From positions 977,829 through 1,041,828 of the forward strand of contig JARFIW010000835.1 of assembly GCA_036346225.1 (NCBI GenBank): a stretch of 64,000 bases of DNA, written 5' to 3'. The stretch is from Platerodrilus igneus (lineage: Eukaryota; Arthropoda; Insecta; Coleoptera; Lycidae). The notes beneath the pieces were generated by a model. It was given only the letters and a program-made list of their open reading frames with translations, searched no databases and was not told the origin of the DNA. Of the stretch, positions 1 to 64,000 are shown piece by piece (positions within the stretch are counted from its first letter, which is position 1; every line of letters begins with the position of its first letter). Both the position numbers and the translations under genes were made by a program.

Positions 1-3000
1 GATAACCTCAACATAAAGGTAAAATCCCAAGGTAATTCCCAAAGATAACCTCAACAAAAAGCTTCTAAAATAAAACATAGATATACTTAAAACTAAATTC
101 AGAGGGTGGTCCCGTAGATCCGTTGAAACGGGTTTCCTTGTGCCCAAAATAAAGTTGGAAATGATATACCCGTTCTATTGAACGTACAAGAAGCCCGCTT
201 TCGTGGATACAGAATCGCCTGTGCCTCAGATATGGAGTCAATCGGCAAACAAATTGACACGAGAATACTGTCAGCGCTTAAGGCAAAGACAGTAGCGACG
301 AATACCTACAAACGAGGACCGCAGAACATGACCCAGTGCTGTGGGTTACCTAGTCTCTAAACCATATGTTTACTAACAGAAAAGGAAGATATAGGGAAAG
401 TTATTAAAGTAAGGAGGTTGAAATCGGTTACAGGCTATAGTAATTTCGTGACGAAGAGAGAAGAGGAAGGTCTCGCATTGAACAAAACATGGTAAATAAA
501 GTGTTACTAAACTCGCCAGAACGGATTCAATAACTTAAAGTGGAGGAGCATCATTCCTATGTGGCAGGCGGTCGAATTTGGTATTCAAGATAGGCTCGAC
601 GGAGAAAAATAAGGCGGAAAATGAGATAGTGGAAGTTAAGTTTAAAGACAAGCGTCTTATAGATAAAATGAGAATGACCCTAATTAAAAGGAACAGGAAG
701 TCTGAAGAACCTCCTGCCTAACAAACGAAACAAATTCATAACCAAGCCCTGCTATTCCCAAAAGTAGGCATAAGATACTTTGAATAATTCAGGAGTAAAA
801 AAATAGAAATTAAAGGTATACTGTACAGATGACTTAATAGGTTTTCAACGTAAGAAGAAAAAAAACAAAAGAAAGCGACACTAGATATTCTGAGGTATAA
901 AATATTTTATAAAACAAGATATATTACAAAGTTAGATAGAAAGTATTAATTATTGTGAAGGAGCATTATCGGCAAAAAGTTATAGGTCCTTTATTTGTCA
1001 CTTTCCTTGAAGTTCAAAATCAAATTCTTCAAGTTCCTAAATAAATGCACTAACAAACCGTCTGACTTTACATAAAATAAGCTTTGGAAGTAAACTAACA
1101 GAAAAATTTTTTGGTTCAAAACAAACTTCTTTCGCTTTTAAATGTAGGTAATTTATTTTAAAAATTTTAAATTTAATTTTCAAAAAACTCTCTAAGAAGG
1201 TCAATTTACAAATTGTTATTAGTAACTCGACAATTAAAAATTGTGTCCGTTACTAAGTAAACAAAGTATGCTAAGGAAAAAACGATTATCTATATAAAAA
1301 TGTTTACCAATCAAACAGAAAAAGAATAATTATTAAGAATAGAAATTTTAAATGAATAAGTAGAAATTACTGTAAGGTAAATATTTTAAAGACTCATTAA
1401 CACTTTATGCCATGGAAATCTACAGAAACGATTAGTATACTTTAATATAAAAAGAAAAAATTTTATTCCGTTAAGCAAATTGCAGATAAATCAAATTCAT
1501 TTATTCAAAAATGTTAAAAAAAATACCGTGGCATTTCAAAATAAGTTAATCTATATAGGGCTAATTACGAAAACAAATTATTAATAAGTTAATGTAAAAT
1601 TTGAAATGTAAAAGCGTTATTAGTTACATAATTTTAAAGCTCCACATTCAAATATAAGTAAATTACGTTAACTTATTTTCAAAAACAACAACTTTAACTC
1701 ATTAGCTATATTAAAGCTTAACCATTTATTATTACTTTAAAAACATTATATAAATAGGAGAAAATTACGTTTCCTGTGTTCTTTTGATACTTACGAGAAT
1801 TATTTAGTGACGAAATTGGAAGATATATTGCCGTCCGGTAATAAGGTTGATGTTTTCAGTTTGGAAGGTAATTCAAATACCAATACAAGGCAAGTATTTA
1901 TTTTGCCGTATTTATGAGGATATATCTAAATATAACAGGTACAATGAATAACGTTTTAAACAATTTATAGTAGCTTATTACAAGTAGTTAACAACTCAAT
2001 CGGTAAATGCTTTATTCCTAATTCAGAGAAAGAAATAAGCTAACCATTATCATTTTATAATTAACAAACAATATTTAGATCATAAAGAACGCGACACGTT
2101 GAGAGTCATTGGTGCATTTGCTACAAATCCCTAATGCCTTACTTAGTAAATTTTATAGTTTTGTACATATTAATACACCGTGATTTGTGAATACTTTCAA
2201 GAACTTGGTTGTTTTGCAGAGTGAAATGGTTCAATCTGACGAGCTGCAATAGTAGCGAAACCGGTCATTGGATTTTTCGCTTTTCAAAATAACCAATAAT
2301 TTATATTAATTTTTGTTCACTATGCTCGAATTACGTTTCCAATACCAGATAAAATTATTCACTACGTAGCTAGAAACGTATTAGTTTCCGATGACCAACT
2401 CCTCATTTAGCATTGGGTGTAGTACTTTCTTAGAAGGGTCGCCAGTCATTTGGTTATTTAACGTTTGATACATTCACCACTGAATTTGTTTTAATAAAGA
2501 ATTTTGTTGCGTGAAAATGAAAAAAACATTAATTTCTTTATAAGTTTGTCGAGAAAATAAAAAAAAATGTTAGTGTCCCATGCATAGTCAAAGGTCTTCT
2601 AACATGGGATAACAGATGAAGCACAGACCGTCCCAAGTTAAAGTGGGTATCACCTAACTTGGGACAACATTTTTTTTTATATTATTTTGGTTTGTAAAAA
2701 CACATAAAAGTTATTTATAATTCACAAAAAACCAAAGTAGACCAAAGTTTTCTTATATTTTCTTACTGTTCGCCCATTTTAATTAAATATATCTATCTGT
2801 GTCTGAAACTGAAAAGTGTCCCAAGTACACATGAGAATGCCTTGTTTAGAAATTTGAGAACGGTGCAAGTGGATCGTATGAACACTAAATTTATAATTTA
2901 TATAATATTAGTGCTTAAAGAATACATAGTAAAGTAGCAAGCAAAACGGGGAAGTATCTTATCACCAATCTATATTGACACGAAGTAAGTAAAAAACAAA

Positions 3001-3235
3001 AATAGAAAAGTAATAAAGAATAGAATTGTAGTTGAAGAAGAAAAAACATAACTGTAGAAGTTCGCTGTCCTGATCGTATAGTTTTATAGTAATACTAGAA
3101 ACTGATATGAATTAGAAATAGAACCAAATAAAATGAGGTAAATATTTGACTTGGACCCAGATATAAAAATAAACAAAATTTAAAAAAGTAATAAAAATTA
3201 AACAAGATACCAATAGAAAAGTGACGATAGTTCTA
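1..3235. other. AT-rich stretch, no gene recognised
   Basis: Only short open frames occur here, the longest about 60 codons at 178-360, and none shows a recognisable domain. The stretch ends where homology to an RTE-like LINE begins. Apart from a small hairpin at 2631-2664 I see no repeat, promoter or RNA gene that I can support. Some of it may be decayed LINE sequence upstream of the fragment at 3236. Confidence 0.6.
2631..2664. repeat. 10-bp perfect hairpin
   Basis: TCCCAAGTTA at 2631-2640 is matched exactly by its reverse complement at 2655-2664, with a 14-nt loop. It lies in otherwise featureless AT-rich DNA. No function is inferred. Confidence 0.6.
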
Positions 3236-3765
3236 CGAACAGAAACAGATACAAAGCCTTAGAATGGGAAATTATTGGCAAATGCAAAAAAGATAAAGAG
3301 CAATGGATTAATAAAAAGTGTAAAAAGAAACAAACGAAGATGGAAGTAGGAAAGACAGATGAAGCATACAAACTAATTAGAATCAATTTTAAGGATATAA
3401 AGTCGTATAGCAAAAATAAAATGGACGCGAGAGGAATCGTCATTATAGAAAATGTAGAGAAAGTGGTTAGATGACAGGAATATATAGGGAGTTTATTTGC
3501 AGGAGAGGAACTATCAGCATTAGAACAGGAATCTGACATTGAAAATGATGACTTAGGATATCCTATACTGTGAGATGAGTTTGAATTAGCATTGAAAGGC
3601 CTGCTAAAATGGTAAAGCACCGGAGTTAGATAAGGTGCAAGCAGAAACTCTGCCACTGGACAAGCAGTAACAAAACGTCTCTTCCAACTTGTAAGATATA
3701 TGTATGAGAGAGGCGAGATACCCAAAGATTTCAAACGTAACATCATAGTCACTGTACCAAAAGAA
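3236..3765 (+). pseudogene. RTE-like LINE fragment, linker to start of reverse transcriptase
   Basis: Read on the plus strand, this stretch gives pieces of the same protein as the minus-strand LINE near 56.5-57.0 kb. Shared blocks include KCKKDKEQWINKK, EAYKLIRINF, a segment around GEELSALE, DEFELALKGL, and RYMYERGEIPKDF followed by NIIVTVPK. Stops and frameshifts break it, so it is dead. The homology stops abruptly near 3765, where a phospholipase-like ORF on the other strand begins. The same LINE resumes at about 5380, so this is the 5' half of a split copy. The long minus-strand open frame over this stretch is an antisense shadow. Confidence 0.75.
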
Positions 3766-4003
3766 TTTTATCTGCTCGGTGTCTGACTGGAAGATCGTCG
3801 GGGTACTTGGAGTATGCAATGTCGTGGTCTTTACACAATTTATCCAATTCGTTTATTCCAGGATCATCTCTTGCTAAGCGCTCATTCAACTTTGTACCAG
3901 GACCGCAGTACTGATAACCTGGAATATGCAGCTCAAACGGTAACCTGTTTATAGCGCTGTTGATTAAACCCTCTCCAGAACAGATAATCATGTGTTTACT
4001 CAA
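3749..4003 (-). CDS. Phospholipase A2-like domain ORF (parvovirus VP1-type fold), 84 aa
   Basis: The protein has the two marks of the small PLA2 domain known from parvovirus VP1 and from multicopy insect ORFs: a glycine-rich calcium loop YCGPGT at residues 32-37 and a catalytic His-Asp pair in KDHDIAYS at residues 60-61. A typical lead-in LPFELHIPGYQ precedes the loop. It stops at residue 84, where the block meets LINE sequence, so the C-terminus looks cut. In the family this domain hydrolyses phospholipid sn-2 esters and serves membrane breach. The ORF at 4448-4942 lies upstream on the same strand, which suggests one element. The domain has also been associated with Polinton or adintovirus-like elements, but no capsid gene is visible here to settle the origin. 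Confidence 0.65.
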   Translation of the reverse strand: MSKHMIICSGEGLINSAINRLPFELHIPGYQYCGPGTKLNERLARDDPGINELDKLCKDHDIAYSKYPDDLPVRHRADKILLVQ

Positions 4004-4019
4004 AAAAATCTCAAACTAT

Positions 4020-4447
4020 ACTAAATAAATAAACAACAACGAGCCTATTTATACTTTTTCAAACAAATTTACAATATATTTACAATAACAATACATTTAC
4101 ATCCACGTCTCTTGGGCTGTCTTTTATAAAATACTCTTTCTAGTTATCACCATAACCAGAATCTTCAGATTCCGATAAATTTAAACGTCTAAACATTTCC
4201 ACTAATGTTCTTGTACGTATCACGTCTTGCACAAATATATCCGGAAACATATATAACTAGCTCCAATGCATTTAGGGCGCTCTGATTCAATTTGTTGTAG
4301 AATAAAATATTGCCAATTCGAACTTCGCCTTCAATCAAGATTTTAATTCGTTTCTTTCTCCCCTTCAGTCAGAGTATTAAACCCATCGCAATCATTTAAA
4401 TTAGAATTAGCAACAAACCCTACTAATTCGCTGTATAATGCTGGAAG
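4020..4447 (-). other. Decayed coding-like stretch between two minus-strand ORFs
   Basis: Translation of the minus strand just below the 164-aa ORF gives a short plausible extension around ELVGFVANSNLND and then breaks into stops and shifted frames. This looks like the eroded remainder of the 164-aa gene or of a following gene. No domain is recognised. Confidence 0.35.
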
Positions 4448-4942
4448 TCACGACTTTTCAGCTGCTTGTTGATACTCAAACAACTCTCGCATATGGAATA
4501 GTTTACGGCACTCCAATTCGTTTATAACTATCGAGCTATTACCCATTATTATTTTTAACTGGAACGTTTCGTCCTCGGTTGTTCCAAACACTGGTGACAG
4601 AGTGATAAAGAACGGAGCTCCTAGTTGTATGTGTAGATCTTCCATTTTGGGTGCACCATTTAATTGAGTGTTTAGCACGTCACGAGAAAATACGTTGATT
4701 TGAAATTCCACTTGAAAATTTGTAAATGCCAACCAATTTTCGTATGTCAATTCCAGAACATGGTTGCTACAATATTTCTTGTTACACACCAATCGTAATA
4801 CGGGTTTTATTGTCTGGTTTATAACAAACCCAATTTCCACATTATGAGGGTGTTCACCCAATTCACTTAAACTATACGTAAACTTATTAATCAGATTTTC
4901 GGTATACGAAACTTGTGCATCATTAACATCTACAGACTCCAT
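4448..4942 (-). CDS. Uncharacterised 164-aa protein with its own core promoter
   Basis: The ORF is open over 164 codons and begins about 29 nt downstream of a well-formed TATA plus initiator, which supports the start at 4942. Composition is that of a soluble protein with alternating hydrophobic strands (for example HVLELTYENWLAFTNFQVEF) and no signal peptide or membrane segment. I do not recognise a family. It lies upstream of the PLA2-like ORF on the same strand and is divergent from a one-finger C2H2 ORF, so it is probably a gene of the same virus-like or Polinton-like element. A structural or early-region role is possible but not shown. The open frame suggests a fairly recent insertion. 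Confidence 0.5.
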   Translation of the reverse strand: MESVDVNDAQVSYTENLINKFTYSLSELGEHPHNVEIGFVINQTIKPVLRLVCNKKYCSNHVLELTYENWLAFTNFQVEFQINVFSRDVLNTQLNGAPKMEDLHIQLGAPFFITLSPVFGTTEDETFQLKIIMGNSSIVINELECRKLFHMRELFEYQQAAEKS

Positions 4943-4967
4943 TGCTTTGCACTGATTTCGCCGAGAT

Positions 4968-5003
4968 GACTGAGAGGGATGCTATGCAGTTCGTCCTTTT
5001 AAA
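4968..5003 (-). promoter_or_regulatory. TATA + Inr core promoter for the 164-aa ORF
   Basis: On the minus strand TTTAAAAG (4996-5003) is followed by the arthropod initiator TCAGTC (4968-4973), with the initiator A about 32 nt from the TATA start. This is the standard spacing for an insect RNA polymerase II promoter. The first ATG downstream is at 4942. Confidence 0.6.
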
Positions 5004-5180
5004 TGTTTCAGATTTGTTGTTGCGCATGCGTAAATTGTAGTCGGATGACTTAGAATGCGTAAGCAAGGAGCTAATTGATTTTCACCGACGCGAATAGACT
5101 GGTTTGAAATGTTTCTCAAGGTTAAACGATGCTGGGTTTCTCCTAATTTAAAAGTAAACTACCTAATTATACCAACAGGG

Positions 5181-5216
5181 TATAAAAGCACCGTGCAATG
5201 CAATATAATTCAGTTT
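5181..5216 (+). promoter_or_regulatory. TATA + Inr core promoter for the C2H2 ORF
   Basis: TATAAAAG starts at 5181 and the initiator TCAGTT lies at 5210-5215, with its A 31 nt from the first T. The spacing and both motifs fit a strong insect core promoter. The transcript would reach the zinc-finger ATG at 5287 after about 75 nt. Together with the minus-strand promoter it makes a divergent pair about 240 bp apart. Confidence 0.7.
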
Positions 5217-5286
5217 CTGTTTAGTCTTTGACTAGTTACAACAGCTAAAAAGTCTTTAACCAGTTTTTTAATTTTCTTATAGAAAA

Positions 5287-5376
5287 ATGTCTTCATTCGT
5301 GTGTGATGTCTGTGGTGCAGCTTTCTCAAGGAGTAACAATTTAAAACGACACCAGCTCCAGCAGCATGGGTTGTAA
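5287..5376 (+). CDS. Truncated C2H2 zinc-finger ORF, 29 aa
   Basis: The peptide is essentially one classical finger: CDVC at residues 6-9 and H22, H27 give C-x2-C-x12-H-x4-H, with the core FSRSNNLKRH. It follows a clear promoter and a plausible leader. The stop at 5374-5376 falls about where LINE sequence resumes, so the frame is probably cut short. Polinton-like elements of insects often start a large polymerase-related gene with such fingers. The minus-strand gene at 62.2-63.0 kb has the same plan, so this may be the first few codons of that kind of gene. It could instead be a stand-alone regulator. Confidence 0.5.
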   Translation: MSSFVCDVCGAAFSRSNNLKRHQLQQHGL

Positions 5377-5885
5377 GATTGGCTGCTTAATCCCCTTCAC
5401 ATACCACTGAATATCAGTGAAATAGGGTATATATTAACAAAGATAAAAACAAGAACAGAAGTGTTGGAAGCAAATGAGTAGAGCACAGCACTGTACGCCT
5501 ATGAAATAAAGACAGTAGGAAAAGCAGACAGGAAAAGGAAGAAGTCTTTTGGAATGCTATGCTTCAGATGAATGATGATGATAGCATGGACAGATAAAGT
5601 TAATAACAAAGAGGTTATAGAAATAGTAAGAGAATAAGGATATCTGTGAAAAACAAAAAAAAAGTAGGATACATAGGACAGGATACGTTCTAAAACATTT
5701 TCGGGAAATAATGCGGGCTACATTAGAAGCAAATATATGAAAAAAGAGAGGTAGATGTACACCTAAATCAGACTATTGCACGCAGATAATAAGCAATGCA
5801 GACTATTGGAACTTCAGGGGAATGTGTAGGTTAGCTCAGAATAGGAAACAATGGAGGTACGCGTTTAAAAAATTCCAAGACTAAA
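5377..5885 (+). pseudogene. RTE-like LINE 3' fragment, continuation of the copy at 3236
   Basis: The translation matches the C-terminal part and 3' tail of the minus-strand LINE at 54.5-55.7 kb: compare KRGRCTPKSDYCTQI and MCRLAQNRKQWRY here with RSRDRPRLDYCTHI and MCKLA..NQWRY there. The block starts with CCTTCACATACCACTGAAT, which also occurs next to the SINE at 54.84 kb in the reverse direction. Several stops show that it is dead. It ends in a (TA)n array. Confidence 0.7.
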
Positions 5886-5900
5886 GACTTAATGTTGATA

Positions 5901-5902
<2 letters not shown>

Positions 5903-5975
<73 letters not shown>
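5903..5975. repeat. (TA)n microsatellite
   Basis: The array is almost pure TA with two AATATA interruptions. It is the first of a series that borders the likely solo LTRs. The open frame across it (5892-6092) is a low-complexity artefact. Confidence 0.9.
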
Positions 5976-5982
<7 letters not shown>

Positions 5983-8035
5983 GATTTAAGTGGTTAAATT
6001 TGGGTATAAGCAATGCAATTTCAAACACCCTGTATAGAGAAAACAACCATAATTTACGTGCGAAATTATTTCATGTATTTAATTTAAAGTAACAAATAAT
6101 ACCATAATTTTATAATTAGGGATTAAAAATTCGTATGTGCGTAAAGACAATAAATTGTATAAGCCGATAGAAATTATTAATTAATTTAATTCAGTTTAAT
6201 TCAAAGGGTTATAAAGGCAGAAAACGCATCAAAGCATGAAAAATCGATAATTCCAAGGCGAAAACTTTACTAACAAATAAACAGACGTCGAATATAGGAA
6301 ATACCTTGAAGCGCAAACTCCTAGAAATGTTATTTTAAAACAATCGTTAATTGAACACCTGCATGTTTTGGAAAGGTTATGTTCCCCTTATTTTTGTAGA
6401 TAACAAGTAAGTTTCAAAGAATATTGGTCAACGGACAGTCGAAAAGCACGTATACAACTCCACGTGGGGTAGATATCACGCGGACAGTAATATCGATTTT
6501 CTACCACTCAAGCAAAGTTAGAAGGAATTATCCAATATGCATAAGAGAGGAATAGAGTTAATACAGACGGGGGTTTTAAGACGTCACTGAAATATAGCAT
6601 TGGTCTAAATAGTTAGTTTTACAACAGACAAACACGGAACAGATGAATGCTGGTTTTTCGGAAAATAGCGTAGCGACGAGCTGAATTTTGGGGAGTTTGA
6701 AAACGGTTATACAAAATTTGAAGAAAGAGTGAGTTCAATTAAATATTTCGCGTTAAGAGGGTTTGGAGAGGTTACATTTTGAATCCTATAAATATGAAAG
6801 GGGGGTTATTAAGGCTCTCTTTGACTTCTTTAATTTGCATCGCTTACGACGTACAAAAATCTACTAACGAGCTTGTAAGTATTAAAATTTATAAATTAAA
6901 TAGTACAGTGTTAGATGGTTGTGACCTTATACTTTGAACGCGGATAGTGTCGAGTTTATTTATATTTAACTAAGGTACAACGTATACTGTAACAAGCTCG
7001 TAACGGAAATTAAATTATGCAATAATAAAAAGGTGTAATATACTTGGATTTGGAAATGGGATGGATCTTGAATGAGTAGCATGCAGCGCAACGTAGATGG
7101 TGTTCATCTGTAAATAGCTGGAGGCGGCAAACAGCGCATAACCACGAGACCGAGGGTTCAGGAACATAATACATTGTCAACAGAGATGGAATCTTCAAGT
7201 TTTTCCAGGTAACGCATTAGAATTTGATGCTTTTTATAAACTGGAAATTATTTGTGATGTGTGAGAGTGAACTTTGATGGTATTTTTCGTTATTTTGCGT
7301 ATTGAAAAGAATACGTATAACTAACTTTTATTATGGTATTTGAATATAAATCTAAAGGTGTACGTAAAGCGTATTAACGTTCCTCATGAATTTAAAATTT
7401 TATTGTTAAGAGTACATGGGTTTTTTTGTTGTTTGTAGTAAGAGTATGCAAAGTAGAAAGCATACATTAAAAAAATAGGTTATCATGAGCTCATCATACT
7501 CCAGAGTGTACTAATTAGAAATAATTATAAATAAAAAAAACATAAGGTATTACTCAGGGCTCATTTACTCCTGTTACATTCAATGTGTTTGATATTTCAA
7601 TTTAAAATCCAGGACTTTACAAAGATAGAATTTATTGAGGTGTAACTTGAGCACCGAAATGTACATAATCTTGAATTATTATTTGTAAATAGTGGTAAAT
7701 AAATATTGTATGATTGCTGTATTATTTTGTGGTTTTATTGAATGGTGTGTATGAACGGTACAGAGCATGATAGTAAATCTAGGTATTCAAGAGGAAGCAT
7801 AGCTGAGCTAACCAAGGAGCTGTTGAAGAACTCAAAGTTGATGGAAGCAGAATCCGGGTAAGAAATTTTTTGAAAATTTTCTATTTTTTGAAATTTTTGA
7901 TTTTTGGTAAATTAATAAATTTTTGAATTTACCGAGCTACTGAGTTAGAGCGAAGTTACACGGCAATTTATGACGGCCCAACGTTGGGGCTCGAATGTTT
8001 GTTTATTCTAACGAAGTCTTATATGGGTTACACGG

Positions 8036-8037
<2 letters not shown>
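5976..8037 (+). mobile_element. Element E1: probable solo LTR or TA-targeted non-autonomous element
   Basis: E1 begins TGTAGTGG and ends CACGGCA inside TA arrays. It is colinear with E4 (12,207-14,353): shared landmarks are an AACACCCTGTATA-type block about 70 bp in, a TATA box (6787), the TCATACTCCAG block (about 7496), TTTTATTGAATGG (about 7733), AGCTGAGCTA (about 7801) and a duplicated CACGGCA near the end. It has no coding capacity. TG...CA ends and a central TATA box favour a long solo LTR. TIR-like ends and TA targets would also fit a DNA element. Confidence 0.55.

Positions 8038-8067
<30 letters not shown>
8038..8067. repeat. (TA)n array at the centre of a palindrome
   Basis: CACGGCAA on the left and TTGCTGTG on the right make the array the loop of a near-perfect inverted repeat. 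This is where E1 and the reverse-oriented E2 meet tail to tail. Confidence 0.85.
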
Positions 8068-8069
<2 letters not shown>

Positions 8070-10137
8070 CTGTGATATACTCCTTTGAATGCGGGAACTG
8101 GGTCCTTTCAACAAAAAAATTCTAGTCCCACAGATTGGGCGTCATAAACGGCTGTGATCCTCTTTTCGCCTCGGCTGCTCACCTAATGTTATAAACCTCC
8201 TCATTCATAAAAAAAAACAACACATTCCTACCAAAAAACATCAACGTTAACTCTATTTACATCAATATTCAGAATACATTAAAATTTCAAAATTAAAACT
8301 CAGCATAAATTTCAGTTTTAAAAGAATTTCAAGATTAATTTTATTATCATTTTAATGTGCATCCAAAATTAAAGTCCTTGTTGGATGCCTACTAATTAAT
8401 ATAACAATATAAGCAGACCGGAGTCTGAGTATAAAGGGAGCATCTACCACCCCTTTACGTTAATTAACCAGGTTCGTCTAATTGAGCTCAAAGACATACC
8501 CAAATTTTCATCATATTACCGAACATCAAAACTAAATACTCCTTTCTACTTCAACAAGCAAATTTCATCTTAAAATTAAAATTTTATGGTTAGTACAATT
8601 TCACTAATGTCCATTTAAAGTAAATCAATTATAAAGTTATTCAACACACACAAAAATGTCAAACAAAATAGTATAATTTACCTGAAGGTTACTGTCCTCG
8701 TAGCTTCAAAGTACATCGTCCCTTTAGTTAATCACACCATTCCAACAGGATTATATTTACGGCTTCTAATTCTCAACGCTTTTAAAATTTTCTCCATCAC
8801 CAGTTGTTTCTGGGCTTTTCCGGAACTCATCTATGTATATCTGACCCTTGTTTCGTGGATCCAGACACGTATTTGAACCATTTAATTATTAACACCCCGA
8901 AAATAGCAAATAACTTCATACTTCTTTAACCAATATACGCCAAAACTGCCTACTTTTGTGAATACATTTGTCGTTGTAAATTTTGCTAATTGGTACAGTG
9001 AAACTAAATTTTATTACCTTGTATCTAAGTGCACTGAAGTACATTCATGTTAGCACGTAAATAACCAACTATTTTGAATCACTAAAATATACGAGCAAAA
9101 TTTTAATTTATTTTATCAAACTAAAATGCACTGTTTAACATCTTCAATCAAGTCGCGGATGTAAGAGCTTTTAACGCATCGAATCGTCAAAAGTCTAAGA
9201 GTCTAAGAGGCCGAAATTCATATTACCACCGGTATATATAGCAAAAAGCCTGTCTGTCGGTCTGTTCCCCAAAACGGGTAATTCTAAAGAATTCCTCATT
9301 CTATGTTCCCAGTCTGTCGCTCGCGCGTCGATTTTACGAATTTTCACTCGTCCCATTTAAATCTCAGAAATTTCAACACACGGCACGCAAGCATGTCCGA
9401 GAAAAACTAATTAATTTTGTACAGAAATTGTTGTTTCTACCTCTGATATTTGCATCCTATTTTCAACCAATTGTGACCCTCGTGACGTTGCTTAAATCCC
9501 GCCTTTTACTATATGTGTCTTTGCTTGACGCATTTCTCTTTCCTTTTCTAACCTGTTCGTATTGGTGCAAATTGATATTCTTTATTATCGATTATATTTT
9601 AGTCCATGTGGACTGTTATCTGGGTTTAATAACCCCGTATCGCACATTCTCGTGAATATTAAGCCCCGGTTTCTCCAAGATTCTTTGAAACTATTAATTA
9701 TCTACAAAATTTACGCCGTATGTGATATTTAAACTACGCAGGTGTTCAAAATAATATTAATTCTCAGAGCTTTATTTTCTGATATTATAATCTTGGGTTT
9801 TTACAAGTTTCTATAGATATTATCTGTACGTTTTGTTCAATACCGGTTATTTGAAATAGAGTTAATTAAGATAAATTTTGCACGTAATTTCCATTTGTTT
9901 AGGAATAATTACATTACACGCAGAGCTTTCCAATACTGCTTCTTTTGATATAAAGCGTCTTGTACATGATTTAAATCTCTTATGTTTAATGAAACTAATA
10001 AATTTTTACTGAAACGACCGAGTTTATTTATGCTTCAAGGTTTTAATAAAGCGTATTATTTAATGAAATTCCTTATACACGGTGTTTAAAATTATTTGAT
10101 GTGATTATTTAATTTTCTACCCTGGTCTAAATATGAG

Positions 10138-10140
<3 letters not shown>
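8068..10140 (-). mobile_element. Element E2: same family, reverse orientation
   Basis: It starts TGCTGTGATAT, the inverse of the family 3' end, with a second TGTGATCC-type motif about 85 bp in. It ends by a (TA)n array near 10,140, preceded by CACGGTGTTTAAA, the inverse of the family 5' landmark. On the minus strand a TATA-like GCTATATATACC lies near 9230. It is more diverged than E1 and E4, and its 5' terminus is not clear. No gene is present; the short plus-strand frame at 9428-9655 is not supported. Confidence 0.45.

Positions 10141-10193
<53 letters not shown>
10141..10193. repeat. (TA)n microsatellite
   Basis: Uninterrupted TA dinucleotides between E2 and E3. Confidence 0.9.
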
Positions 10194-10195
<2 letters not shown>

Positions 10196-12190
10196 CTGTG
10201 AATAGCCCCACGTTGGTACGATATCTTAATTGCTGTGAAATCAGCTCCACGATTAATGTATTAATTACTGTGATCTTACCTTTCAAACACCAATGCTGGT
10301 TGTCATATAGCTTTGCTGTAATCTTTGCCCACGATTACTGCGTTATACAACTTTGCTATGTCACCGCCCCTAACGTTGCCGTCGCCTTTTAAAACTTTAT
10401 CGTTGTGTTCATACTCGGCCTCTTTCTTCTGCATCTCTAAATTCTATAATTCCTTGAATTTGTATGCCTCGGCTAGCTCAATCTATTAAACACAGAACGC
10501 CCAACGTCACGACAATAAAGATTGTTTAACTCCTATTTGTTAAAATCATGTAAATGAAAATGAAAATGAAGCAATCCAAAATTATACAATATAATAATCG
10601 ATAATATGTACACTTTTATGTTAATGACTTATTAATTTGTATAATATTCAAAAATTAGCCCCTGAAAAAAATATTGATATTTATCTGTTTCCACCAAAAT
10701 TTATCTTCCATGAAAGCTAGCAAAAATACCACTGTAATAACTTTTAAGTACCTTTTGAACGTACAAAACGATCCTCTCTCTATTTTTCAAATTCTCAAAT
10801 GATTTTTAATGACTTACAGATATTTGATATAGCAATATTAAATGTTAAAAATTAAAAGTCTTATACTAATCATGAATAAAATCTCTGACCTGTGTTTTCC
10901 TTGCTTGTCTCTAGGAATTGCCTCTGAATATCGATGGTCAGCACCCCTGGATTGTTACAAGTTGATTTGTTAGCGTAGTTTCTACATTTGTTGACCAGAA
11001 TGATTAATTTATTCTTGCTTAAATTCTCCCTTCGGATTTTGCCATGACTTGGAGTTTACTTGTAGTTTAATTTGAGTATCTCGACGTTTACTTTATGTTT
11101 TCTTGTAAGCTTATTTAAAAGTATTTTTAGAGTATTCTCGAAATTTGTTTAGTAGTACATTTAAACGTACATTTAGAGATACATTCAGAGCCCTAAATTC
11201 TTAAATATTAGAATAAAATTCAATTAATAGTATACCTTACGTTTTAATATTAAAACGGCTACTTCTTGTTGTATAAATTGGCACCTTTAGTTTTCACTAT
11301 TTTAATAAATTATTAATTTTCACTAAGTTTACTTTTACGTAACATTTTAATTTCAATTGACGTTGTTAGTGTCTTGATCTAACAGGTACTAAATGTTTAT
11401 GTGGTCCCCATTGTATTTACAGACTCCTATCTATTTTCCTATTGGTGTCCATCGAGTGTTTGTTGATGAAGGCGTTGTACCTTGCGCTTATCTCTGCACA
11501 ACTCGGTATTTCTAAAAATTCCCTGTTCCGATTCTTGTTCAGACATTCCATTTCACACGTAGACGTTCAATTTTGTGTGGCATATTTTGTAGAAAGTCCA
11601 AATTTTATTGCATTTTGGTCACGTCTTTATGTTTGTGTCGACTACAGTTCAAACTTTATCATATCACGGACCGTCTGTTATTTATTGTTTGTTACTCCAA
11701 ATATGTTGGATTTTATCGAAATAGAATGCCTTTGGTCCGTATTCATATCTTTATAATGACGTATTTGAACGCGTTTACTTATTTATGCGTTGATCTATTT
11801 AATGATATTATTAAATAGCTAGAATGCCAGGTTGTTTATCTTCACCGATTACGTGTTTATTTTGATGAAACTTGATGCGTTTAAAACCTTATTTTTGCAC
11901 GTTTCTTTCCAATTCTGGACTTGTATATTTAACTTAGAACGTATTATGAGACGTACACATTATTATTTTTGCTAAATAGTATTTGATTATTGAATAATGA
12001 GCTTCTTTCTTATGAATTTAATTGGTTATGATTTATATACAGTGTGCTCGCTATTGACTTTATATATAACAGTCGATTTACTCCTATTTAATGGTGGAAT
12101 TGTTTGGTTTTCTTAACGTTAATAATATTTACATTTATCTTACTACCCCTATGACTTAATAAACCATTAAATTACCATCTTATCATAGCA
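10194..12190 (-). mobile_element. Element E3: same family, reverse orientation
   Basis: Left end TGCTGTGAAT, right end CATAGCA, both next to TA repeats, giving TG...CA ends when read on the minus strand. Copies of the TTGCTGTGA motif recur close to the left end (10,194 and about 10,231, with variants near 10,265 and 10,313), as expected of repeated terminal binding sites. A TATA-like box lies near 11,270 on the minus strand. No coding frame is supported. Confidence 0.5.
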
Positions 12191-12206
12191 ATATATAGAT
12201 ATATAT

Positions 12207-14351
12207 TGTTGTGGATTCAAAGGGTTAAATCAGTGGGAAACACCAAAATTTCAACAACCCTGTATATGGAAAAGAGAAAATTATTTACGCGCAAAAATTA
12301 ATTTAATTCATTTAGGGAAAACGGACGAGTATTAACATATTTTTATAATTAAGAATTGGAATGTTAAAATTACATGAAGGAAGAGAGCTTCAAGGAAATA
12401 GAAGTTCAAGGATACGCATAATTAACCATAATTTAGTGTAAGCAATCACATATAAACATAAGGGAGCGTGCTTGGGTAAGAAAATCTATAATCCCAAGGC
12501 AATTCTATTCTTTGTAAAAGTCAACGTCAGTTTTATCAGATACGAAGAAATTTAAAGTCTAGGAATTGTTATGTTCAAAACGGTCGATAATTAACAGAAA
12601 CGTCTGGGTTTTAAAAGGTTACGGTCAAAGAACTCGAGCGTATATTACAATAAGATTTCATAGAAATTATTTCCAACCGTCAGTTTGAATAAACAGCTAG
12701 GGTAACGGACATCTTAAGGAGCGAGGGAAATGGACGATTGGTAATATACAACAGATAAAAACAGATATAAAAGCGTTGAGATTGAAAAACATGTACTATA
12801 TACACGTGGAGTTGAGATAGGATGTCAAAAATATCGATTTTCTGTAACTCAAGTGGGGTTTTAAACGAGACAACAAACATGCATAGAAATGAGATGCATA
12901 GCGTTTAGGAGGAGTTTGGTGACGACAGAAAACTCTGTCAATGGTCGAAAGTCAACAGTGTTAGAAACGAATGCAAACGCAAAGGTTGTAAGCGAATTCG
13001 AAGTATACAACAAGCACGGCAGGAAAAATTTTTAGAATCAACCGACACGGTTATGCTCAAAATTTGTAAAAACTGTTTTAGAAAATAAGCTTTTCTAATG
13101 AAACGCGTGCAGTAGGGAGTTTGAAAGATTATATAAATACCAGAGCTTTAATATTCAAGCTCTCTTTTCCATTACTTCGATAAAGTGCTGAATACCGATT
13201 CAGAATAAGATAATAAAGCTTGTTGTAAGTATTTTATGTTTGGGTAATAATGTTACTGTAAATATAGTGGTTGCAAGTAAAACAGTAGTAGCGGACGTCT
13301 AATTATTGACGTGAACTACGAGTAGCGCATATTAAATTAATAAAGTTCCGGCTACTACAATACAAAAATCAATAAATGGAAGCATGATATATGGGGTAAG
13401 CATCACAAGTAATCGAGTTTGTATGCATGATATATGGAATGGTACTGTGAGACGAGGCGCAGAGCTCGCAGAGGTAGCAGATGGTAGAGGCCTGTGGATC
13501 CGCTGAGTAGCACGGTGAATGGAAACGAAGCCGAGGTGTTCTGGCACTCATCTCCGACGGGAAAGAAGCCTGAAAAATTCTCCAGGTAATTTATTTGAAA
13601 TTTCTGTTGTCTTATAAACATTTGTGAAATGTTGTGCTATGTGGTTGACTTCTTTGGTGGCATATTTTATGGTTGTAGAAACTTATTGTAAAAGATATAT
13701 GTACTGGACAAATTATTGATGTTTGAATACTGAAAAAAGGGTGTATTTAGGACATCCAAAATTTAGTAAGGATAAAAATTGAATTGTAAAAGATAAACGG
13801 ATCTGTAATTTTTGGTTTTAATTTATGCAAGGTTTAAAAGACATACAAACTAAACTGGGTTATTATGAGCTTACCATACTCCAGTGTGGTGTCAGTTTAG
13901 GTTACATGTGGGGCCCATCTACTCATATCTCATTGAAGTTGTTTAAAATTTATTAGAAAAATCAAAGACTTTAAAACATACCATAATTGGAGTTTATAAT
14001 TATTGTATCTAACTGTTTTTAACACATGTAAATATAATTTATTTGTTAATAGGTGTAAATAAAAGGTTGTATGGATGTGGCATTATTTGGTAGTTTTATT
14101 GAATGGTGTGCGAGTGTGAAAGAGATATGTCTATAAATTTAGATATTCGAGAAGAAGCACAGCTGAGCTAGCCAGAGAAGCTGAAGGAGTTTGAAGGCGA
14201 AATAAAAGGGTAAGGATTTTTTTTTGAGATTTTTGGTAACTTCCACGGCATTTTTATGACGCCCAATTCGTGGGGCTCGTATAATTTAGGTGAAGGACCG
14301 ATGTTAAAGCTTTGTCCCAGCTTCGTTCCCGAATTTTTGTAAGTTCCACGG

Positions 14352-14353
<2 letters not shown>
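12207..14353 (+). mobile_element. Element E4: best-preserved member of the family
   Basis: E4 starts TGTTGTGGATTC and ends CCACGGCA, so the ends are TG...CA with a longer inverted match. A strong TATA box (ATATAAATAC, 13,131) is followed 80 bp later by the polyadenylation signal AATAAAG (13,212), the order and spacing of U3-R-U5 in an LTR. At 2.15 kb it has no gene; the overlapping minus-strand frames at 13.3-13.6 kb are shadows. E5 shares the TATATAA..CCAGAG core and an AATAAA about 90 bp after it, which supports a conserved promoter and terminator rather than chance. Confidence 0.6.

Positions 14354-14388
<35 letters not shown>
14354..14388. repeat. (TA)n microsatellite
   Basis: Pure TA between E4 and unrelated sequence. 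The roughly 285 bp from 14,389 to 14,673 that follow contain nothing I can identify. Confidence 0.9.
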
Positions 14389-14390
<2 letters not shown>

Positions 14391-15039
14391 TTACTAATAA
14401 CGACCTCCTTTAGTGTAATTTTCTAACAATGTTGTGGGTTATAGGTCGGCTGGATTATTTAAGAAAACTCTTTTTTATAAACCTGAGTTTTCGGATTATT
14501 TTAATCCTTTTTCAAAGGTATAAGGCGAGGTTATAATAAATTGGCGATTAACATAAAAAGATATTTTTGTTTTAAATCTTCTAAAATGTGTATAACAACT
14601 TCAAAATACAACAAGAGGTAAAAGTATTATGTAAATAAAATATTGATAATAAATAAAAGTCAAAATTTTGTATGTCCCCCGATTGAGTTCACACTAGGTA
14701 TGATAGGTCAAAAATTTTCGAAATGAATTTTCGTATTTTTGGAATTCCGCCCTGCTTGGTCTGAAATTTTCGATTTGTTAAAATCAAGTAGACCTTTACA
14801 GTTGAGCAAAATTCTGTTATTATTCAATTTCGTTGCAGGTAAAGTACATTTTTCGATTATAGTACGCCAAAGTGTCACAAAAAAAGATGTTCAGAATAAA
14901 AAATTATGGCGTTATGCAATTTTTGAGAATGATCGGCCTACTTTGATAATAGAAGTAGAAAATAGGAGAAAGAAATTTTTTATTATTTACGATTACATTA
15001 TAAATCTTAAATGAGAAAACAGGGTAATTACTAACTGCA

Positions 15040-15660
15040 ATTACCTTATTTGGTTTCCTCCAAGATTTGCAAATTTTTTTACCGTAACTCTAAAATTGTT
15101 ATATACTTTCGCTATAGTCATTGGGTTAATTTCATCTATAGCATCACTAATTTTTTGTTTTAATAAGTCGATGTTTATCATAAAGATCACATGTATAAAC
15201 TTTTCGTTTCAAATAATCCCATAAGTAAAAATCCATGGGGTCAAATCCGGCAATCTTGCTGGCCAATGTATTACACCATGTCGTCCAATCCACCTTTCAG
15301 GAAAGTGCTGATTTAAAGTTTTTGTAATCAAACGAGTTGAATGAGCTGGACATCCATCTTATTGAAAATAAAACTCTTCTAAATTCACGTCTTCCATGTC
15401 AGGTAAAAAAAGTTTTCGAGCACATCCAAATAGGAATGTTGGTTTAAATTAGTGTCAAAAAAATATGGGCCAATAATTTTATCGTACCTTATTGCACACC
15501 ATACATTTACTTTCTTGTACCGTTGACTGTTAGTTACTATACGAAAATGTGGATTCTCATGAAACCAATACCTACAATTATGTGAAGACACGATGCCATT
15601 CGTTGTAAAAGTTGACTCATCCAAAAAAATTATTTTTTTATACAAATATCTGTCATTCAA
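15040..15660 (-). pseudogene. Mariner-type DDE transposase, catalytic half
   Basis: An open stretch from 15,660 to 15,385 gives IIFLDESTF (first catalytic Asp), then HENPHFR and VNVWCAI, blocks typical of IS630/Tc1/mariner transposases. Past a stop the same strand gives DGCPAHS (second Asp) and WPARLPDLTPW (third Asp), then NIDLLKQKISDA near the C-terminus. The DNA-binding N-terminal half between 15,661 and about 16,200 is shifted and broken, with only traces such as LGEASYAHVINKFHDRFP. Stops at several places mean no active enzyme. Confidence 0.75.
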
Positions 15661-16204
15661 AATCTTTTTTCAAACCCATAAACAAAACAGCAAACGGTGG
15701 TCATTGTCTCCAGCTTCTAATTTATGAATGAACGCAGGTTAAATGGTATAATTTTTTTTTTGGGAATTCTTTGTACGTGCGATTTACTTATTGATAATTC
15801 AGTAGACCACTTTCTCAATGATAATTAATTATAAGTGTTCACGGATTCTATCACCAAGACTTTAACAGCAACTTCATGATCATGCACTAGCTTTTTTTCT
15901 TCAAATTTTGCACACCTTCAGTTTCTGTAAACTTTTTCACAAGCTTTTTACTCCACTGACAGAAATTGCCACCATTGGAAATCGGTCGTGAAACTTATTA
16001 ATAACATGAGCATAAGATGCTTCCCCAAGTCTATGACATTGTATAAGATGAATGCGCTTTTGGAGTCAACATTTTTAGTATAAAAAACTACAGAAAATTA
16101 AAAACAAAACAAACAAAAACTAAAGAACAGTTAATTTGCAAATTACTGAGATAATTAGTCAATTTAGAACAAATACTTCAAAGTTTTGAAGTTTATTTAA
16201 GATA

Positions 16205-16390
16205 ATGACAGCAAATTGTTTGCTACGACGCGATTGCCTGGTTTTCATGATAGATAATATCGACTTATTAAAACAAAAAATTAGTGATGCTGTAGATGAA
16301 AATAACCCAATGATCATAGCGAAAGCATACTACAATTTTAGAGTTAGGATAGAAAAATGTGCAAATCTTGGAGAAAACCAAATAGAGTAA
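16205..16390 (+). pseudogene. Inverted duplicate of the transposase C-terminus
   Basis: This plus-strand frame holds NIDLLKQKISDAVDENNP and NFRVRIEKCANLG, the same C-terminal block that the left arm encodes on the minus strand. It therefore belongs to the inverted arm and is not a separate gene. Its frame is open where the left copy has changes, so it records an older state of the sequence. Confidence 0.7.
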
Positions 16391-16713
16391 TTGTAGTTAG
16401 TAATCACCCTGTTTCTCATCTTAGGTTTATAATGTAATCGTAAATAATAAAAAATTTTACTCCTATTTTCTACTTTTATTATCAAAGTAGGCCGATCATT
16501 CTTAAAAATTGCATAACGTCCTAACTTTTCATTCTGAACAATTTTTCTCAGTGACACTTTGGCGTGCTATAAGCGGAAAAGGTACGTTTCCTGAAATCGA
16601 AAGTAAACTAAAAATAAGCTGCAGATCAAGCAGGGCTGAATCCTTAAATATGAAAACTCAATTTGAAAATGTTTGGTCCATCATAACTATTGTGAACTCA
16701 ATCCGGTGACACA

Positions 16714-16715
16714 GC

Positions 16716-16783
<68 letters not shown>

Positions 16784-16784
16784 A
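16714..16784. repeat. (TA)n with TACATA interruptions
   Basis: TA dinucleotides interrupted by TACATA at regular places, between the mariner element and E5. Confidence 0.9.
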
Positions 16785-18521
16785 AATGATATGATAACAC
16801 CGCACGTCGATGTAATAAACGTACAGCTGAACGCCACCGCTATGTATTTTTCTCTAATCTTCTAATTTAATTATGCCACGGCTAGCCCTTTTTAATTTAC
16901 ACAGAGTGCACAACGTTACGATAATCAATTTAATTTACCCCTTTAACTCTTACCTGTTTGAATTGATAAAACGAAGTCAATCAACATTCGTATAATGAAA
17001 GGAAATAATATTTACACTTCACAATTTTTGTAATCCTTTAAATACGCCCTTCAATCAATTAATATTATATGGATCATTTATCCTAAAAATTATATTTTTT
17101 CAATTTAACTTTAAAGTCACCAAAAATGAAACCTTTTACAAAAAATTCTGGAACGTTCAAGATTCGTTTATGATTATTACGTAAGTTTCAACGTATTCAA
17201 TGTTAGCGTTGACTCCTTACAAACGTGTGTGAAAATTAAAATATTCAGTGTTAAAATTTAAATTTGAAAAGATTCCTTATACTAGTTAGCCCTGACCTGT
17301 GATATTTTGATGAGTTGTTGCGTGTTGTAGATCAACACCCCCTTACTATCTTCAATCGGAAACCAATGCTCTGTTTTGTACTCCTTCACGTGCGTTTGAA
17401 CCAATAATTCAGTACGGTTACCCCTTGTTTCCAGAATTCACCTCGTGTCTTATTCGATATTTTTCTGGATGCGCCTTGGACCTCTTCACTTAATTACAAA
17501 CTGGATTTCCTATATACACCTTAGTATCATGAATTAGAATTAGAAGTTCTTAGGACTATGAATTAGAATTAGAATTTCTTATATTCGTGAATTCGAATTA
17601 GAAGCCCTATATCATTATAAACATTTAATTCAAATTAATTAACCAATTTCTACTCACGTTTTCTGCAAAAACGGCAAAAGCTTTTTCATATATTCTTAAC
17701 GCAATTACACAACACTATTTTTCACTATAATATAAAATTTATTTATTCGACGCGTAAATATCTGATTAAGAGTATTGCAGTTTCGACGTGCTTCAAATTG
17801 AGACTGACTCTTTCTTATCAACTCTGGGCGTTATATAGCTTTTGCTATCTGCATTTGGATTGGTTTTCGAAACAGCCTTACAAAGTGTTGCAACCAACCA
17901 TATTTGTCTTGGGCATTCCTAGTATTCCCAAGCTGATTTCTGACTAAACCATTTTGTAATCCGGTATCATGCTGGTATTTGCTATTATTTCACGATCTCT
18001 GACCGCCTGTTTTGTTATTATTGTTGGACTTTTATTTAGCTTATGTCTGTTGTTTATGTAGATAAAGCTTTTGGAGAATTGAACAAAATAATTGACGTAA
18101 CATGATTGATGTTTTTGTTTATGTATTTATTTACAATTTATCTTTGAAGTGCGATTCTTATCAAAACGCTTTATTATTATTCTTTATTACAAGCGTAATT
18201 GCATGAAAATTTACTAGATTTTATTTTATCTTATGCGTATCTGTTTTATAACTTAGTGAATGCTTCTTGACGTATTTTAATTACATGTATGATTATTTCT
18301 CTGCTGAATACGCGTTCTATTATTGGAAGATATGCTTGCTAGCATTGATTAAAGTTAATTACGGTCCATATACAGGGTGTTAAATGCTTGCTATTTACAT
18401 AATGTGCTAATTATTTATTTTCCTGCTAAATAAATACAGTTTTCTGATTCCCATTGCTATTTACAGTTACTACGCGACCCATACTACTGAATACACCCCC
18501 AAAACAACTCCTATCACAGCA
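16785..18521 (-). mobile_element. Element E5: shorter member of the TA-flanked family, reverse orientation
   Basis: The right end ATCACAGCA followed by TA repeats is the inverse of the family start TGCTGTGAT. Read on the minus strand it has CAGGGTGT-type sequence inverted near 18,377, TATATAACGCCCAGAG near 17,838 and AATAAATAAA near 17,748, the same order and spacing as in E4. The left end is eroded. At 1.7 kb it is shorter than the others, so it carries internal deletions. Confidence 0.5.
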
Positions 18522-18552
<31 letters not shown>

Positions 18553-18625
18553 AATATTTAAGGTAGTTAATTACACAAGGTAACTTGATAAATACTATCG
18601 TATTACAGTGAATAAGATAAGATAA

Positions 18626-18660
<35 letters not shown>
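18522..18660. repeat. Two (TA)n arrays around an 80-bp spacer
   Basis: TA arrays at about 18,522-18,552 and 18,629-18,659 flank unrelated sequence. No inserted element is recognised in the spacer. Confidence 0.85.
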
Positions 18661-18661
<1 letters not shown>

Positions 18662-21540
18662 TTACCCTTGCGTTAAATAAAACAGTTTGTAAAAATGTTG
18701 AAAACCTTTAACCTCGCTGTGCAAATATTTAACTTGCATTAATATTCACAAACTTAAATTAATTTTTATGCAGACTAGCGTACAGTATCGTTTCCTTGCA
18801 CTCGTAGTTCACAAAACAAAAATTCCCCCTTTCTGACGTTCTGTGCCCGTATTTATATGATTTGCAGGCATGAGATTTGTGGAATATCTATTGCATTGAA
18901 ACTTTTTCCATCATGTGTAAAATTTTAAATTGCCAAACAAATAAATAAATCCAATAGAGCTTTTAAGACTAATGTTGAATATATTCTCCTATAATTTTCG
19001 ATGTATTAGCCTCATATGGAAATAGCAAGATTACAGCAGACTTGCAGTGATAGAGTGTTTGAACTTTTGCCTTGACAAATGAGGTTAAATATAATAAGCG
19101 CTACACTAAATATAAAATAGCACGAAGGTATTTGGTACAACTGTATATAAAGATTAAATTTAATCTTGTTGCCTTCATATTGCAACAAAATTATTGAAAC
19201 TAAATAATGAGCATTTTTATGAAATAGATTGTCCTTAATACAATAAATAGTTTAAATAATGTAAATTTGCTTTAAAAAATCGATTTATGCATTATTTAGA
19301 AACTGATAATGGTGGGGAATGACTAAGCTCTATCCTCACAACATTAAATTCCTTAATCTAATATATAGGTTTCTAATGATAGAAATTAGAATTGGAAATG
19401 TAATTTAAAAACAAACAATGCCAAAATATTACTAAGCTTAAACGTATGACATTAATTTCAATAACCTAATCAATTGAAAATTAACATCAAATATGCGATT
19501 TGCGAAGTATTTACAAACTGATGATGCTGAAATAGTATATTATTCAACGAGCGAGTTATAATAGCCATTACTCATTTGGAAGTTTTGCGCCGCGAGCCCT
19601 TTAGGGCTCACGGCGTTATCCGAATAAATAAAGGCCATAACTCGCGAGTAGAATAAAATGATTTTCCCACGACTACACAAATCTTCATTTATAAGATATT
19701 TTCTAAAACGTTTTACCTAATATCGCAGCTAAAATTTATTTGTCAAAATGTAAATGAAGGTCTATACTGATTGGTCAGAGTTGTTAGATTATGATCATAA
19801 TCCACTACTTGTATGTTCCTAATTGGTTAAAGGTGTTGGATTATGAATTCATATACACCTACAGAATAATGAATACTATTATTAACCTATGCTAAAATGT
19901 GTCTAATGTATTACTGAACAATCGTGGGAAAACATTATTAAATAATAAATTTCACATCAATATATATTCGGAAATGAGGCTAGGCTGAGATGTGAAGCAG
20001 CATAAAACATTAAGGATTTTACTATGCGAGATTTTTGGCGTGCGACTAATGTCTCAGGTCTTTCGTCATACTGCACTTTCCCTTACATATTGAAAGAATG
20101 CTATTTACCGTCAAAGTACAAAAATTAACGTTAGAGTAGTTCCAAAAATAAGTTTGTAATTAGAGTCCATGACAAGCACCTGTAGAAAGTATAAATAAAA
20201 CTTTTGATGAATATATTTTTGTATGCATAAATATGATGCTTTTCATATCTATCCAATATGAAATGAAAGAATGGATTCAAGCTGCATCTCATGCACAGAC
20301 ACAAAATAAATTTAAAATAAATTTCCATCTAAATTAAATAAATTCATAAGACGCTACCTACAATCAAATCCAATAAAGTACAATTTGTAGCGTGTAGTGT
20401 ATGAAGTTGTCTTAACACCACCACTGGTGTCTTTTGCATAATCATATTTCTACCTCTCCCCATAAATATTTTAAAACGCGATATTTCGTGCAAAACGTGA
20501 ATACCTGCGGCCGCTAGTGCTCTGACCCGTCACTATGACCTTTGACTTCCTTTTCGAATGTAAATGCAGTGTTGACAAATCGTCGATGATAATCATAAAA
20601 TGCCCCCGAGATTTTTAGAAAAACTGTTACTTATATCCTCTTGGTTAGCATAAAATGAGCACGCGTTCCCACGGCATAAACTCCTACATACCCTTAAGGA
20701 ATTCAACAGACACGCGTTGGTTTTATTTGTTCTTGGTCTAGTCAACAGCCGAACTAATAAAGATTTTGTAGATGTGTGTTTTCAAGGTTTTTAAATGTGA
20801 AGAATAACTTTATTAGAGCATAACGTTTTATTAGCTATAATAATTGTAGTTCTGGTATTTATAAGAAGATAAATTTCTTCTAGTAATGTATTAACTGTAT
20901 ACTTATAACTAGAGAAGGTCGGTGAAAATGGTCTTGCATACAGAGAATAAATTTTAAAACGGGATTTATTTTGTTCATTTACTTACCTCGAGTAGATTTT
21001 ACTGTCGTCGAGAGGCAAAGAATGGTATTGAAGAAATATTTTAGAGATCATGCACGTTAATAGAATACACAAACAATAAATTCAAAAAACTGCCAAAAGA
21101 ATTTCTTTCAATTTTATCAAAATTTAATAACATACCTTACACTTAAATAAAAATATAAATACATTGCACTAGTATAAAGGCCAAAACACTAACTACACAG
21201 GCCAACAAATTTTGACTTTTTGAAAGTTGATTTCGATCTGACATCTGATTTTGTATAATTTTGCTGTGCTGAATTCAAATCCGAGTGTCTTTTTGCCTTA
21301 TCACGAAAGGGTTTTTATCAATGCTGAAAATAAATTAATAAAAAAATTGGTCAAATTAAACGCTACAAAAAAAATTACAAATAGTAAACTAAATTGAAAA
21401 AAGTCTTAAATGATCTTTAATTTCTTTTCTTTCCAGAAGATCTTTCCCTCTTGGATGAAAAACTTCGTTTAGTGGACTTTCTTCTGAATTCCACGGTCGG
21501 ATTGTCCCTCCAAACAACGTAAACTAACATAAACCCTTTC
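18661..21540. other. About 2.9 kb without a recognisable gene
   Basis: AT-rich sequence with only short open frames. On the minus strand near 21,430-21,500 a very basic peptide (KSTKRSFSSKR) can be read, but nothing supports it as a gene. A hairpin unit around 19.55-19.66 kb is listed separately. I see no promoter or transposase. Confidence 0.5.
19553..19656. repeat. Nested inverted repeat (possible foldback MITE)
   Basis: An inner hairpin GCCGCGAGCCCT / AGGGCTCACGGC (19,589-19,614) has a 2-nt loop. It sits inside outer arms that read GCGAGTTATAATAGCC on the left and GGCCATAACTCGC on the right, so the whole 100 bp can fold. The inner arm is much more GC-rich than its surroundings. This is the layout of a small foldback element or a structured RNA. 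Target duplications were not identified. Confidence 0.5.
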
Positions 21541-21589
21541 CTCCACCCTACTTTGTCCTTCTCTCTCCTCTCGCATCCGTATGACATAC

Positions 21590-21960
21590 ATCCAAACTAT
21601 AACCGACATACATCCGACATATGTTCAACATATGTCTAACATGTATTTAATATACGTCAGCCATATCCGCCATATGTCTGACATGTCCAACATTCGGAAT
21701 AAATCCGACCTAGGTCGGGACAATTTTACCCTATGAGGCAAATTCACACTATAAGGCAGAATCACCCTATGAGGCAATTTCACCCTATGAGGCAGAGTCA
21801 CCCTATGAGGCAATTTCGCCCTATGAAGCAATTTCATCCTAAAAGGCAATTTCACTCTATCTTAACATTTTACATATATCCGACATATATCCGGATATAT
21901 GTCGATGCGCACCCCTGCCCAGTCCGACCTAGGTCGAATTAAATCCGACCTAGGACGGAT
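21590..21960. repeat. Short tandem repeats and ACCTAGGT palindromes
   Basis: About 21,725-21,850 holds some seven copies of an 18-19 bp unit based on CCTATGAGGCA. Before it lie degenerate CATATGTC/CATACATCC repeats. The palindrome TCCGACCTAGGTCGG occurs at about 21,706 and 21,921, with a one-base variant at about 21,945. The opposing open frames here are low-complexity translations of the repeat. Confidence 0.8.
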
Positions 21961-21996
21961 AACAAAACTGTTCCTAAACACGAGAATGTAAGCGAT

Positions 21997-22430
21997 ATGA
22001 CGGAAAAGGATGTTTATCCTAAAAAGAAATTTATGGGGCATTTAACAGCTATCTACGAAGAAAGTTCGACCTGTTTGTGTCCGCTAGGCATGGTGTTAAA
22101 GCTAAGCTTCCGTTTTCTCTGGAAAGCACTAACAATATGGGCCAGGGAGTAAAAGAAATCATCGGAAAAAAGACCTCGAAAGCATTAATAAAAAATTCCA
22201 AAATCCTATATCTGTTCCGTACAAAGCGGCACTAACAGATGTTAAGTTGGAAACTTTATTGGAAGAACTACCAGATATATTATATGGATTCCAAAAAGAT
22301 TATTACTATCTATTTGACATGGATGTAACCCAAAATTTTGCTGGCATATTTAGCAAGATGGATATGTGTAATTATTTAACTACAAACCATAATCAACGAA
22401 CTTCGTTCGTTTATGAAATCGATTTGTCGT
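21997..22430 (+). pseudogene. Polinton P1: uncharacterised gene remnant (gene X)
   Basis: Across two frames the plus strand reads as protein: MTEKDVYPKKKF near 22.0 kb, then LRRKFDLFVSARHG, FSLESTNNMGQGVKEIIGKK, KAALTDVKLETLLEELPD, and YYYLFDMDVTQNFAGIFSK, ending near a GTCT/GTCC microsatellite. At least one frameshift and a lost base near 22,205 break it. I do not recognise the family. It stands just before gene A in the same direction, so I place it in P1, though it has no copy in P2 to prove this. Confidence 0.45.
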
Positions 22431-22470
22431 CCGTCTGTCTGTCCGTCTGTCCGTCCGTCTGTCCGTCCTA
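22424..22470. repeat. (GTCTGTCC)n microsatellite
   Basis: GTCT and GTCC tetramers alternate over about 47 bp at the end of the gene X remnant. The following 330 bp to about 22,800 are GC-richer, with runs of C, and match nothing else in the window. They may be a separate insertion. Confidence 0.85.
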
Positions 22471-22822
22471 GGCCTTTCTAATGGTCGGACATCAATGTGT
22501 GATACATCAATCGATTCAGCTCGGTGTCCTGAGCTTAAGTTTTGATGTCAGTTGAAATCGGGCCACGGGGACGCCGTGCCCCCGCGATATTCCGTCGGGA
22601 AAATTAAAATTTCAAATAGGTCCAAAATTAATGTGCGATACATATTTGGACTCCCCTAACATAGCTGAGTCGAAATATGGTACCCCCCACAAAATCTGAC
22701 CACGGATACCCGACCCCCCCGGGGAATTAATTTTTATTTTATCTGAATACTTATAACTATTACAACATAATAATTTTAATTTCTTTAAATTGTTTTAAAG
22801 TAAGTTTACATTTGGAAGTTCG

Positions 22823-23560
22823 TTGCGACAATGCCTTGCATTTTCAACTTGTTTTTGTTATAAGGGCGAATACGAGGAAAACTGCAATATTATAGTTGAC
22901 AACGATAAAACTATGGAAATCGATTGTTTAAAATGGCTAACAACCAATGCAAGAATTAAGATATACAACAAATTTGTGTGTCAGATAACAAGTCCTAGTG
23001 TTAATAAACAACTTGGAAATCATATACCAAATTTTTTACGTTGTCCAGATGCACGTTTAAGGGAAACAGTCGCGTCTACTTTGACTAAAGAACATGGTAT
23101 TAGGCGATTGGAGGCGAGAATATACAACTGTACAGTTGGAAACTATGTCAGTGCGGAACAGGTGTATAATCTCTTAAAAAACTGTTTAACCTTATTGGAA
23201 AACAGTAAGTTATACTTCCTAAAGGCGCCAATGTACTCGGTACCACTTGCCAAAATGTGGAGTAAGCTATCGGACAAGCTACAAAATAGCTACTGTTTAG
23301 TCTATAATAACCTACTAAAGTACGAGTGTTGGGGGAATAGCAATACAAAAAAATTGACGGGCTTGCAAATTAATTTGTCCGAAAAAATCAGAGGAAAGGG
23401 ATAAATTGATAAAGTATGTGCTTTCGGCTTTTAGTTTTAACTATATACCTATAAATTATTAGAGATAGTAGAGGAGGAAGACAGCCAAGATAAAATAAAA
23501 ATCTTACACAAGTGCTACATTAAAGCAGGTAGTATACGGGTGTCCCAAACTGAGTAGGAT
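22823..23560 (+). pseudogene. Polinton gene A, uncharacterised, P1 copy
   Basis: An open frame to 23,404 encodes 193 aa with no membrane segments and several hydrophilic helices (CNIIVDNDKTMEIDC, LAKMWSKLSDKLQNS, TKKLTGLQINLSEK). After a stop or frameshift the same gene goes on with IVEEEDSQDKIKILHKCY at about 23,465-23,520. That tail recurs at 32.84-33.02 kb (minus), next to 34.76 kb, and at 41.5-41.7 kb, always in Polinton sequence. It is therefore a Polinton-linked gene. I cannot assign a function. The frame breaks and truncation show decay. Confidence 0.6.
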
Positions 23561-23754
23561 AGCATGGGTGTCTTTCTTATTATTAATGATAGAGATCTGC
23601 TTAAATGAGCAAAGTTGTGTCATTTGGATAGCTTATTTAAATTCCGCATAGATACATTCGAAATTCCAAACGGTTTAGAAATTATTTAAAAAAAACTGAA
23701 AACTGCCAATTTCTTCGAAGTCGAATATTTTTGTTATAATAAAAGATACAAAAA

Positions 23755-24215
23755 AATTACAACCTATAACGGCCCCATATTCCCAAAAGTGGTAGACATG
23801 CGACTACGCAGCAATGAGTGGGAGAATAAGGATTCTCTCCAATATCGACAAGAAGAAGTCGATTAAGCTAACAAGCTACGTATGCAGGATATAGTGGGAA
23901 AGCAGTAATTAAAAGTTTGTCATAAGCTGCAAGAATTACACGAAGGAATGGATCTGGTTGTCGGTGGAATCAAAGATTGTAATATAGAGACAAGCTTCGG
24001 TACATTTTACAATTTGAAAACCAAGACGGTCTCTACGTATCAAACTATTGGCTAGAAAAGGAAATAGAGGGCTTGGGTGTCGATTTAAATTTTAAGCTGC
24101 GAATAAAATTAGATAAAATTAAAACCACTCTCAACAAACATAAAGAAAGGACTGTTTTCTGTATATAACTTTGTATTAAAATTAAGTTTAAATGGCTGCA
24201 TGCTTGGCATTAAAT
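23755..24215 (+). pseudogene. Polinton gene B, P1 copy, degraded
   Basis: The translation follows gene B of P2 (37,781-38,488) from the TYN..IFPKVVDM block on: NEWENKDSLQYRQEEVD, LQELHEGMDLVVGGIKD and the C-terminal end all recur. There are at least two in-frame stops and a frameshift near 23,980, and the first third is missing. The downstream non-coding sequence (to about 24,300) also matches that after the P2 copy, showing that gene B and its 3' flank have stayed together. Confidence 0.7.
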
Positions 24216-25257
24216 ATTTTTAAATTTTGTTACGTATAATGTCAAAATAAAAATTTTAGAATAGTATGACATTGCTCTTTATTTATAAAAGGCTATGTGT
24301 TACGTGCCAATTTCGGCACTAAACATTCCTTAGCTTAGTTTTGATGTGCGGAAATTTCGCGCCACAAATTCAAAAGACTTGGCGTGTATTTCCGTCACGT
24401 CAGAGTGCGTTTGCGCCAGATCGCGCGACGCGAGTGGCGGGAGAAGAAGAGTGGTTGGGTTTTCGGTAACGTATCTTTACCTTTTATTTATGTAGATCCT
24501 TGCTTTTGCTTATCTTTGTTTGTCGTCCTTATACCTGTTCCTTATTCGATCCCTACATAGGTAGAGGTAATTTGTAAGCAGCCTGCCACGACCCTAGACG
24601 AACGAATCCTGGGAGCAACTGCGACCGCCGTAGCTGGTCGGAGCGCTTTGGAAGGGCGCTAGGCGTACCTTCCGTTAATTATCTTAAAGGGGGCTCCAGC
24701 CATCTTGAAGGACGCTATCCTGTGGGACGCCATCCTTGGCGTACTTTGTGGGAGGCGTACCCTCCGTTAATTATCTTAAACGGGGCTCCAGCCATCCTGA
24801 AAGACGCTATCCTGTGGGACGCCATCCTTGGCGTACTTCGTGGGAAGCTGGACCTATTTATGTGAGTACCTTATTGTCTATACTGCATTTGTAATGTTTA
24901 TTATAATATTTATGGCGTAATTGCGCAATTAAATTTGTTTATTGTGTGACGTCATTAACAGATGGGCGCGCTAAAATCTGTAACCAAGATAAGGGTTACC
25001 ATCTGCTGGTGCGTTACGTAATCTTGCGCTTGAGGGATTGTAACTTTAACTTTTAAATTGTAAGATATGACGTCACCAAAAAATAGTAGTCACGCAGAGA
25101 AGGGTGCGCATGGGCAAGGGTGCGCATAGGTAAGGGTGCGCATGGCAAAGGGATGTGTTTGGGCGTACACGATGGAAGCGGAAGTTAAGTCACCAAGCAT
25201 CTAATTCTTATTTGAGTGGTATTGAGTACTTGCCGGTGTATATTCCGGAGTAGAAAA
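24216..25257. other. Non-coding P1 sequence with a GC-rich foreign block
   Basis: The first 80 bp and the GGGTGCGCATGGGCA repeats at 25,100-25,150 match the corresponding place in P2 (38,480-38,640). The roughly 750 bp between (24,305-25,060), including a two-copy 92-bp repeat, have no counterpart in P2 and are clearly richer in GC. They look like a separate insertion or a regulatory block. No ORF is supported. Confidence 0.5.
24661..24844. repeat. 92-bp tandem duplication
   Basis: Unit one runs 24,661-24,752 and unit two 24,753-24,844, each starting AGGCGTACC(C/T)TCCGTTAAT. They differ at only a handful of positions, so the duplication is recent relative to the decay around it. Confidence 0.8.
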
Positions 25258-25380
25258 TACGATTTGTACACGCAGCTTATTAATAAAATTAGTTTATCGA
25301 GCGAAGATGACAAGCGTTACGTCATACCTGGAAGTGTATTCACCTACGCATGGGGACATAAAGATATGAGATACTGGTAT
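25258..25380 (+). pseudogene. Extreme C-terminus of a polymerase-like Polinton gene
   Basis: The plus strand reads LYTQLINKISLSSEDDK followed by RYVIPGS and WGHKDM. The same ending is seen at 27,733-27,957. The KI(A/S)LS..DDKR motif near the end resembles the tail of Polinton family-B DNA polymerases. The preceding 60 bp match the piece at about 39.70 kb in P2, so fragments have been shuffled. Confidence 0.45.
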
Positions 25381-25797
25381 ATATTTGTATAGATTGTGAA
25401 AATCTATTGTATATATTAGTTTTAAGATTCTATAATTTTTAAGTTCTTCTCCCACCTTTCCTTCTTCCAAATCCTTCCTGCTTCTATCCTGGTGGACAGA
25501 GTATACGTTTTATCTGCATGTGGTGTTCGCTGGACACGGCGGTTTTAGATTTCTTAAGAAATGGTTGGATAAAGCATATGCCTTGAATAACGAAAAAAAG
25601 GTTTTAAATGGAGTTAAATATAGATGGGCAAAAATTAGAGGTTTGAGTCTTTAAAATGCGTATCTTTGTAAGGGGTGGTCCTATTTAAAATCTATTTACA
25701 AATTTGGACTCCCTAGAAAAATCTAATATTAGTTGATACCAAACAAGTTATATTTATCTTAAAAGAGTGACTACCTCGCGGATAATAAACACAATAT

Positions 25798-25948
25798 ACC
25801 ACTTGTCAACAAAAAAGTTGTAGGAAAATTCAATGACGAATTTAATGAGGATCTAGTATTAGAGTTTGTTGGTAGTAGGGCTAAGTCCTACTGTATTATA
25901 AGCAAGAAAGACACGATTAAAAAGATTAAAGAGTCTCGCGAAGTGTAG
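25798..25948 (+). pseudogene. Family-B DNA polymerase C-terminal fragment (Polinton), P1 copy
   Basis: The translation gives VGKFNDEF then VLEFVGSRAKSYCI and DTIKKIKES. This is the late-polymerase pattern G-x-F/M-K-DE ... EFVGLR(A/S)K-Y ... K-x-K-G-V of protein-primed Polinton polymerases. Two more copies lie in the P2 arms (34,548-34,680 minus and 39,058-39,215 plus) with the same 150 bp of upstream sequence. The palm motifs are absent, so this is only a fragment. Confidence 0.55.
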
Positions 25949-25949
25949 T

Positions 25950-27732
25950 TAAGAATATTGTAACAAATACGATTTTCTGCTATTTAAATATACGCTTTTG
26001 TTCAATACACCTATTCATTAAATATTAAGTTTCTATAGAAACCATATATTACGAATTCATACATAGTGCCCCATCTACACTAGAATAGTCAAAGTAAACT
26101 TTAAGTGCTCTTCTATTTGTTTGTATCTTGATACAATATTTCCTTTCCCGGCGCATGCTTGAATAATTAACATTGCCTCGTGGTCAAGCTCCATTTTGAT
26201 ATCAGCATGTAATCCGAATACAAGTGTTATCGAGGGCCTGCAACCTGGGACATACCGTCCCAGAGGAAAGTAAGGCGGTGTCAACGGATACCATGTATTC
26301 ATTTTTAGTTGTAGCATTGACCTAAGATAGTTGTAAATACATTTCTACGGAAGGTAAATAATTCACAAACTTACCTTTAAATTCATTTTTCCCGTTTCAT
26401 TTCAGCGTAAGTATTTAACGTTCCAAGTATTTAACGTTCCAAATATTTAACGTTCCAAGTATTTAATGTTCCAAGTATTTAACGTTCCAAGTATTTAACG
26501 TTCCAAGTATTTAACGTTCCAAGTATTTAACGTTCCAAGTATTTAACGTTCCAAGTAGTTAACGTTCCAAGTTTTTAACGTTCCAAAGTTTTTAACGTTC
26601 CAGAGTTTTGGCGTACTAAAGTTTTAACGTTGCAAATATTAAGTAGCCAGTATCAAGTTTTAGATTTTAGCTTTTTAAAGTTTTGGAGCTTCTCGTTTCA
26701 AGTTTTAAGTATTAAAGTAATGGAAATTATGTATTATACTAAACAATTGTTTACCGTATGGCAAGTATGAGACTGAAGTAAAGTAAAAACACGTATTAGA
26801 TTCTTTTGGAAATTGGTTGAGTTTTAGATGCAGTTTTAATTGTTGCTAGACAAAAGAGTGGAAATCCCCACAAATGATTGATTAGTGTGGAGGTTAAGTC
26901 CGGACACCTGCGTCAGCTGCACACCACTACAAAAGTAAGAACGCAGATGTTTTTAACAAAAAAGGAACAATCCGGCCGCTACGCAGATATCCAGCGGTGA
27001 GTCATCCTCCATTTTATACCTATATTCTTTTAAGAACATTCATTTAAGATGTACAAATAATTTTCGAAGAAACTATATATGTTTATTTAAATTTAATTTA
27101 CGAAATTTTTGTGAAGGTCTGATAATCATTTAAATTGATACACGTAAAATTTAGTTCAAAATTTAGTATTTGAATAATGCATAAATGACCTCATTATTTT
27201 CAAGGTATTATTTCTATAAGATAATTTTGAAGTTACAAAGTTATATTAAAATGTTTGCATAACTATAAACATGTGATACAATAAGAATTGTTTGCCAAAT
27301 TATAGTGTATAACATATTTTTACAGTACACCTTAAGTACAGCTTAATGCCTACAATAAGTATTTTTTAAGCTTTGATTCTATTAAAGATATCTATTAAAA
27401 ATATAGTTCTATAATATACAGAAATAATTTTTGAGCATTTAATTTGATTCTTGTAAACTGAACAGGATCCTATTCAAGTATCAAGTATCAAGATACGGTG
27501 GCGTCCAATAAAATTTCTTTCTTTTTATCGTATACCATCCTACGATCCTAGCTCATAGCTCTGCCCTAAGTTGAAGAAGCTTAGCTGGCTGGAAGATCTC
27601 AATAGAGGAACCTTTTTCTCTCAAAGCTATTTAACATCCTCTTTACCCTGGGTTTGAACGTTAAACAGGAACCCCTCGTAATCCATCGAGGCTCTACCGC
27701 CTATAAGGTAGAGCAGACATACTATTTACCTT
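25950..27732. other. P1 interior without a supported gene
   Basis: It contains a 16-bp tandem array (listed apart) and a minus-strand 80-codon frame at 26,075-26,317 (containing FGLHADIKMELDHEAM) that I cannot place. A block at 27,530-27,725 with several short self-complementary runs (for example CTCTACCGCC...GGTAGAG) separates two polymerase fragments and may be an insertion. Confidence 0.4.
26408..26620. repeat. 16-bp tandem array
   Basis: About twelve copies of AAGTATTTAACGTTCC, almost perfect in the middle and drifting at the right end (AAAGTTTTTAACGTTCC). This is a minisatellite of slippage origin. Confidence 0.9.
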
Positions 27733-27957
27733 TTGAGGAATTTAGTATGCTACAATATTAATGTAAATAGTTTTAAGGACATTGTACATAATAATTCTGG
27801 TGCCCTTATGTATAGCATGGTGTGTTTTCGAAGTCATAAACACCAACTTTATACCCAATTAATTAATAAAATTAGATGTCGGGCGAGGATGATAAAAAGT
27901 ACGTCATTCCTAATAGTACAGCAGTCTGTTCTTGGGGGCATAAAGATATAAGTTAGG
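27733..27957 (+). pseudogene. C-terminal fragment of the polymerase-like Polinton gene
   Basis: The open frame reads FKDIVHNNSGALMYSMV, then RSHKHQLYTQLINKI. A one-base shift then gives GEDDKKYVIPNSTAVCSWGH and a stop. The pattern R(S)x2H-x-(L/V)YT..(V/I)NKI...DDK fits the very end of Polinton DNA polymerase B. It closes the plus-strand genes of P1, and the inner part of the terminal repeat begins shortly after. Confidence 0.5.
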
Positions 27958-28179
27958 TGTTAGTTATAAGTTGTATAGATAAAATGTACATAGTTTAGCA
28001 TTGATTTAACTACATAATTATGTTATGACATGTATTTAGAAATTAAAATGTAAAGCTAGGAAATTGATAAAATTTTTATTCTGTTTAAAAGTCTCTCATG
28101 TTTTTGATAAAGTGTGTTGGGTTTAGAATGTTTTACTAAAGAATATGTTTCAAATTTCTCTATAATGCTTAAGAATAAG

Positions 28180-28551
28180 ATACATTTATCCCGAAAGAAA
28201 CAAAAATAATCTTTTATATGCTCGCAAGAGGGTATGTGTGTAAAACGATAAGGGGTTGCCCCGATTTTAAATCTGTTTGCAGATTCGGATTTTGCGTAAA
28301 ACAGCAAGATGAATCCGTATCTCAAACCTCCTAAAAAGTATATGAGGTGATTAAAAAAATCAGTTGGTGAAAAATACTTAAAATGAGGGTAGTTCCCTGG
28401 GATGATGCAATCTGAAAAGTTCCTAGAAATTTGGGTAGCAGAGAAAAATCTGATATTACTTGATACTAAACAAAATACATTTATCTCGTGGGTAGAAATG
28501 TGGAGAAATATTTATCTTGCAGAGGGTGTGTGTGTAAAACAGTAAGGGGTG
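28180..28551 (+). mobile_element. P1 terminal-repeat sequence, left of the BEL insertion
   Basis: This stretch contains the subterminal repeat unit known from P2 and P3 (TTTTAAATCTGTTTGCAGATT, GATGATGCAATCTGAAAAG, TTGATACTAAACAAAATA). It ends in GTGTAAAACAGTAAGGGGTG, where the BEL/Pao element is inserted. The sequence continues without loss at 47,091 after the BEL element. The unit at 62.0 kb shows the same TAAAACGGTAAGGGGTGGGT order uninterrupted. Confidence 0.8.
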
Positions 28552-28855
28552 TGCTTATTACATTACTTCTCTTGAATAATGAATAAATCAACTAAACATC
28601 TTGAAATAACTTTAATTCTTATTGTGGACTGTATTAAAATCCAATTACATATTTTATAGAAAAATAACATGTCATAGAATACAGGACTACTCTGCCATCT
28701 TCCTTCTAGTAATAAATTAATTAATATATTTCCAAAAACCAATCGTGCTTGTTATAAAGACGAGTATAAACGAAGAGCGCCGGAAATACGTGTAAAATAA
28801 ATGGCGCACTATTTAAATTTAAAGTACGTAAAAATACTAAAGTTTAGCCTTAACA
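28552..28855 (-). repeat. BEL/Pao 3' LTR (304 bp)
   Basis: Near-identical to the 5' LTR except for a 14-bp extra piece near 28,725 and scattered substitutions. Ends are TG...CA on the minus strand. The moderate divergence between the LTRs points to an old insertion. Confidence 0.85.
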
Positions 28856-28869
28856 TATTGCCCCGACCT

Positions 28870-29340
28870 AGCGGGATACAACCTATACTAAAGAGTAACT
28901 GTACATTACTTATTAACTAATACATTGTCGAATGGTATTACACAAATCTTAGCTACAGCACGTTTTATTTTTCCACTGGCGCACTGCAATGATCCAACGC
29001 GCACTATACCATGGGCTCCAGGATGCAGCTCTAGGATTCTTCCAAGCCGCCATTTTAAATGTGGTATATTTGCTTCTTGAACCAGAACTAGGGCACCGAT
29101 TTTTAAAATGTTTTGTACATTCTGTTTTCAGTTCATACTTTTCTGCAACTCTGGTATGTATTCAGATTCCCAACGTCTCCAAAATTTCTGCAACAGTGAC
29201 TGAAGATACTGGAAACGCGACAAACGATTTTCTGGAATATGCAGAAGTGATGAATCCGGAAAAAACTGCATTGATGGACCAATAAGAAAATGACCAGAAG
29301 TGAGTGCATACAAGTACGTAGCATCAGACGACATGGGGGG
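28870..29340 (-). pseudogene. BEL/Pao integrase C-terminal region
   Basis: The minus strand translates to KWRLGRILELHPGAHGIVRV followed by a basic stretch and a stop near the LTR, the usual end of BEL integrases. Frameshifts separate it from the main integrase frame ending at 29,355. Opposing open frames over this stretch are shadows. Confidence 0.65.
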
Positions 29341-29354
29341 AAATAGGACGTGAA

Positions 29355-30299
29355 TTAAGTACTCAATATTTTCTGTAAGTTAATCTTTGTGAATTTAACC
29401 CCTCCTTCCCAAATGCCCCCAAAATGTGGAGAATTTGGTGGAATGAAATGCCATACAATTTCATCATTGGCTAGTGATTCTTGAATATTATTTTGAACAG
29501 ACTCATTTTTTAAAAATTGGCCAAGTCCCTTTAAAATAGACTGTGCACCAATAAAGTTTGTGCCATTGTCAGAAAACATACTTGATGGTTTTCCACGCCT
29601 TGCAATATAACGCCTTAGAGTGGCAAAAAAAGCTTCTGAGCTCAACTCTGTAACTAATTCTAAATGCAGTGCTTTAGTTGTAAAACAAATGAATAAAACA
29701 ATATATGCCGTTTGTGTTTTAAATCCTCTAGACTTTTTATCCCTTAAAAGAAATGGTCCTGCATAATCCACACCTGTGTTTTCAAATGTAAATGAAGCTC
29801 TTACACGCTGTTGAGGTAAGGAACCCTGTAGGTATTGAACATTACATTTAGGTTTAGCCTTTGAGCAAATAATGCATCTGTGAACAACTACTCTTACTAA
29901 GTTTCTCTCTGAAATTACCCAATATTTTTCCCTTAGTTTAGCTAACAATAGTTGTGGTCCACAGTGTAGAAGACGCTTATGCTCCGACTCTATAATTAAT
30001 ATTGTTAATTTGCTATTTTTGGGCAAAACAATAGGGTGTTTTTTATTATACTGAAAATACGATTTGTGCAGGCGCCCCCTTACACGAAAAACTTCATTGT
30101 CATCAAGAAAAGGGCTTAAAGGTAGTAGTTTGGATTTTGAATTTATTTCTCGTTTATATTTTAAACATAAAATCTCTTCATAGAATCCTTGCTCCTGAGA
30201 GAATTTAATTAATCTCAGCAAAGAGCGTTGCAACTCTTCAACAGATAAAAATCGAATTAAACGTGAATGAGGGTTTTTCAGATTGTATAAAAAGCGCAA
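29355..30299 (-). pseudogene. BEL/Pao integrase, 314-aa open segment
   Basis: The frame holds the zinc-binding H-H-C-C module (H107, H112, C142, C145 in the CIIC motif) and the catalytic triad D178 (TGVDYAGPF), D244 (MFSDNGTNF) and E298 (IWEGGVK). All key residues are present, so this domain alone could have been functional. The first ~80 residues are the connecting region after RNase H. The frame closes early at 29,355, and the C-terminal domain follows in other frames. It acts in copying the cDNA into the genome in intact relatives. Confidence 0.85.
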
Positions 30300-30355
30300 A
30301 CAATATGCAAAAACCCTTTGTAATCTGCAAACCGATAAATACTTGAAAAATAAAT

Positions 30356-30760
30356 CTAATTCTTTAGATTCTGTAAAATAACAATTAGTTTTTGCTTTTT
30401 TAATTCTGGCATCTCAATATTTATTTGATTGGGTTGAGGTGGCCATTCTGACATACTTTTTTGCAGCCAAGGAGGTCCATGCCACCAAAGGTCAGAGTAA
30501 AGCAATGTACATGGAGTAACCCCCCGCGATGCTAAGTCAGCAGAATTGTTCTCAGACTTAACATGACGCCAATTAACGATATTGGTGATTCTCTGAATTT
30601 CTGCGACCCGATTGGCACAAAGGTATTCCATCGCCAAAGCCTGATCTTCCTCACACAGTTTTACCATCCTGTACATTTTGGCTATATCCGCTGTGACAAC
30701 ATAAGGATAAAGTCTAAACCTTACTAGAAGAGCGAATAATTCATCCTAAACCACTGGCCC
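30356..30760 (-). pseudogene. BEL/Pao RT start fused to RNase H end (internal deletion)
   Basis: Just upstream the minus strand reads PYVVTADIAKMYRMVKL, the start of the RT palm with its first catalytic Asp. It then runs directly into CANRVAEIQ, NWRHVKSENNSADLASRG and WWHGPPWL, the end of the RNase H region. The RT motifs LPQG and YVDD and most of RNase H, several hundred residues in a normal BEL pol, are missing. The junction lies within one open frame, so a single deletion explains it. Confidence 0.75.
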
Positions 30761-30812
30761 TACCATTTGGACATCGTTTAAAGAAAAACCATTGCTTCCC
30801 ATACAAGATCCA

Positions 30813-31490
30813 TTAAAAATACACGAAGTCTGCTAGTTGTGCTATCCTCCTTAAAGACACAATGACGAGGCAGATAAATATGGGTTTGCTTTCAGAAACT
30901 TCATTGATTTTGGTCATATGATTTAACTGAATATATTCATGCATGAAGTTTGCATATTCCTTTTTCAATTCGGGATTTTTGCTCAGACGTTTTTCTAAAT
31001 GATAGAAACGTTTCAAAACTATTCCCCTAGAATTGCCTAAATCAGAAAAATTGTCCTTATTGGGAACAGAGACGATAAATTTTCCATCGGTATTCTTGCT
31101 TGTAGTTTTAACGAAATGACTTTCTGCTCTTTTTTCTTCCTCAGTGAATTTATTATCCCCTCTTTGACAATCCTCAATAGACCAAAATTTTTCGACTTGC
31201 TTTAAAATAGCATCATCTGTTTTTCTAATAAAGAAAGTAGACGACGGTTGTATTTGTTTATCTAGTGGAAGATTTAAATAACCCGAAATTAGCCAACCAA
31301 ATTGTATTTTTTGAAGAGAAGGTAAATTTTTTCTCAAAAAAATTTGACCTATACACAAAAGCTGCCAAAAGACCGAGGCACCCAAAAGTAAATCCACCTT
31401 TCATACTTCATTAAAACTTGTATCTGCTGAACGTATGTTTGGTGGAATTTTCAACAATGAGGCATCAAATGGATTTGCTGAAACTTGTTC
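30813..31490 (-). pseudogene. BEL/Pao protease end and RT N-terminal region
   Basis: The minus strand begins at the P2 junction with ITEQVSANPFD and ADTSFNEV, then the frame from 31,397 gives VDLLLGASVFWQLLCIGQI, GKFIVSVPNKDN and LGNSRGIVLKRFYHLEKRL, all standard for BEL/Pao between protease and RT. It continues the protease coding piece found at 44,122-44,394 on the far side of P2. The frame ends before the RT palm. Confidence 0.85.
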
Positions 31491-31496
31491 TGTAAT
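31491..31496. repeat. Left target-site duplication of P2 (TGTAAT)
   Basis: TGTAAT directly precedes the P2 terminus AGTAGGAGG. The same hexamer follows the other end at 44,014-44,019. Six base pairs is the diagnostic length for Polintons. Confidence 0.9.
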
Positions 31497-32837
31497 AGTA
31501 GGAGGTTTAGTGACGTTTTACCGCCTCATTTCCACCCGAATTCCACATTTCCACACACATTTACATGTAAATTCCCATAAGGTGGAAATGAGGAGGTGGA
31601 GGTGGAAATGTGGTGGTGGAACCGCATTTCCACACATTTACATGTAAATTCCCAAAAGGCGGAAATGTGGAGAAATCCCACATTTCCACACACATTTACA
31701 TGTATATTCCCATCAGGCGGAAATGAGGAGAATCCCTCATTTCCACACTCATCTGAACCAAATAGTTTTCTTCGGCTAGCCATTGAATCTTTCGAGATAA
31801 ACCTATCTTGTTTGGTATCAATTAGTATTAGAATTTTCTAAGCTACCCGGATCTCTAGGAATTTCTTAGATTGCATCATCCCCCAGAGAGCTACCCCAAT
31901 TTTAAGATTTTTTGCAGATACCGATTTTACGGTCGTTCTTATGAATTTTTTAGATATACGACACATCCTGTTAGTCTAGAACTTTATGCAGAATTTGAAT
32001 CTGCAGACATATTTAAAATCGGATCACCTTTTACCATTTTACACTTTTAAAGTCTCAAACCTCTTTAAATTGTTTTGCTCATCTATAACATATGCTTTAA
32101 CCAACCATTTCCCTAGAAATCTAAAACTGTGGGGATTTTAGAAATGAGTTCTTTATAAGCCATAAGTGTTTAATATTTAAAACCATTTTTTCAAACAGTA
32201 ATGTGCTGTTTTCAGAATATCGCAAAAACCCATGACTTTTAAAATTTTTCTGGTTTTAACATTGTTAATTACTACATCACAAACATAATTACATGCTCAA
32301 TGCTAAATAGTTAAAAAATACATTCGTCTTACGAACTAATTGCTTTACAATTATGTGATGTAAAGTGAAAGTAGCGTAAACCTTTCTTTTTTATTAACTA
32401 GCGGCTATATGATTTGAGAAATACAATAGATATGCTCAATGCGATCCATTAGGAAATTCCCGTATAATTGCTGGTGTACACAATGTACTTTCTATTACGA
32501 CCTCGACTAGGAGAAATGCAAACTTCATCTTGTAATACGGATCGATTAACGCTTAATTATTTCAAACCGCATAAAAACGCGATCTGATTAGTAAAAACCT
32601 AATCGTTTCGCATGCTTTATGTAAGTTCGTTGAAATTTTCGTATCGTGTAATGATTTTTCCTTTAAATCTTTTTAAAAAAATTTAAGGTAAGTCTACATA
32701 TTTTATTAAAATAGAACTGAATTTATTTGCAAACACCAATTAATGTGTATTTTGCTATTGCTTCTGATTGTATTTTTAAAACATTAATTTTTCCAAAGTA
32801 ATGCGCTGTTTTACATATATATTTTTTCAAATTTTAA

Positions 32838-33022
32838 AGATAGGCTTTTAGCTAGACGAATGTTAGGCGTATCTATCAACCCCAATTCCTAAATGACTAT
32901 TTCTTTTGGAATTGTAGAATATGGTGTTGCAGATTGTGTAAAATATGTACTACCTGCTTTAATGTAGCACTTGTGTAAGATTTTTATTTTATCTTGGCTA
33001 TCTTCCTCCTCTACTATTTCCA
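32838..33022 (-). pseudogene. Gene A tail fragment, P2 left arm
   Basis: The minus strand reads EIVEEEDSQDKIKILHKCY and then SATPYSTIPKEIVI and LGLIDTPNIR. This is the same tail as after 23,461, at 34.76 kb and at 41.5 kb. Because it sits in the arm it exists twice in P2, apart from the central copy. Confidence 0.65.
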
Positions 33023-33052
33023 AATAATTTACATGGAAGGTGGACGAAAAAC

Positions 33053-33301
33053 TTAAAAATTACGGAATCTTAAAACTAATATATACAATAGATTTACAGC
33101 ATACCTCTTCCTCGGTTCGGACACTCCATTGTCGACACTGGTGTTCTCTATGCGATAGCTAGTCATACGGTTGTTAAACGCTATGCTAACTATTTCTACA
33201 CTATCTTCGCCAGTAGCGGTTTTTCCAGGTATAGGAAACACTGCAAGAGTTGCATTTAAAACGTTTGCAGGTACCATTTTAGTACAAAACAAAATCCGCA
33301 C
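33053..33301 (-). pseudogene. Zinc-finger/polymerase-type gene start with the fingers deleted, P2 left arm
   Basis: Residues around VEIVSIAFNNRMTSYRIE and VDNGVSEPRKRYAVN equal the block VEMVSTAFNNRIASYRIK in the P3 gene. The start MVPANV is also shared. The two C2H2 fingers that lie between these blocks in P3 are missing here, so an internal deletion joined the start to the later block. The frame then runs out into arm sequence. The 110 bp upstream are nearly the same as upstream of the P3 gene. Confidence 0.65.
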
Positions 33302-33449
33302 TATCGGACTTTGGTTAAACTTGTAAGCGAACTAACTTATAACTAAAAGGTATACTCTTGCGTACCTGCTTTATGTACCCTATAGAATGCAAACCGAAGG
33401 TTTCCGAAAACAGCCGAACGATGTTGAGGATTCAGCGGGGAACTAAATG

Positions 33450-33610
33450 ACGTCATCTTTTACCAATCCTTGCTGCTCGTCCAGTACATTTAGCGCCAAT
33501 GCATGCACCCGGTTCGCATCGTCGTTGGTGCGAATGCAGTTAGTATAAACACCGGAAAACGTCTTCCATGTTATACAGGTCGGCAATCGCATCGCGCACA
33601 TATTAAAAAT
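33450..33610 (-). other. Coding-like stretch of unknown family, P2 left arm
   Basis: Minus-strand translation gives TNCIRTNDDANRVHALALNV and then DEQQGLVKDD, with a different frame before it (VRDAIADLYNMEDVF). The GC content is higher than the surroundings. It may be a fragment of another Polinton gene. No family is recognised, and no second copy lies in the right arm because of the deletion there. Confidence 0.3.
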
Positions 33611-34547
33611 CCAAAAGGGTTATAGCACACGCACACAAATTGGTTGCAAGCCGTGCAGTAGAAGATGCAGTGCTACTATAAACAATAACTTAATAAAACA
33701 TTTTAAACCTTTACTAAGGGGATACCAAACTTGTTGCCTACAGAATACTTACTAATAAAGCAATTTTTTTTAAATAACTTCTACGTAATATTTTAGAAAA
33801 TGGTAGGTTTGAATATTTTCTTTGGAAACAATCGAAGATTGCCGACGACACTCGAAGAGTGCACAAACGCGGTCACTAAACCAATCAGCATTAATACCGA
33901 GTATTCTATGCTTTCGTAGGTTTCTCATTTCCTAGAACCAGATCTTTCGCATAGCGGTTGGTAGCACGTAATGATTTCTAGAACCGGCAAATACTCGATA
34001 TCGCCCAAATATAGAATTAGATGCTCGATGTCCGTCAACTCCTGATTCCCTCGTAAAAGGTAGTAAAAACTCGGTCAATCATCTATCTAACTTAAACTTC
34101 GACCCGCTACCGTTTTGATAATTTCCAATCATTTTTCAAACGACAATGGGTTTCCACACTAACACCTAACGTATCTTTCCTACTATTTGTTAAACAAAAA
34201 CTATCGGCATCGCCATGTCCGTATATGGGCGTAAGCAGATGTTTGTGGATGTGTACGAGAATATGCAACCATATACATTAATCAGTCTAAGCTATTTTAT
34301 TTAGGCCAAGAAAACTACTATTTTTCTAAAACCACAATTACTAATCGCCTTTATAGGTTTCACATTTCTATCATTTCCCAATGACTGGTGCTACGTACAT
34401 GGAAACTTTAATTTCTTATTGGAGAGAATCCTTATTCTCCCAAACACTGTTGCGTTGTTGCATGCCCACCCCTTTTGGGAATATATGCTCGTTATAGGTT
34501 GTAGGACCCTCGGTTTTACATAACTACACTTCGTGAGACCCCTTTAA

Positions 34548-34680
34548 TCTTTTTGATCGCATCTTTCTCGCCTACAATACAGTAGGACTTAGCCCTACTA
34601 CCAACAAATTCTAATCCTGGACCCCCATTAAATTCGTCTTTAAAATTTCCTACAACTTTTTTGTCGACAAGTGTTATATT
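34548..34680 (-). pseudogene. DNA polymerase B C-terminal fragment, P2 left arm
   Basis: The minus strand reads LVDKKVVGNFKDEF, GLEFVGSRAKSYCIVGEKD and IKKIKGVSRSVV, the best preserved of the three copies and the one closest to the usual Polinton polymerase ending. It lies in the inverted arm, with its twin at 39,058-39,215. Confidence 0.6.
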
Positions 34681-34757
34681 GTATTTATTATACGCGGGGT
34701 AGTCACTCTTTTAAGATAACTATATTTTGCTGGGTATCAACTAATATTAAATTCTTC

Positions 34758-34960
34758 TATATATTTTACATAATATGCGACACCATATTCTACAATTCCA
34801 AACGAAATAGTCATTTCGGAATTGGGGTTGATAGATACACCTAACATTCGCCCAGAGGTTGTATGACAACGCGTAAATATTGGTAGTAAACTCTATCCGT
34901 TTACGCTAAAGGAGATTACCCCATTATGCACGCTATACGCTGTAAGTGGAAGAAAAAGAC
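34758..34960 (+). pseudogene. Gene A tail, central P2 copy, first part
   Basis: The plus strand reads ATPYSTIPNEIVISELGLID, TPNIRPEVV, then NIGSKLYPFTLKEI and YAVSGRKR. The coding sequence stops at the 14-bp word TGGAAGAAAAAGAC (34,947-34,960), and the same word followed by the rest of the gene appears at 37,584. The gap holds a LINE and a SINE, so the gene was split by insertions. Confidence 0.6.
34947..34960. repeat. Target-site duplication TGGAAGAAAAAGAC, copy 1 of 3
   Basis: The same 14-mer is found at 34,947-34,960, 37,329-37,342 and 37,584-37,597. The first pair flanks the RNase H LINE, the second pair the SINE. Confidence 0.9.
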
Positions 34961-37328
34961 ATTATAATTTGAATTAGGGCCGCTATACTTGCGGCCACGT
35001 CCCCAATGCTCCACCCGGAGGTACTACATTGGGTTTAAACGCGAAAAATAAACGTGCTTCTTATTAATTCTAACTTCATAATTAATCCACCCTAAATAAA
35101 AATCTAACAAACTAAAATAAAAACTAAAAACAGGGTTTAAATAATGGTATCCCTAGCGTTGACTTTGGAGTGTGCCCGATCAACAAGACACAAGCACAAA
35201 TGAGAGGGGGAGGGATCCGTAATACCGGATAGCAGACGCCGGCTCTGCTTACCAGTGCGACCTGAAGGGTGGACTTAAAACTATCCCAATCTAGCTAGCT
35301 AATTTAAAATGGATTCAAATTTTCTAAGCAGTTGCCAAAAGTATTAATAGTGAATCCAGCTATTTGCCTGCTCTATAAATTTACAAATTCGTCCTCCCTG
35401 ATCTAAGTGTTTTATCCTAAATTTGTCCCTAACGTTCCCTATCATTCCCTAACAGACATAATATACATACAATCTTCTTTTCTATATATACTGCGGCCAA
35501 AAATTGGCGACAGAACGTCGAAGAAATTAAATCAAGCCACAAAACAATACAAAGCAGGAAAAAATATAAGTGTAAAAATAAATATAAATATAATACAAAT
35601 ATATAAATAAACATATAATAAATATATAAATAAATTTCTGAATAAGCAAAAGCATGTAACAGTGCATATATCAGCAAAAGCAAATACATTATCAGGTGCA
35701 TTCGACTAGCGCCATTACACAAAAAACGCGCTTGTTAGATTATTTCAAAATCTGTTTAAAATCACAAATCCATGCTCATTCGAGTACAGCCGCCACAATT
35801 TTATTCTTACCTTCAATATAATTTTCTTCAGCATCTGAAGATCTGGTCGTCTACCTATATCTATTGGTTTTCTACCTTTATGGGGGAGTTGGATATGCAC
35901 TGTTAAAGTCCTGGTGGATATGCACTAAACGTTCTCGGGGGATCACAATCACTATCACTTCACTTTTAAGTCCTGGGGGGATACGCGGTTTCACTCTATT
36001 TTATTATTTCTTTATTTATTACACTTATTTAAATTAATGAGGTTTCCTGATTTAGTTTGTTGTTATTTATTTGTTTCGTTTATTCCCGATTTTCTGCGCG
36101 TAGAAGGTGGGACAGTGATTGTTTTAGTGTGTGTTCGTCGTGCATATTAGAGTTTTGGGTATACTTATTTAATTATTATTATTATTATTGGTTTTCTTTA
36201 TTTTTTTTTCTTTTTCTTTTTTTTGTTGTTTTTTTTTGTTTTTTTTTGCAGGTTTTGGTTATCATGTCAAAATCACGCCAGGCCGAAATCTATAATTTTT
36301 CCATCCTCCCACTATCCCCTCCCGATTTACACACGATTATCACCGTCTCATCTCGCAACCCTTCCTGCGAACTCTCTAAAGGCTGTTCAGAACGCCTTCT
36401 GGTTAGGCACTTCCCCGACTTCCTCTAGGCTCTTTGGCCATGCTAGACCTACGATAGCTAATTTCGTATCAGACAACCCTCGATTTGCCGCTTCAAGTGG
36501 GCAGTTAAAGAGCACGTGCTCTGCGCTTTCCGCGCCCTCACTGCATTCTCAGCGGTCGTTGTTGGTTAACCCGAACCTATGTAAATACGCCTTCAGGGCA
36601 CCGTGCCCTGTTATCAACTGAACCATTTTATGATCGAGTTTTACCTTGATCTTGCCTCTAGCTTCTAAGCTCGGTATGAATTTGTGGGTCAACCTGCCCG
36701 TGGCAGCGTTGTTCCACCTCTCTTCCCATTGTCGGATTGACCTTTCACGCAGCTTTCTTTTAATCAAAGACTTCGATATCGACGAATGTGATATTCGAAA
36801 GTCTCCCGTCGCGGCCTCTTTAGCTCATTCATCAGCCCTATCGTTTCCTACGTTACCATTGTGCGACCTGACCCAACAGAACTTTAAACGTCGAAACTCG
36901 AGCGCCGTACGCGCTATCCTCCAGACGTCCGCTTGGAGGTCTGTCGAAGTGTTCATGTTTGTTAAAGCAGTCAGCGCCGATTTACTATCACTGATTATAT
37001 AATACTCGTCTCTGCTCGTATGGTTTATTACATAATCGATAGCTTCTCGTATGGCTACCAATTCGCACTGGAAAATTGTGCTCCAGTTCGCGAGTTTGGT
37101 TTAAAACCGAAACACCTCCCTTTCCTGCTTATACACGACAAACGCCGCGCCTGCTTGACCATCGTCCATACGTGAACCGTCCGTATAAATTCTGATACCC
37201 ATCGCGTCCTCGTCACTTTCGACAAACTCGATTCCTCTAATATCAGCCGGGTGCTCCAACTTAGATACAACGATCTTTCTTGCAATTTCCCTATTACCAA
37301 GATTAAGATCTTCGATAATTTTGCGCCC
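34961..37328 (-). mobile_element. 5'-truncated LINE with RNase H domain, 14-bp TSD
   Basis: The LINE reads on the minus strand from GGGCGCAAAATTATCG at 37,328 to its 3' end at 34,961, flanked by TGGAAGAAAAAGAC. The first 1.06 kb code for an RNase H domain and a zinc knuckle. The 1.3-kb remainder is a 3' region that includes long T/C-rich runs (on plus) and may itself contain smaller insertions. The 3' end carries two hairpins: GGCCGC/GCGGCC (34,978-34,996) and a 30-nt CCAATG...CATTGG stem-loop (35,003-35,032) shared with the SINE family. RNase H-bearing LINEs of the I/R1/LOA groups fit best. Confidence 0.75.
36267..37328 (-). pseudogene. LINE ORF2 C-terminus: RNase H and zinc knuckle
   Basis: Minus-strand pieces in order: GIRIYTDGSRMDDGQAGAAF (first RNase H Asp), ELVAIREAIDYV (Glu), YYIISDSKSALTAL (Asp), CWVRSHNGNVGNDRADE (last His/Asp region), then CECSEGAESAEHVLFNCP, a CCHC-type knuckle. 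All four RNase H catalytic positions are present. Frameshifts near 37,060-37,100 and elsewhere break the frame, and the RT part was never inserted here (5' truncation). Confidence 0.85.
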
Positions 37329-37342
37329 TGGAAGAAAAAGAC

Positions 37343-37583
37343 AGTTCATTTACATTTCCAATGCTCCACCTGTAGGTACTACATTGGCCAGGAGGCGAGT
37401 TTTTTGTTGCCTGGAAATTTAGAATTTTGCCGAACCCTTGTCGTTCCAGGCAAGGTAGGGATCTTTAACGTGCATGACAACACTCACACACGAGACCTCC
37501 ATTTAACCTCTCATCCGAACGAGGGCATAATTTTTGTGAAAAATGCTCACCTGCCATTTTTCAAGCAGTCGGCCGTGTCGGGA
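37343..37583 (-). mobile_element. tRNA-derived SINE, 5'-truncated, 14-bp TSD
   Basis: The minus-strand sequence matches the SINEs at 54,195-54,495 and 54,852-55,146 from within the B box (CCCGACACGGCCGACTG) to the 3' hairpin CCAATG...CATTGG (37,358-37,387). It is bounded by TGGAAGAAAAAGAC on both sides. The A box is missing, so it cannot be transcribed from its own promoter. Confidence 0.85.
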
Positions 37584-37597
37584 TGGAAGAAAAAGAC

Positions 37598-37780
37598 AAC
37601 TGGAATTAGAGGAAATGGGTGCAAAAAGCGGAAGTTGGACTACATAGAAAACACTGCTACAATACACGAACAAAGATGTGTTAGACAAAGAACATTTTAA
37701 TATAGAAAATGAGGAAGAATTAAAAGATTATTTTATGTACCGATGGACTGACTTAAATACATCTGGTTTCTACAAGCTGT
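37598..37780 (+). pseudogene. Gene A end and start region of gene B, P2 centre
   Basis: Directly after the TSD word the plus strand continues gene A with QLELEEMGAKSGSW and a stop. A new coding stretch then follows, NEEELKDYFMYRWTDL and FYKLYAFVVSKKRL, whose frame is shifted by one base against the gene B ORF in the A-run near 37,800. It is probably the true N-terminal part of gene B. Confidence 0.5.
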
Positions 37781-38488
37781 ATGCATTTGTGGTTAGTAAA
37801 AAAAGACTCTTTTAGTTATCTAGGCGTTCTTGCGGAAAAGGATGGTACTAAACCCGTATACTTTTTAAAAGGTAATTCTAAAAACGTATTTATCAAAATG
37901 GTAGATAACAAAGACGAACTAAGGAATGCGGGTTTCGTAACCTTGGCGTACACCACACGCAAAGGGGTTCCGCTAAACATTGTATATTTACCTAGTAAAG
38001 AACCTTTCGGATCATTTAAAACCGAGGGTCTTACAACCTATAACAACCATATATTCCCAAAAGTGGTGGACATGCAACTACGTAATAGTGAGTGGGAGAA
38101 TAAGGACTTCCTCCAATACCGACAAGAAGAAGTCGATCAAGCTAACAAGATACGTATGCAAGATATAGTGGGAGAGCCGCGATTAAAAGATTGTCACAAG
38201 CTGCAAGAATTACACGAAGGAATGGATCTGGTTGTCGGTGGAATCAAGGACTTTCTATATAGAGGCAAAATTCGGCACATTTTACAATTCGAAAACCTAG
38301 ACGGTCTCTATGTATCAAACTATTGGCTAGAAAAGGAGATAGAGGACTTGGGTGTCAATTTAAATTTTAAGCTGCGAATAAAATTAGATAAAATTAAAGC
38401 CGCTCCAAATAAACATAAAGAAAGGACTGTCTTCTGTGTATTACTTTGTATTAAAATTAAGTTTAAATGGCTCCATGCTTTGCATTAA
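37781..38488 (+). CDS. Polinton gene B, uncharacterised 235-aa frame
   Basis: This is the longest open frame inside P2, and a degraded copy in P1 (23,755-24,215) is colinear with it, so it is a real Polinton-linked gene. It is soluble and mixed alpha/beta, without a signal peptide or membrane segment. Blocks include FSYLGVLAEKDGTKPVYFL, TRKGVPLNIVYLPSKEPFG, MDLVVGGIKDFLYRGKIRH and NYWLEKEIEDLGVNLNF. The real start is probably upstream in another frame (one-base shift near 37,800). A short piece (KTEGPTTYNEHIFPK) is duplicated behind the polymerase fragment in both arms. Function is unknown. Confidence 0.6.
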   Translation: MHLWLVKKDSFSYLGVLAEKDGTKPVYFLKGNSKNVFIKMVDNKDELRNAGFVTLAYTTRKGVPLNIVYLPSKEPFGSFKTEGLTTYNNHIFPKVVDMQLRNSEWENKDFLQYRQEEVDQANKIRMQDIVGEPRLKDCHKLQELHEGMDLVVGGIKDFLYRGKIRHILQFENLDGLYVSNYWLEKEIEDLGVNLNFKLRIKLDKIKAAPNKHKERTVFCVLLCIKIKFKWLHALH

Positions 38489-38654
38489 ATATTGTTAAAT
38501 TTTGTTATGTATGTTAGAATAAACATCTTAGAATAGCATGACATTGGTCTTTATTTACAAAAGGCTTTGACGTTATCAGGAAATAGCAGTCGCACAGAGA
38601 GGGGTGCGCATGGGCAGGGGGCGCGCGCGCTCCCTGCCCATGTGCACTCCTGCG

Positions 38655-38845
38655 CGCACATTTGGTCATATGGTCATGTGGTTATATAGTCATGTAGTCA
38701 TATGGTCATGTGGTCATATGCTCATGCGGTCATATGGTCATGTGGTCATATGGTCATGTGGTTATATGGTCATGTAGTCATATGGTCATGTAGTCATATG
38801 GTCATGCGGTCATATGGTTGTGTGGGCATATGATCATGTGTTGGT
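38655..38845. repeat. GTCATATGGTCATGTG minisatellite
   Basis: About twelve copies of a 16-bp unit alternating TCATATGG and TCATGTGG. It stands between gene B and the start of the right arm, just after a GC-rich palindromic stretch (GGGCGCGCGCGCTCCCTGCCC at 38,618 on). Confidence 0.85.
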
Positions 38846-39057
38846 AGCGAAAAAGGGTTCTAAGGATTGAGTTAAATAAAAATTTTCAAAAATTAGAGAT
38901 TTGGGTCTTTAAACGGCATAACTTTGTATGGGGTGGTCCTATTTAAAATCTATTTACAGGTTTGCGCTCCCTAGAAAAATATAATATTAGTTGATACCAA
39001 GCAAAATATAGTTATCTTAAAAGAGTGACTACCCCGCGTATAATAAATACAATATAA

Positions 39058-39310
39058 CACTTGTCGACAAAAAAGTTGTAGGGAAATTTAAAGACGAATT
39101 TAATGGGGGTCCAGTATTAGAATTTGTTGGTAGTAATGTTAAGTCCTACTGTATTGTAGGCGAGAAAGACGCGATTAAAAAGATTAAAGGGGTCTCACGA
39201 AGTGTAGTTATGTAAAACCGAGGGTCCTACAACCTATAACGAGCATATATTCCCAAAATGGGTGGGCATGCAACAACGCAACAGTGCTTGGGAGAATAAG
39301 GATTCTCTCC
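39058..39310 (+). pseudogene. DNA polymerase B C-terminal fragment with gene B piece, P2 right arm
   Basis: LVDKKVVGKFKDEFNGGPV, LEFVGSN.KSYCIVGEKDA and KKIKGVSRSVVM are followed without a gap by KTEGPTTYNEHIFPK, a piece of gene B. The same fusion is present in the left arm (34,450-34,680), so it predates the duplication that made the arms. Stops follow. Confidence 0.6.
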
Positions 39311-39892
39311 AATAAGAAATTAAAGTTTCCATGTACGTAGCACCAGTCATTGAGAAATGGTAGAAATGTGGAACCTATAAAGGCGATTAGTAATTGTGGT
39401 TTTAGAAAAATAGTAGTTTTCTTGGTCTAAATAAAATAGCTTAGACTGATTAATGTATATGGTTGCATATTCTCGTACACATCCACAAACATCTGCTTAC
39501 GCCCATATACGGACATGGCGATGCCGGTAGTTTTTGTTTAACAAATAGTAGGAAAGATACGTTAGGTGTTAGTGTGGAAGCCCATTGTCGTTTGAAAAAT
39601 GATTGAAAATTATCAAAACGGTAGTCAGTCGAAGTTTAAGTTAGATAGATAATTGACCGAGGTTTTTCTACCTTTTACGAGGGAATCGGGAGTTGACGGA
39701 CATCGAGCATCTAATTCTGTATTTGGGCGATATAGAGTACTTGCCGGTTCTAGAAATCATTACGTGCTACCAACCGCTATGCGGAAGATTTGGTTCTAGG
39801 AAATGAGAAACCTACGAAAGCATAGAATACTCGGTATTAATGCTGATTGGTTTAGTGACCGCGTTTGTGCACTCTTCGAGTGTCGTCGGCAA
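39311..39892 (+). other. Coding-like arm sequence up to the LINE insertion
   Basis: A plus-strand frame reads DIEHLILYLGDIEYLPVLEI and YESIEYSVLMLIGLVTAFVH. Its mirror copy lies at 33,840-34,060, and a partial one at about 25,190. It could be a fragment of another Polinton gene. It is broken by stops, and the frame fuses by chance with the LINE ORF. Confidence 0.35.
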
Positions 39893-40928
39893 AATCTCCA
39901 AACTTTCTAAAGTTGGACTCACGTTATCTTTCCTAAGATTTTTTGAATCATACTTAAGTAATCGTAAGCTGTGCGTGGAATATCATGGTCATCAGTCGTT
40001 TGACTTTGTAGCTTCATCCGGTGTACCTCAAGGCTCCGTTCTTGGGCCTTTGTTATTTATAATCTTCATTAATGACATCGTTCGTCATTTGTCTTGTTGT
40101 TCTCTTCTCTATGCTGATGATTTAAAATTGTTTACATCTATATTATCAACAGATGACTGCAGGAAACTTCAAAATGATCTAGCTAGCTTGTATTATTGGT
40201 GTAGTAACAACAATCTACCTTTAAATATCTCGAAGTGCTTTACCGTTAGCTATACACGTAAGATTAATCCTATTTCTTACACATACACCATTGAGAATGT
40301 TTCAATTAGTAAGTGTAGCGTTTTAAAAGACCTCGGTGTCAAATTTGACTCAAAGCTTACCTTTATTGAACACATTACAACCATTCAAAAAGAAGCGTAC
40401 AAAAATTTGGGATTTGTACTCAGAAATGGTTATCATCTTTCTCAATCTATAACTATCTCTGCCCTGTATAATGCATTTGTGCGCAGTAAGATGGAATATG
40501 CCTCTGTTGTTTGGAGCCCAGGATATGAAGTACACAGTTGGGTGTTAGAGAAAATTCAGAGACGATACGCTAAGTTTCTGTGGTTTAAGTCTGATGGTAC
40601 TTATCCTCAGCGTGGCCTTCCTCGGGATGTTCTTTTAAATAGGTTTGGATTAAACGATCTACGTACACGTAGAAAATTCTACTCAGTCAGTTTGTTGTAT
40701 AAGTTACTTAATAATCTGATTAACTGTCCCAATTTATTAGGTCAACTTTACTTTCATGTACCCAACTTTAAAACTCGCTTAGTGTCTTTATTTTATGTAA
40801 AAACACCTAGAACAAATATATTGAAATTTTCTCCTGTTAATGTTATGGTTCTAAATTATTTTGATATTCGGGACAATTTTGATTTATTTTGTGACTCTTT
40901 GCCACAATTAAAAGCTGGTATGCTATAG
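39893..40928 (+). pseudogene. LINE reverse transcriptase, C-terminal two-thirds, open frame
   Basis: RT motifs in order: FFESYLSNRKLCV, SSGVPQGSVLGPLLFIIFIN (motif B), LLYADDLKLF (catalytic YADD intact), NNLPLNISKC, LKDLGVKFDSKLTF, then the thumb and the usual C-terminal region (YASVVWSP, IQRRYAKFLW). The frame has no stop up to 40,928. The endonuclease and motif A are missing through 5' truncation. The first 17 or so codons of the frame from 39,840 belong to Polinton sequence, not to the LINE. Confidence 0.85.
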
Positions 40929-41068
40929 ATATAGGGACTTATTATAATTTGTGTTGCTGCATATGAAATGTACCTTATTTTGTTATTTTTTTTTTGGTAT
41001 ACATCCTGTAATTGGCTTGTCTGTCGGATGTATTTTTTTCTATAAATAAATAAAATAAATAAATAAAT
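39893..41068 (+). mobile_element. 5'-truncated jockey-type LINE
   Basis: The insertion starts within the RT domain and ends in an AAATAAATAAA tail. The left arm of P2 gives the empty site (reads GTCGTCGGCAATCTTCG on the matching strand), so both borders are set to within a few bases. A clear target duplication cannot be resolved because of the A-rich tail. The open frame suggests this is one of the youngest insertions in the window. Confidence 0.85.
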
Positions 41069-41103
41069 CTTCGCTTGTTTCCAAAGAAAATATTCAAACC
41101 TAC

Positions 41104-41365
41104 TGTTTTTTACGTCAAATGTTAATAATAAATTAACTAACAAATGCACGTCGGACTGTATATAATTATTTATTTAGTTTAAGAGCATAAGATTACAAAT
41201 ATAGAGATTGTTGTAGACACGAGTGCGTCTACACTTTAGAGAAGCTAACGAACAAGTGTCGTTGTTAAAATGCACCCTCTTCACATATTAAAGGCGGGCG
41301 TGGTACAGTCTTATACAAAAGTAACGTATACACACAACTACAAATTAAATATAAAGTATTGAACA
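41104..41365. mobile_element. Solo LTR (262 bp) with 5-bp TSD CCTAC
   Basis: It begins TGTTTTTTACG and ends TATTGAACA, i.e. TG...CA, flanked by CCTAC at 41,099-41,103 and 41,366-41,370. The left P2 arm has one CCTAC and no insertion at this place. An internal short palindrome GTAGACACGAGTGCGTCTAC is present. The family is not known to me; five base pairs fits copia, gypsy or BEL. Confidence 0.8.
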
Positions 41366-41514
41366 CCTACCATTTTCTAAAATATTACGTAGAAGTTATT
41401 TAAATTAAATCGCTTTATTAGTAAGTATTAGTAAGTATTCTGTATTGTATATATTAGTTTTAAGATTCCGTAATTTTTAAGTTTATCGCCCACCTTTCCA
41501 TGTAAATTATTTGG

Positions 41515-41690
41515 AGATAGTAGAGGAGAAAGATAGCCAAGATAAAATAAAAATCTTACACAAGTGCTACATTAAAGCAGGTAGTACATATTTTACACAA
41601 TCTGCAACACCATATTCTACAATTCCAAAAGGAATAGTCATTTAGGAATTGGGGTTGATAGATACGCCTAACATTCGTCTAGCTAAAAGC
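41515..41690 (+). pseudogene. Gene A tail fragment, P2 right arm
   Basis: The mirror copy of 32,838-33,022: DSQDKIKILHKCYIKAG, then TPYSTIPKGIVI and LGLIDTPNI. A stop lies after GIVI in both arms. Confidence 0.65.
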
Positions 41691-42489
41691 CTATCTTTAA
41701 AATTTGAAAAAAATATATATGTAAAACAGCGCATTACTTTGGAAAAATTAATGTTTTAAAAATACAATCAGAAGCAATAGCAAAATACACATTAATTGGT
41801 GTTTGCAAATAAATTCAGTTCTATTTTAATAAAAAATGTAGACTTACCTTAAATTTTTTTAAAAAGATTTACAGGAAAAATCACTACACAATACGAAAAT
41901 TTCAACGAACTTACACAAAGCATGCAAAACGAATAGGTTTTTACTAATCAGATCGCGTTTTTATGCGGTTTGAAATAATTAAGCGTTAATCGATCCGTAT
42001 TACAAGATGAAGTTTGCATTTCTCCTAGTCGAGGTCGTAATAGAAAGTACATTGTGTACACCAGCAATTATACGGGAATTTCCTAATGGATGGCATTGAG
42101 CATATCTATTGTATTTCTCAAATCATATAGCCGCTAGTTAATAAAAACGAAAGGTTTACGCTACTTTCACTTTACATCACATAATTGTAAAGCAATTAGT
42201 TTGTAAGACGAATGTATTTTCTAACTATTTAGCATTGAGCATGTAATTATGTTTGTGACGTAGTAATTAACAATGTTAAAACCAGAAAAATTTTAAAAGT
42301 CATGGGTTTTTGCGATATTCTGAAAACAGCACATTACTGTTTGAAAAAAAGGTTTTAAATAATAAACACTTATGGCTTATAAAGAACTCATTTCTAAAAT
42401 CCCCACAGTTTTAGATTTCTAGGGAAATGGTTGGTTAAAGCATATGTTATAGATGAGCAAAACAATTTAAAGAGGTTTGAGACTTTAAA

Positions 42490-43740
42490 AGTGTAAAATG
42501 GTAAAAGGTGATCCGATTTTAAATATGTCTGCAGATTCAAATTCTGCATAAAGTTCTAGACTAACAGGATGTGTCGTATATCTAAAAAATTCATAAGAAC
42601 GACAGTAAAATCGCTATCAGCAAAAAAATCTTAAAATTGGGGTAGCTCTTTGGGGGATGATGCAATCTAAGAAATTCCTAGAGATTCGCGTAGCTTAGAA
42701 AATTCTAATACTAATTGATACCAAACAAGATAGGTTTATCTCGAAAAATGTAATGGGTAGTCAAAGAAAACTATTTGGTTCAAATGTGGGAGCAAAGAGC
42801 AAAATTTAGAGGTTTAGGACTTTAAAGGGTTATAACATTGTAAGGAGTGGACGGATTTTAAATCTGTTTGCAGATTCGAAATGTGCGTAAAATTCTAGAC
42901 TAACAAGATGCGTCATATGGTTAAAAAATTTATAAGGGTAAAAAAAAATCTTAAAATTGGGGTAGCTCCCTGGGGAATGATGCAATCTAAGAAATTCCTA
43001 GAGATTTAAGTAGTTGAGAAAAATCTAACATTAATTGATACCAAACAAGATAGATTTATCTCGAAAGATGCATTGGTTAGTCGAAGAAAACTATTTGTTA
43101 TGTTATAGAGCAAAGGGCAAAATTTAGAGGCTCGGAGTCTTTAAAAGTGTAACTTTGTAAGGGGTGGTCGGATTTTAAATCTGTTTTAGATTCGAAATGT
43201 ACGTAAAATTCTAGACTAACAAGATGTGTCACATGGTTAAAAGATTTATAAAGACGATCATAAAGTCGCTACCAGCAGAAAATCTTAAAATTAGGGTATC
43301 TCCCTGGGGAATGATGCAATCTAAAAAATTTCTAGAGATTCGGGTAGCTGAGAAAATTCTAATATTAATTGATACCAAACAAGATAGGGTTATCTCGAAA
43401 GATGTAATGGGTAGTCAAAGAAAACTATTTGGTTCAGATGTGGGAGCAAAGAGCAAAAGAGCAAAAGTGTAACTTTGCAGGGGGTGGTTTTATTGCAAAT
43501 CTGTTTGTAGATTAAAATTCTGCGTAAAATTCTAGACTAGCAAGATGTGTCACATGGTTAAAAAATTTATAACGATGGTCAGAAAATCGCTACCGGCAAA
43601 AAATCTTACAATTGGGTAGCTCCCTGGGTGACGGCGCAATCTAAAAAATTCCTAGAAATTCGGGTAGCTGAGAAAATTCTAATAATAATTGATACCAAAC
43701 AAGATAGGGTTATCTCGAAAGATTCAATGGCTAGCCGAAG
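42490..43740. repeat. Four subterminal repeats of about 320 bp, P2 right arm
   Basis: Units begin near 42,490, 42,820, 43,140 and 43,462. Each contains GGATTTTAAATCTGTTTGCA, GATGATGCAATCTAA, a TTGATACCAAACAAGATAG block and TATCTCGAAAGATG. The left arm has about one unit, P3 about two, so the number varies between ends. Confidence 0.85.
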
Positions 43741-43759
43741 AAAACTATTTGGTTCAGAT

Positions 43760-44013
43760 GAGTGTGGAAATGAGGGATTGTCCTCATTTCCGCCTTATGG
43801 AAATATACATGTAACTGTGTGTGGAAATGTGGGATTTCTCCACATTTCCGCCTTATGGGAATTTACATGTAAATGTGTGGAAATGCGGTTCCACCACCAC
43901 ATTTCCACCTCCACCTCCTCATTTCCACCTTATGGGAATTTACATGTAAATGTGTGTGGAAATGTGGGATTCGGGTGGAAATGAGGCGGTAGAACGTCAC
44001 TAAACCTCCTACT
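43760..44013. repeat. P2 terminal 250 bp: TTACATGTAA-based repeats
   Basis: Three to four copies of a roughly 55-bp unit carrying CTTATGGGAATTTACATGTAA and GTGTGTGGAAATG precede the terminus. TTTACATGTAAA is itself palindromic. The left end mirrors this at 31,497-31,750, and P3 has one unit at 61,340-61,385. Confidence 0.8.
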
Positions 44014-44019
44014 TGTAAT
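44014..44019. repeat. Right target-site duplication of P2 (TGTAAT)
   Basis: An exact copy of 31,491-31,496. Removing P2 and one hexamer restores the BEL protease reading across the site on the minus strand (LPKIT joins the TEQVSANPF block), which proves the insertion point. Confidence 0.9.
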
Positions 44020-44049
44020 CTTTGGTAAAATTAAACATGTAACCTTTAT

Positions 44050-44394
44050 AGCAAATGCCTTTACATTTGATTTTACTATTAATTCGGTTTTATGATGTAT
44101 ATTCGAAATACTTCCATTTATTCAAAAAACCAAACAATCTACGTTTGTCTTCGGCAAGTTTAACAAATCTACAAAATCTATAGTCACCAAATTTGACATA
44201 CTTCCAGAATCAAGCAAAACTCTACAGTCATGAAATTTACAATGGCTGTCGCTAACCTTAACTCTAGCTGTAGACAGCAAAACCTGAGATTCTTGCCATT
44301 GTTCGTAGGCTTCAAAAAAGACCGGAAGCAACAAAGACGGAAGATTTACGTTAGCAACTGCATTGTTTCCACTTGCTGAAGCTTCTTTGACCAC
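44050..44394 (-). pseudogene. BEL/Pao aspartic protease (DUF1758-type)
   Basis: The minus-strand frame holds VLLSTARVKVSDSHCKFHDC then VLLDSGSMSNLVT, the D-S-G active site of BEL proteases, and LPKTNVDCLVF. It stops at 44,122, and further coding runs to the P2 border in broken frames (up to LILPKIT). It releases the pol enzymes from the polyprotein in intact relatives. The catalytic Asp is kept. Confidence 0.85.
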
Positions 44395-44725
44395 TGGCGC
44401 CCCAGGCCTTTGCTTTTCATACTCACCAATGATAGCTTAGCTGCAGATAACATATCAAAATACAAATTTTCAAAATGCTCACGTGCTTCTTCAGATTGTT
44501 CTTGGGTTTCAAGAAGCTTCTTAACCTCAGATTTAATTGATAGTTGAATCGCTTGGAATTCCTCTCACAAAGGTTCAACTTTAGCCGACCTAAATTTCAG
44601 ACATTCTACAATTAAATCATCTAAATCATTAACCTTACTTTGTGTATTAATTAAAAATAGTTCAAACCTGCTTAACTGCCCTTGAATGGCAGATCGTTTT
44701 GTTTTTAATGAAGTTTTGTCACCCA
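44395..44725 (-). pseudogene. BEL/Pao Gag N-terminal part
   Basis: From an ATG at 44,725 the minus strand gives MGDKTSLKTKRSAIQGQLSR, FELFLINTQSKV, FQAIQLSIKSEVKKLLE and REHFENLYF, the coiled-coil N-terminus normal for BEL Gag. One in-frame TGA lies near 44,574. The central Gag domain and zinc knuckles are missing: the sequence passes within about 110 codons to the pre-protease region, so a deletion of more than a kilobase happened here. Confidence 0.75.
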
Positions 44726-46800
44726 TTTTGCATAAATTGTAAGACTACTCAAACAAATAATGAAATTAACCAAATACTGTAATTTCGCAGACAAAGGAAA
44801 TACGTAATTCCACTAATTGCGTCAAAATACAAGAGGTACAAACGAGTATGGACTTACTTTTTATGTTGGTTTGACTTACTATGTTTAATATTTTCAACAC
44901 CAATCATAAAAATAGATTATGAAAGGTCGAAGGTTGTTACGTTTTTTTTTTGCACGCCTCACGTTGGTTTTTTGGGGACCTAAACGTTGTGACGTCACTG
45001 TAACTTATTTTTCTTAACGGGCGCCAGTGAACAAGTCTTCCGACATAGCTAGGGGTCTATTCCTGGGTAGAGCAATGAGAAGTGGGGGGGGGGGAAGTCG
45101 AATTCTGTTTGCAAACCAAAGTTACGCTAAATCAAATAGGCGCCACCATGTCCTGAGATAATTACGATAATTGCAAAGCACAGTTCTAAAGGCGGACGTG
45201 GAAACCCAAAGATAAAATGATCGCCTTCGTTAACAAAAACCTGTCTTATTAAGATAAGACGCAGCTCCTGTAAGAAACTGTAAAGATTAAATAAATAAAA
45301 AAGTAGAACACCATTTGTGTCCTATAAAAAAATATAAAGAAATAATAAAAAAATATTTCCAATATAATATTGGCATCAAATTATTACTCAGAAAATTTTT
45401 AGCTTTATGTAATTAGATTTGATCGCATTTGACCAACATAAAAGTCTTAGATTTTGAACTAAATGTTTACTAAAAAAAACTCTTTTAAAATATCGGTACT
45501 TGTAACAAAAAAAATTGTCATAATCAACTACATCAAAGTTAAAGTTTTAACTTTCCTTTTTTCTTTCATTAATCAACCAACTGCACTTTAAACATGAACT
45601 TGTTATTTAAATTAAAGTGATAATGATTTGTAAGCATAACACAGTGAATTAAATTCTAACCTGGGCAGATCTTTTCAGGTGGATTACTAATTACTAGAAC
45701 CTAACATAATGAGAATTTGAACTTTCATATTTACGTTTAATAATCTATGTATAGGTAAAGCTGATCACAAAAATAGGCATGTTTGTTTAAATTGCATTAC
45801 AGCTGCTCAAAGCATTTGCTTCCAAGACAACATCTGTCAACGTGCAAAACAGAAAAATATGACGTCGAAAACATACGTTGAACTTATCGAAGGTTCATAT
45901 GGAACAAAGCATGTTATTATAGAAAGCTAATTCGACAAAATTTCGTTTTACAGCTTATAAAACCAGCTCAACAATTGATTGAAATTTACACAATTTACGT
46001 GTACTAAACATAATAGCAAAATTATGTACTCTAATCTTTAAACACATGCAAAAAAAAATCTTATTACTAATTACGAACCAAAACTGCTTTAGCCGCTTCT
46101 CGACAAACTGAGACGGGATTTCCGTTCTTCAAGCAAAGTTAACAGCGTTTCCAATTTGATATGACTGCATCCAAATTAACATCCATAATTTCTTATCACA
46201 CAAATTTCTTACTAGGCAAATTTCAAATCGACTGTTCCTAAATAACGGTAATTCTTTGGATCCTAGATGACGAATTATATTTGTTCCATTCTTTATTGTC
46301 GCATCCTACATTGTCGAATTATATACTGTTGCATTCTACATTGTCGAATTATATTTTGTCGAATTATATTTTGTTGCGCTAAATAAATTACCTCAAATTA
46401 CATTAATTCGTATAATATATACTTTACCAACCGTTATTAGAAGATATCCCAACGACTAATAGTTGATGCGAAGGTTGCCAGCCTCCAGCCGAAAATACAT
46501 CTTAACACAGCTGTTGCAGGCGGCCGACTGTTTGTCGAAACCAGAGCCGAGCGGTCGCGCCGTCAGAGGGGGGAACACGAAACAATCAAATAGAGATGTA
46601 CTTGGAAATAGCTTTATGCGACACAGATATATTAATATAATTAGATCCCTAATTAACAATGCACGCTTAGCGCATTATTCTTGTAATTCAATGCAATTAA
46701 ATTACGACTGAAAAATAAAAATGTTACAAGATCGCCACATGTACATCCAATTTTGGCGGTTTCAACGTGCTCACTCATCAATTCAGCGAAAATAAACCAT
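44726..46800 (-). other. BEL 5' untranslated region, about 2 kb
   Basis: The sequence lies between the primer site at the 5' LTR and the Gag start. It is longer than usual for BEL leaders and may contain further insertions. I see small tandem repeats of ACATTGTCGAATTATA type at 46,300-46,375, a G9 run at about 45,088 and a GC-rich patch at 46,520-46,580. No gene is supported. Confidence 0.5.
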
Positions 46801-47090
46801 GTTTATTACATTACTTCTCTTGAATGTTGAATAAATCAACTAAAGATCTTGAAATAACTTTAATTCTTATTGTGGACTGTATTAAAATCAAATTACATAT
46901 TTTATAGAAAAATAACATGTCATAGAATACAGGACTACTCGGCCATCTTCCTTCTAGTAATAATTAATTAATAGCCAATCGTGCTTGTTATGAAGGCGAG
47001 TATAAACGAAAAACGCCGGAAATACGTGTAAAATAAATGGCGCACTATTTAAATTTACAGCTACGTAAAAATATTAAAGAAGCCTTAACA
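46801..47090 (-). repeat. BEL/Pao 5' LTR (290 bp) and adjoining primer site
   Basis: The minus strand starts TGTTAAGGCT at 47,090 and ends ...AATAAACA at 46,801. The next bases inwards are TGGTTTATTTTCGCTG, which starts with the TGG complementary to a tRNA CCA end, as a minus-strand primer site should. GGGTG at 47,091 repeats the bases before the 3' LTR. Confidence 0.85.
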
Positions 47091-47578
47091 GGGTGGTTAA
47101 ATCTTAAATCCGTTTGCAGATTCGAATTCTCCGTAAAATTTCAGACGAATTTAATGTGTCGCATGGCTAAAAAATGTATAAGGATGGTCAGAAATCGCTG
47201 TTGGTAAAAAATCTTAAAATGAGGATAGCTTCCGGAGGTATGATGCTATCTAAAAAGTTCCTAGAAATTCAAGTAGCTGAGAAAAATTTTATATTAATTG
47301 ATACCAAACAAAATAGATTTATCTCGTGGGTGGAAATAGTTACTCGAAGAAAACTATTTGGTTCAGAATGTTATTGGTAAAAATTCTTAAAATGAGGGTA
47401 AAAATCCCACAAGGAGGTCTATAAGGAGGGAGCAAGGAGGAAAGCCCCAGTAAATGTCCGAAGGAGGTTCACTTCCAAAGAAGTTACATGTAAATTCCCA
47501 TAAGCAGGTGGATCTGGTGGATCCTATGGGTGAATCCCATAAGGTGGATCTGTGCTTGGATCGGCCAATTCTACTACT
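47091..47578 (+). mobile_element. P1 terminal repeat, right of the BEL insertion
   Basis: It continues the subterminal unit cut at 28,551: TAAATCTTAAATCCGTTTGC, the GATGCTATCTAAAAAGTTCC block, TTGATACCAAACAAAATAG, then TTACATGTAAATTCCCATAA near the terminus. A plausible end is ...TTCTACTACT at about 47,578 (ACT terminus). The matching left end of P1 was not found, so the outer border is tentative. Confidence 0.65.
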
Positions 47579-50500
47579 AACGGGTTAAATAATATATCAA
47601 TTTGAAAAATATTTAACATATCAAAGGTAGCATTTGTGATCGAAGTTGGCTTTTACAATTACGCATTCCGATTACTTTGGAAATTAATTACAACTCTCCA
47701 AATCCAATATATACAAAAAAAAATTGTTGAAGTACAAGGAAGCTACCCGTACGTTATTTTTTCTACGGAATTCTGAATTATTACGTTTTGAAGGGGTCGC
47801 ATCTCTATTTATATTATCTACTACTTTAACACGTCATTAACTTATATCTGAGTGAGTACTCCTTTTGGAAAAAAATACAAATTAGTTACAGCGATTGTAC
47901 TTAATATTTATTTGTGTTGTCACGAGAGTCCTTTAGCAAAAATACTTTCCCATAATTAAAATTTAGACTGAATATATATAGTGCCGAAAGCTCAAAGCGC
48001 AGCACCTAATTACATTATAATAACTACTTGTCGCTGAGCCGCTTTACGGTAGTCATTTGTTTTAAAATACGATTTTAACATGGTCATAAGAATATAAGCG
48101 ACTGTTGAAGACATTTTAATTCGAGATAAGTGAATCACTTTTAATATATTAAAATATATACAGTGTATGTGGCGTAAAAGACAAGATCCCGTATTATATT
48201 TTCTCACGGTTACTACCTGATGCGTCTTCTTTCCTTTTGGTTTGTCAAATTTGAAGAGATTATACCCGTGAGATTACCACCCATTTAAGATCGGTATTAA
48301 CGTGTTTGTCATTAGATATGGTTAGGATTGATGTTGATTCTTTAAATTATGATGTATAGATATTATGGGGTGATAAAGTCGGAGCTCGTTAGGAATTTGT
48401 GAAATCATGACGTTTGAAAGGCCGTCAAACACATTCAGTTGGTAGAACTGAGATAAAAGTAAATTTTAAAGTACCCAATTTATTATTAATGAAAGCGTAC
48501 TTTCTACATTATAATGGTCTCGGAAAATTTTTTCACACTTTTTGATAACGTTTTTGTGTCTTCGTTCGTGACAGGTATATCTTCTACACGTTTGTCCGAT
48601 AGAGCAATGATTACAATTGGGGCATTGGTCCGTAAAATCTTTGAAGGTCTCAGAGCCAATTTTTGTCTGTTCAAAGTAGTTGCCTTTTGAACTTTGGTTA
48701 TTTCGTCAAACACAATTTTAGACAACATCTCTACCAAACAGCGACGAGATTTGAAATATAACTAAGGCGGTTGTGTTAGTTATTACACCCACAATTCTGG
48801 AAACCGTTATTCAAAATAATATATTAGAAGAGCAATGGACTTAATGTTTGTGGTAAGAAATGAAATAATGGACGAAATTACAAAAAGCACTACTATTGAA
48901 GATTAGCAGCTTTCAGTTACGAGATATTACGAAAATTCCGCCAAGAATTAATTAACTTTTACTTAAAGTGATAAAATTTTTGTTTTAATCCACCCCAGAT
49001 ATTGCTACTGTATCCTTAATTTGCAATCTTTTCACGAATTAAGGCTTTACAGTTTAAATATTTACTTTTAAATTTCACTAGACAAAGTATATGTGTACAT
49101 TTGGGATGTTCTTGTTTGCGCGATTAAGTATTCGCTACATTTAAGAACGTTATCAGCCCCTTTAATTTGTAATTTCTAAGCTGTCAAGTGCATAATTAAT
49201 GAAACATGAATAATAATGTTGCTAAAATAAACATCTTGGTAGTTAAGCTGGAACTTTCCAAATCACGAACCAACTTTGAATTTATACTATATTTTCTATT
49301 GAACATTTATGTCCAGTCTTGGAATAAGTTTTATGAGCGCACAATATAGAGAAGTGGCTGGTGAACGTGATTGAATTCTTGTATGACGAAAACAGAGAAC
49401 GTGAAAGAATAAATGGGTTTTGAGCAATTGGTTCGACCAAAACAACACAGCTGCATAAATAAAGCGTATTGCGATGGTTCGGTAGTGTGAAAAAGAAGAG
49501 CGATGAACGACTAGGGAAGGAAGTTTATAAATAATAGATTAGTGGTTTAAAAAGAAAGGGTAGTCAGTCACGAAGGACGCAGCTGGACGTAGTGGATAAA
49601 GATGTGAGAAGAACGGAAGTGAGAAGCTTCAAGATCCATTGGTTTGTATGGAACGATGCATGGATATCAATGAGTCAGGGGAATTCTGTAAAGTAAGAAA
49701 GATAATCAAATTGATTACTAACAGGCTTAAAAACTCTGCAAAGTAAATTGAAAAACAACATTTAAAAAAAAGGTTCTATAAGCCCTCCACCCCATACACA
49801 AAGTATTTATTAACACTAACTGATACCGGACGAATTTTGGTCTTATAAAACAGATATCGGGAAACCCGCTCATGTGTAAATACCTTTATATAGTCGAAAC
49901 CATGAAAGAAGTCGTCTGCGTCATCACGTGTATTCGTACGAATTAAATTGAAAATTTTTAATCAATGTAGCATCTAACTCATAAATACCCAATAAATATT
50001 CCGATTCGGAAGTTTCCGTCAAGCTTCGCGCATCTGCATAACGTAATGTAGCATGGTTGCCAATAACATTTTATTTTCATAGAGATAGTTGCTTTAACTA
50101 TTTTTAAATTGGCGTCTTCTTGTTTTAGGAGTATAATGAATTCAGTTAAAATAATACGCATTTTTATAAGTTGAATTACGTATATTGATCTAAATAGAAA
50201 CGTACAATAACTGCAATATAAACTATTTATGGCAGCTACGTTGAAATCTTTCTCTGTACGATAACTTTGGCAACCGTGCTTTATGGAAAAATTAACATTT
50301 TGTTTTGACTACGTTCTAATTAAATGACTACTAACATTTTTACACTAATTTTTTAATTTTCATTAATTCTTTTAAAACTTTAGAAAGTATATTCCATTTA
50401 CAAAAAACTAAGAAAGATATCTATTTTAAAGAAAGGCATAATTTTACCAAAAGGTTAACCTGTTAATTATCTAAAGTTCTAAGCATACGGACATATGCTC

Positions 50501-51115
50501 TTCTCTGTTGTTTTCCCAAATGAACGTGCTCACGTCTGTCTTTATTTAAAACACGTACAGATAGTATTACTATCTTTATCATATATATTAGTTAAGTTTT
50601 TAAATAATCTTAAACGTATGTTTTAAATTGAGTTAGACACCTATGACATAGAAAACTTCTTTCGTGGTTTCTACTATAGTACTAAGTCATAATATAGTCA
50701 GTGCAAGCACAAATTCTTATGTATCTATGGTAAATGAACATGATGTTTAAGCCTTGCCTATTATAAATTAAAAAGCATGTTCCTCTTATGTCTCGCCTAC
50801 GATTTTGTTATTCGCGCATCGCCAAATATGAGCGCTGATTACAAATAATAAGATAAGACAGTCGACACAGCTCTCTCTTAGAAGACATTCCATTAAATAT
50901 CACATTCGCGCCGGTTTGTCGGCATTAATTAATTAATTAAAATAACAACGTGAGTACCTCTATTTCCCTTCCTTCATCACCCTCTCCTGACTAACCAATT
51001 ATGTATTTAGTGGTGAGTGTAAAGTGACAATTGAATACGGGGTAAGTTTTTTATGCAACCATATTTTATTACAAGTTTTTATTTTGTTATTGTAAACCAG
51101 CCGTTCCACTTAGGC
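47579..51115. other. About 3.5 kb without a recognisable gene
   Basis: AT-rich DNA with scattered short open frames (for example 48,504-48,737 minus, with KTLSKSVKKFSE) that show no known domain. No repeat shared with the rest of the window was noticed. If host sequence is present in the window it may be here, but nothing proves it. Confidence 0.5.
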
Positions 51116-51135
51116 GTGAACATACCTTATTTTTT

Positions 51136-51174
51136 TGGTCCTTCGAGCCGGATATGAACCAGCAACCTATGGAT
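51136..51174 (+). promoter_or_regulatory. Extended tRNA-Tyr primer-binding site of a BEL/Pao element
   Basis: TGGTCCTTCGAGCCGGAT is a primer site of Pao-type elements. Here the complementarity goes on to GAACCAGCAACCTATGGAT, so 39 nt mirror the 3' half of insect tRNA-Tyr up to the place of its intron. From memory of that tRNA about five mismatches remain. The Gag ORF follows 320 bp downstream. Confidence 0.6.
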
Positions 51175-51181
51175 TCTATTC

Positions 51182-51243
51182 AATTCTATCTCACGCATAC
51201 CTTATTTTTTGGTCTCTTCGACCGGTATGCGTGAGATAGAATT
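51182..51243. repeat. Perfect 20-bp inverted repeat, 22-nt loop
   Basis: AATTCTATCTCACGCATACC at 51,182-51,201 is the exact reverse complement of 51,224-51,243. The loop holds a second, degenerate copy of the primer-site start (TTTTTTGGTCTCTTCGACCGG). It lies in the leader between primer site and Gag. Confidence 0.85.
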
Positions 51244-51492
51244 GTCGTCGTGGTTGTAGAGGAACTTGCTTTATGTTGTTTAATGGTAAATTATTACAAG
51301 GTTGCTCTTAAAGTATTTGAAATAAATTCACTCTTATCGAATTGTAATATTAATCTCGTAATTGAGTTTGAGCTGCATGTTGATAAACGGTTATCAGCAC
51401 AGGTGTGTTTGTTTATATTTACATTCAATTATAATTATAAAATACACTTCAATTCAATTACATATTTACGTGTAGTTTAGGCTATTCTGAAA

Positions 51493-52420
51493 ATGTCTTT
51501 TGACAGCATTTTTTTGCAAGCTCAGCAAGAAGCCTTATTTGGTCGCTTGCAAGGCATTTGGGATTATGCTATTTCCGCAAATGTAAGTAAATTAAACTTA
51601 TTAGAAGCAAAAATGCAAAGGCTACCGATTATTCAAAATGCTCTCGAAAAACTACAGGTAGCAATAATAAAATTTAACGCTACTAAAGCCGATCCTAAAT
51701 TACATGTAAAATTAAATCTAGCATCTTTCGATGATTTGTTCGATGTAATTCGTTCGAAATATTTAGAATTGAAAGAAAATTTGACAAAATCGGTTCCTGC
51801 AGATGCTCTGGCGTTTAACGGCCCATCCGTTGAATGTTTAAAACCTCTAGAAATTCCTGTTTTTGATGGTTCCATTGATAAGTGGAATAATTTCATTACT
51901 ACTTATCGCAGTGTTGAACACGAAAACAAATCTATTCCAGTATCATTAAAATATTTATAATTTAGATCGTATCTCGATAAGGAAGCATTAAGTGTCGTCT
52001 CTGATCTAGCGTTAGATCCTAATTTGTATGAGTAAGCATTTAAAAAACTTGTAGATCGCTACGACTCCCCACGAAGAATTGTTAATTTTTATTTGAATAA
52101 AATTCTTCAATTTAAATCTACTGGTTCCTTATCAAATTTCATAAATATACCTTTCAACGCAGTAAGAACTTTGAAATCTGCCCCCGACGTTGAAGATTTA
52201 TCGGACTTTATTTTATTTTCTCTATGTTATCGTAATTTGGATCCTAAATTACAACATGCATTTGATGCACGCGCGGATTCTAATGTGCCGACTTGTGCTA
52301 AGTTGTTCGAATTTTTAACCGCGCAGAATAAAACCTCAGAAATGCACGAAGATGTTCAAGCTTGCTTAACCTCATCCATACCCCTGGCTCTGATTCTGTT
52401 TGAGAATACTAATAGGTTTT
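51493..52420 (+). pseudogene. BEL/Pao Gag, 5' portion of a second element
   Basis: Two open segments (51,493-51,960 and 52,093-52,545) are joined by a coding-like gap with one stop at 51,958 and another at 52,033. Blocks: LEAKMQRLPIIQNALEKLQ, LKPLEIPVFDGSIDKWNNF then YRSVEHENKSIPVSLKYL, the DUF1759 core of BEL Gag, followed by LNKILQFKSTGSLSNFI, DPKLQHAFDARADS and LFEFLTAQNK. After about 52,370 the homology ends, so the element is truncated before the zinc knuckles. The ATG at 51,493 fits the leader and primer site upstream. Confidence 0.8.
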
Positions 52421-52545
52421 TAACAATTTTTGAGTTTATAGGCAATTGGAAAATACATGCATCATCAGGGTGTACAGGTTTCATATTCAACATGACAAAT
52501 GCTGCTGAACACTTTCTACTTTTATCGATGTTTTCTGATTTATAA

Positions 52546-53440
52546 TAAATGCTACAACTGAATGACCATTGCTTAAGTCCGGGTGGATGACTTAAAATTC
52601 TCTTTGTTAAAAATTCTTTTACGTTAGCCAGTAGTGTTCTCTTGGGGTCTTAGTAGAGGTGATTAGAAACAAAGTCGAAGACCATTTCACATTTAATTTA
52701 ATTAACACTTTAAGGTGCAGTACAACCGTTACATCTTAGGGTTAGACTTTCAATGTTCTTATTCTATATTAGTTCTTAACTGCTAACAATAATTATGCAA
52801 TTATGCTTACTTAATAATTCCAATTACACCTAGCCTAGAGTTCGTTGCACATGTACTTCCTATTGATTGTCTTACTGTACAATTCCGCACTTTGCACTTC
52901 CTATAATAAGTCACTCACCTTTTAAAGGCATAAAACTTATTTCAATATAATAACTATAAATTATTAGGATATTCGGCTATTACACCATCAGAAGCCGTTT
53001 GACTTGAAGAAGTCCCATCAAATCTAACTACAATCAAGCCATTTCTAATTTAAAATTCTCTAATCACTATATCATCGATAGCCTCTGAAGACTGCGTATA
53101 GAATCATAAGCTTTTTCCACGGTATATGATCTTCTTTTTTAACAAATTAATTGAATTTTCCCGACGATATAATCTGATTGTGCAATCATAACCACTACTA
53201 TCATTGCGTCTAATGTTTTATAACCATCCCGACTAGTATTGTCTTATTCTTATGAAAATGTTGAACAAGTTATACTTTCCACATTTTTTCTCATTTACAA
53301 TCAAACTTACACCTTTTTGATCATTATCTATAGCTTAGAAAATGACCCTAAATTTTCCTGGATGTAACCGAGCCATTTCCTATTTTCATAGGCCCAAAAC
53401 GTTCTCAAATCGTTTCCTAGAATTTTCTCTTGCTTCATAG
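52546..53440. other. No gene recognised
   Basis: AT-rich sequence between the truncated BEL element and the LINE/SINE cluster, with no long open frame and no repeat recognised. Confidence 0.5.
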
Positions 53441-54165
53441 TCTCATATTTTATACATTTCTCCAATGTTCTTATGTGAACATATATACCTGCACTACTGC
53501 TATAATACTGGTGTGGTACTAAACCTGACGGTTATCTTCGAAATACAACCTGCAACAGTATTACCTAAGCCTAGGTGAACGTCATTAAATTAATCTAACC
53601 ATAACTCCTTTAATATGGAATATGCTTGTAAACAAGCAGTCATTATCCTTAGGTCGTCAATCCTGGAACTGGTTAGACGTGTACCATCATTGTTTCCTAT
53701 TCTGTGCTAACCTGCACATTTTCCTGAAATTTCCACAGTCTGTATCTATCACTGTCTGATGTAGATCTACATCTGCCTCTTTTTTCCTATATCTGCTTGT
53801 AATATATCCGATACTATTCCCCAAAAATGCCTTAAAAAAGTATTCTACTCATCTATTTGTTCAATTTTTTTCTACAGATATATTTATTCCCCTACTATTT
53901 CTATAACCTATTTATTATTAACTTTGTCTGTTCATACTATCATCCCCATGCGTTTGAAGCACAACACTCCAAAAGGCTGCTACCGTTTTTCTGTCTGCTT
54001 TTCCTACTGTCCGTATTTTATAGGCATACTGTGCTGTGCTCCACACATATGCTTTTAACAATATTCTTCTTGTTTCTATGTTTGTGTCCTTGATCACAGG
54101 CGCTGTTCTTTCTTGTTAGATGCAGTTCGGTCCCTTTCTATTGTTTTACAATTATATACCCTATT
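53440..54165 (-). pseudogene. RTE-like LINE 3' fragment, additional copy
   Basis: The minus strand shows the C-terminal block of the LINE at 55.5-55.7 kb in decayed form (QKNGSSLLECCASNAWG against QENGRSLSNVVLQTNDE). The DNA also matches: CCTATATCTGCTT(G/C)TAATATAT at 53,787 and 55,482. The open frame on the plus strand at 53,857-54,093 is a shadow. It ends next to the first SINE. Confidence 0.6.
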
Positions 54166-54194
54166 TCTCGAACATTGAGTGGTTTCGACGAGGG

Positions 54195-54495
54195 GCGTCG
54201 CCGTGGATCAATGTAGTAAGCGTAAGACTACGGATCTCAAGGTCCTGGGTTCAAATCCCGACACGGCCGACTGCTTGAAAAATGGCAGGTGAGCATTTTT
54301 CACAAAAATTACGCCCTCGTTCGGATGAGAGGTTAAATGGATGTCCCGTGTGTGAGTGTTGTCATGCACGTTAAAGATCCCTACCTTGCCTGGAACGGCA
54401 AGGGTTCTGCAAAATTCTAAATTTCCAGGCAATAAAAAACTCGCCTCCTGGCCAATGTAGTACCTTCGGGTGGAGCATTGGAAATGTAAATAAAC
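54195..54495 (+). mobile_element. tRNA-derived SINE 1 (301 bp), 14-bp TSD
   Basis: The head has an A-box-like GTGGATCAATGTAGTAAGCG and a B box GGTTCAAATCC at about 54,249. The body and the 3' hairpin CCAATG...CATTGG (54,452-54,481) match SINE 2 and the truncated copy at 37.3 kb. GGTTTCGACGAGGG (54,181-54,194) and GGTTTCGAAGAGGG (54,496-54,509) are its target duplication, one mismatch apart. The minus-strand open frame at 54,208-54,543 is not a gene. Confidence 0.85.
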
Positions 54496-54509
54496 GGTTT
54501 CGAAGAGGG

Positions 54510-54836
54510 ATAAGCAGCTTGTTGCTGCCAACTTCCCCAGCACTTAAACATTCGCCAATTTCATATTTTTTCCAATATATCTTTTCGTAGAGTCAACATT
54601 AGTTGCAGATATTTCACAACCAACACCTGTAGTTGTTTATAATAGCCATCAGATTTATCTGCGCTTATTTTTTCGTCTTTAGGTTTTCTGTCTCAAACCT
54701 GGTTGGACACATACCTCCACTAAGTTATATTCTGAGCTAGCCTATACAGTTTCTAAAATTTCCACACAGACTATATACAGCTCGGTTCCCCTTTTATTGT
54801 TTCCTAATTATATGCCCTATTTCACCGAGATTCAGT
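54510..54836 (-). pseudogene. RTE-like LINE 3'-terminal unit between the SINEs
   Basis: The sequence from the SINE 1 duplication to AGATTCAGT corresponds to the terminal LINE segment that also follows SINE 2 (55,162-55,420): shared words are ACAACCAACACCTGTAGTTG / ACAACCAATACCTGTAGTTG and TTGGA(C/T)AC(A/G)TACCTCCA. The unit is thus tandemly repeated at the LINE 3' end. Confidence 0.65.
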
Positions 54837-54851
54837 GGTATGTGAAGGAGG

Positions 54852-55146
54852 GCGGCTTCGTGGCGTAGTTGGTATGCGTGTGACTACTACGCCCGATGTC
54901 CCGGGTTCGAATCCCGACACGGTCCGCTTGAAAAATGTTAAGCGAGCATTTTTCACAATAATATGCCCTCGTTCGGATAAGAGGTAAAATGGAGGTCCCG
55001 TGTGTAAGTGTTATTACGCCCGTTAAAGATCCCTACCTTGCTTGGAACAGCAAGGATTCGGCAAAATTCAAAATTTCTAGGTAAAAAAAAACTGCTTCGT
55101 GGCCAATGTGGTATCTTTGGGTGGAGCATTGGAAAATCACATGTAG
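54852..55146 (+). mobile_element. tRNA-derived SINE 2 (295 bp), 15-bp TSD
   Basis: The head GGCTTCGTGGCGTAGTTGGT is a good tRNA A box, and GGTTCGAATCCCGACACGG a good B box (about 54,904). The 3' hairpin lies at 55,103-55,132. GGTATGTGAAGGAGG (54,837-54,851) and GGTATGTGAAGGGGG (55,147-55,161) are the target duplication. The tRNA-like head is closer to a real tRNA than that of SINE 1, but there is no complete cloverleaf. The minus-strand frame at 54,953-55,258 is a shadow. Confidence 0.85.
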
Positions 55147-55161
55147 GGTATGTGAAGGGGG

Positions 55162-57838
55162 TTAAATAGCCTGTGGCTGTCAAAATCCCCCAACACTTAG
55201 ACATTTGCCGAATTAATAGTTTTCCAGTAAATCTTTTCACACAATTAGAATTATTCAAGAATATTGCACAACCAATACCTGTAGTTGCTTATAATAACCA
55301 TCATTTTTAAGTACAGTTCTTTTCGTCAGTGTTTATCCATCTTGCAACTGGTTGGATACGTACCTCCATTGATTTCTATTCTAAGCTAGCTTACACATTT
55401 GCCTGCAACTCCTACAGCCTACATCTTTCACTATATGTGTGCAATAGTCTAACCTAGGTCTATCCCTACTTCTCTTTTTTCCTATATCTGCTTCTAATAT
55501 ATTCCGCACTATTCCCTCATGTCGTAGTATGTGGCCTATCTCTCCTATTTTTTGCCGTTTTCCACATATGTCCTTCTTCCCCTACCATTTTTAGTAGCTC
55601 TTTGTTCTTATAGCTTTGTCTGTCCATGATATCTTCATCATTTGTCTGTAGCACCACATTTGAAAGACTTCTACCATTTTCTTGTCCTACTGTCCAGGCT
55701 TCACAGCTGTACACATATGTTTTAAGCAATCTTTTCCTTGTTTCTATGTTTCTTGTCTTTGAACACAGTATTTGCTATTTCTTATTAAATGTAGCACGAC
55801 CCTGTGCTTATCTTTGTATCTATTTGTATTCTTGTTTTTGATTTATTTTCACCTCCTTGGGATACTAGTATTATAATTTTAACTTTGTTAATTTTCATAC
55901 CGTATCTCTTTGTTAGAACCGATTCCATTGTATTAAGAGCCGCTTCTAACTCTTCCTTGCTAGATGCTGACACCGCTATATAATCTGCAAATCTAAGCAT
56001 ATCAATTTTTCGTCCCTGTATAGTGATTCCAAATGTCTTCCTGCATTTGACAGTATTCATTCCCTCTTCTATATACAAGTTAAAAATTAATGGAGATAGG
56101 GCACATCCCTGTCTCACCCCTTTCTTAATGTTTAGTTCTCCACGTTTTTCTGCTTTAATTTTATTACTGCTCTTTGCTCTTTGTATAAGTTATGTACTAT
56201 TCGTCTATCTCTGTAACTCATTCCAATCTTTTTGAGTATTGCGAACATATTATTCCATTTTACATTGTCGAATGCTTTTTCCAAATCTATAAATCCCATA
56301 TACACGTTTTCTCCTTTTTCAATTTTTTTTTCTATCATCACTCTCAGAGCTAAAATAGCCTCCCGTGTTCCCTTGTTTCGCCAAAATTCAAATTGATGTT
56401 TTCCTAGTATTTCTTCAACTCGTTTTTTCATTCGCCTTTGTACAATTTTAGTTAATTAATACGTGTGCTGTCAAACTTATTGTTCAAAAGTTTTCACATC
56501 TATCCAAACCTTTCATTTTTGTTATAGTTACTATGACGTTACAGTTGAAATCGTTGGGTATATCGCCTGTCTCATACATATATCTTACAAGTTGGGAAAT
56601 ACGTTCTGTTACTGCTTATCCAGCGGCTTTTAGAGTTTCTGCTTGCACCTTATTTGTACCCGGTGCCTTACTATTTTTCAGACCCTTTAATGCTAATTCT
56701 AACTCATCTCTAAGTATAGGATATCTCGAGTCATCATTTTCAATGTTTAATTCCAGTTTTAATCCTGTTAATTCCTCTCCTGCATTTAAATCCCTTATAT
56801 ATTCTTGCCATCTATCCACTTTCTGTACCTCTTTTATAATGACATTTCCTCCTACATCCTTTATATTTTTGCTGTATTTTATATCCCTGAAATTGATTCT
56901 GATTAGTTTGTATGCTTCCTATGTCTTTCCTATTTCCATCTTAGTTTGTACCTTTTTGCACTTTTCATCAATCCATTGTTCTTTAGCCTTCCTGCATTTG
57001 CGAATAATTGCTTATTTTATGGCTTTGTATCTCTGTTTTACTATTTTTCTAATTTATTTTTGTATTTTCGTCTTTTTTCTATTAAATTCAAGATATCCAT
57101 TGTTATCCATGGTTTCTTATATTTTTTTTGTGTATACCCCAGAATATCTCTTGCCGCCATAATTAAGCTGGCTTTAATGTTATTCCATTCTGTTTCTACT
57201 TCCTTAGAACACAAAATTTGTCTGATATCTTTCAGCAATTCATTTGACTTTTTTTCGAATCTTTCTTGAATATCTTTATCTTTTGTTACTCAAAGTTAAA
57301 GTGCCTTTTTCGGTTCCTTTTTTCAAATTTTTAAATTTAAGTGCGGCCTTCATAATTACGATGTCATGGTCAGAGTCTATATCTGCTTCTGGGTAGTTTC
57401 TACTGTCTTTTACTTGATTCCTAAACCTTTGTCTAACAAGAACGTAATCTATTTGATATCTTCCTATAGCTCTTGGCATTTTCCACGTATCTCGTCTTCT
57501 AGCAAGATGTAGAAAATATGGTGTTTGTGATGATTAAATTGTTCTTGTCAGAAAATTCTACCAGCCTATTTCCCCTGTCGTTTTTCGTGACTAAATCAAA
57601 TAAACCTACTACCGCTCCTTCCCTACCCTTACCTACCACTGCATTGAAATCCCCCGTAATTATTAAATTATCATGTCCTTTTACGTATCTTAATATGTCT
57701 TCGATATCTTTGTAGATCGCTTCTACCTCTTCGTCACTGTAGCTAGAGGTGGGCATGTATATTTGTATTATTACTGTGTTTACCGGTTTACATTCTAATC
57801 TAACCATGAATACTCCTTCGTTCTTTTGTAAGTAATTT
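55162..57838 (-). mobile_element. RTE-like APE-type LINE, longest copy
   Basis: On the minus strand it runs from the endonuclease (57.8 kb) through RT (56.6-55.8 kb) to a C-terminal region and the 3' unit carrying the SINEs. The 5' side abuts a tandem array at 57,838. There is no ORF1. Several frameshifts and stops divide the single long ORF. Confidence 0.8.
55500..57807 (-). pseudogene. LINE ORF2: endonuclease and reverse transcriptase, broken
   Basis: Endonuclease pieces: VIIQIYMPTSSYSDEEVE, LIITGDFNAVVG (GDFN motif), then IDYVLVRQRFRN and PEADIDSDHDIV (SDH motif). RT: GMSYRDRR region, FWRNKGTREAILAL, YMGFIDLEKAFDNV (motif A Asp present), GVRQGCALSPLIFNLYIEE (motif B) and MLRFADYIAVSASS, where the catalytic F/YADD is changed to FADY. 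The C-terminal block KTYVYSCEAWTVGQENG follows. Frameshifts between the segments and the lost second Asp make it inactive. The long plus-strand frames (56,533-57,162 and others) are antisense shadows. Confidence 0.85.
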
Positions 57839-59240
57839 TTAAAAACGAATTTTCTTGTAGCTTGTCGTGCCAGTATTACTTGCCCCGTTGCTCATTTCAT
57901 ACTCCGACAATTTTTGTTGGGGCCGTGGGAAGGGGATTGGTTATGTTCTATTTTATATTTAAAACAATTTAATGCTCTTTTGTTTTCGGAAATCAATTTT
58001 TTTGTAGTTTGTCGTGTCAGTATTGCTTGGATTGTTGCTCATTTCATACACCAACAATATTAATTTTTGTTGGCCGGGGGCTGGGGGAGGGATTGGTTGT
58101 GTTCGATTTTATATTTAAACAATGTAATGCTCTTTCGTTTTCAGAAACGAATTTTTTTGTAGCTTGTCGTGTCAGTATTACTTAGTCCATTGCTCATTTC
58201 ATACCCCAATTTTAATCTTTGCTGGGGGAGGGGGGATTGGATATATTCTATTTTATATTTAAAACAATTTAATGCTCATGAATTTTCTTGGAGTTTGTCG
58301 TGTCAGTATTGCTTGGACCGTTGCTCATTCTATACCCTGACAATTTAAATTTTTGGTGGGGCGGGGAATTTGGTTATGTTCTATTTTATATTTAAAACAA
58401 TTTAATGCTCATGAATTTTCATGAAATTTGTCGTGTCAGTATTGCTTGGTCCGTTGCTAATTCCATACACTGACAATTTAAATTTTGGGTGGGGCGGGGG
58501 ATTTAGTTAAGTTCTATTTTATATTTAAAACAATTTAATGCTCATGAATTTTCTTGTAGTTTGTTGTGTTAGTATTGCTTGTTCCGTTGCTCATTTCATA
58601 CCCTGACAATTTAAATTTTTGGTGGGGCGGGGAATTTGGTTATATTCTATTTTATATTTAAAACAATTTAATTCTCGTGAATTTTCTTGTAGTTTGTCAT
58701 GTCAGTATTGCTTGGTCCGTTGCTCATTTCATACCCCGACAATTTAAATTTTTGCTAGGGCAGGGGGAGGCGATTGGTTATGTCTTATTTTATATTTAAA
58801 ACAATTTATTAATGCACTTTTGTTTTTAGATACGAATTCTCTTGTAGTTTGTCCTGTTAGTGTATTGCTTGGTCCGTTGCTCATTTCATACCCTGACAAT
58901 TTAAATTTTTGGTGGGCGGGGGATTTGGTTATGTTCTATTTTCTATTTAAAACAATTTAATGCTCATGAATTTTCTTGGAGTTTGTCGTGTCAGTATTGC
59001 TTGGACTGTTTGTTCATTTCATACCCCGACAATTAAAATTTTTGCTGTGGAGGGGGGAGGCGATTGGTTATTTTCTATTTTATATTTAAAACAAGTTATT
59101 GATGCTCTTTCGTTTTCAGAAACGAATTTTCTTGTAGTCTGTTCTGTTAGTGTATTGCTTGGTCCGTTGCTTGTTTCCTACCTCGATCTTTTAATTTTTG
59201 CTGGGGAGATTGGTCACGTTATATTTCACATTTAAAGCCT
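57838..59240. repeat. Tandem array, ten monomers of 130-160 bp
   Basis: Each monomer holds TTTTCTTGTAGTTTGTCGTG, CAGTATTGCTTGGTCCGTTG, a G-rich core (GGTGGGGCGGGGGATTTGG or similar) and TATATTTAAAACAATTTAATG. Monomers start near 57,850, 58,000, 58,150, 58,290, 58,420, 58,550, 58,680, 58,830, 58,975 and 59,120. The first one merges with the endonuclease end of the LINE (AAACGAATTTTCTTGTAG). The G-rich core and spacing would suit a repeated promoter module. Alternatively it is a satellite into which the LINE was inserted. Confidence 0.75.
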
Positions 59241-61301
59241 CGTTACTGTTTTCAGTTCCTACTTATTTAAATTTACGTTTATTAAATTTCTATAATTTCA
59301 ATCCATGTAGATAGGCAACCGCGTCTTCTTTATTTAATTCAAGGTCTGCACGTTTAGATTTATATTTTCTGGTTCCTCATCGATTCCTTTGAAGTAGATA
59401 TAATTCGTGCGTTGCAAGAAGTTTGTTAGGCGATACAAAATACGTGCATTTTAGTCAAACAAAAGTTGTATGCATCACATCCAGGCTGTTATAAAAACTA
59501 GCTTAAAAAGAATATAAAATCGAACAACCAACATTAGTAATAGAGTTGTGCCATTTTCAATACTGCTCCTCACGATTTATTCCCTGAACTAATAATTAAT
59601 CACCGAAGAGACATCAACTGACCATCAAAGATCCACATTTAACGGCTGGTTAAATTTTTTTATGGACTACTTAACAAGTAGGGGTTTTCAACTCAATGTT
59701 TTAAAGTAAAGAATCATAGACAAAATCAACGCTATTCCAATATGAGTGCTCCAGCGAGTAATTGAGAATTTCAGTTTCAGGCTGAATTAGTGAGAAGAAG
59801 CGGATGGTGCGCATTTGCAAATGGTTGTTCGTCATAAATAAAAATTCAAAGACTATTCTTTAATTTAACAGTAATTAAAACGAGTTTGAACTAATTTTGC
59901 TGTTATATTTTCAAATGTCAAAAACGAAAAACATTTTGAAACACCCTTTATTGCACCTTGACTTTTAGTAAAGTGGAACGTATTGTATGTATTAGTTCTA
60001 CTACGCCACTGATTTTACCAAATTAGTCTGCCACATAGCTCGACTTAAATTTATTTGTTTTTAACGCTCTATTTTATAATCAATCATCGTACTATAAATT
60101 ATGCAAACAAAAGAATGTTGTGGTTACGAAAACATCTGTTTACCTACAAAATAATTTTGCTTGCGGGTAGAATCAATTTCCAAGGCCTTCTACTACTTTA
60201 TTTATACCTACTTCGCGACCTTCCTGGGATTAATATGTTCGCCTTTAGCGACATTTTGTCTAAATAACCACCTGTTTAAAGTATTTAATACATGTTCGTA
60301 TTAAATTGTGCACTTAATTTATTTTATAAAAATTCCTTGGAATTGGGAATCAGCAGTTCCCTGTCGGCTCGTGTACTCTATAGTTAAATGTCTCCAGAGG
60401 CGTTCCTTGTAGGGGTTTAAGAAGGCGGTTATGTCTGTTGGCAAAGCTCGCGGCGTCCTGTACCCGATAATTTGACTGTTTATGTGGGTGGGTTTAGTAC
60501 ATTTTATACTACACAAAATCAAAGATTAATATCGCTTAGAGTTTTTCCCAAGGGTTTTGTTAGGAGATAAACATATAATAATGTGTGACTTTTATAATTA
60601 ATGTATGCGTTTCCATGTATTGCTAAAACAGGTATAATTCTATAAATGATAGTTTGAGACTGAAGTAAGTTCCTACAAAAAGATTTGTTTAGAAAAAAAT
60701 AGTTTTTATAAGACATTCTTATAAAATAAAATTTCGTTTAAATATCTACACAAAAGACGATGATACGCATGGCTATTATGTATTTGGTTATGCGAAGTTT
60801 CTAGACATGTCTGACTTTTTACCAGTGTTGTCATTTGCAAGATAAAAAGCGATCAACGTTTAGGTATAACCTTCCGTATTAAAATATTCAATATGTTTTT
60901 GTATAAGCTGTTCCACAACTGTAATAAGTAAATAGGTCAGTACACGTTTATATTGCCATCATTAGGTCCCGACACGCTGGTTAAATACCGTACCTCAAAA
61001 AGCTTCACATAAAATAAATATAACAAACGAAATAATAAGAATTAAAATAGTGTTCTCTCTCTTCCTTCCTCTCCCGCCCTAGCTTCTTCTCTCTCTGCCG
61101 TCCTCGCTGACACCCTCCCTCCTGTTGTAACCACATGGTTGGCTTAAAACAGATTTCATCTGTTTCCAATTTTGCGCTAACTCTTTTGGTGTCCCGTAAC
61201 TGTATCTACCTATGCTTTTTAAAAATAAACCTGTGTCGTCTACATATTTATCTTCTACTTCGCGTTCTGTTATTGTCGTAACCACTTCTTCATGTCTCAG
61301 C
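59241..61301. other. About 2 kb without a supported gene, target of P3
   Basis: Mostly AT-rich. Two minus-strand frames look somewhat protein-like but are unplaced: 60,319-60,522 (IGYRTPRALPTDI) and the stretch 61,060-61,300, which reads EEVVTTITEREVEDKYVDD and KELAQNWKQMKSVL. The latter is preceded by a CT-rich tract on the plus strand and is cut by the end of Polinton P3 at 61,302. Confidence 0.4.
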
Positions 61302-62100
61302 AGTAGGGTATTTAGTGACGTTCTGGACCCACCTTTCCACCCGAATCCCACATTTACATGTAAATTCTCATAAGGTGGAAATGTAGTGGTGGGACTCCTA
61401 CCTTGTGGACCGACTTGTAGAAATGAGGAGAATCCCTCATTTCCTACCACATCTGGACCAAATAGTTCTCTTCGACTAACCATTTTTCATCTTTCGAGAT
61501 AACCCTAATCTTGTTTGGTATCAATTAATATTAGATTTTTCTCAGCTACCCGAATCTCTAGGAATTTTTTAGATTGCATCATCCCCCAGAGAGCTATCCT
61601 TATTGTAAGATTTTTTTACCCTTATAAATTTTTTAGTCACGCAATACATCTTGTTAGTCTAGAATTTTATACAGAATCCGAATCCGCAAACATATTTAAA
61701 ATCCGACCACCCTTTACAAAGTTATACCCTTTTAAACTCCTAAACCTCTAAATTTTGCTCTTCCCTCTATAACCTAACAAGTAGTTTTCTTCGACTAACC
61801 ATTGCATCTTTCGAGATAAACCTATCTTGTTTGGTATCAATTAATATCACAATTTTCTCAGCTATCCGAATTTCTAGGAATTTCTTAGATTGCATCATCC
61901 CCCAGAGAGCTATCCCAATTTTAAGATTTTTTACCGGCAGCGAGTTTTAAGTGTCTTTATAAATTTTTTAGACATACGACACATCAAATTAGACTAGAAT
62001 TTTATGTAGAATCCGAATATGCAAACAGATTTAAAATCGACCCACCCCTTACCGTTTTACACACACCTTCTAAATTATAACTTTCCTGCAGCTCATACCT
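61302..62100 (+). mobile_element. Polinton P3: left terminal repeat
   Basis: The terminus AGTAGGGTATTTAGTGACG differs from that of P2 at few positions and again starts AGT. TTACATGTAAATTCTCATAA and two subterminal units (61,449-61,760 and about 61,770-62,060) follow. The six bases before it are CTCAGC, the expected duplication, but the other end lies outside the window. The open frames at 61,079-61,483 and 61,515-61,751 cross or lie in terminal-repeat DNA. Confidence 0.8.
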
Positions 62101-62225
62101 AAAAGAAAATCTAAAAACCATTCTTAAAACTTTTTATTACAGACAATTTTTACTAATACAGTTTAAATTTCTAAACCACATTTCTAAATACATATTGACA
62201 ATTTTTATTCTTAACCTAGAACTGC

Positions 62226-63001
62226 TCATATCGGCTTATACCTATTAATATTTATTTCTAAATAGAGCACCTTTTCCAAAAACCAACCGGACCCACATGT
62301 TTCAAATTCCACTGATTTTGTTTTCATGGTCTCGCTTAACACCTCGTAGATATTTTCCAGATTACTAGAAGACGTTATAACCATATTTTTTGTGTTAAAG
62401 GATTTCACATCGGTAGTCTCTTCTTCCATTTTGGTGTAAACCCCATAGAGTTCGCAATAGATTTTTATTGCTGTATGTTGTATTCTTTATTCATTAATTA
62501 ATCGAATAAATCGCTCTTTCTGCTTCCAAAGAAACTCGGACACTCCATCGTCGACACTGGACGTTCTTTATGCGATAGCTAGCTATACGGTTGTTAAACG
62601 CTGTACTAACCATTTCTACACCATCGTCGCTAGTAGCGGTAACTGTGGCATTTTTATGTCTGTTGCTACTCAAGTGTGCTGCATAGGTAGTCTTTTCCAT
62701 TTCAAAATCGCATACTTTACACATACTTCGTGGTTGTTTCGTACAAGACCCTTTAACAGCTGACGGAGCTGAACGTTTACGGCTTAATGACATACCGTGC
62801 TGTTTTTTCTTGTGTCGCTGTAAGCTGTCCATTCTCATAAAAGCGATACCGCAAGACATACAGTTTAAGTACTTTGCTGCTGACGGATGTATAAGCTTAA
62901 CCCTGGACGATGTTACACCACGACATTTGCTCTGGTGCTGTTTACCTCCTGGTAAAGTAGACGTGACAGGGCTCGCATTTAAAAACGTTTGCAGGAACCA
63001 T
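62226..63001 (-). pseudogene. P3: N-terminal part of a zinc-finger Polinton gene, probably polymerase-linked
   Basis: From an ATG at 63,001 the minus strand gives FKCEPCHVYF (half of a first finger). A one-base shift near 62,955 and a second finger CMSCGIAFMRMDSLQRHKKK follow, then a third CKVCDFEMEKTTYAAHLSSN with RH. After these come VEMVSTAFNNRIASYRIK and, past a stop at 62,494, KSFNTKNMVITSSSNLENIY and ETCGSGWFLEKVLYLEININ. This is the lead region of large insect proteins that end in a family-B polymerase; that link is from memory of the family. The gene stops at 62,226, so most of it is lost. Confidence 0.6.
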
Positions 63002-63110
63002 TTTAGTACAAAACAAAATCCGCACTATAGGACTTTGGTTAAACTTGTAAGCAAACTAACTTATAACTAAAGGGTTTACTCTTGCGTACCTTCTTTATGT
63101 ACCCTATAGA
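63002..63110 (-). promoter_or_regulatory. Conserved leader/promoter region of the P3 zinc-finger gene
   Basis: The 110 bp before the ATG are almost the same as those before the P2 gene start (33,280-33,410): ACTTATAACTAAA(A/G)GG on the plus strand, TTACTCTTGCGTACC / TATACTCTTGCGTACC and TTTATGTACCCTATAGAATG. On the minus strand a TACATAAAG box about 33 nt before TTTAGTTA could be TATA plus initiator. Conservation between copies is seen; the promoter role is inferred. Confidence 0.45.
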
Positions 63111-64000
63111 ATGCTGTAGCAATTTTATTTTCTACCTAGATATGTTCGTATAATTAATCCCTTTATTTAATAATAAATAATATAATGCATAATAATGCTA
63201 TTCAATCCATTGATTAAATATTACCTATTGCCCAATAAAGTATTAGCATTCAGTTCAAATTAAAATTTAATTTCCACGGTGACAAAATAAAAGCTTCTAT
63301 TAAGTATCATTCCTAGAGCTCCATCTATTAAGAAATTACGAAGTAACGTTGTTACCGGGCAGCAACTCGCTTGACCCGACACTTCTAACACAGCTGTGTG
63401 GAAAGCAGGTCGAATTGTTCATAGAAACAATGTTTTTTTGCTGTTTTTCGTGTTGGAAGCACGTACGGATTAAGTTCTGTTAGGAGAATGTCATCTCCGA
63501 GAGGCATTTTTGATAGTCCATTTGTTGGAACAGCTCGCAGATGACGAAAGATTTTTTGGTTGAAAGGCCGTGGTAACATGCAATTTATTTATATATAGTA
63601 TTCAATTTAAATTACAAGCAACTTTATTTATATATAACATGAAATTATACAGATAGTATTCAAGTTAAATTATCATGCATCATTTGATGGTTTTCGTGGT
63701 TTAATGTACATATAAAGCAACTTTAAATTAACATGCAGATTGGTAATCAGGAGACTGGTTTACGTTATTTTTGATTAAAAGCAAGAAGAAATATAGGTTT
63801 TTACGCTTTGTTCATGGTGTGGTCCTGGCGGAATTTAATTACTCAAAATGAATGCCGAGTAATGTGATTTTCAGTATGCAGTACAATTATTCGTTCTAAA
63901 TTGGAGACTTCCGTATTTCAATGCTGACGTAAGCTCCCAAGCAGGTATTTTTGAGGCAAATCGGAGTTCTGGTATGTAAAAAAAATTGTTTTCGTATGTT
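63111..64000. other. End of window, origin unclear
   Basis: A copy of the P2 arm is not evident after about 63,110, so P3 may be truncated here or run on with other content. One minus-strand frame (63,385-63,579) reads like protein (AVPTNGLSKMPLGDDILLTE, NPYVLPTRKTAKK) but matches no family I recognise. Confidence 0.4.

What the first reader, a model, noticed from the sequence alone, without database searches (positions are those of the whole stretch)
21997..47578. Four-level nest: LINE/SINE/LTR inside Polinton P2 inside BEL/Pao inside Polinton P1
Each level is fixed by target duplications and restored sequence. BEL/Pao (28,552-47,090) has GGGTG on both sides and splits the subterminal repeat of P1. 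P2 (31,497-44,013) has TGTAAT on both sides and splits the BEL protease-RT reading. P2 carries a jockey-type LINE, an RNase H LINE, a SINE and a solo LTR, all with visible empty sites or duplications. A Polinton of one family thus lies inside a retroelement that lies inside an older Polinton of the same family, which gives a relative clock for two waves of Polinton activity.
Basis: seen in the sequence. Interest (0 to 1): 0.9.

Follow-up and report, generated by a model that had tools for sequence, protein, structure and literature searches.

The report
Polinton-like element nested inside retrotransposon
In this stretch of DNA a Polinton-like transposon sits inside a BEL-type retrotransposon, which in turn sits inside the remains of a related Polinton-like transposon, so the stretch likely records the order in which they jumped; nesting of this kind is ordinary, though this one is unusually easy to read.

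Summary
The core of the nest is real. P2 (31497-44013) has inverted ends and TGTAAT on both sides. It lies in an LTR element (28552-47090; GGGTG on both sides; DUF5641 and integrase, so BEL/Pao type), which splits a subterminal repeat of P1: joined 60+60-base flanks match a P3 unit better than 500 of 500 control joins. P2 carries a LINE and a solo LTR (empty sites in its other arm), and an RNase H LINE and a SINE between three perfect copies of one 15-mer. Not established: P1's limits (no left end; homology reaches 47512, not the proposed 47578), a full Polinton identity (no PolB or integrase found), and 'two waves'. Divergences agree in order (P2 arms 2.8%, BEL LTRs 4.8%, P1-P2 11.4%), but the P2-BEL step is not significant (P=0.07). 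Added: P2's inverted arms reach 3.3 kb and hold a slice of a gene; P1 and P2 hold broken parts of one uncharacterised protein family seen in Hemiptera; a third copy, P3, begins at 61302. The source genome could not be searched.

The parts
22023..28551 (+). P1, left part: broken gene (22023-24165) and subterminal repeats (about 28235-28551); left limit unknown
   Evidence: tblastn of family proteins; self-BLAST to P2 and P3
47091..47512 (+). P1, right part: rest of the split repeat unit (to 47367) and a near-terminal array motif (47470-47512); the proposed end at 47578 is unproven
   Evidence: self-BLAST; flank join; end test
28547..28551 (+). BEL target duplication GGGTG, left copy
47091..47095 (+). 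BEL target duplication GGGTG, right copy
28552..28855 (-). BEL 3' LTR (TG...CA)
   Evidence: 276 of 290 aligned bases identical to the other LTR, plus gaps
46800..47090 (-). BEL 5' LTR (TG...CA)
28909..29127 (-). BEL pol C-terminus, DUF5641
   Evidence: Pfam E=9.6e-17; a second DUF5641 piece at 29131-29379, E=7.2e-7
29358..30413 (-). BEL integrase piece (Integrase_H2C2, rve)
   Evidence: Pfam E=4.9e-8; rve 4.5e-4, below its cut-off
44125..44436 (-). BEL piece right of P2, possible aspartic protease
   Evidence: Peptidase_A2B E=0.11, below cut-off
31491..31496 (+). P2 target duplication TGTAAT, left copy
44014..44019 (+). P2 target duplication TGTAAT, right copy
31497..34759 (+). P2 left inverted arm
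   Evidence: three main paired pieces 97.1, 97.6 and 96.5% identical
38972..44013 (-). P2 right inverted arm, with three more subterminal repeat units than the left (42787-43760) and two insertions
34744..38440 (+). P2 gene remnant: lacks its start, interrupted by LINE and SINE
   Evidence: tblastn with P0007, P0014 and P0017
32856..33032 (-). slice of the same gene in the left arm
   Evidence: tblastn, P0006 residues 405-463
41502..41678 (+). slice of the same gene in the right arm
   Evidence: tblastn, P0006 residues 405-463
34962..37328 (-). RNase H LINE in P2's gene
   Evidence: RNase_H E=1.1e-8 at 36828-37100; 15-mers at 34947-34961 and 37329-37343
37344..37583 (-). SINE, cut short at its head; shares a 30-nt tail with the LINE (28 of 30)
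   Evidence: 15-mers at 37329-37343 and 37584-37598; 96% identical to 54255-54498
39893..41067 (+). LINE fragment (RVT_1), jockey type by recall
   Evidence: Pfam E=3.9e-15; empty site in the left arm
41104..41365 (.). solo LTR (TG...CA), CCTAC at 41099-41103 and 41366-41370
   Evidence: empty site in the left arm
61302..64000 (+). P3: left end of a third copy, runs out of the window
   Evidence: AGTAGGGTATTTAGTGACG end; arm homology to P2

Best explanation
A 12.5-kb Polinton-like element with inverted ends and a 6-base target duplication lies inside a BEL/Pao-type LTR element, which lies inside a subterminal repeat of a degraded relative of that element, and this arrangement most likely arose by successive ordinary insertions. 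In order: a Polinton-like element P1 was present; a BEL/Pao retroelement likely inserted its cDNA into P1's subterminal repeat by its integrase (5-base duplication); P2 likely inserted into the retroelement by a retroviral-type integrase (6-base duplication), probably supplied in trans because no PolB or integrase was found in P2; then a LINE, a SINE, a second LINE and an LTR element inserted into P2, the LINEs and SINE by target-primed reverse transcription (inferred). The LTR element later likely shrank to a solo LTR. P2's long arms (3.3 kb on the left) likely grew by recruiting internal sequence, including a slice of a gene. Shown: junctions, duplications, empty sites, arm structure. Inferred: the enzymes, trans supply and arm growth.
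For: Perfect target duplications at P2, BEL, solo LTR, RNase H LINE and SINE. The BEL flank join scores 93 against a P3 unit; 0 of 500 control joins reach it, best 82. DUF5641 and integrase domains in BEL. Empty sites in P2's other arm. LINE+SINE lie between pieces that meet at residues 493-495 of one homologous protein, P0007. Divergences agree with the order: P2 arms 71 of 2504, BEL LTRs 14 of 290, P1-P2 102 of 896. No PolB, integrase or ATPase family among the 25 of 30 families shown for 129 of 130 ORF pieces of P1, P2, P3 and 18000-21997 (the 130th is the LINE RT; the five unshown families have E of about 0.06-0.1).
Against: P1 has no proven end; its shared segments come in a different order than in P2, and its near-terminal motif runs in the opposite sense. 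LTR versus P2-arm divergence differs only at P=0.07. For one of seven repeat units the flank join adds almost nothing over the right flank alone (54 versus 52). The 39893 LINE lacks a clear target duplication. The BEL reading across P2 is weakly supported. PolB and integrase may have been lost by later decay or deletion, or lie in pieces too short to score. No other genomic copies could be checked because the genome search did not complete.
Confidence: 0.85

Rival explanations
1. The nest is an assembly error: repeats shared by P1, P2 and BEL were collapsed or joined wrongly.
For: Three related elements lie in one window and P2's arms are long, nearly identical inverted repeats, which assemblers handle badly (the last point is general knowledge).
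Against: The five target duplications tested are perfect, and empty sites match the other arm or another unit; a random misjoin would not give this.
Confidence: 0.06
2. P2 inserted as a complete, self-sufficient Polinton and lost PolB, integrase and capsid genes afterwards by internal deletion, so trans supply is not needed.
For: P2's gene remnant is cut off where the left arm ends (34744-34759), which could be a deletion breakpoint.
Against: The inner arm (32 of 921 differences) is no less diverged than the outer arm (39 of 1583; P=0.17), so the long-arm form looks as old as the insertion.
Confidence: 0.3
3. P1 and P2 are not Polintons but another class of long-arm (foldback-like) DNA transposon.
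For: No PolB or rve integrase found; long, internally repetitive arms also occur in Galileo, a P-superfamily element (PMC3573991, passages).
Against: A 6-base duplication and arms of hundreds to thousands of bases fit Polinton-type elements (PMC12220804, passages); Galileo copies are described with 7-base flanks (PMC3573991, passages).
Confidence: 0.15

Closest known systems
Maverick/Polinton elements
   Same: Long inverted arms, 6-base target duplication, AG...CT ends (end rule recalled)
   Different: No PolB, rve integrase or ATPase found; 12.5 kb including about 4.1 kb of later insertions; arms carry a slice of an internal gene
Galileo (Drosophila, P superfamily), long-arm dynamics
   Same: Arms with tandem units in varying number and arms extended by recruiting internal sequence (PMC3573991, passages, which also mention expansion of Polinton inverted repeats)
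   Different: Different superfamily; 7-base duplications; some copies keep the transposase-coding sequence
BEL/Pao LTR retroelements
   Same: DUF5641, zinc-binding integrase, TG...CA LTRs, 5-base duplication
   Different: Degraded: no RT or gag domain detected in the pieces scanned; interrupted by P2
Nested-insertion chronologies (TinT, PMC3014933, passages)
   Same: Element-in-element insertions give relative age
   Different: TinT uses thousands of events; here there is one case

Membership tests
Maverick/Polinton (P2) | Terminal inverted repeats | tested here: met
Maverick/Polinton (P2) | 6-base target duplication (typical of rve integrase) | tested here: met
   TGTAAT both sides; definition from PMC12220804 passages
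Maverick/Polinton (P2) | Protein-primed PolB | tested here: not met
   not among the 25 of 30 Pfam families shown for 129 of 130 ORF pieces of P1, P2, P3 and 18000-21997
Maverick/Polinton (P2) | Retroviral-type integrase | tested here: not met
   same limits; the rve hit seen lies in BEL
Maverick/Polinton (P1) | Two inverted ends with target duplication | tested here: inconclusive
   no left end found in the window; right-end motif to 47512 but no match at 47578 itself
BEL/Pao | DUF5641 at the C-terminus of pol | tested here: met
   E=9.6e-17 and 7.2e-7
BEL/Pao | Integrase with zinc-binding domain | tested here: met
   Integrase_H2C2 E=4.9e-8; rve 4.5e-4, below cut-off
BEL/Pao | LTRs TG...CA and short target duplication | tested here: met
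BEL/Pao | Reverse transcriptase and protease | tested here: inconclusive
   no RVT in the BEL pieces scanned; protease E=0.11 only
Polinton-like non-autonomous element moved in trans | Several copies sharing the same internal structure | not testable with these tools
   The genome search did not complete (10 identical requests)

The most novel reading that the evidence does not exclude
P2 is a foldback-type, gene-poor Polinton: its arms grew to over 3 kb by swallowing a slice of an internal gene before it jumped, and it was moved in trans by the integrase of full-length relatives, as MITEs are moved by their parents.
Probability: 0.4. Interest if true: 0.45.

Novelty: new member of a known kind. 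Interest (0 to 1): 0.3.

Why it matters
The stack gives a clear relative order for three element types in one place and a testable example of a long-armed Polinton-like element that seems to lack its own enzymes. It also shows a LINE and its tail-sharing SINE flanked by the same 15 bases, and links an uncharacterised hemipteran protein family to this element family. Nesting itself is common, so the general interest is modest.

Tried and rejected
Whole-genome copies: the genome search 'own' was asked ten times with the same request and was always busy. Relatives in viral contigs: P0001, P0003, P0017, the P3 zinc-finger ORF and the BEL integrase gave none; the end pattern gave 6 loci whose only match to the window was 53 bases at 4026-4078, outside the nest, taken as chance. 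Two structure predictions were poor (mean pLDDT 30.0 and 42.7), so no fold search was run. PHROGs (best E 0.012), PDB (best 0.46) and Rfam (none) gave nothing useful for the P1/P2 gene or the nest. Chance for the 15-mer: with up to 2 mismatches 0.30 matches expected, 3 found (all perfect), 1 of 100 shuffles had 3 or more; the 15-mer was picked after seeing it. Papers on shared LINE/SINE targets: one search answered, nothing on the point in its listing.

My first test of P1's right end looked at one orientation only and found nothing above shuffles. On re-checking, both orientations were tested: 47470-47512 does match the near-terminal array of P2 and P3, in the opposite sense, and the last 60 bases do not. 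The report follows.

Left out of the pooled divergences: 31497-32048 versus 43463-44013 (units not equivalent; K2P 0.100), the 83-base slice 23452-23534 (96.4%), the overlapping left-arm pair 25714-25951 (88.2%), P1 subterminal-unit pairs (78.6 and 80.4%) and the P2-P3 pairs (85.9-95.7%), all; and the 77-base arm piece 33744-33819 (92.2%). The tests treat sites as independent.
Full report
What was checked. The finding claims a four-level nest. I read the junctions, compared the window with itself, scanned ORF pieces for protein families and measured divergences. The source organism is not known to me; the named related proteins come mostly from insects, chiefly Hemiptera.

P2. The element at 31497-44013 (12,517 bases) begins AGTAGGAGG and ends CCTCCTACT, with TGTAAT on each side. 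Identical 6-mers at this spacing occur at 28 of 51,471 places in the window. The arms are far longer than the terminal block: left 31497-34759 pairs with right 38972-44013 in pieces, the three main ones 97.1, 97.6 and 96.5% identical and a 77-base one 92.2%, apart from insertions, a left-only stretch (33099-33743, partly shared with P3) and three extra subterminal units on the right (about 42787-43760). The left arm's single unit lies in the piece that matches the innermost right unit (97.6%), while right units differ from each other by about 19-21% over most of their length (7% in one 180-base part), so loss on the left is likelier than recent gain on the right (inference).

What sits in P2. 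(a) An RT-bearing LINE fragment, 39893-41067 (RVT_1 E=3.9e-15); the left arm shows the empty site, with at most about 2 bases of duplication. The name 'jockey-type' is recalled. (b) A solo LTR, 41104-41365, TG...CA, CCTAC on both sides, empty site in the left arm. (c) A LINE with RNase H on the minus strand (34962-37328; E=1.1e-8) and (d) a SINE cut short at its head (37344-37583; 96% identical to 54255-54498, where I see a tRNA-like head by eye). TGGAAGAAAAAGACA stands perfectly at 34947, 37329 and 37584, on both sides of each. LINE and SINE share 28 of 30 tail bases. The plain reading is that the second of the two used the nick site that the first had duplicated (inference).

The interrupted gene. 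P1's ORF and P2's ORF looked unrelated at first, but both match one protein family of up to about 575 residues: P0014 from the psyllid Cacopsylla melanoneura and P0017 hold both halves. Further members are in Laodelphax, Cinara and Semiaphis, with a distant one in Mytilus; the second half also matches a Diabrotica protein. No consistent Pfam, PHROGs or PDB relative was found (of 22 members, at most 2 share any family, best of those E=0.019; a Cinara member carries a trypsin domain and one other member has a single E=7.9e-4 match or that same one does, which the table does not tell; PDB best E=0.46; PHROGs best 0.021). In P2, pieces on either side of the LINE-SINE pair match P0007 residues 424-495 and 493-521/556, so the pair lies inside the gene. 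P2 lacks the first part of the gene; the match begins at 34744, where the left arm ends. A slice of the gene (P0006 405-463) lies in both arms. P1 matches from about P0007 residue 95 on, is interrupted at about 22,400-22,850, and lacks about 200 residues of the middle (P0014 243-444). Both copies are broken.

BEL. LTRs 28552-28855 and 46800-47090 agree at 276 of 290 aligned bases, with 21 gap columns in 5 gaps, of which the last 6 columns lie beyond the LTR end, and have GGGTG on both sides (by chance 91 of 45,451). DUF5641 (E=9.6e-17; 7.2e-7) and zinc-binding integrase make it BEL/Pao type. The claim that P2 splits a protease-RT reading is only weakly supported: a sub-threshold protease match right of P2 (E=0.11), no match for the 195-aa piece to the left, and no RT in the BEL pieces scanned (the two RVT matches lie at 55788-56189 and 56135-56455). 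In one search, 85 of the 113 pieces were given; some of the others had been scanned before.

BEL in P1. Both BEL flanks are parts of the subterminal repeat seen in P2 and P3. A join of 60+60 flank bases aligned across the junction to all seven units tried (scores 61, 54, 65, 53, 93, 53, 79; right flank alone 51, 52, 58, 43, 60, 48, 51), so the gain ranges from 2 to 33. Against the P3 unit the score is 93; 500 joins of the left flank with random window pieces averaged 44 with a best of 82.

P1. It is a relative of P2 (102 differences in 896 aligned bases), but not a delimited element: no left end was found in the window and gene homology starts at 22023. On the right, repeat-unit homology ends at 47367. 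Beyond it, 47470-47512 matches the near-terminal array of P2 (score 46) and P3 (38), with 0 of 500 shuffles and 0 of 500 window pieces reaching these scores, but in the sense of a left end; the last 60 bases before 47578 do not resemble the P2 or P3 end (275 and 45 of 500 shuffles score as high). So P1 probably ends near 47578 but the exact end is unproven. Its segments shared with P2 are in a different order.

P3. A third copy begins at 61302 (AGTAGGGTATTTAGTGACG) and leaves the window. Its arm has two subterminal units, and 62975-63114 is 95% identical to P2's left side.

Is it a Polinton? The paper passages seen define the class by PolB, rve integrase and inverted repeats, with 6-base duplications typical of that integrase (PMC12220804). 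P2 meets the repeats and the duplication. PolB, integrase and ATPase families are not among the 25 of 30 shown for 129 of 130 pieces of 50+ residues from P1, P2, P3 and 18000-21997 (the 130th is the LINE). I therefore write Polinton-like and do not file it as a member. It works like one at its ends.

Clock. Differences: P2 arms 71 of 2504 (2.8%), BEL LTRs 14 of 290 (4.8%), P1-P2 102 of 896 (11.4%). LTR versus P2 arms P=0.07; LTR versus P1-P2 P=0.0009. The order agrees with the nest but the inner step is not significant on its own. Arms may be kept alike by gene conversion, which would make P2 look younger. One insertion of each kind shows two events, not two waves.

Mechanism. Successive insertions explain the junctions seen. 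That P2 was moved by enzymes made elsewhere is an inference from the missing genes. The inner arm is as diverged as the outer (32 of 921 versus 39 of 1583, P=0.17), so the long-arm form is probably as old as the insertion. Growth of arms by recruiting internal sequence and varying tandem units is described for Galileo, and that paper mentions expansion of Polinton inverted repeats (PMC3573991, passages).

Verdict. A clear, mostly confirmed nest of known kinds of element; new as an instance, not as a kind. No paper describing this nest appeared in the listings of the searches.

Noticed in passing
window 61302-64000: Left end of a third Polinton-like copy, with a C2H2 zinc-finger ORF (62497-63024, minus; weak Pfam matches). 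By recall this ORF resembles the N-terminus of arthropod Polinton PolB-type proteins; untested.
   Followed up: partly
window 3752-4015 (minus): Phospholipase A2-like domain (PF08398, E=2.1e-11; parvovirus capsids in the PDB at E=0.013), as also reported in the capsid-like protein of two insect Mavericks (PMC5803895, passages). It may mark a further Maverick or parvovirus remnant.
   Followed up: partly
window 34947-37598: A LINE and its tail-sharing SINE lie in a row between three perfect copies of one 15-mer, as if one target site was used twice.
   Followed up: partly
window 22023-24165 and 34744-38440: Broken copies of an uncharacterised protein family of about 575 residues, seen in psyllid, planthopper and aphids (distant: Mytilus); its second half also matches a Diabrotica protein.
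   Followed up: partly
window 47470-47512: The near-terminal array motif of P2 and P3 stands at P1's right side in the opposite sense, which suggests a rearranged or differently built end.
   Followed up: partly
window 51481-52542: Two ORF pieces with DUF1759 (below cut-off), likely the gag of another BEL/Pao element.
   Followed up: no
window 53650-57891: Two SINE copies with tRNA-like heads by eye (about 54200 and 54860) and a LINE with RT and endonuclease pieces (55788-57891, minus; endonuclease just below cut-off); a relative of part of this region lies inverted at 3247-3762.
   Followed up: no
window 57836-59236: Tandem array with 133-base spacing, units roughly 75-90% alike.
   Followed up: no
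window 26409-26640 and 38659-38850: Short tandem arrays (16-base and 8-base spacing) inside P1 and P2.
   Followed up: no
window 22400-22850: About 440 bases interrupt the gene in P1; no target duplication was recognised by eye.
   Followed up: partly
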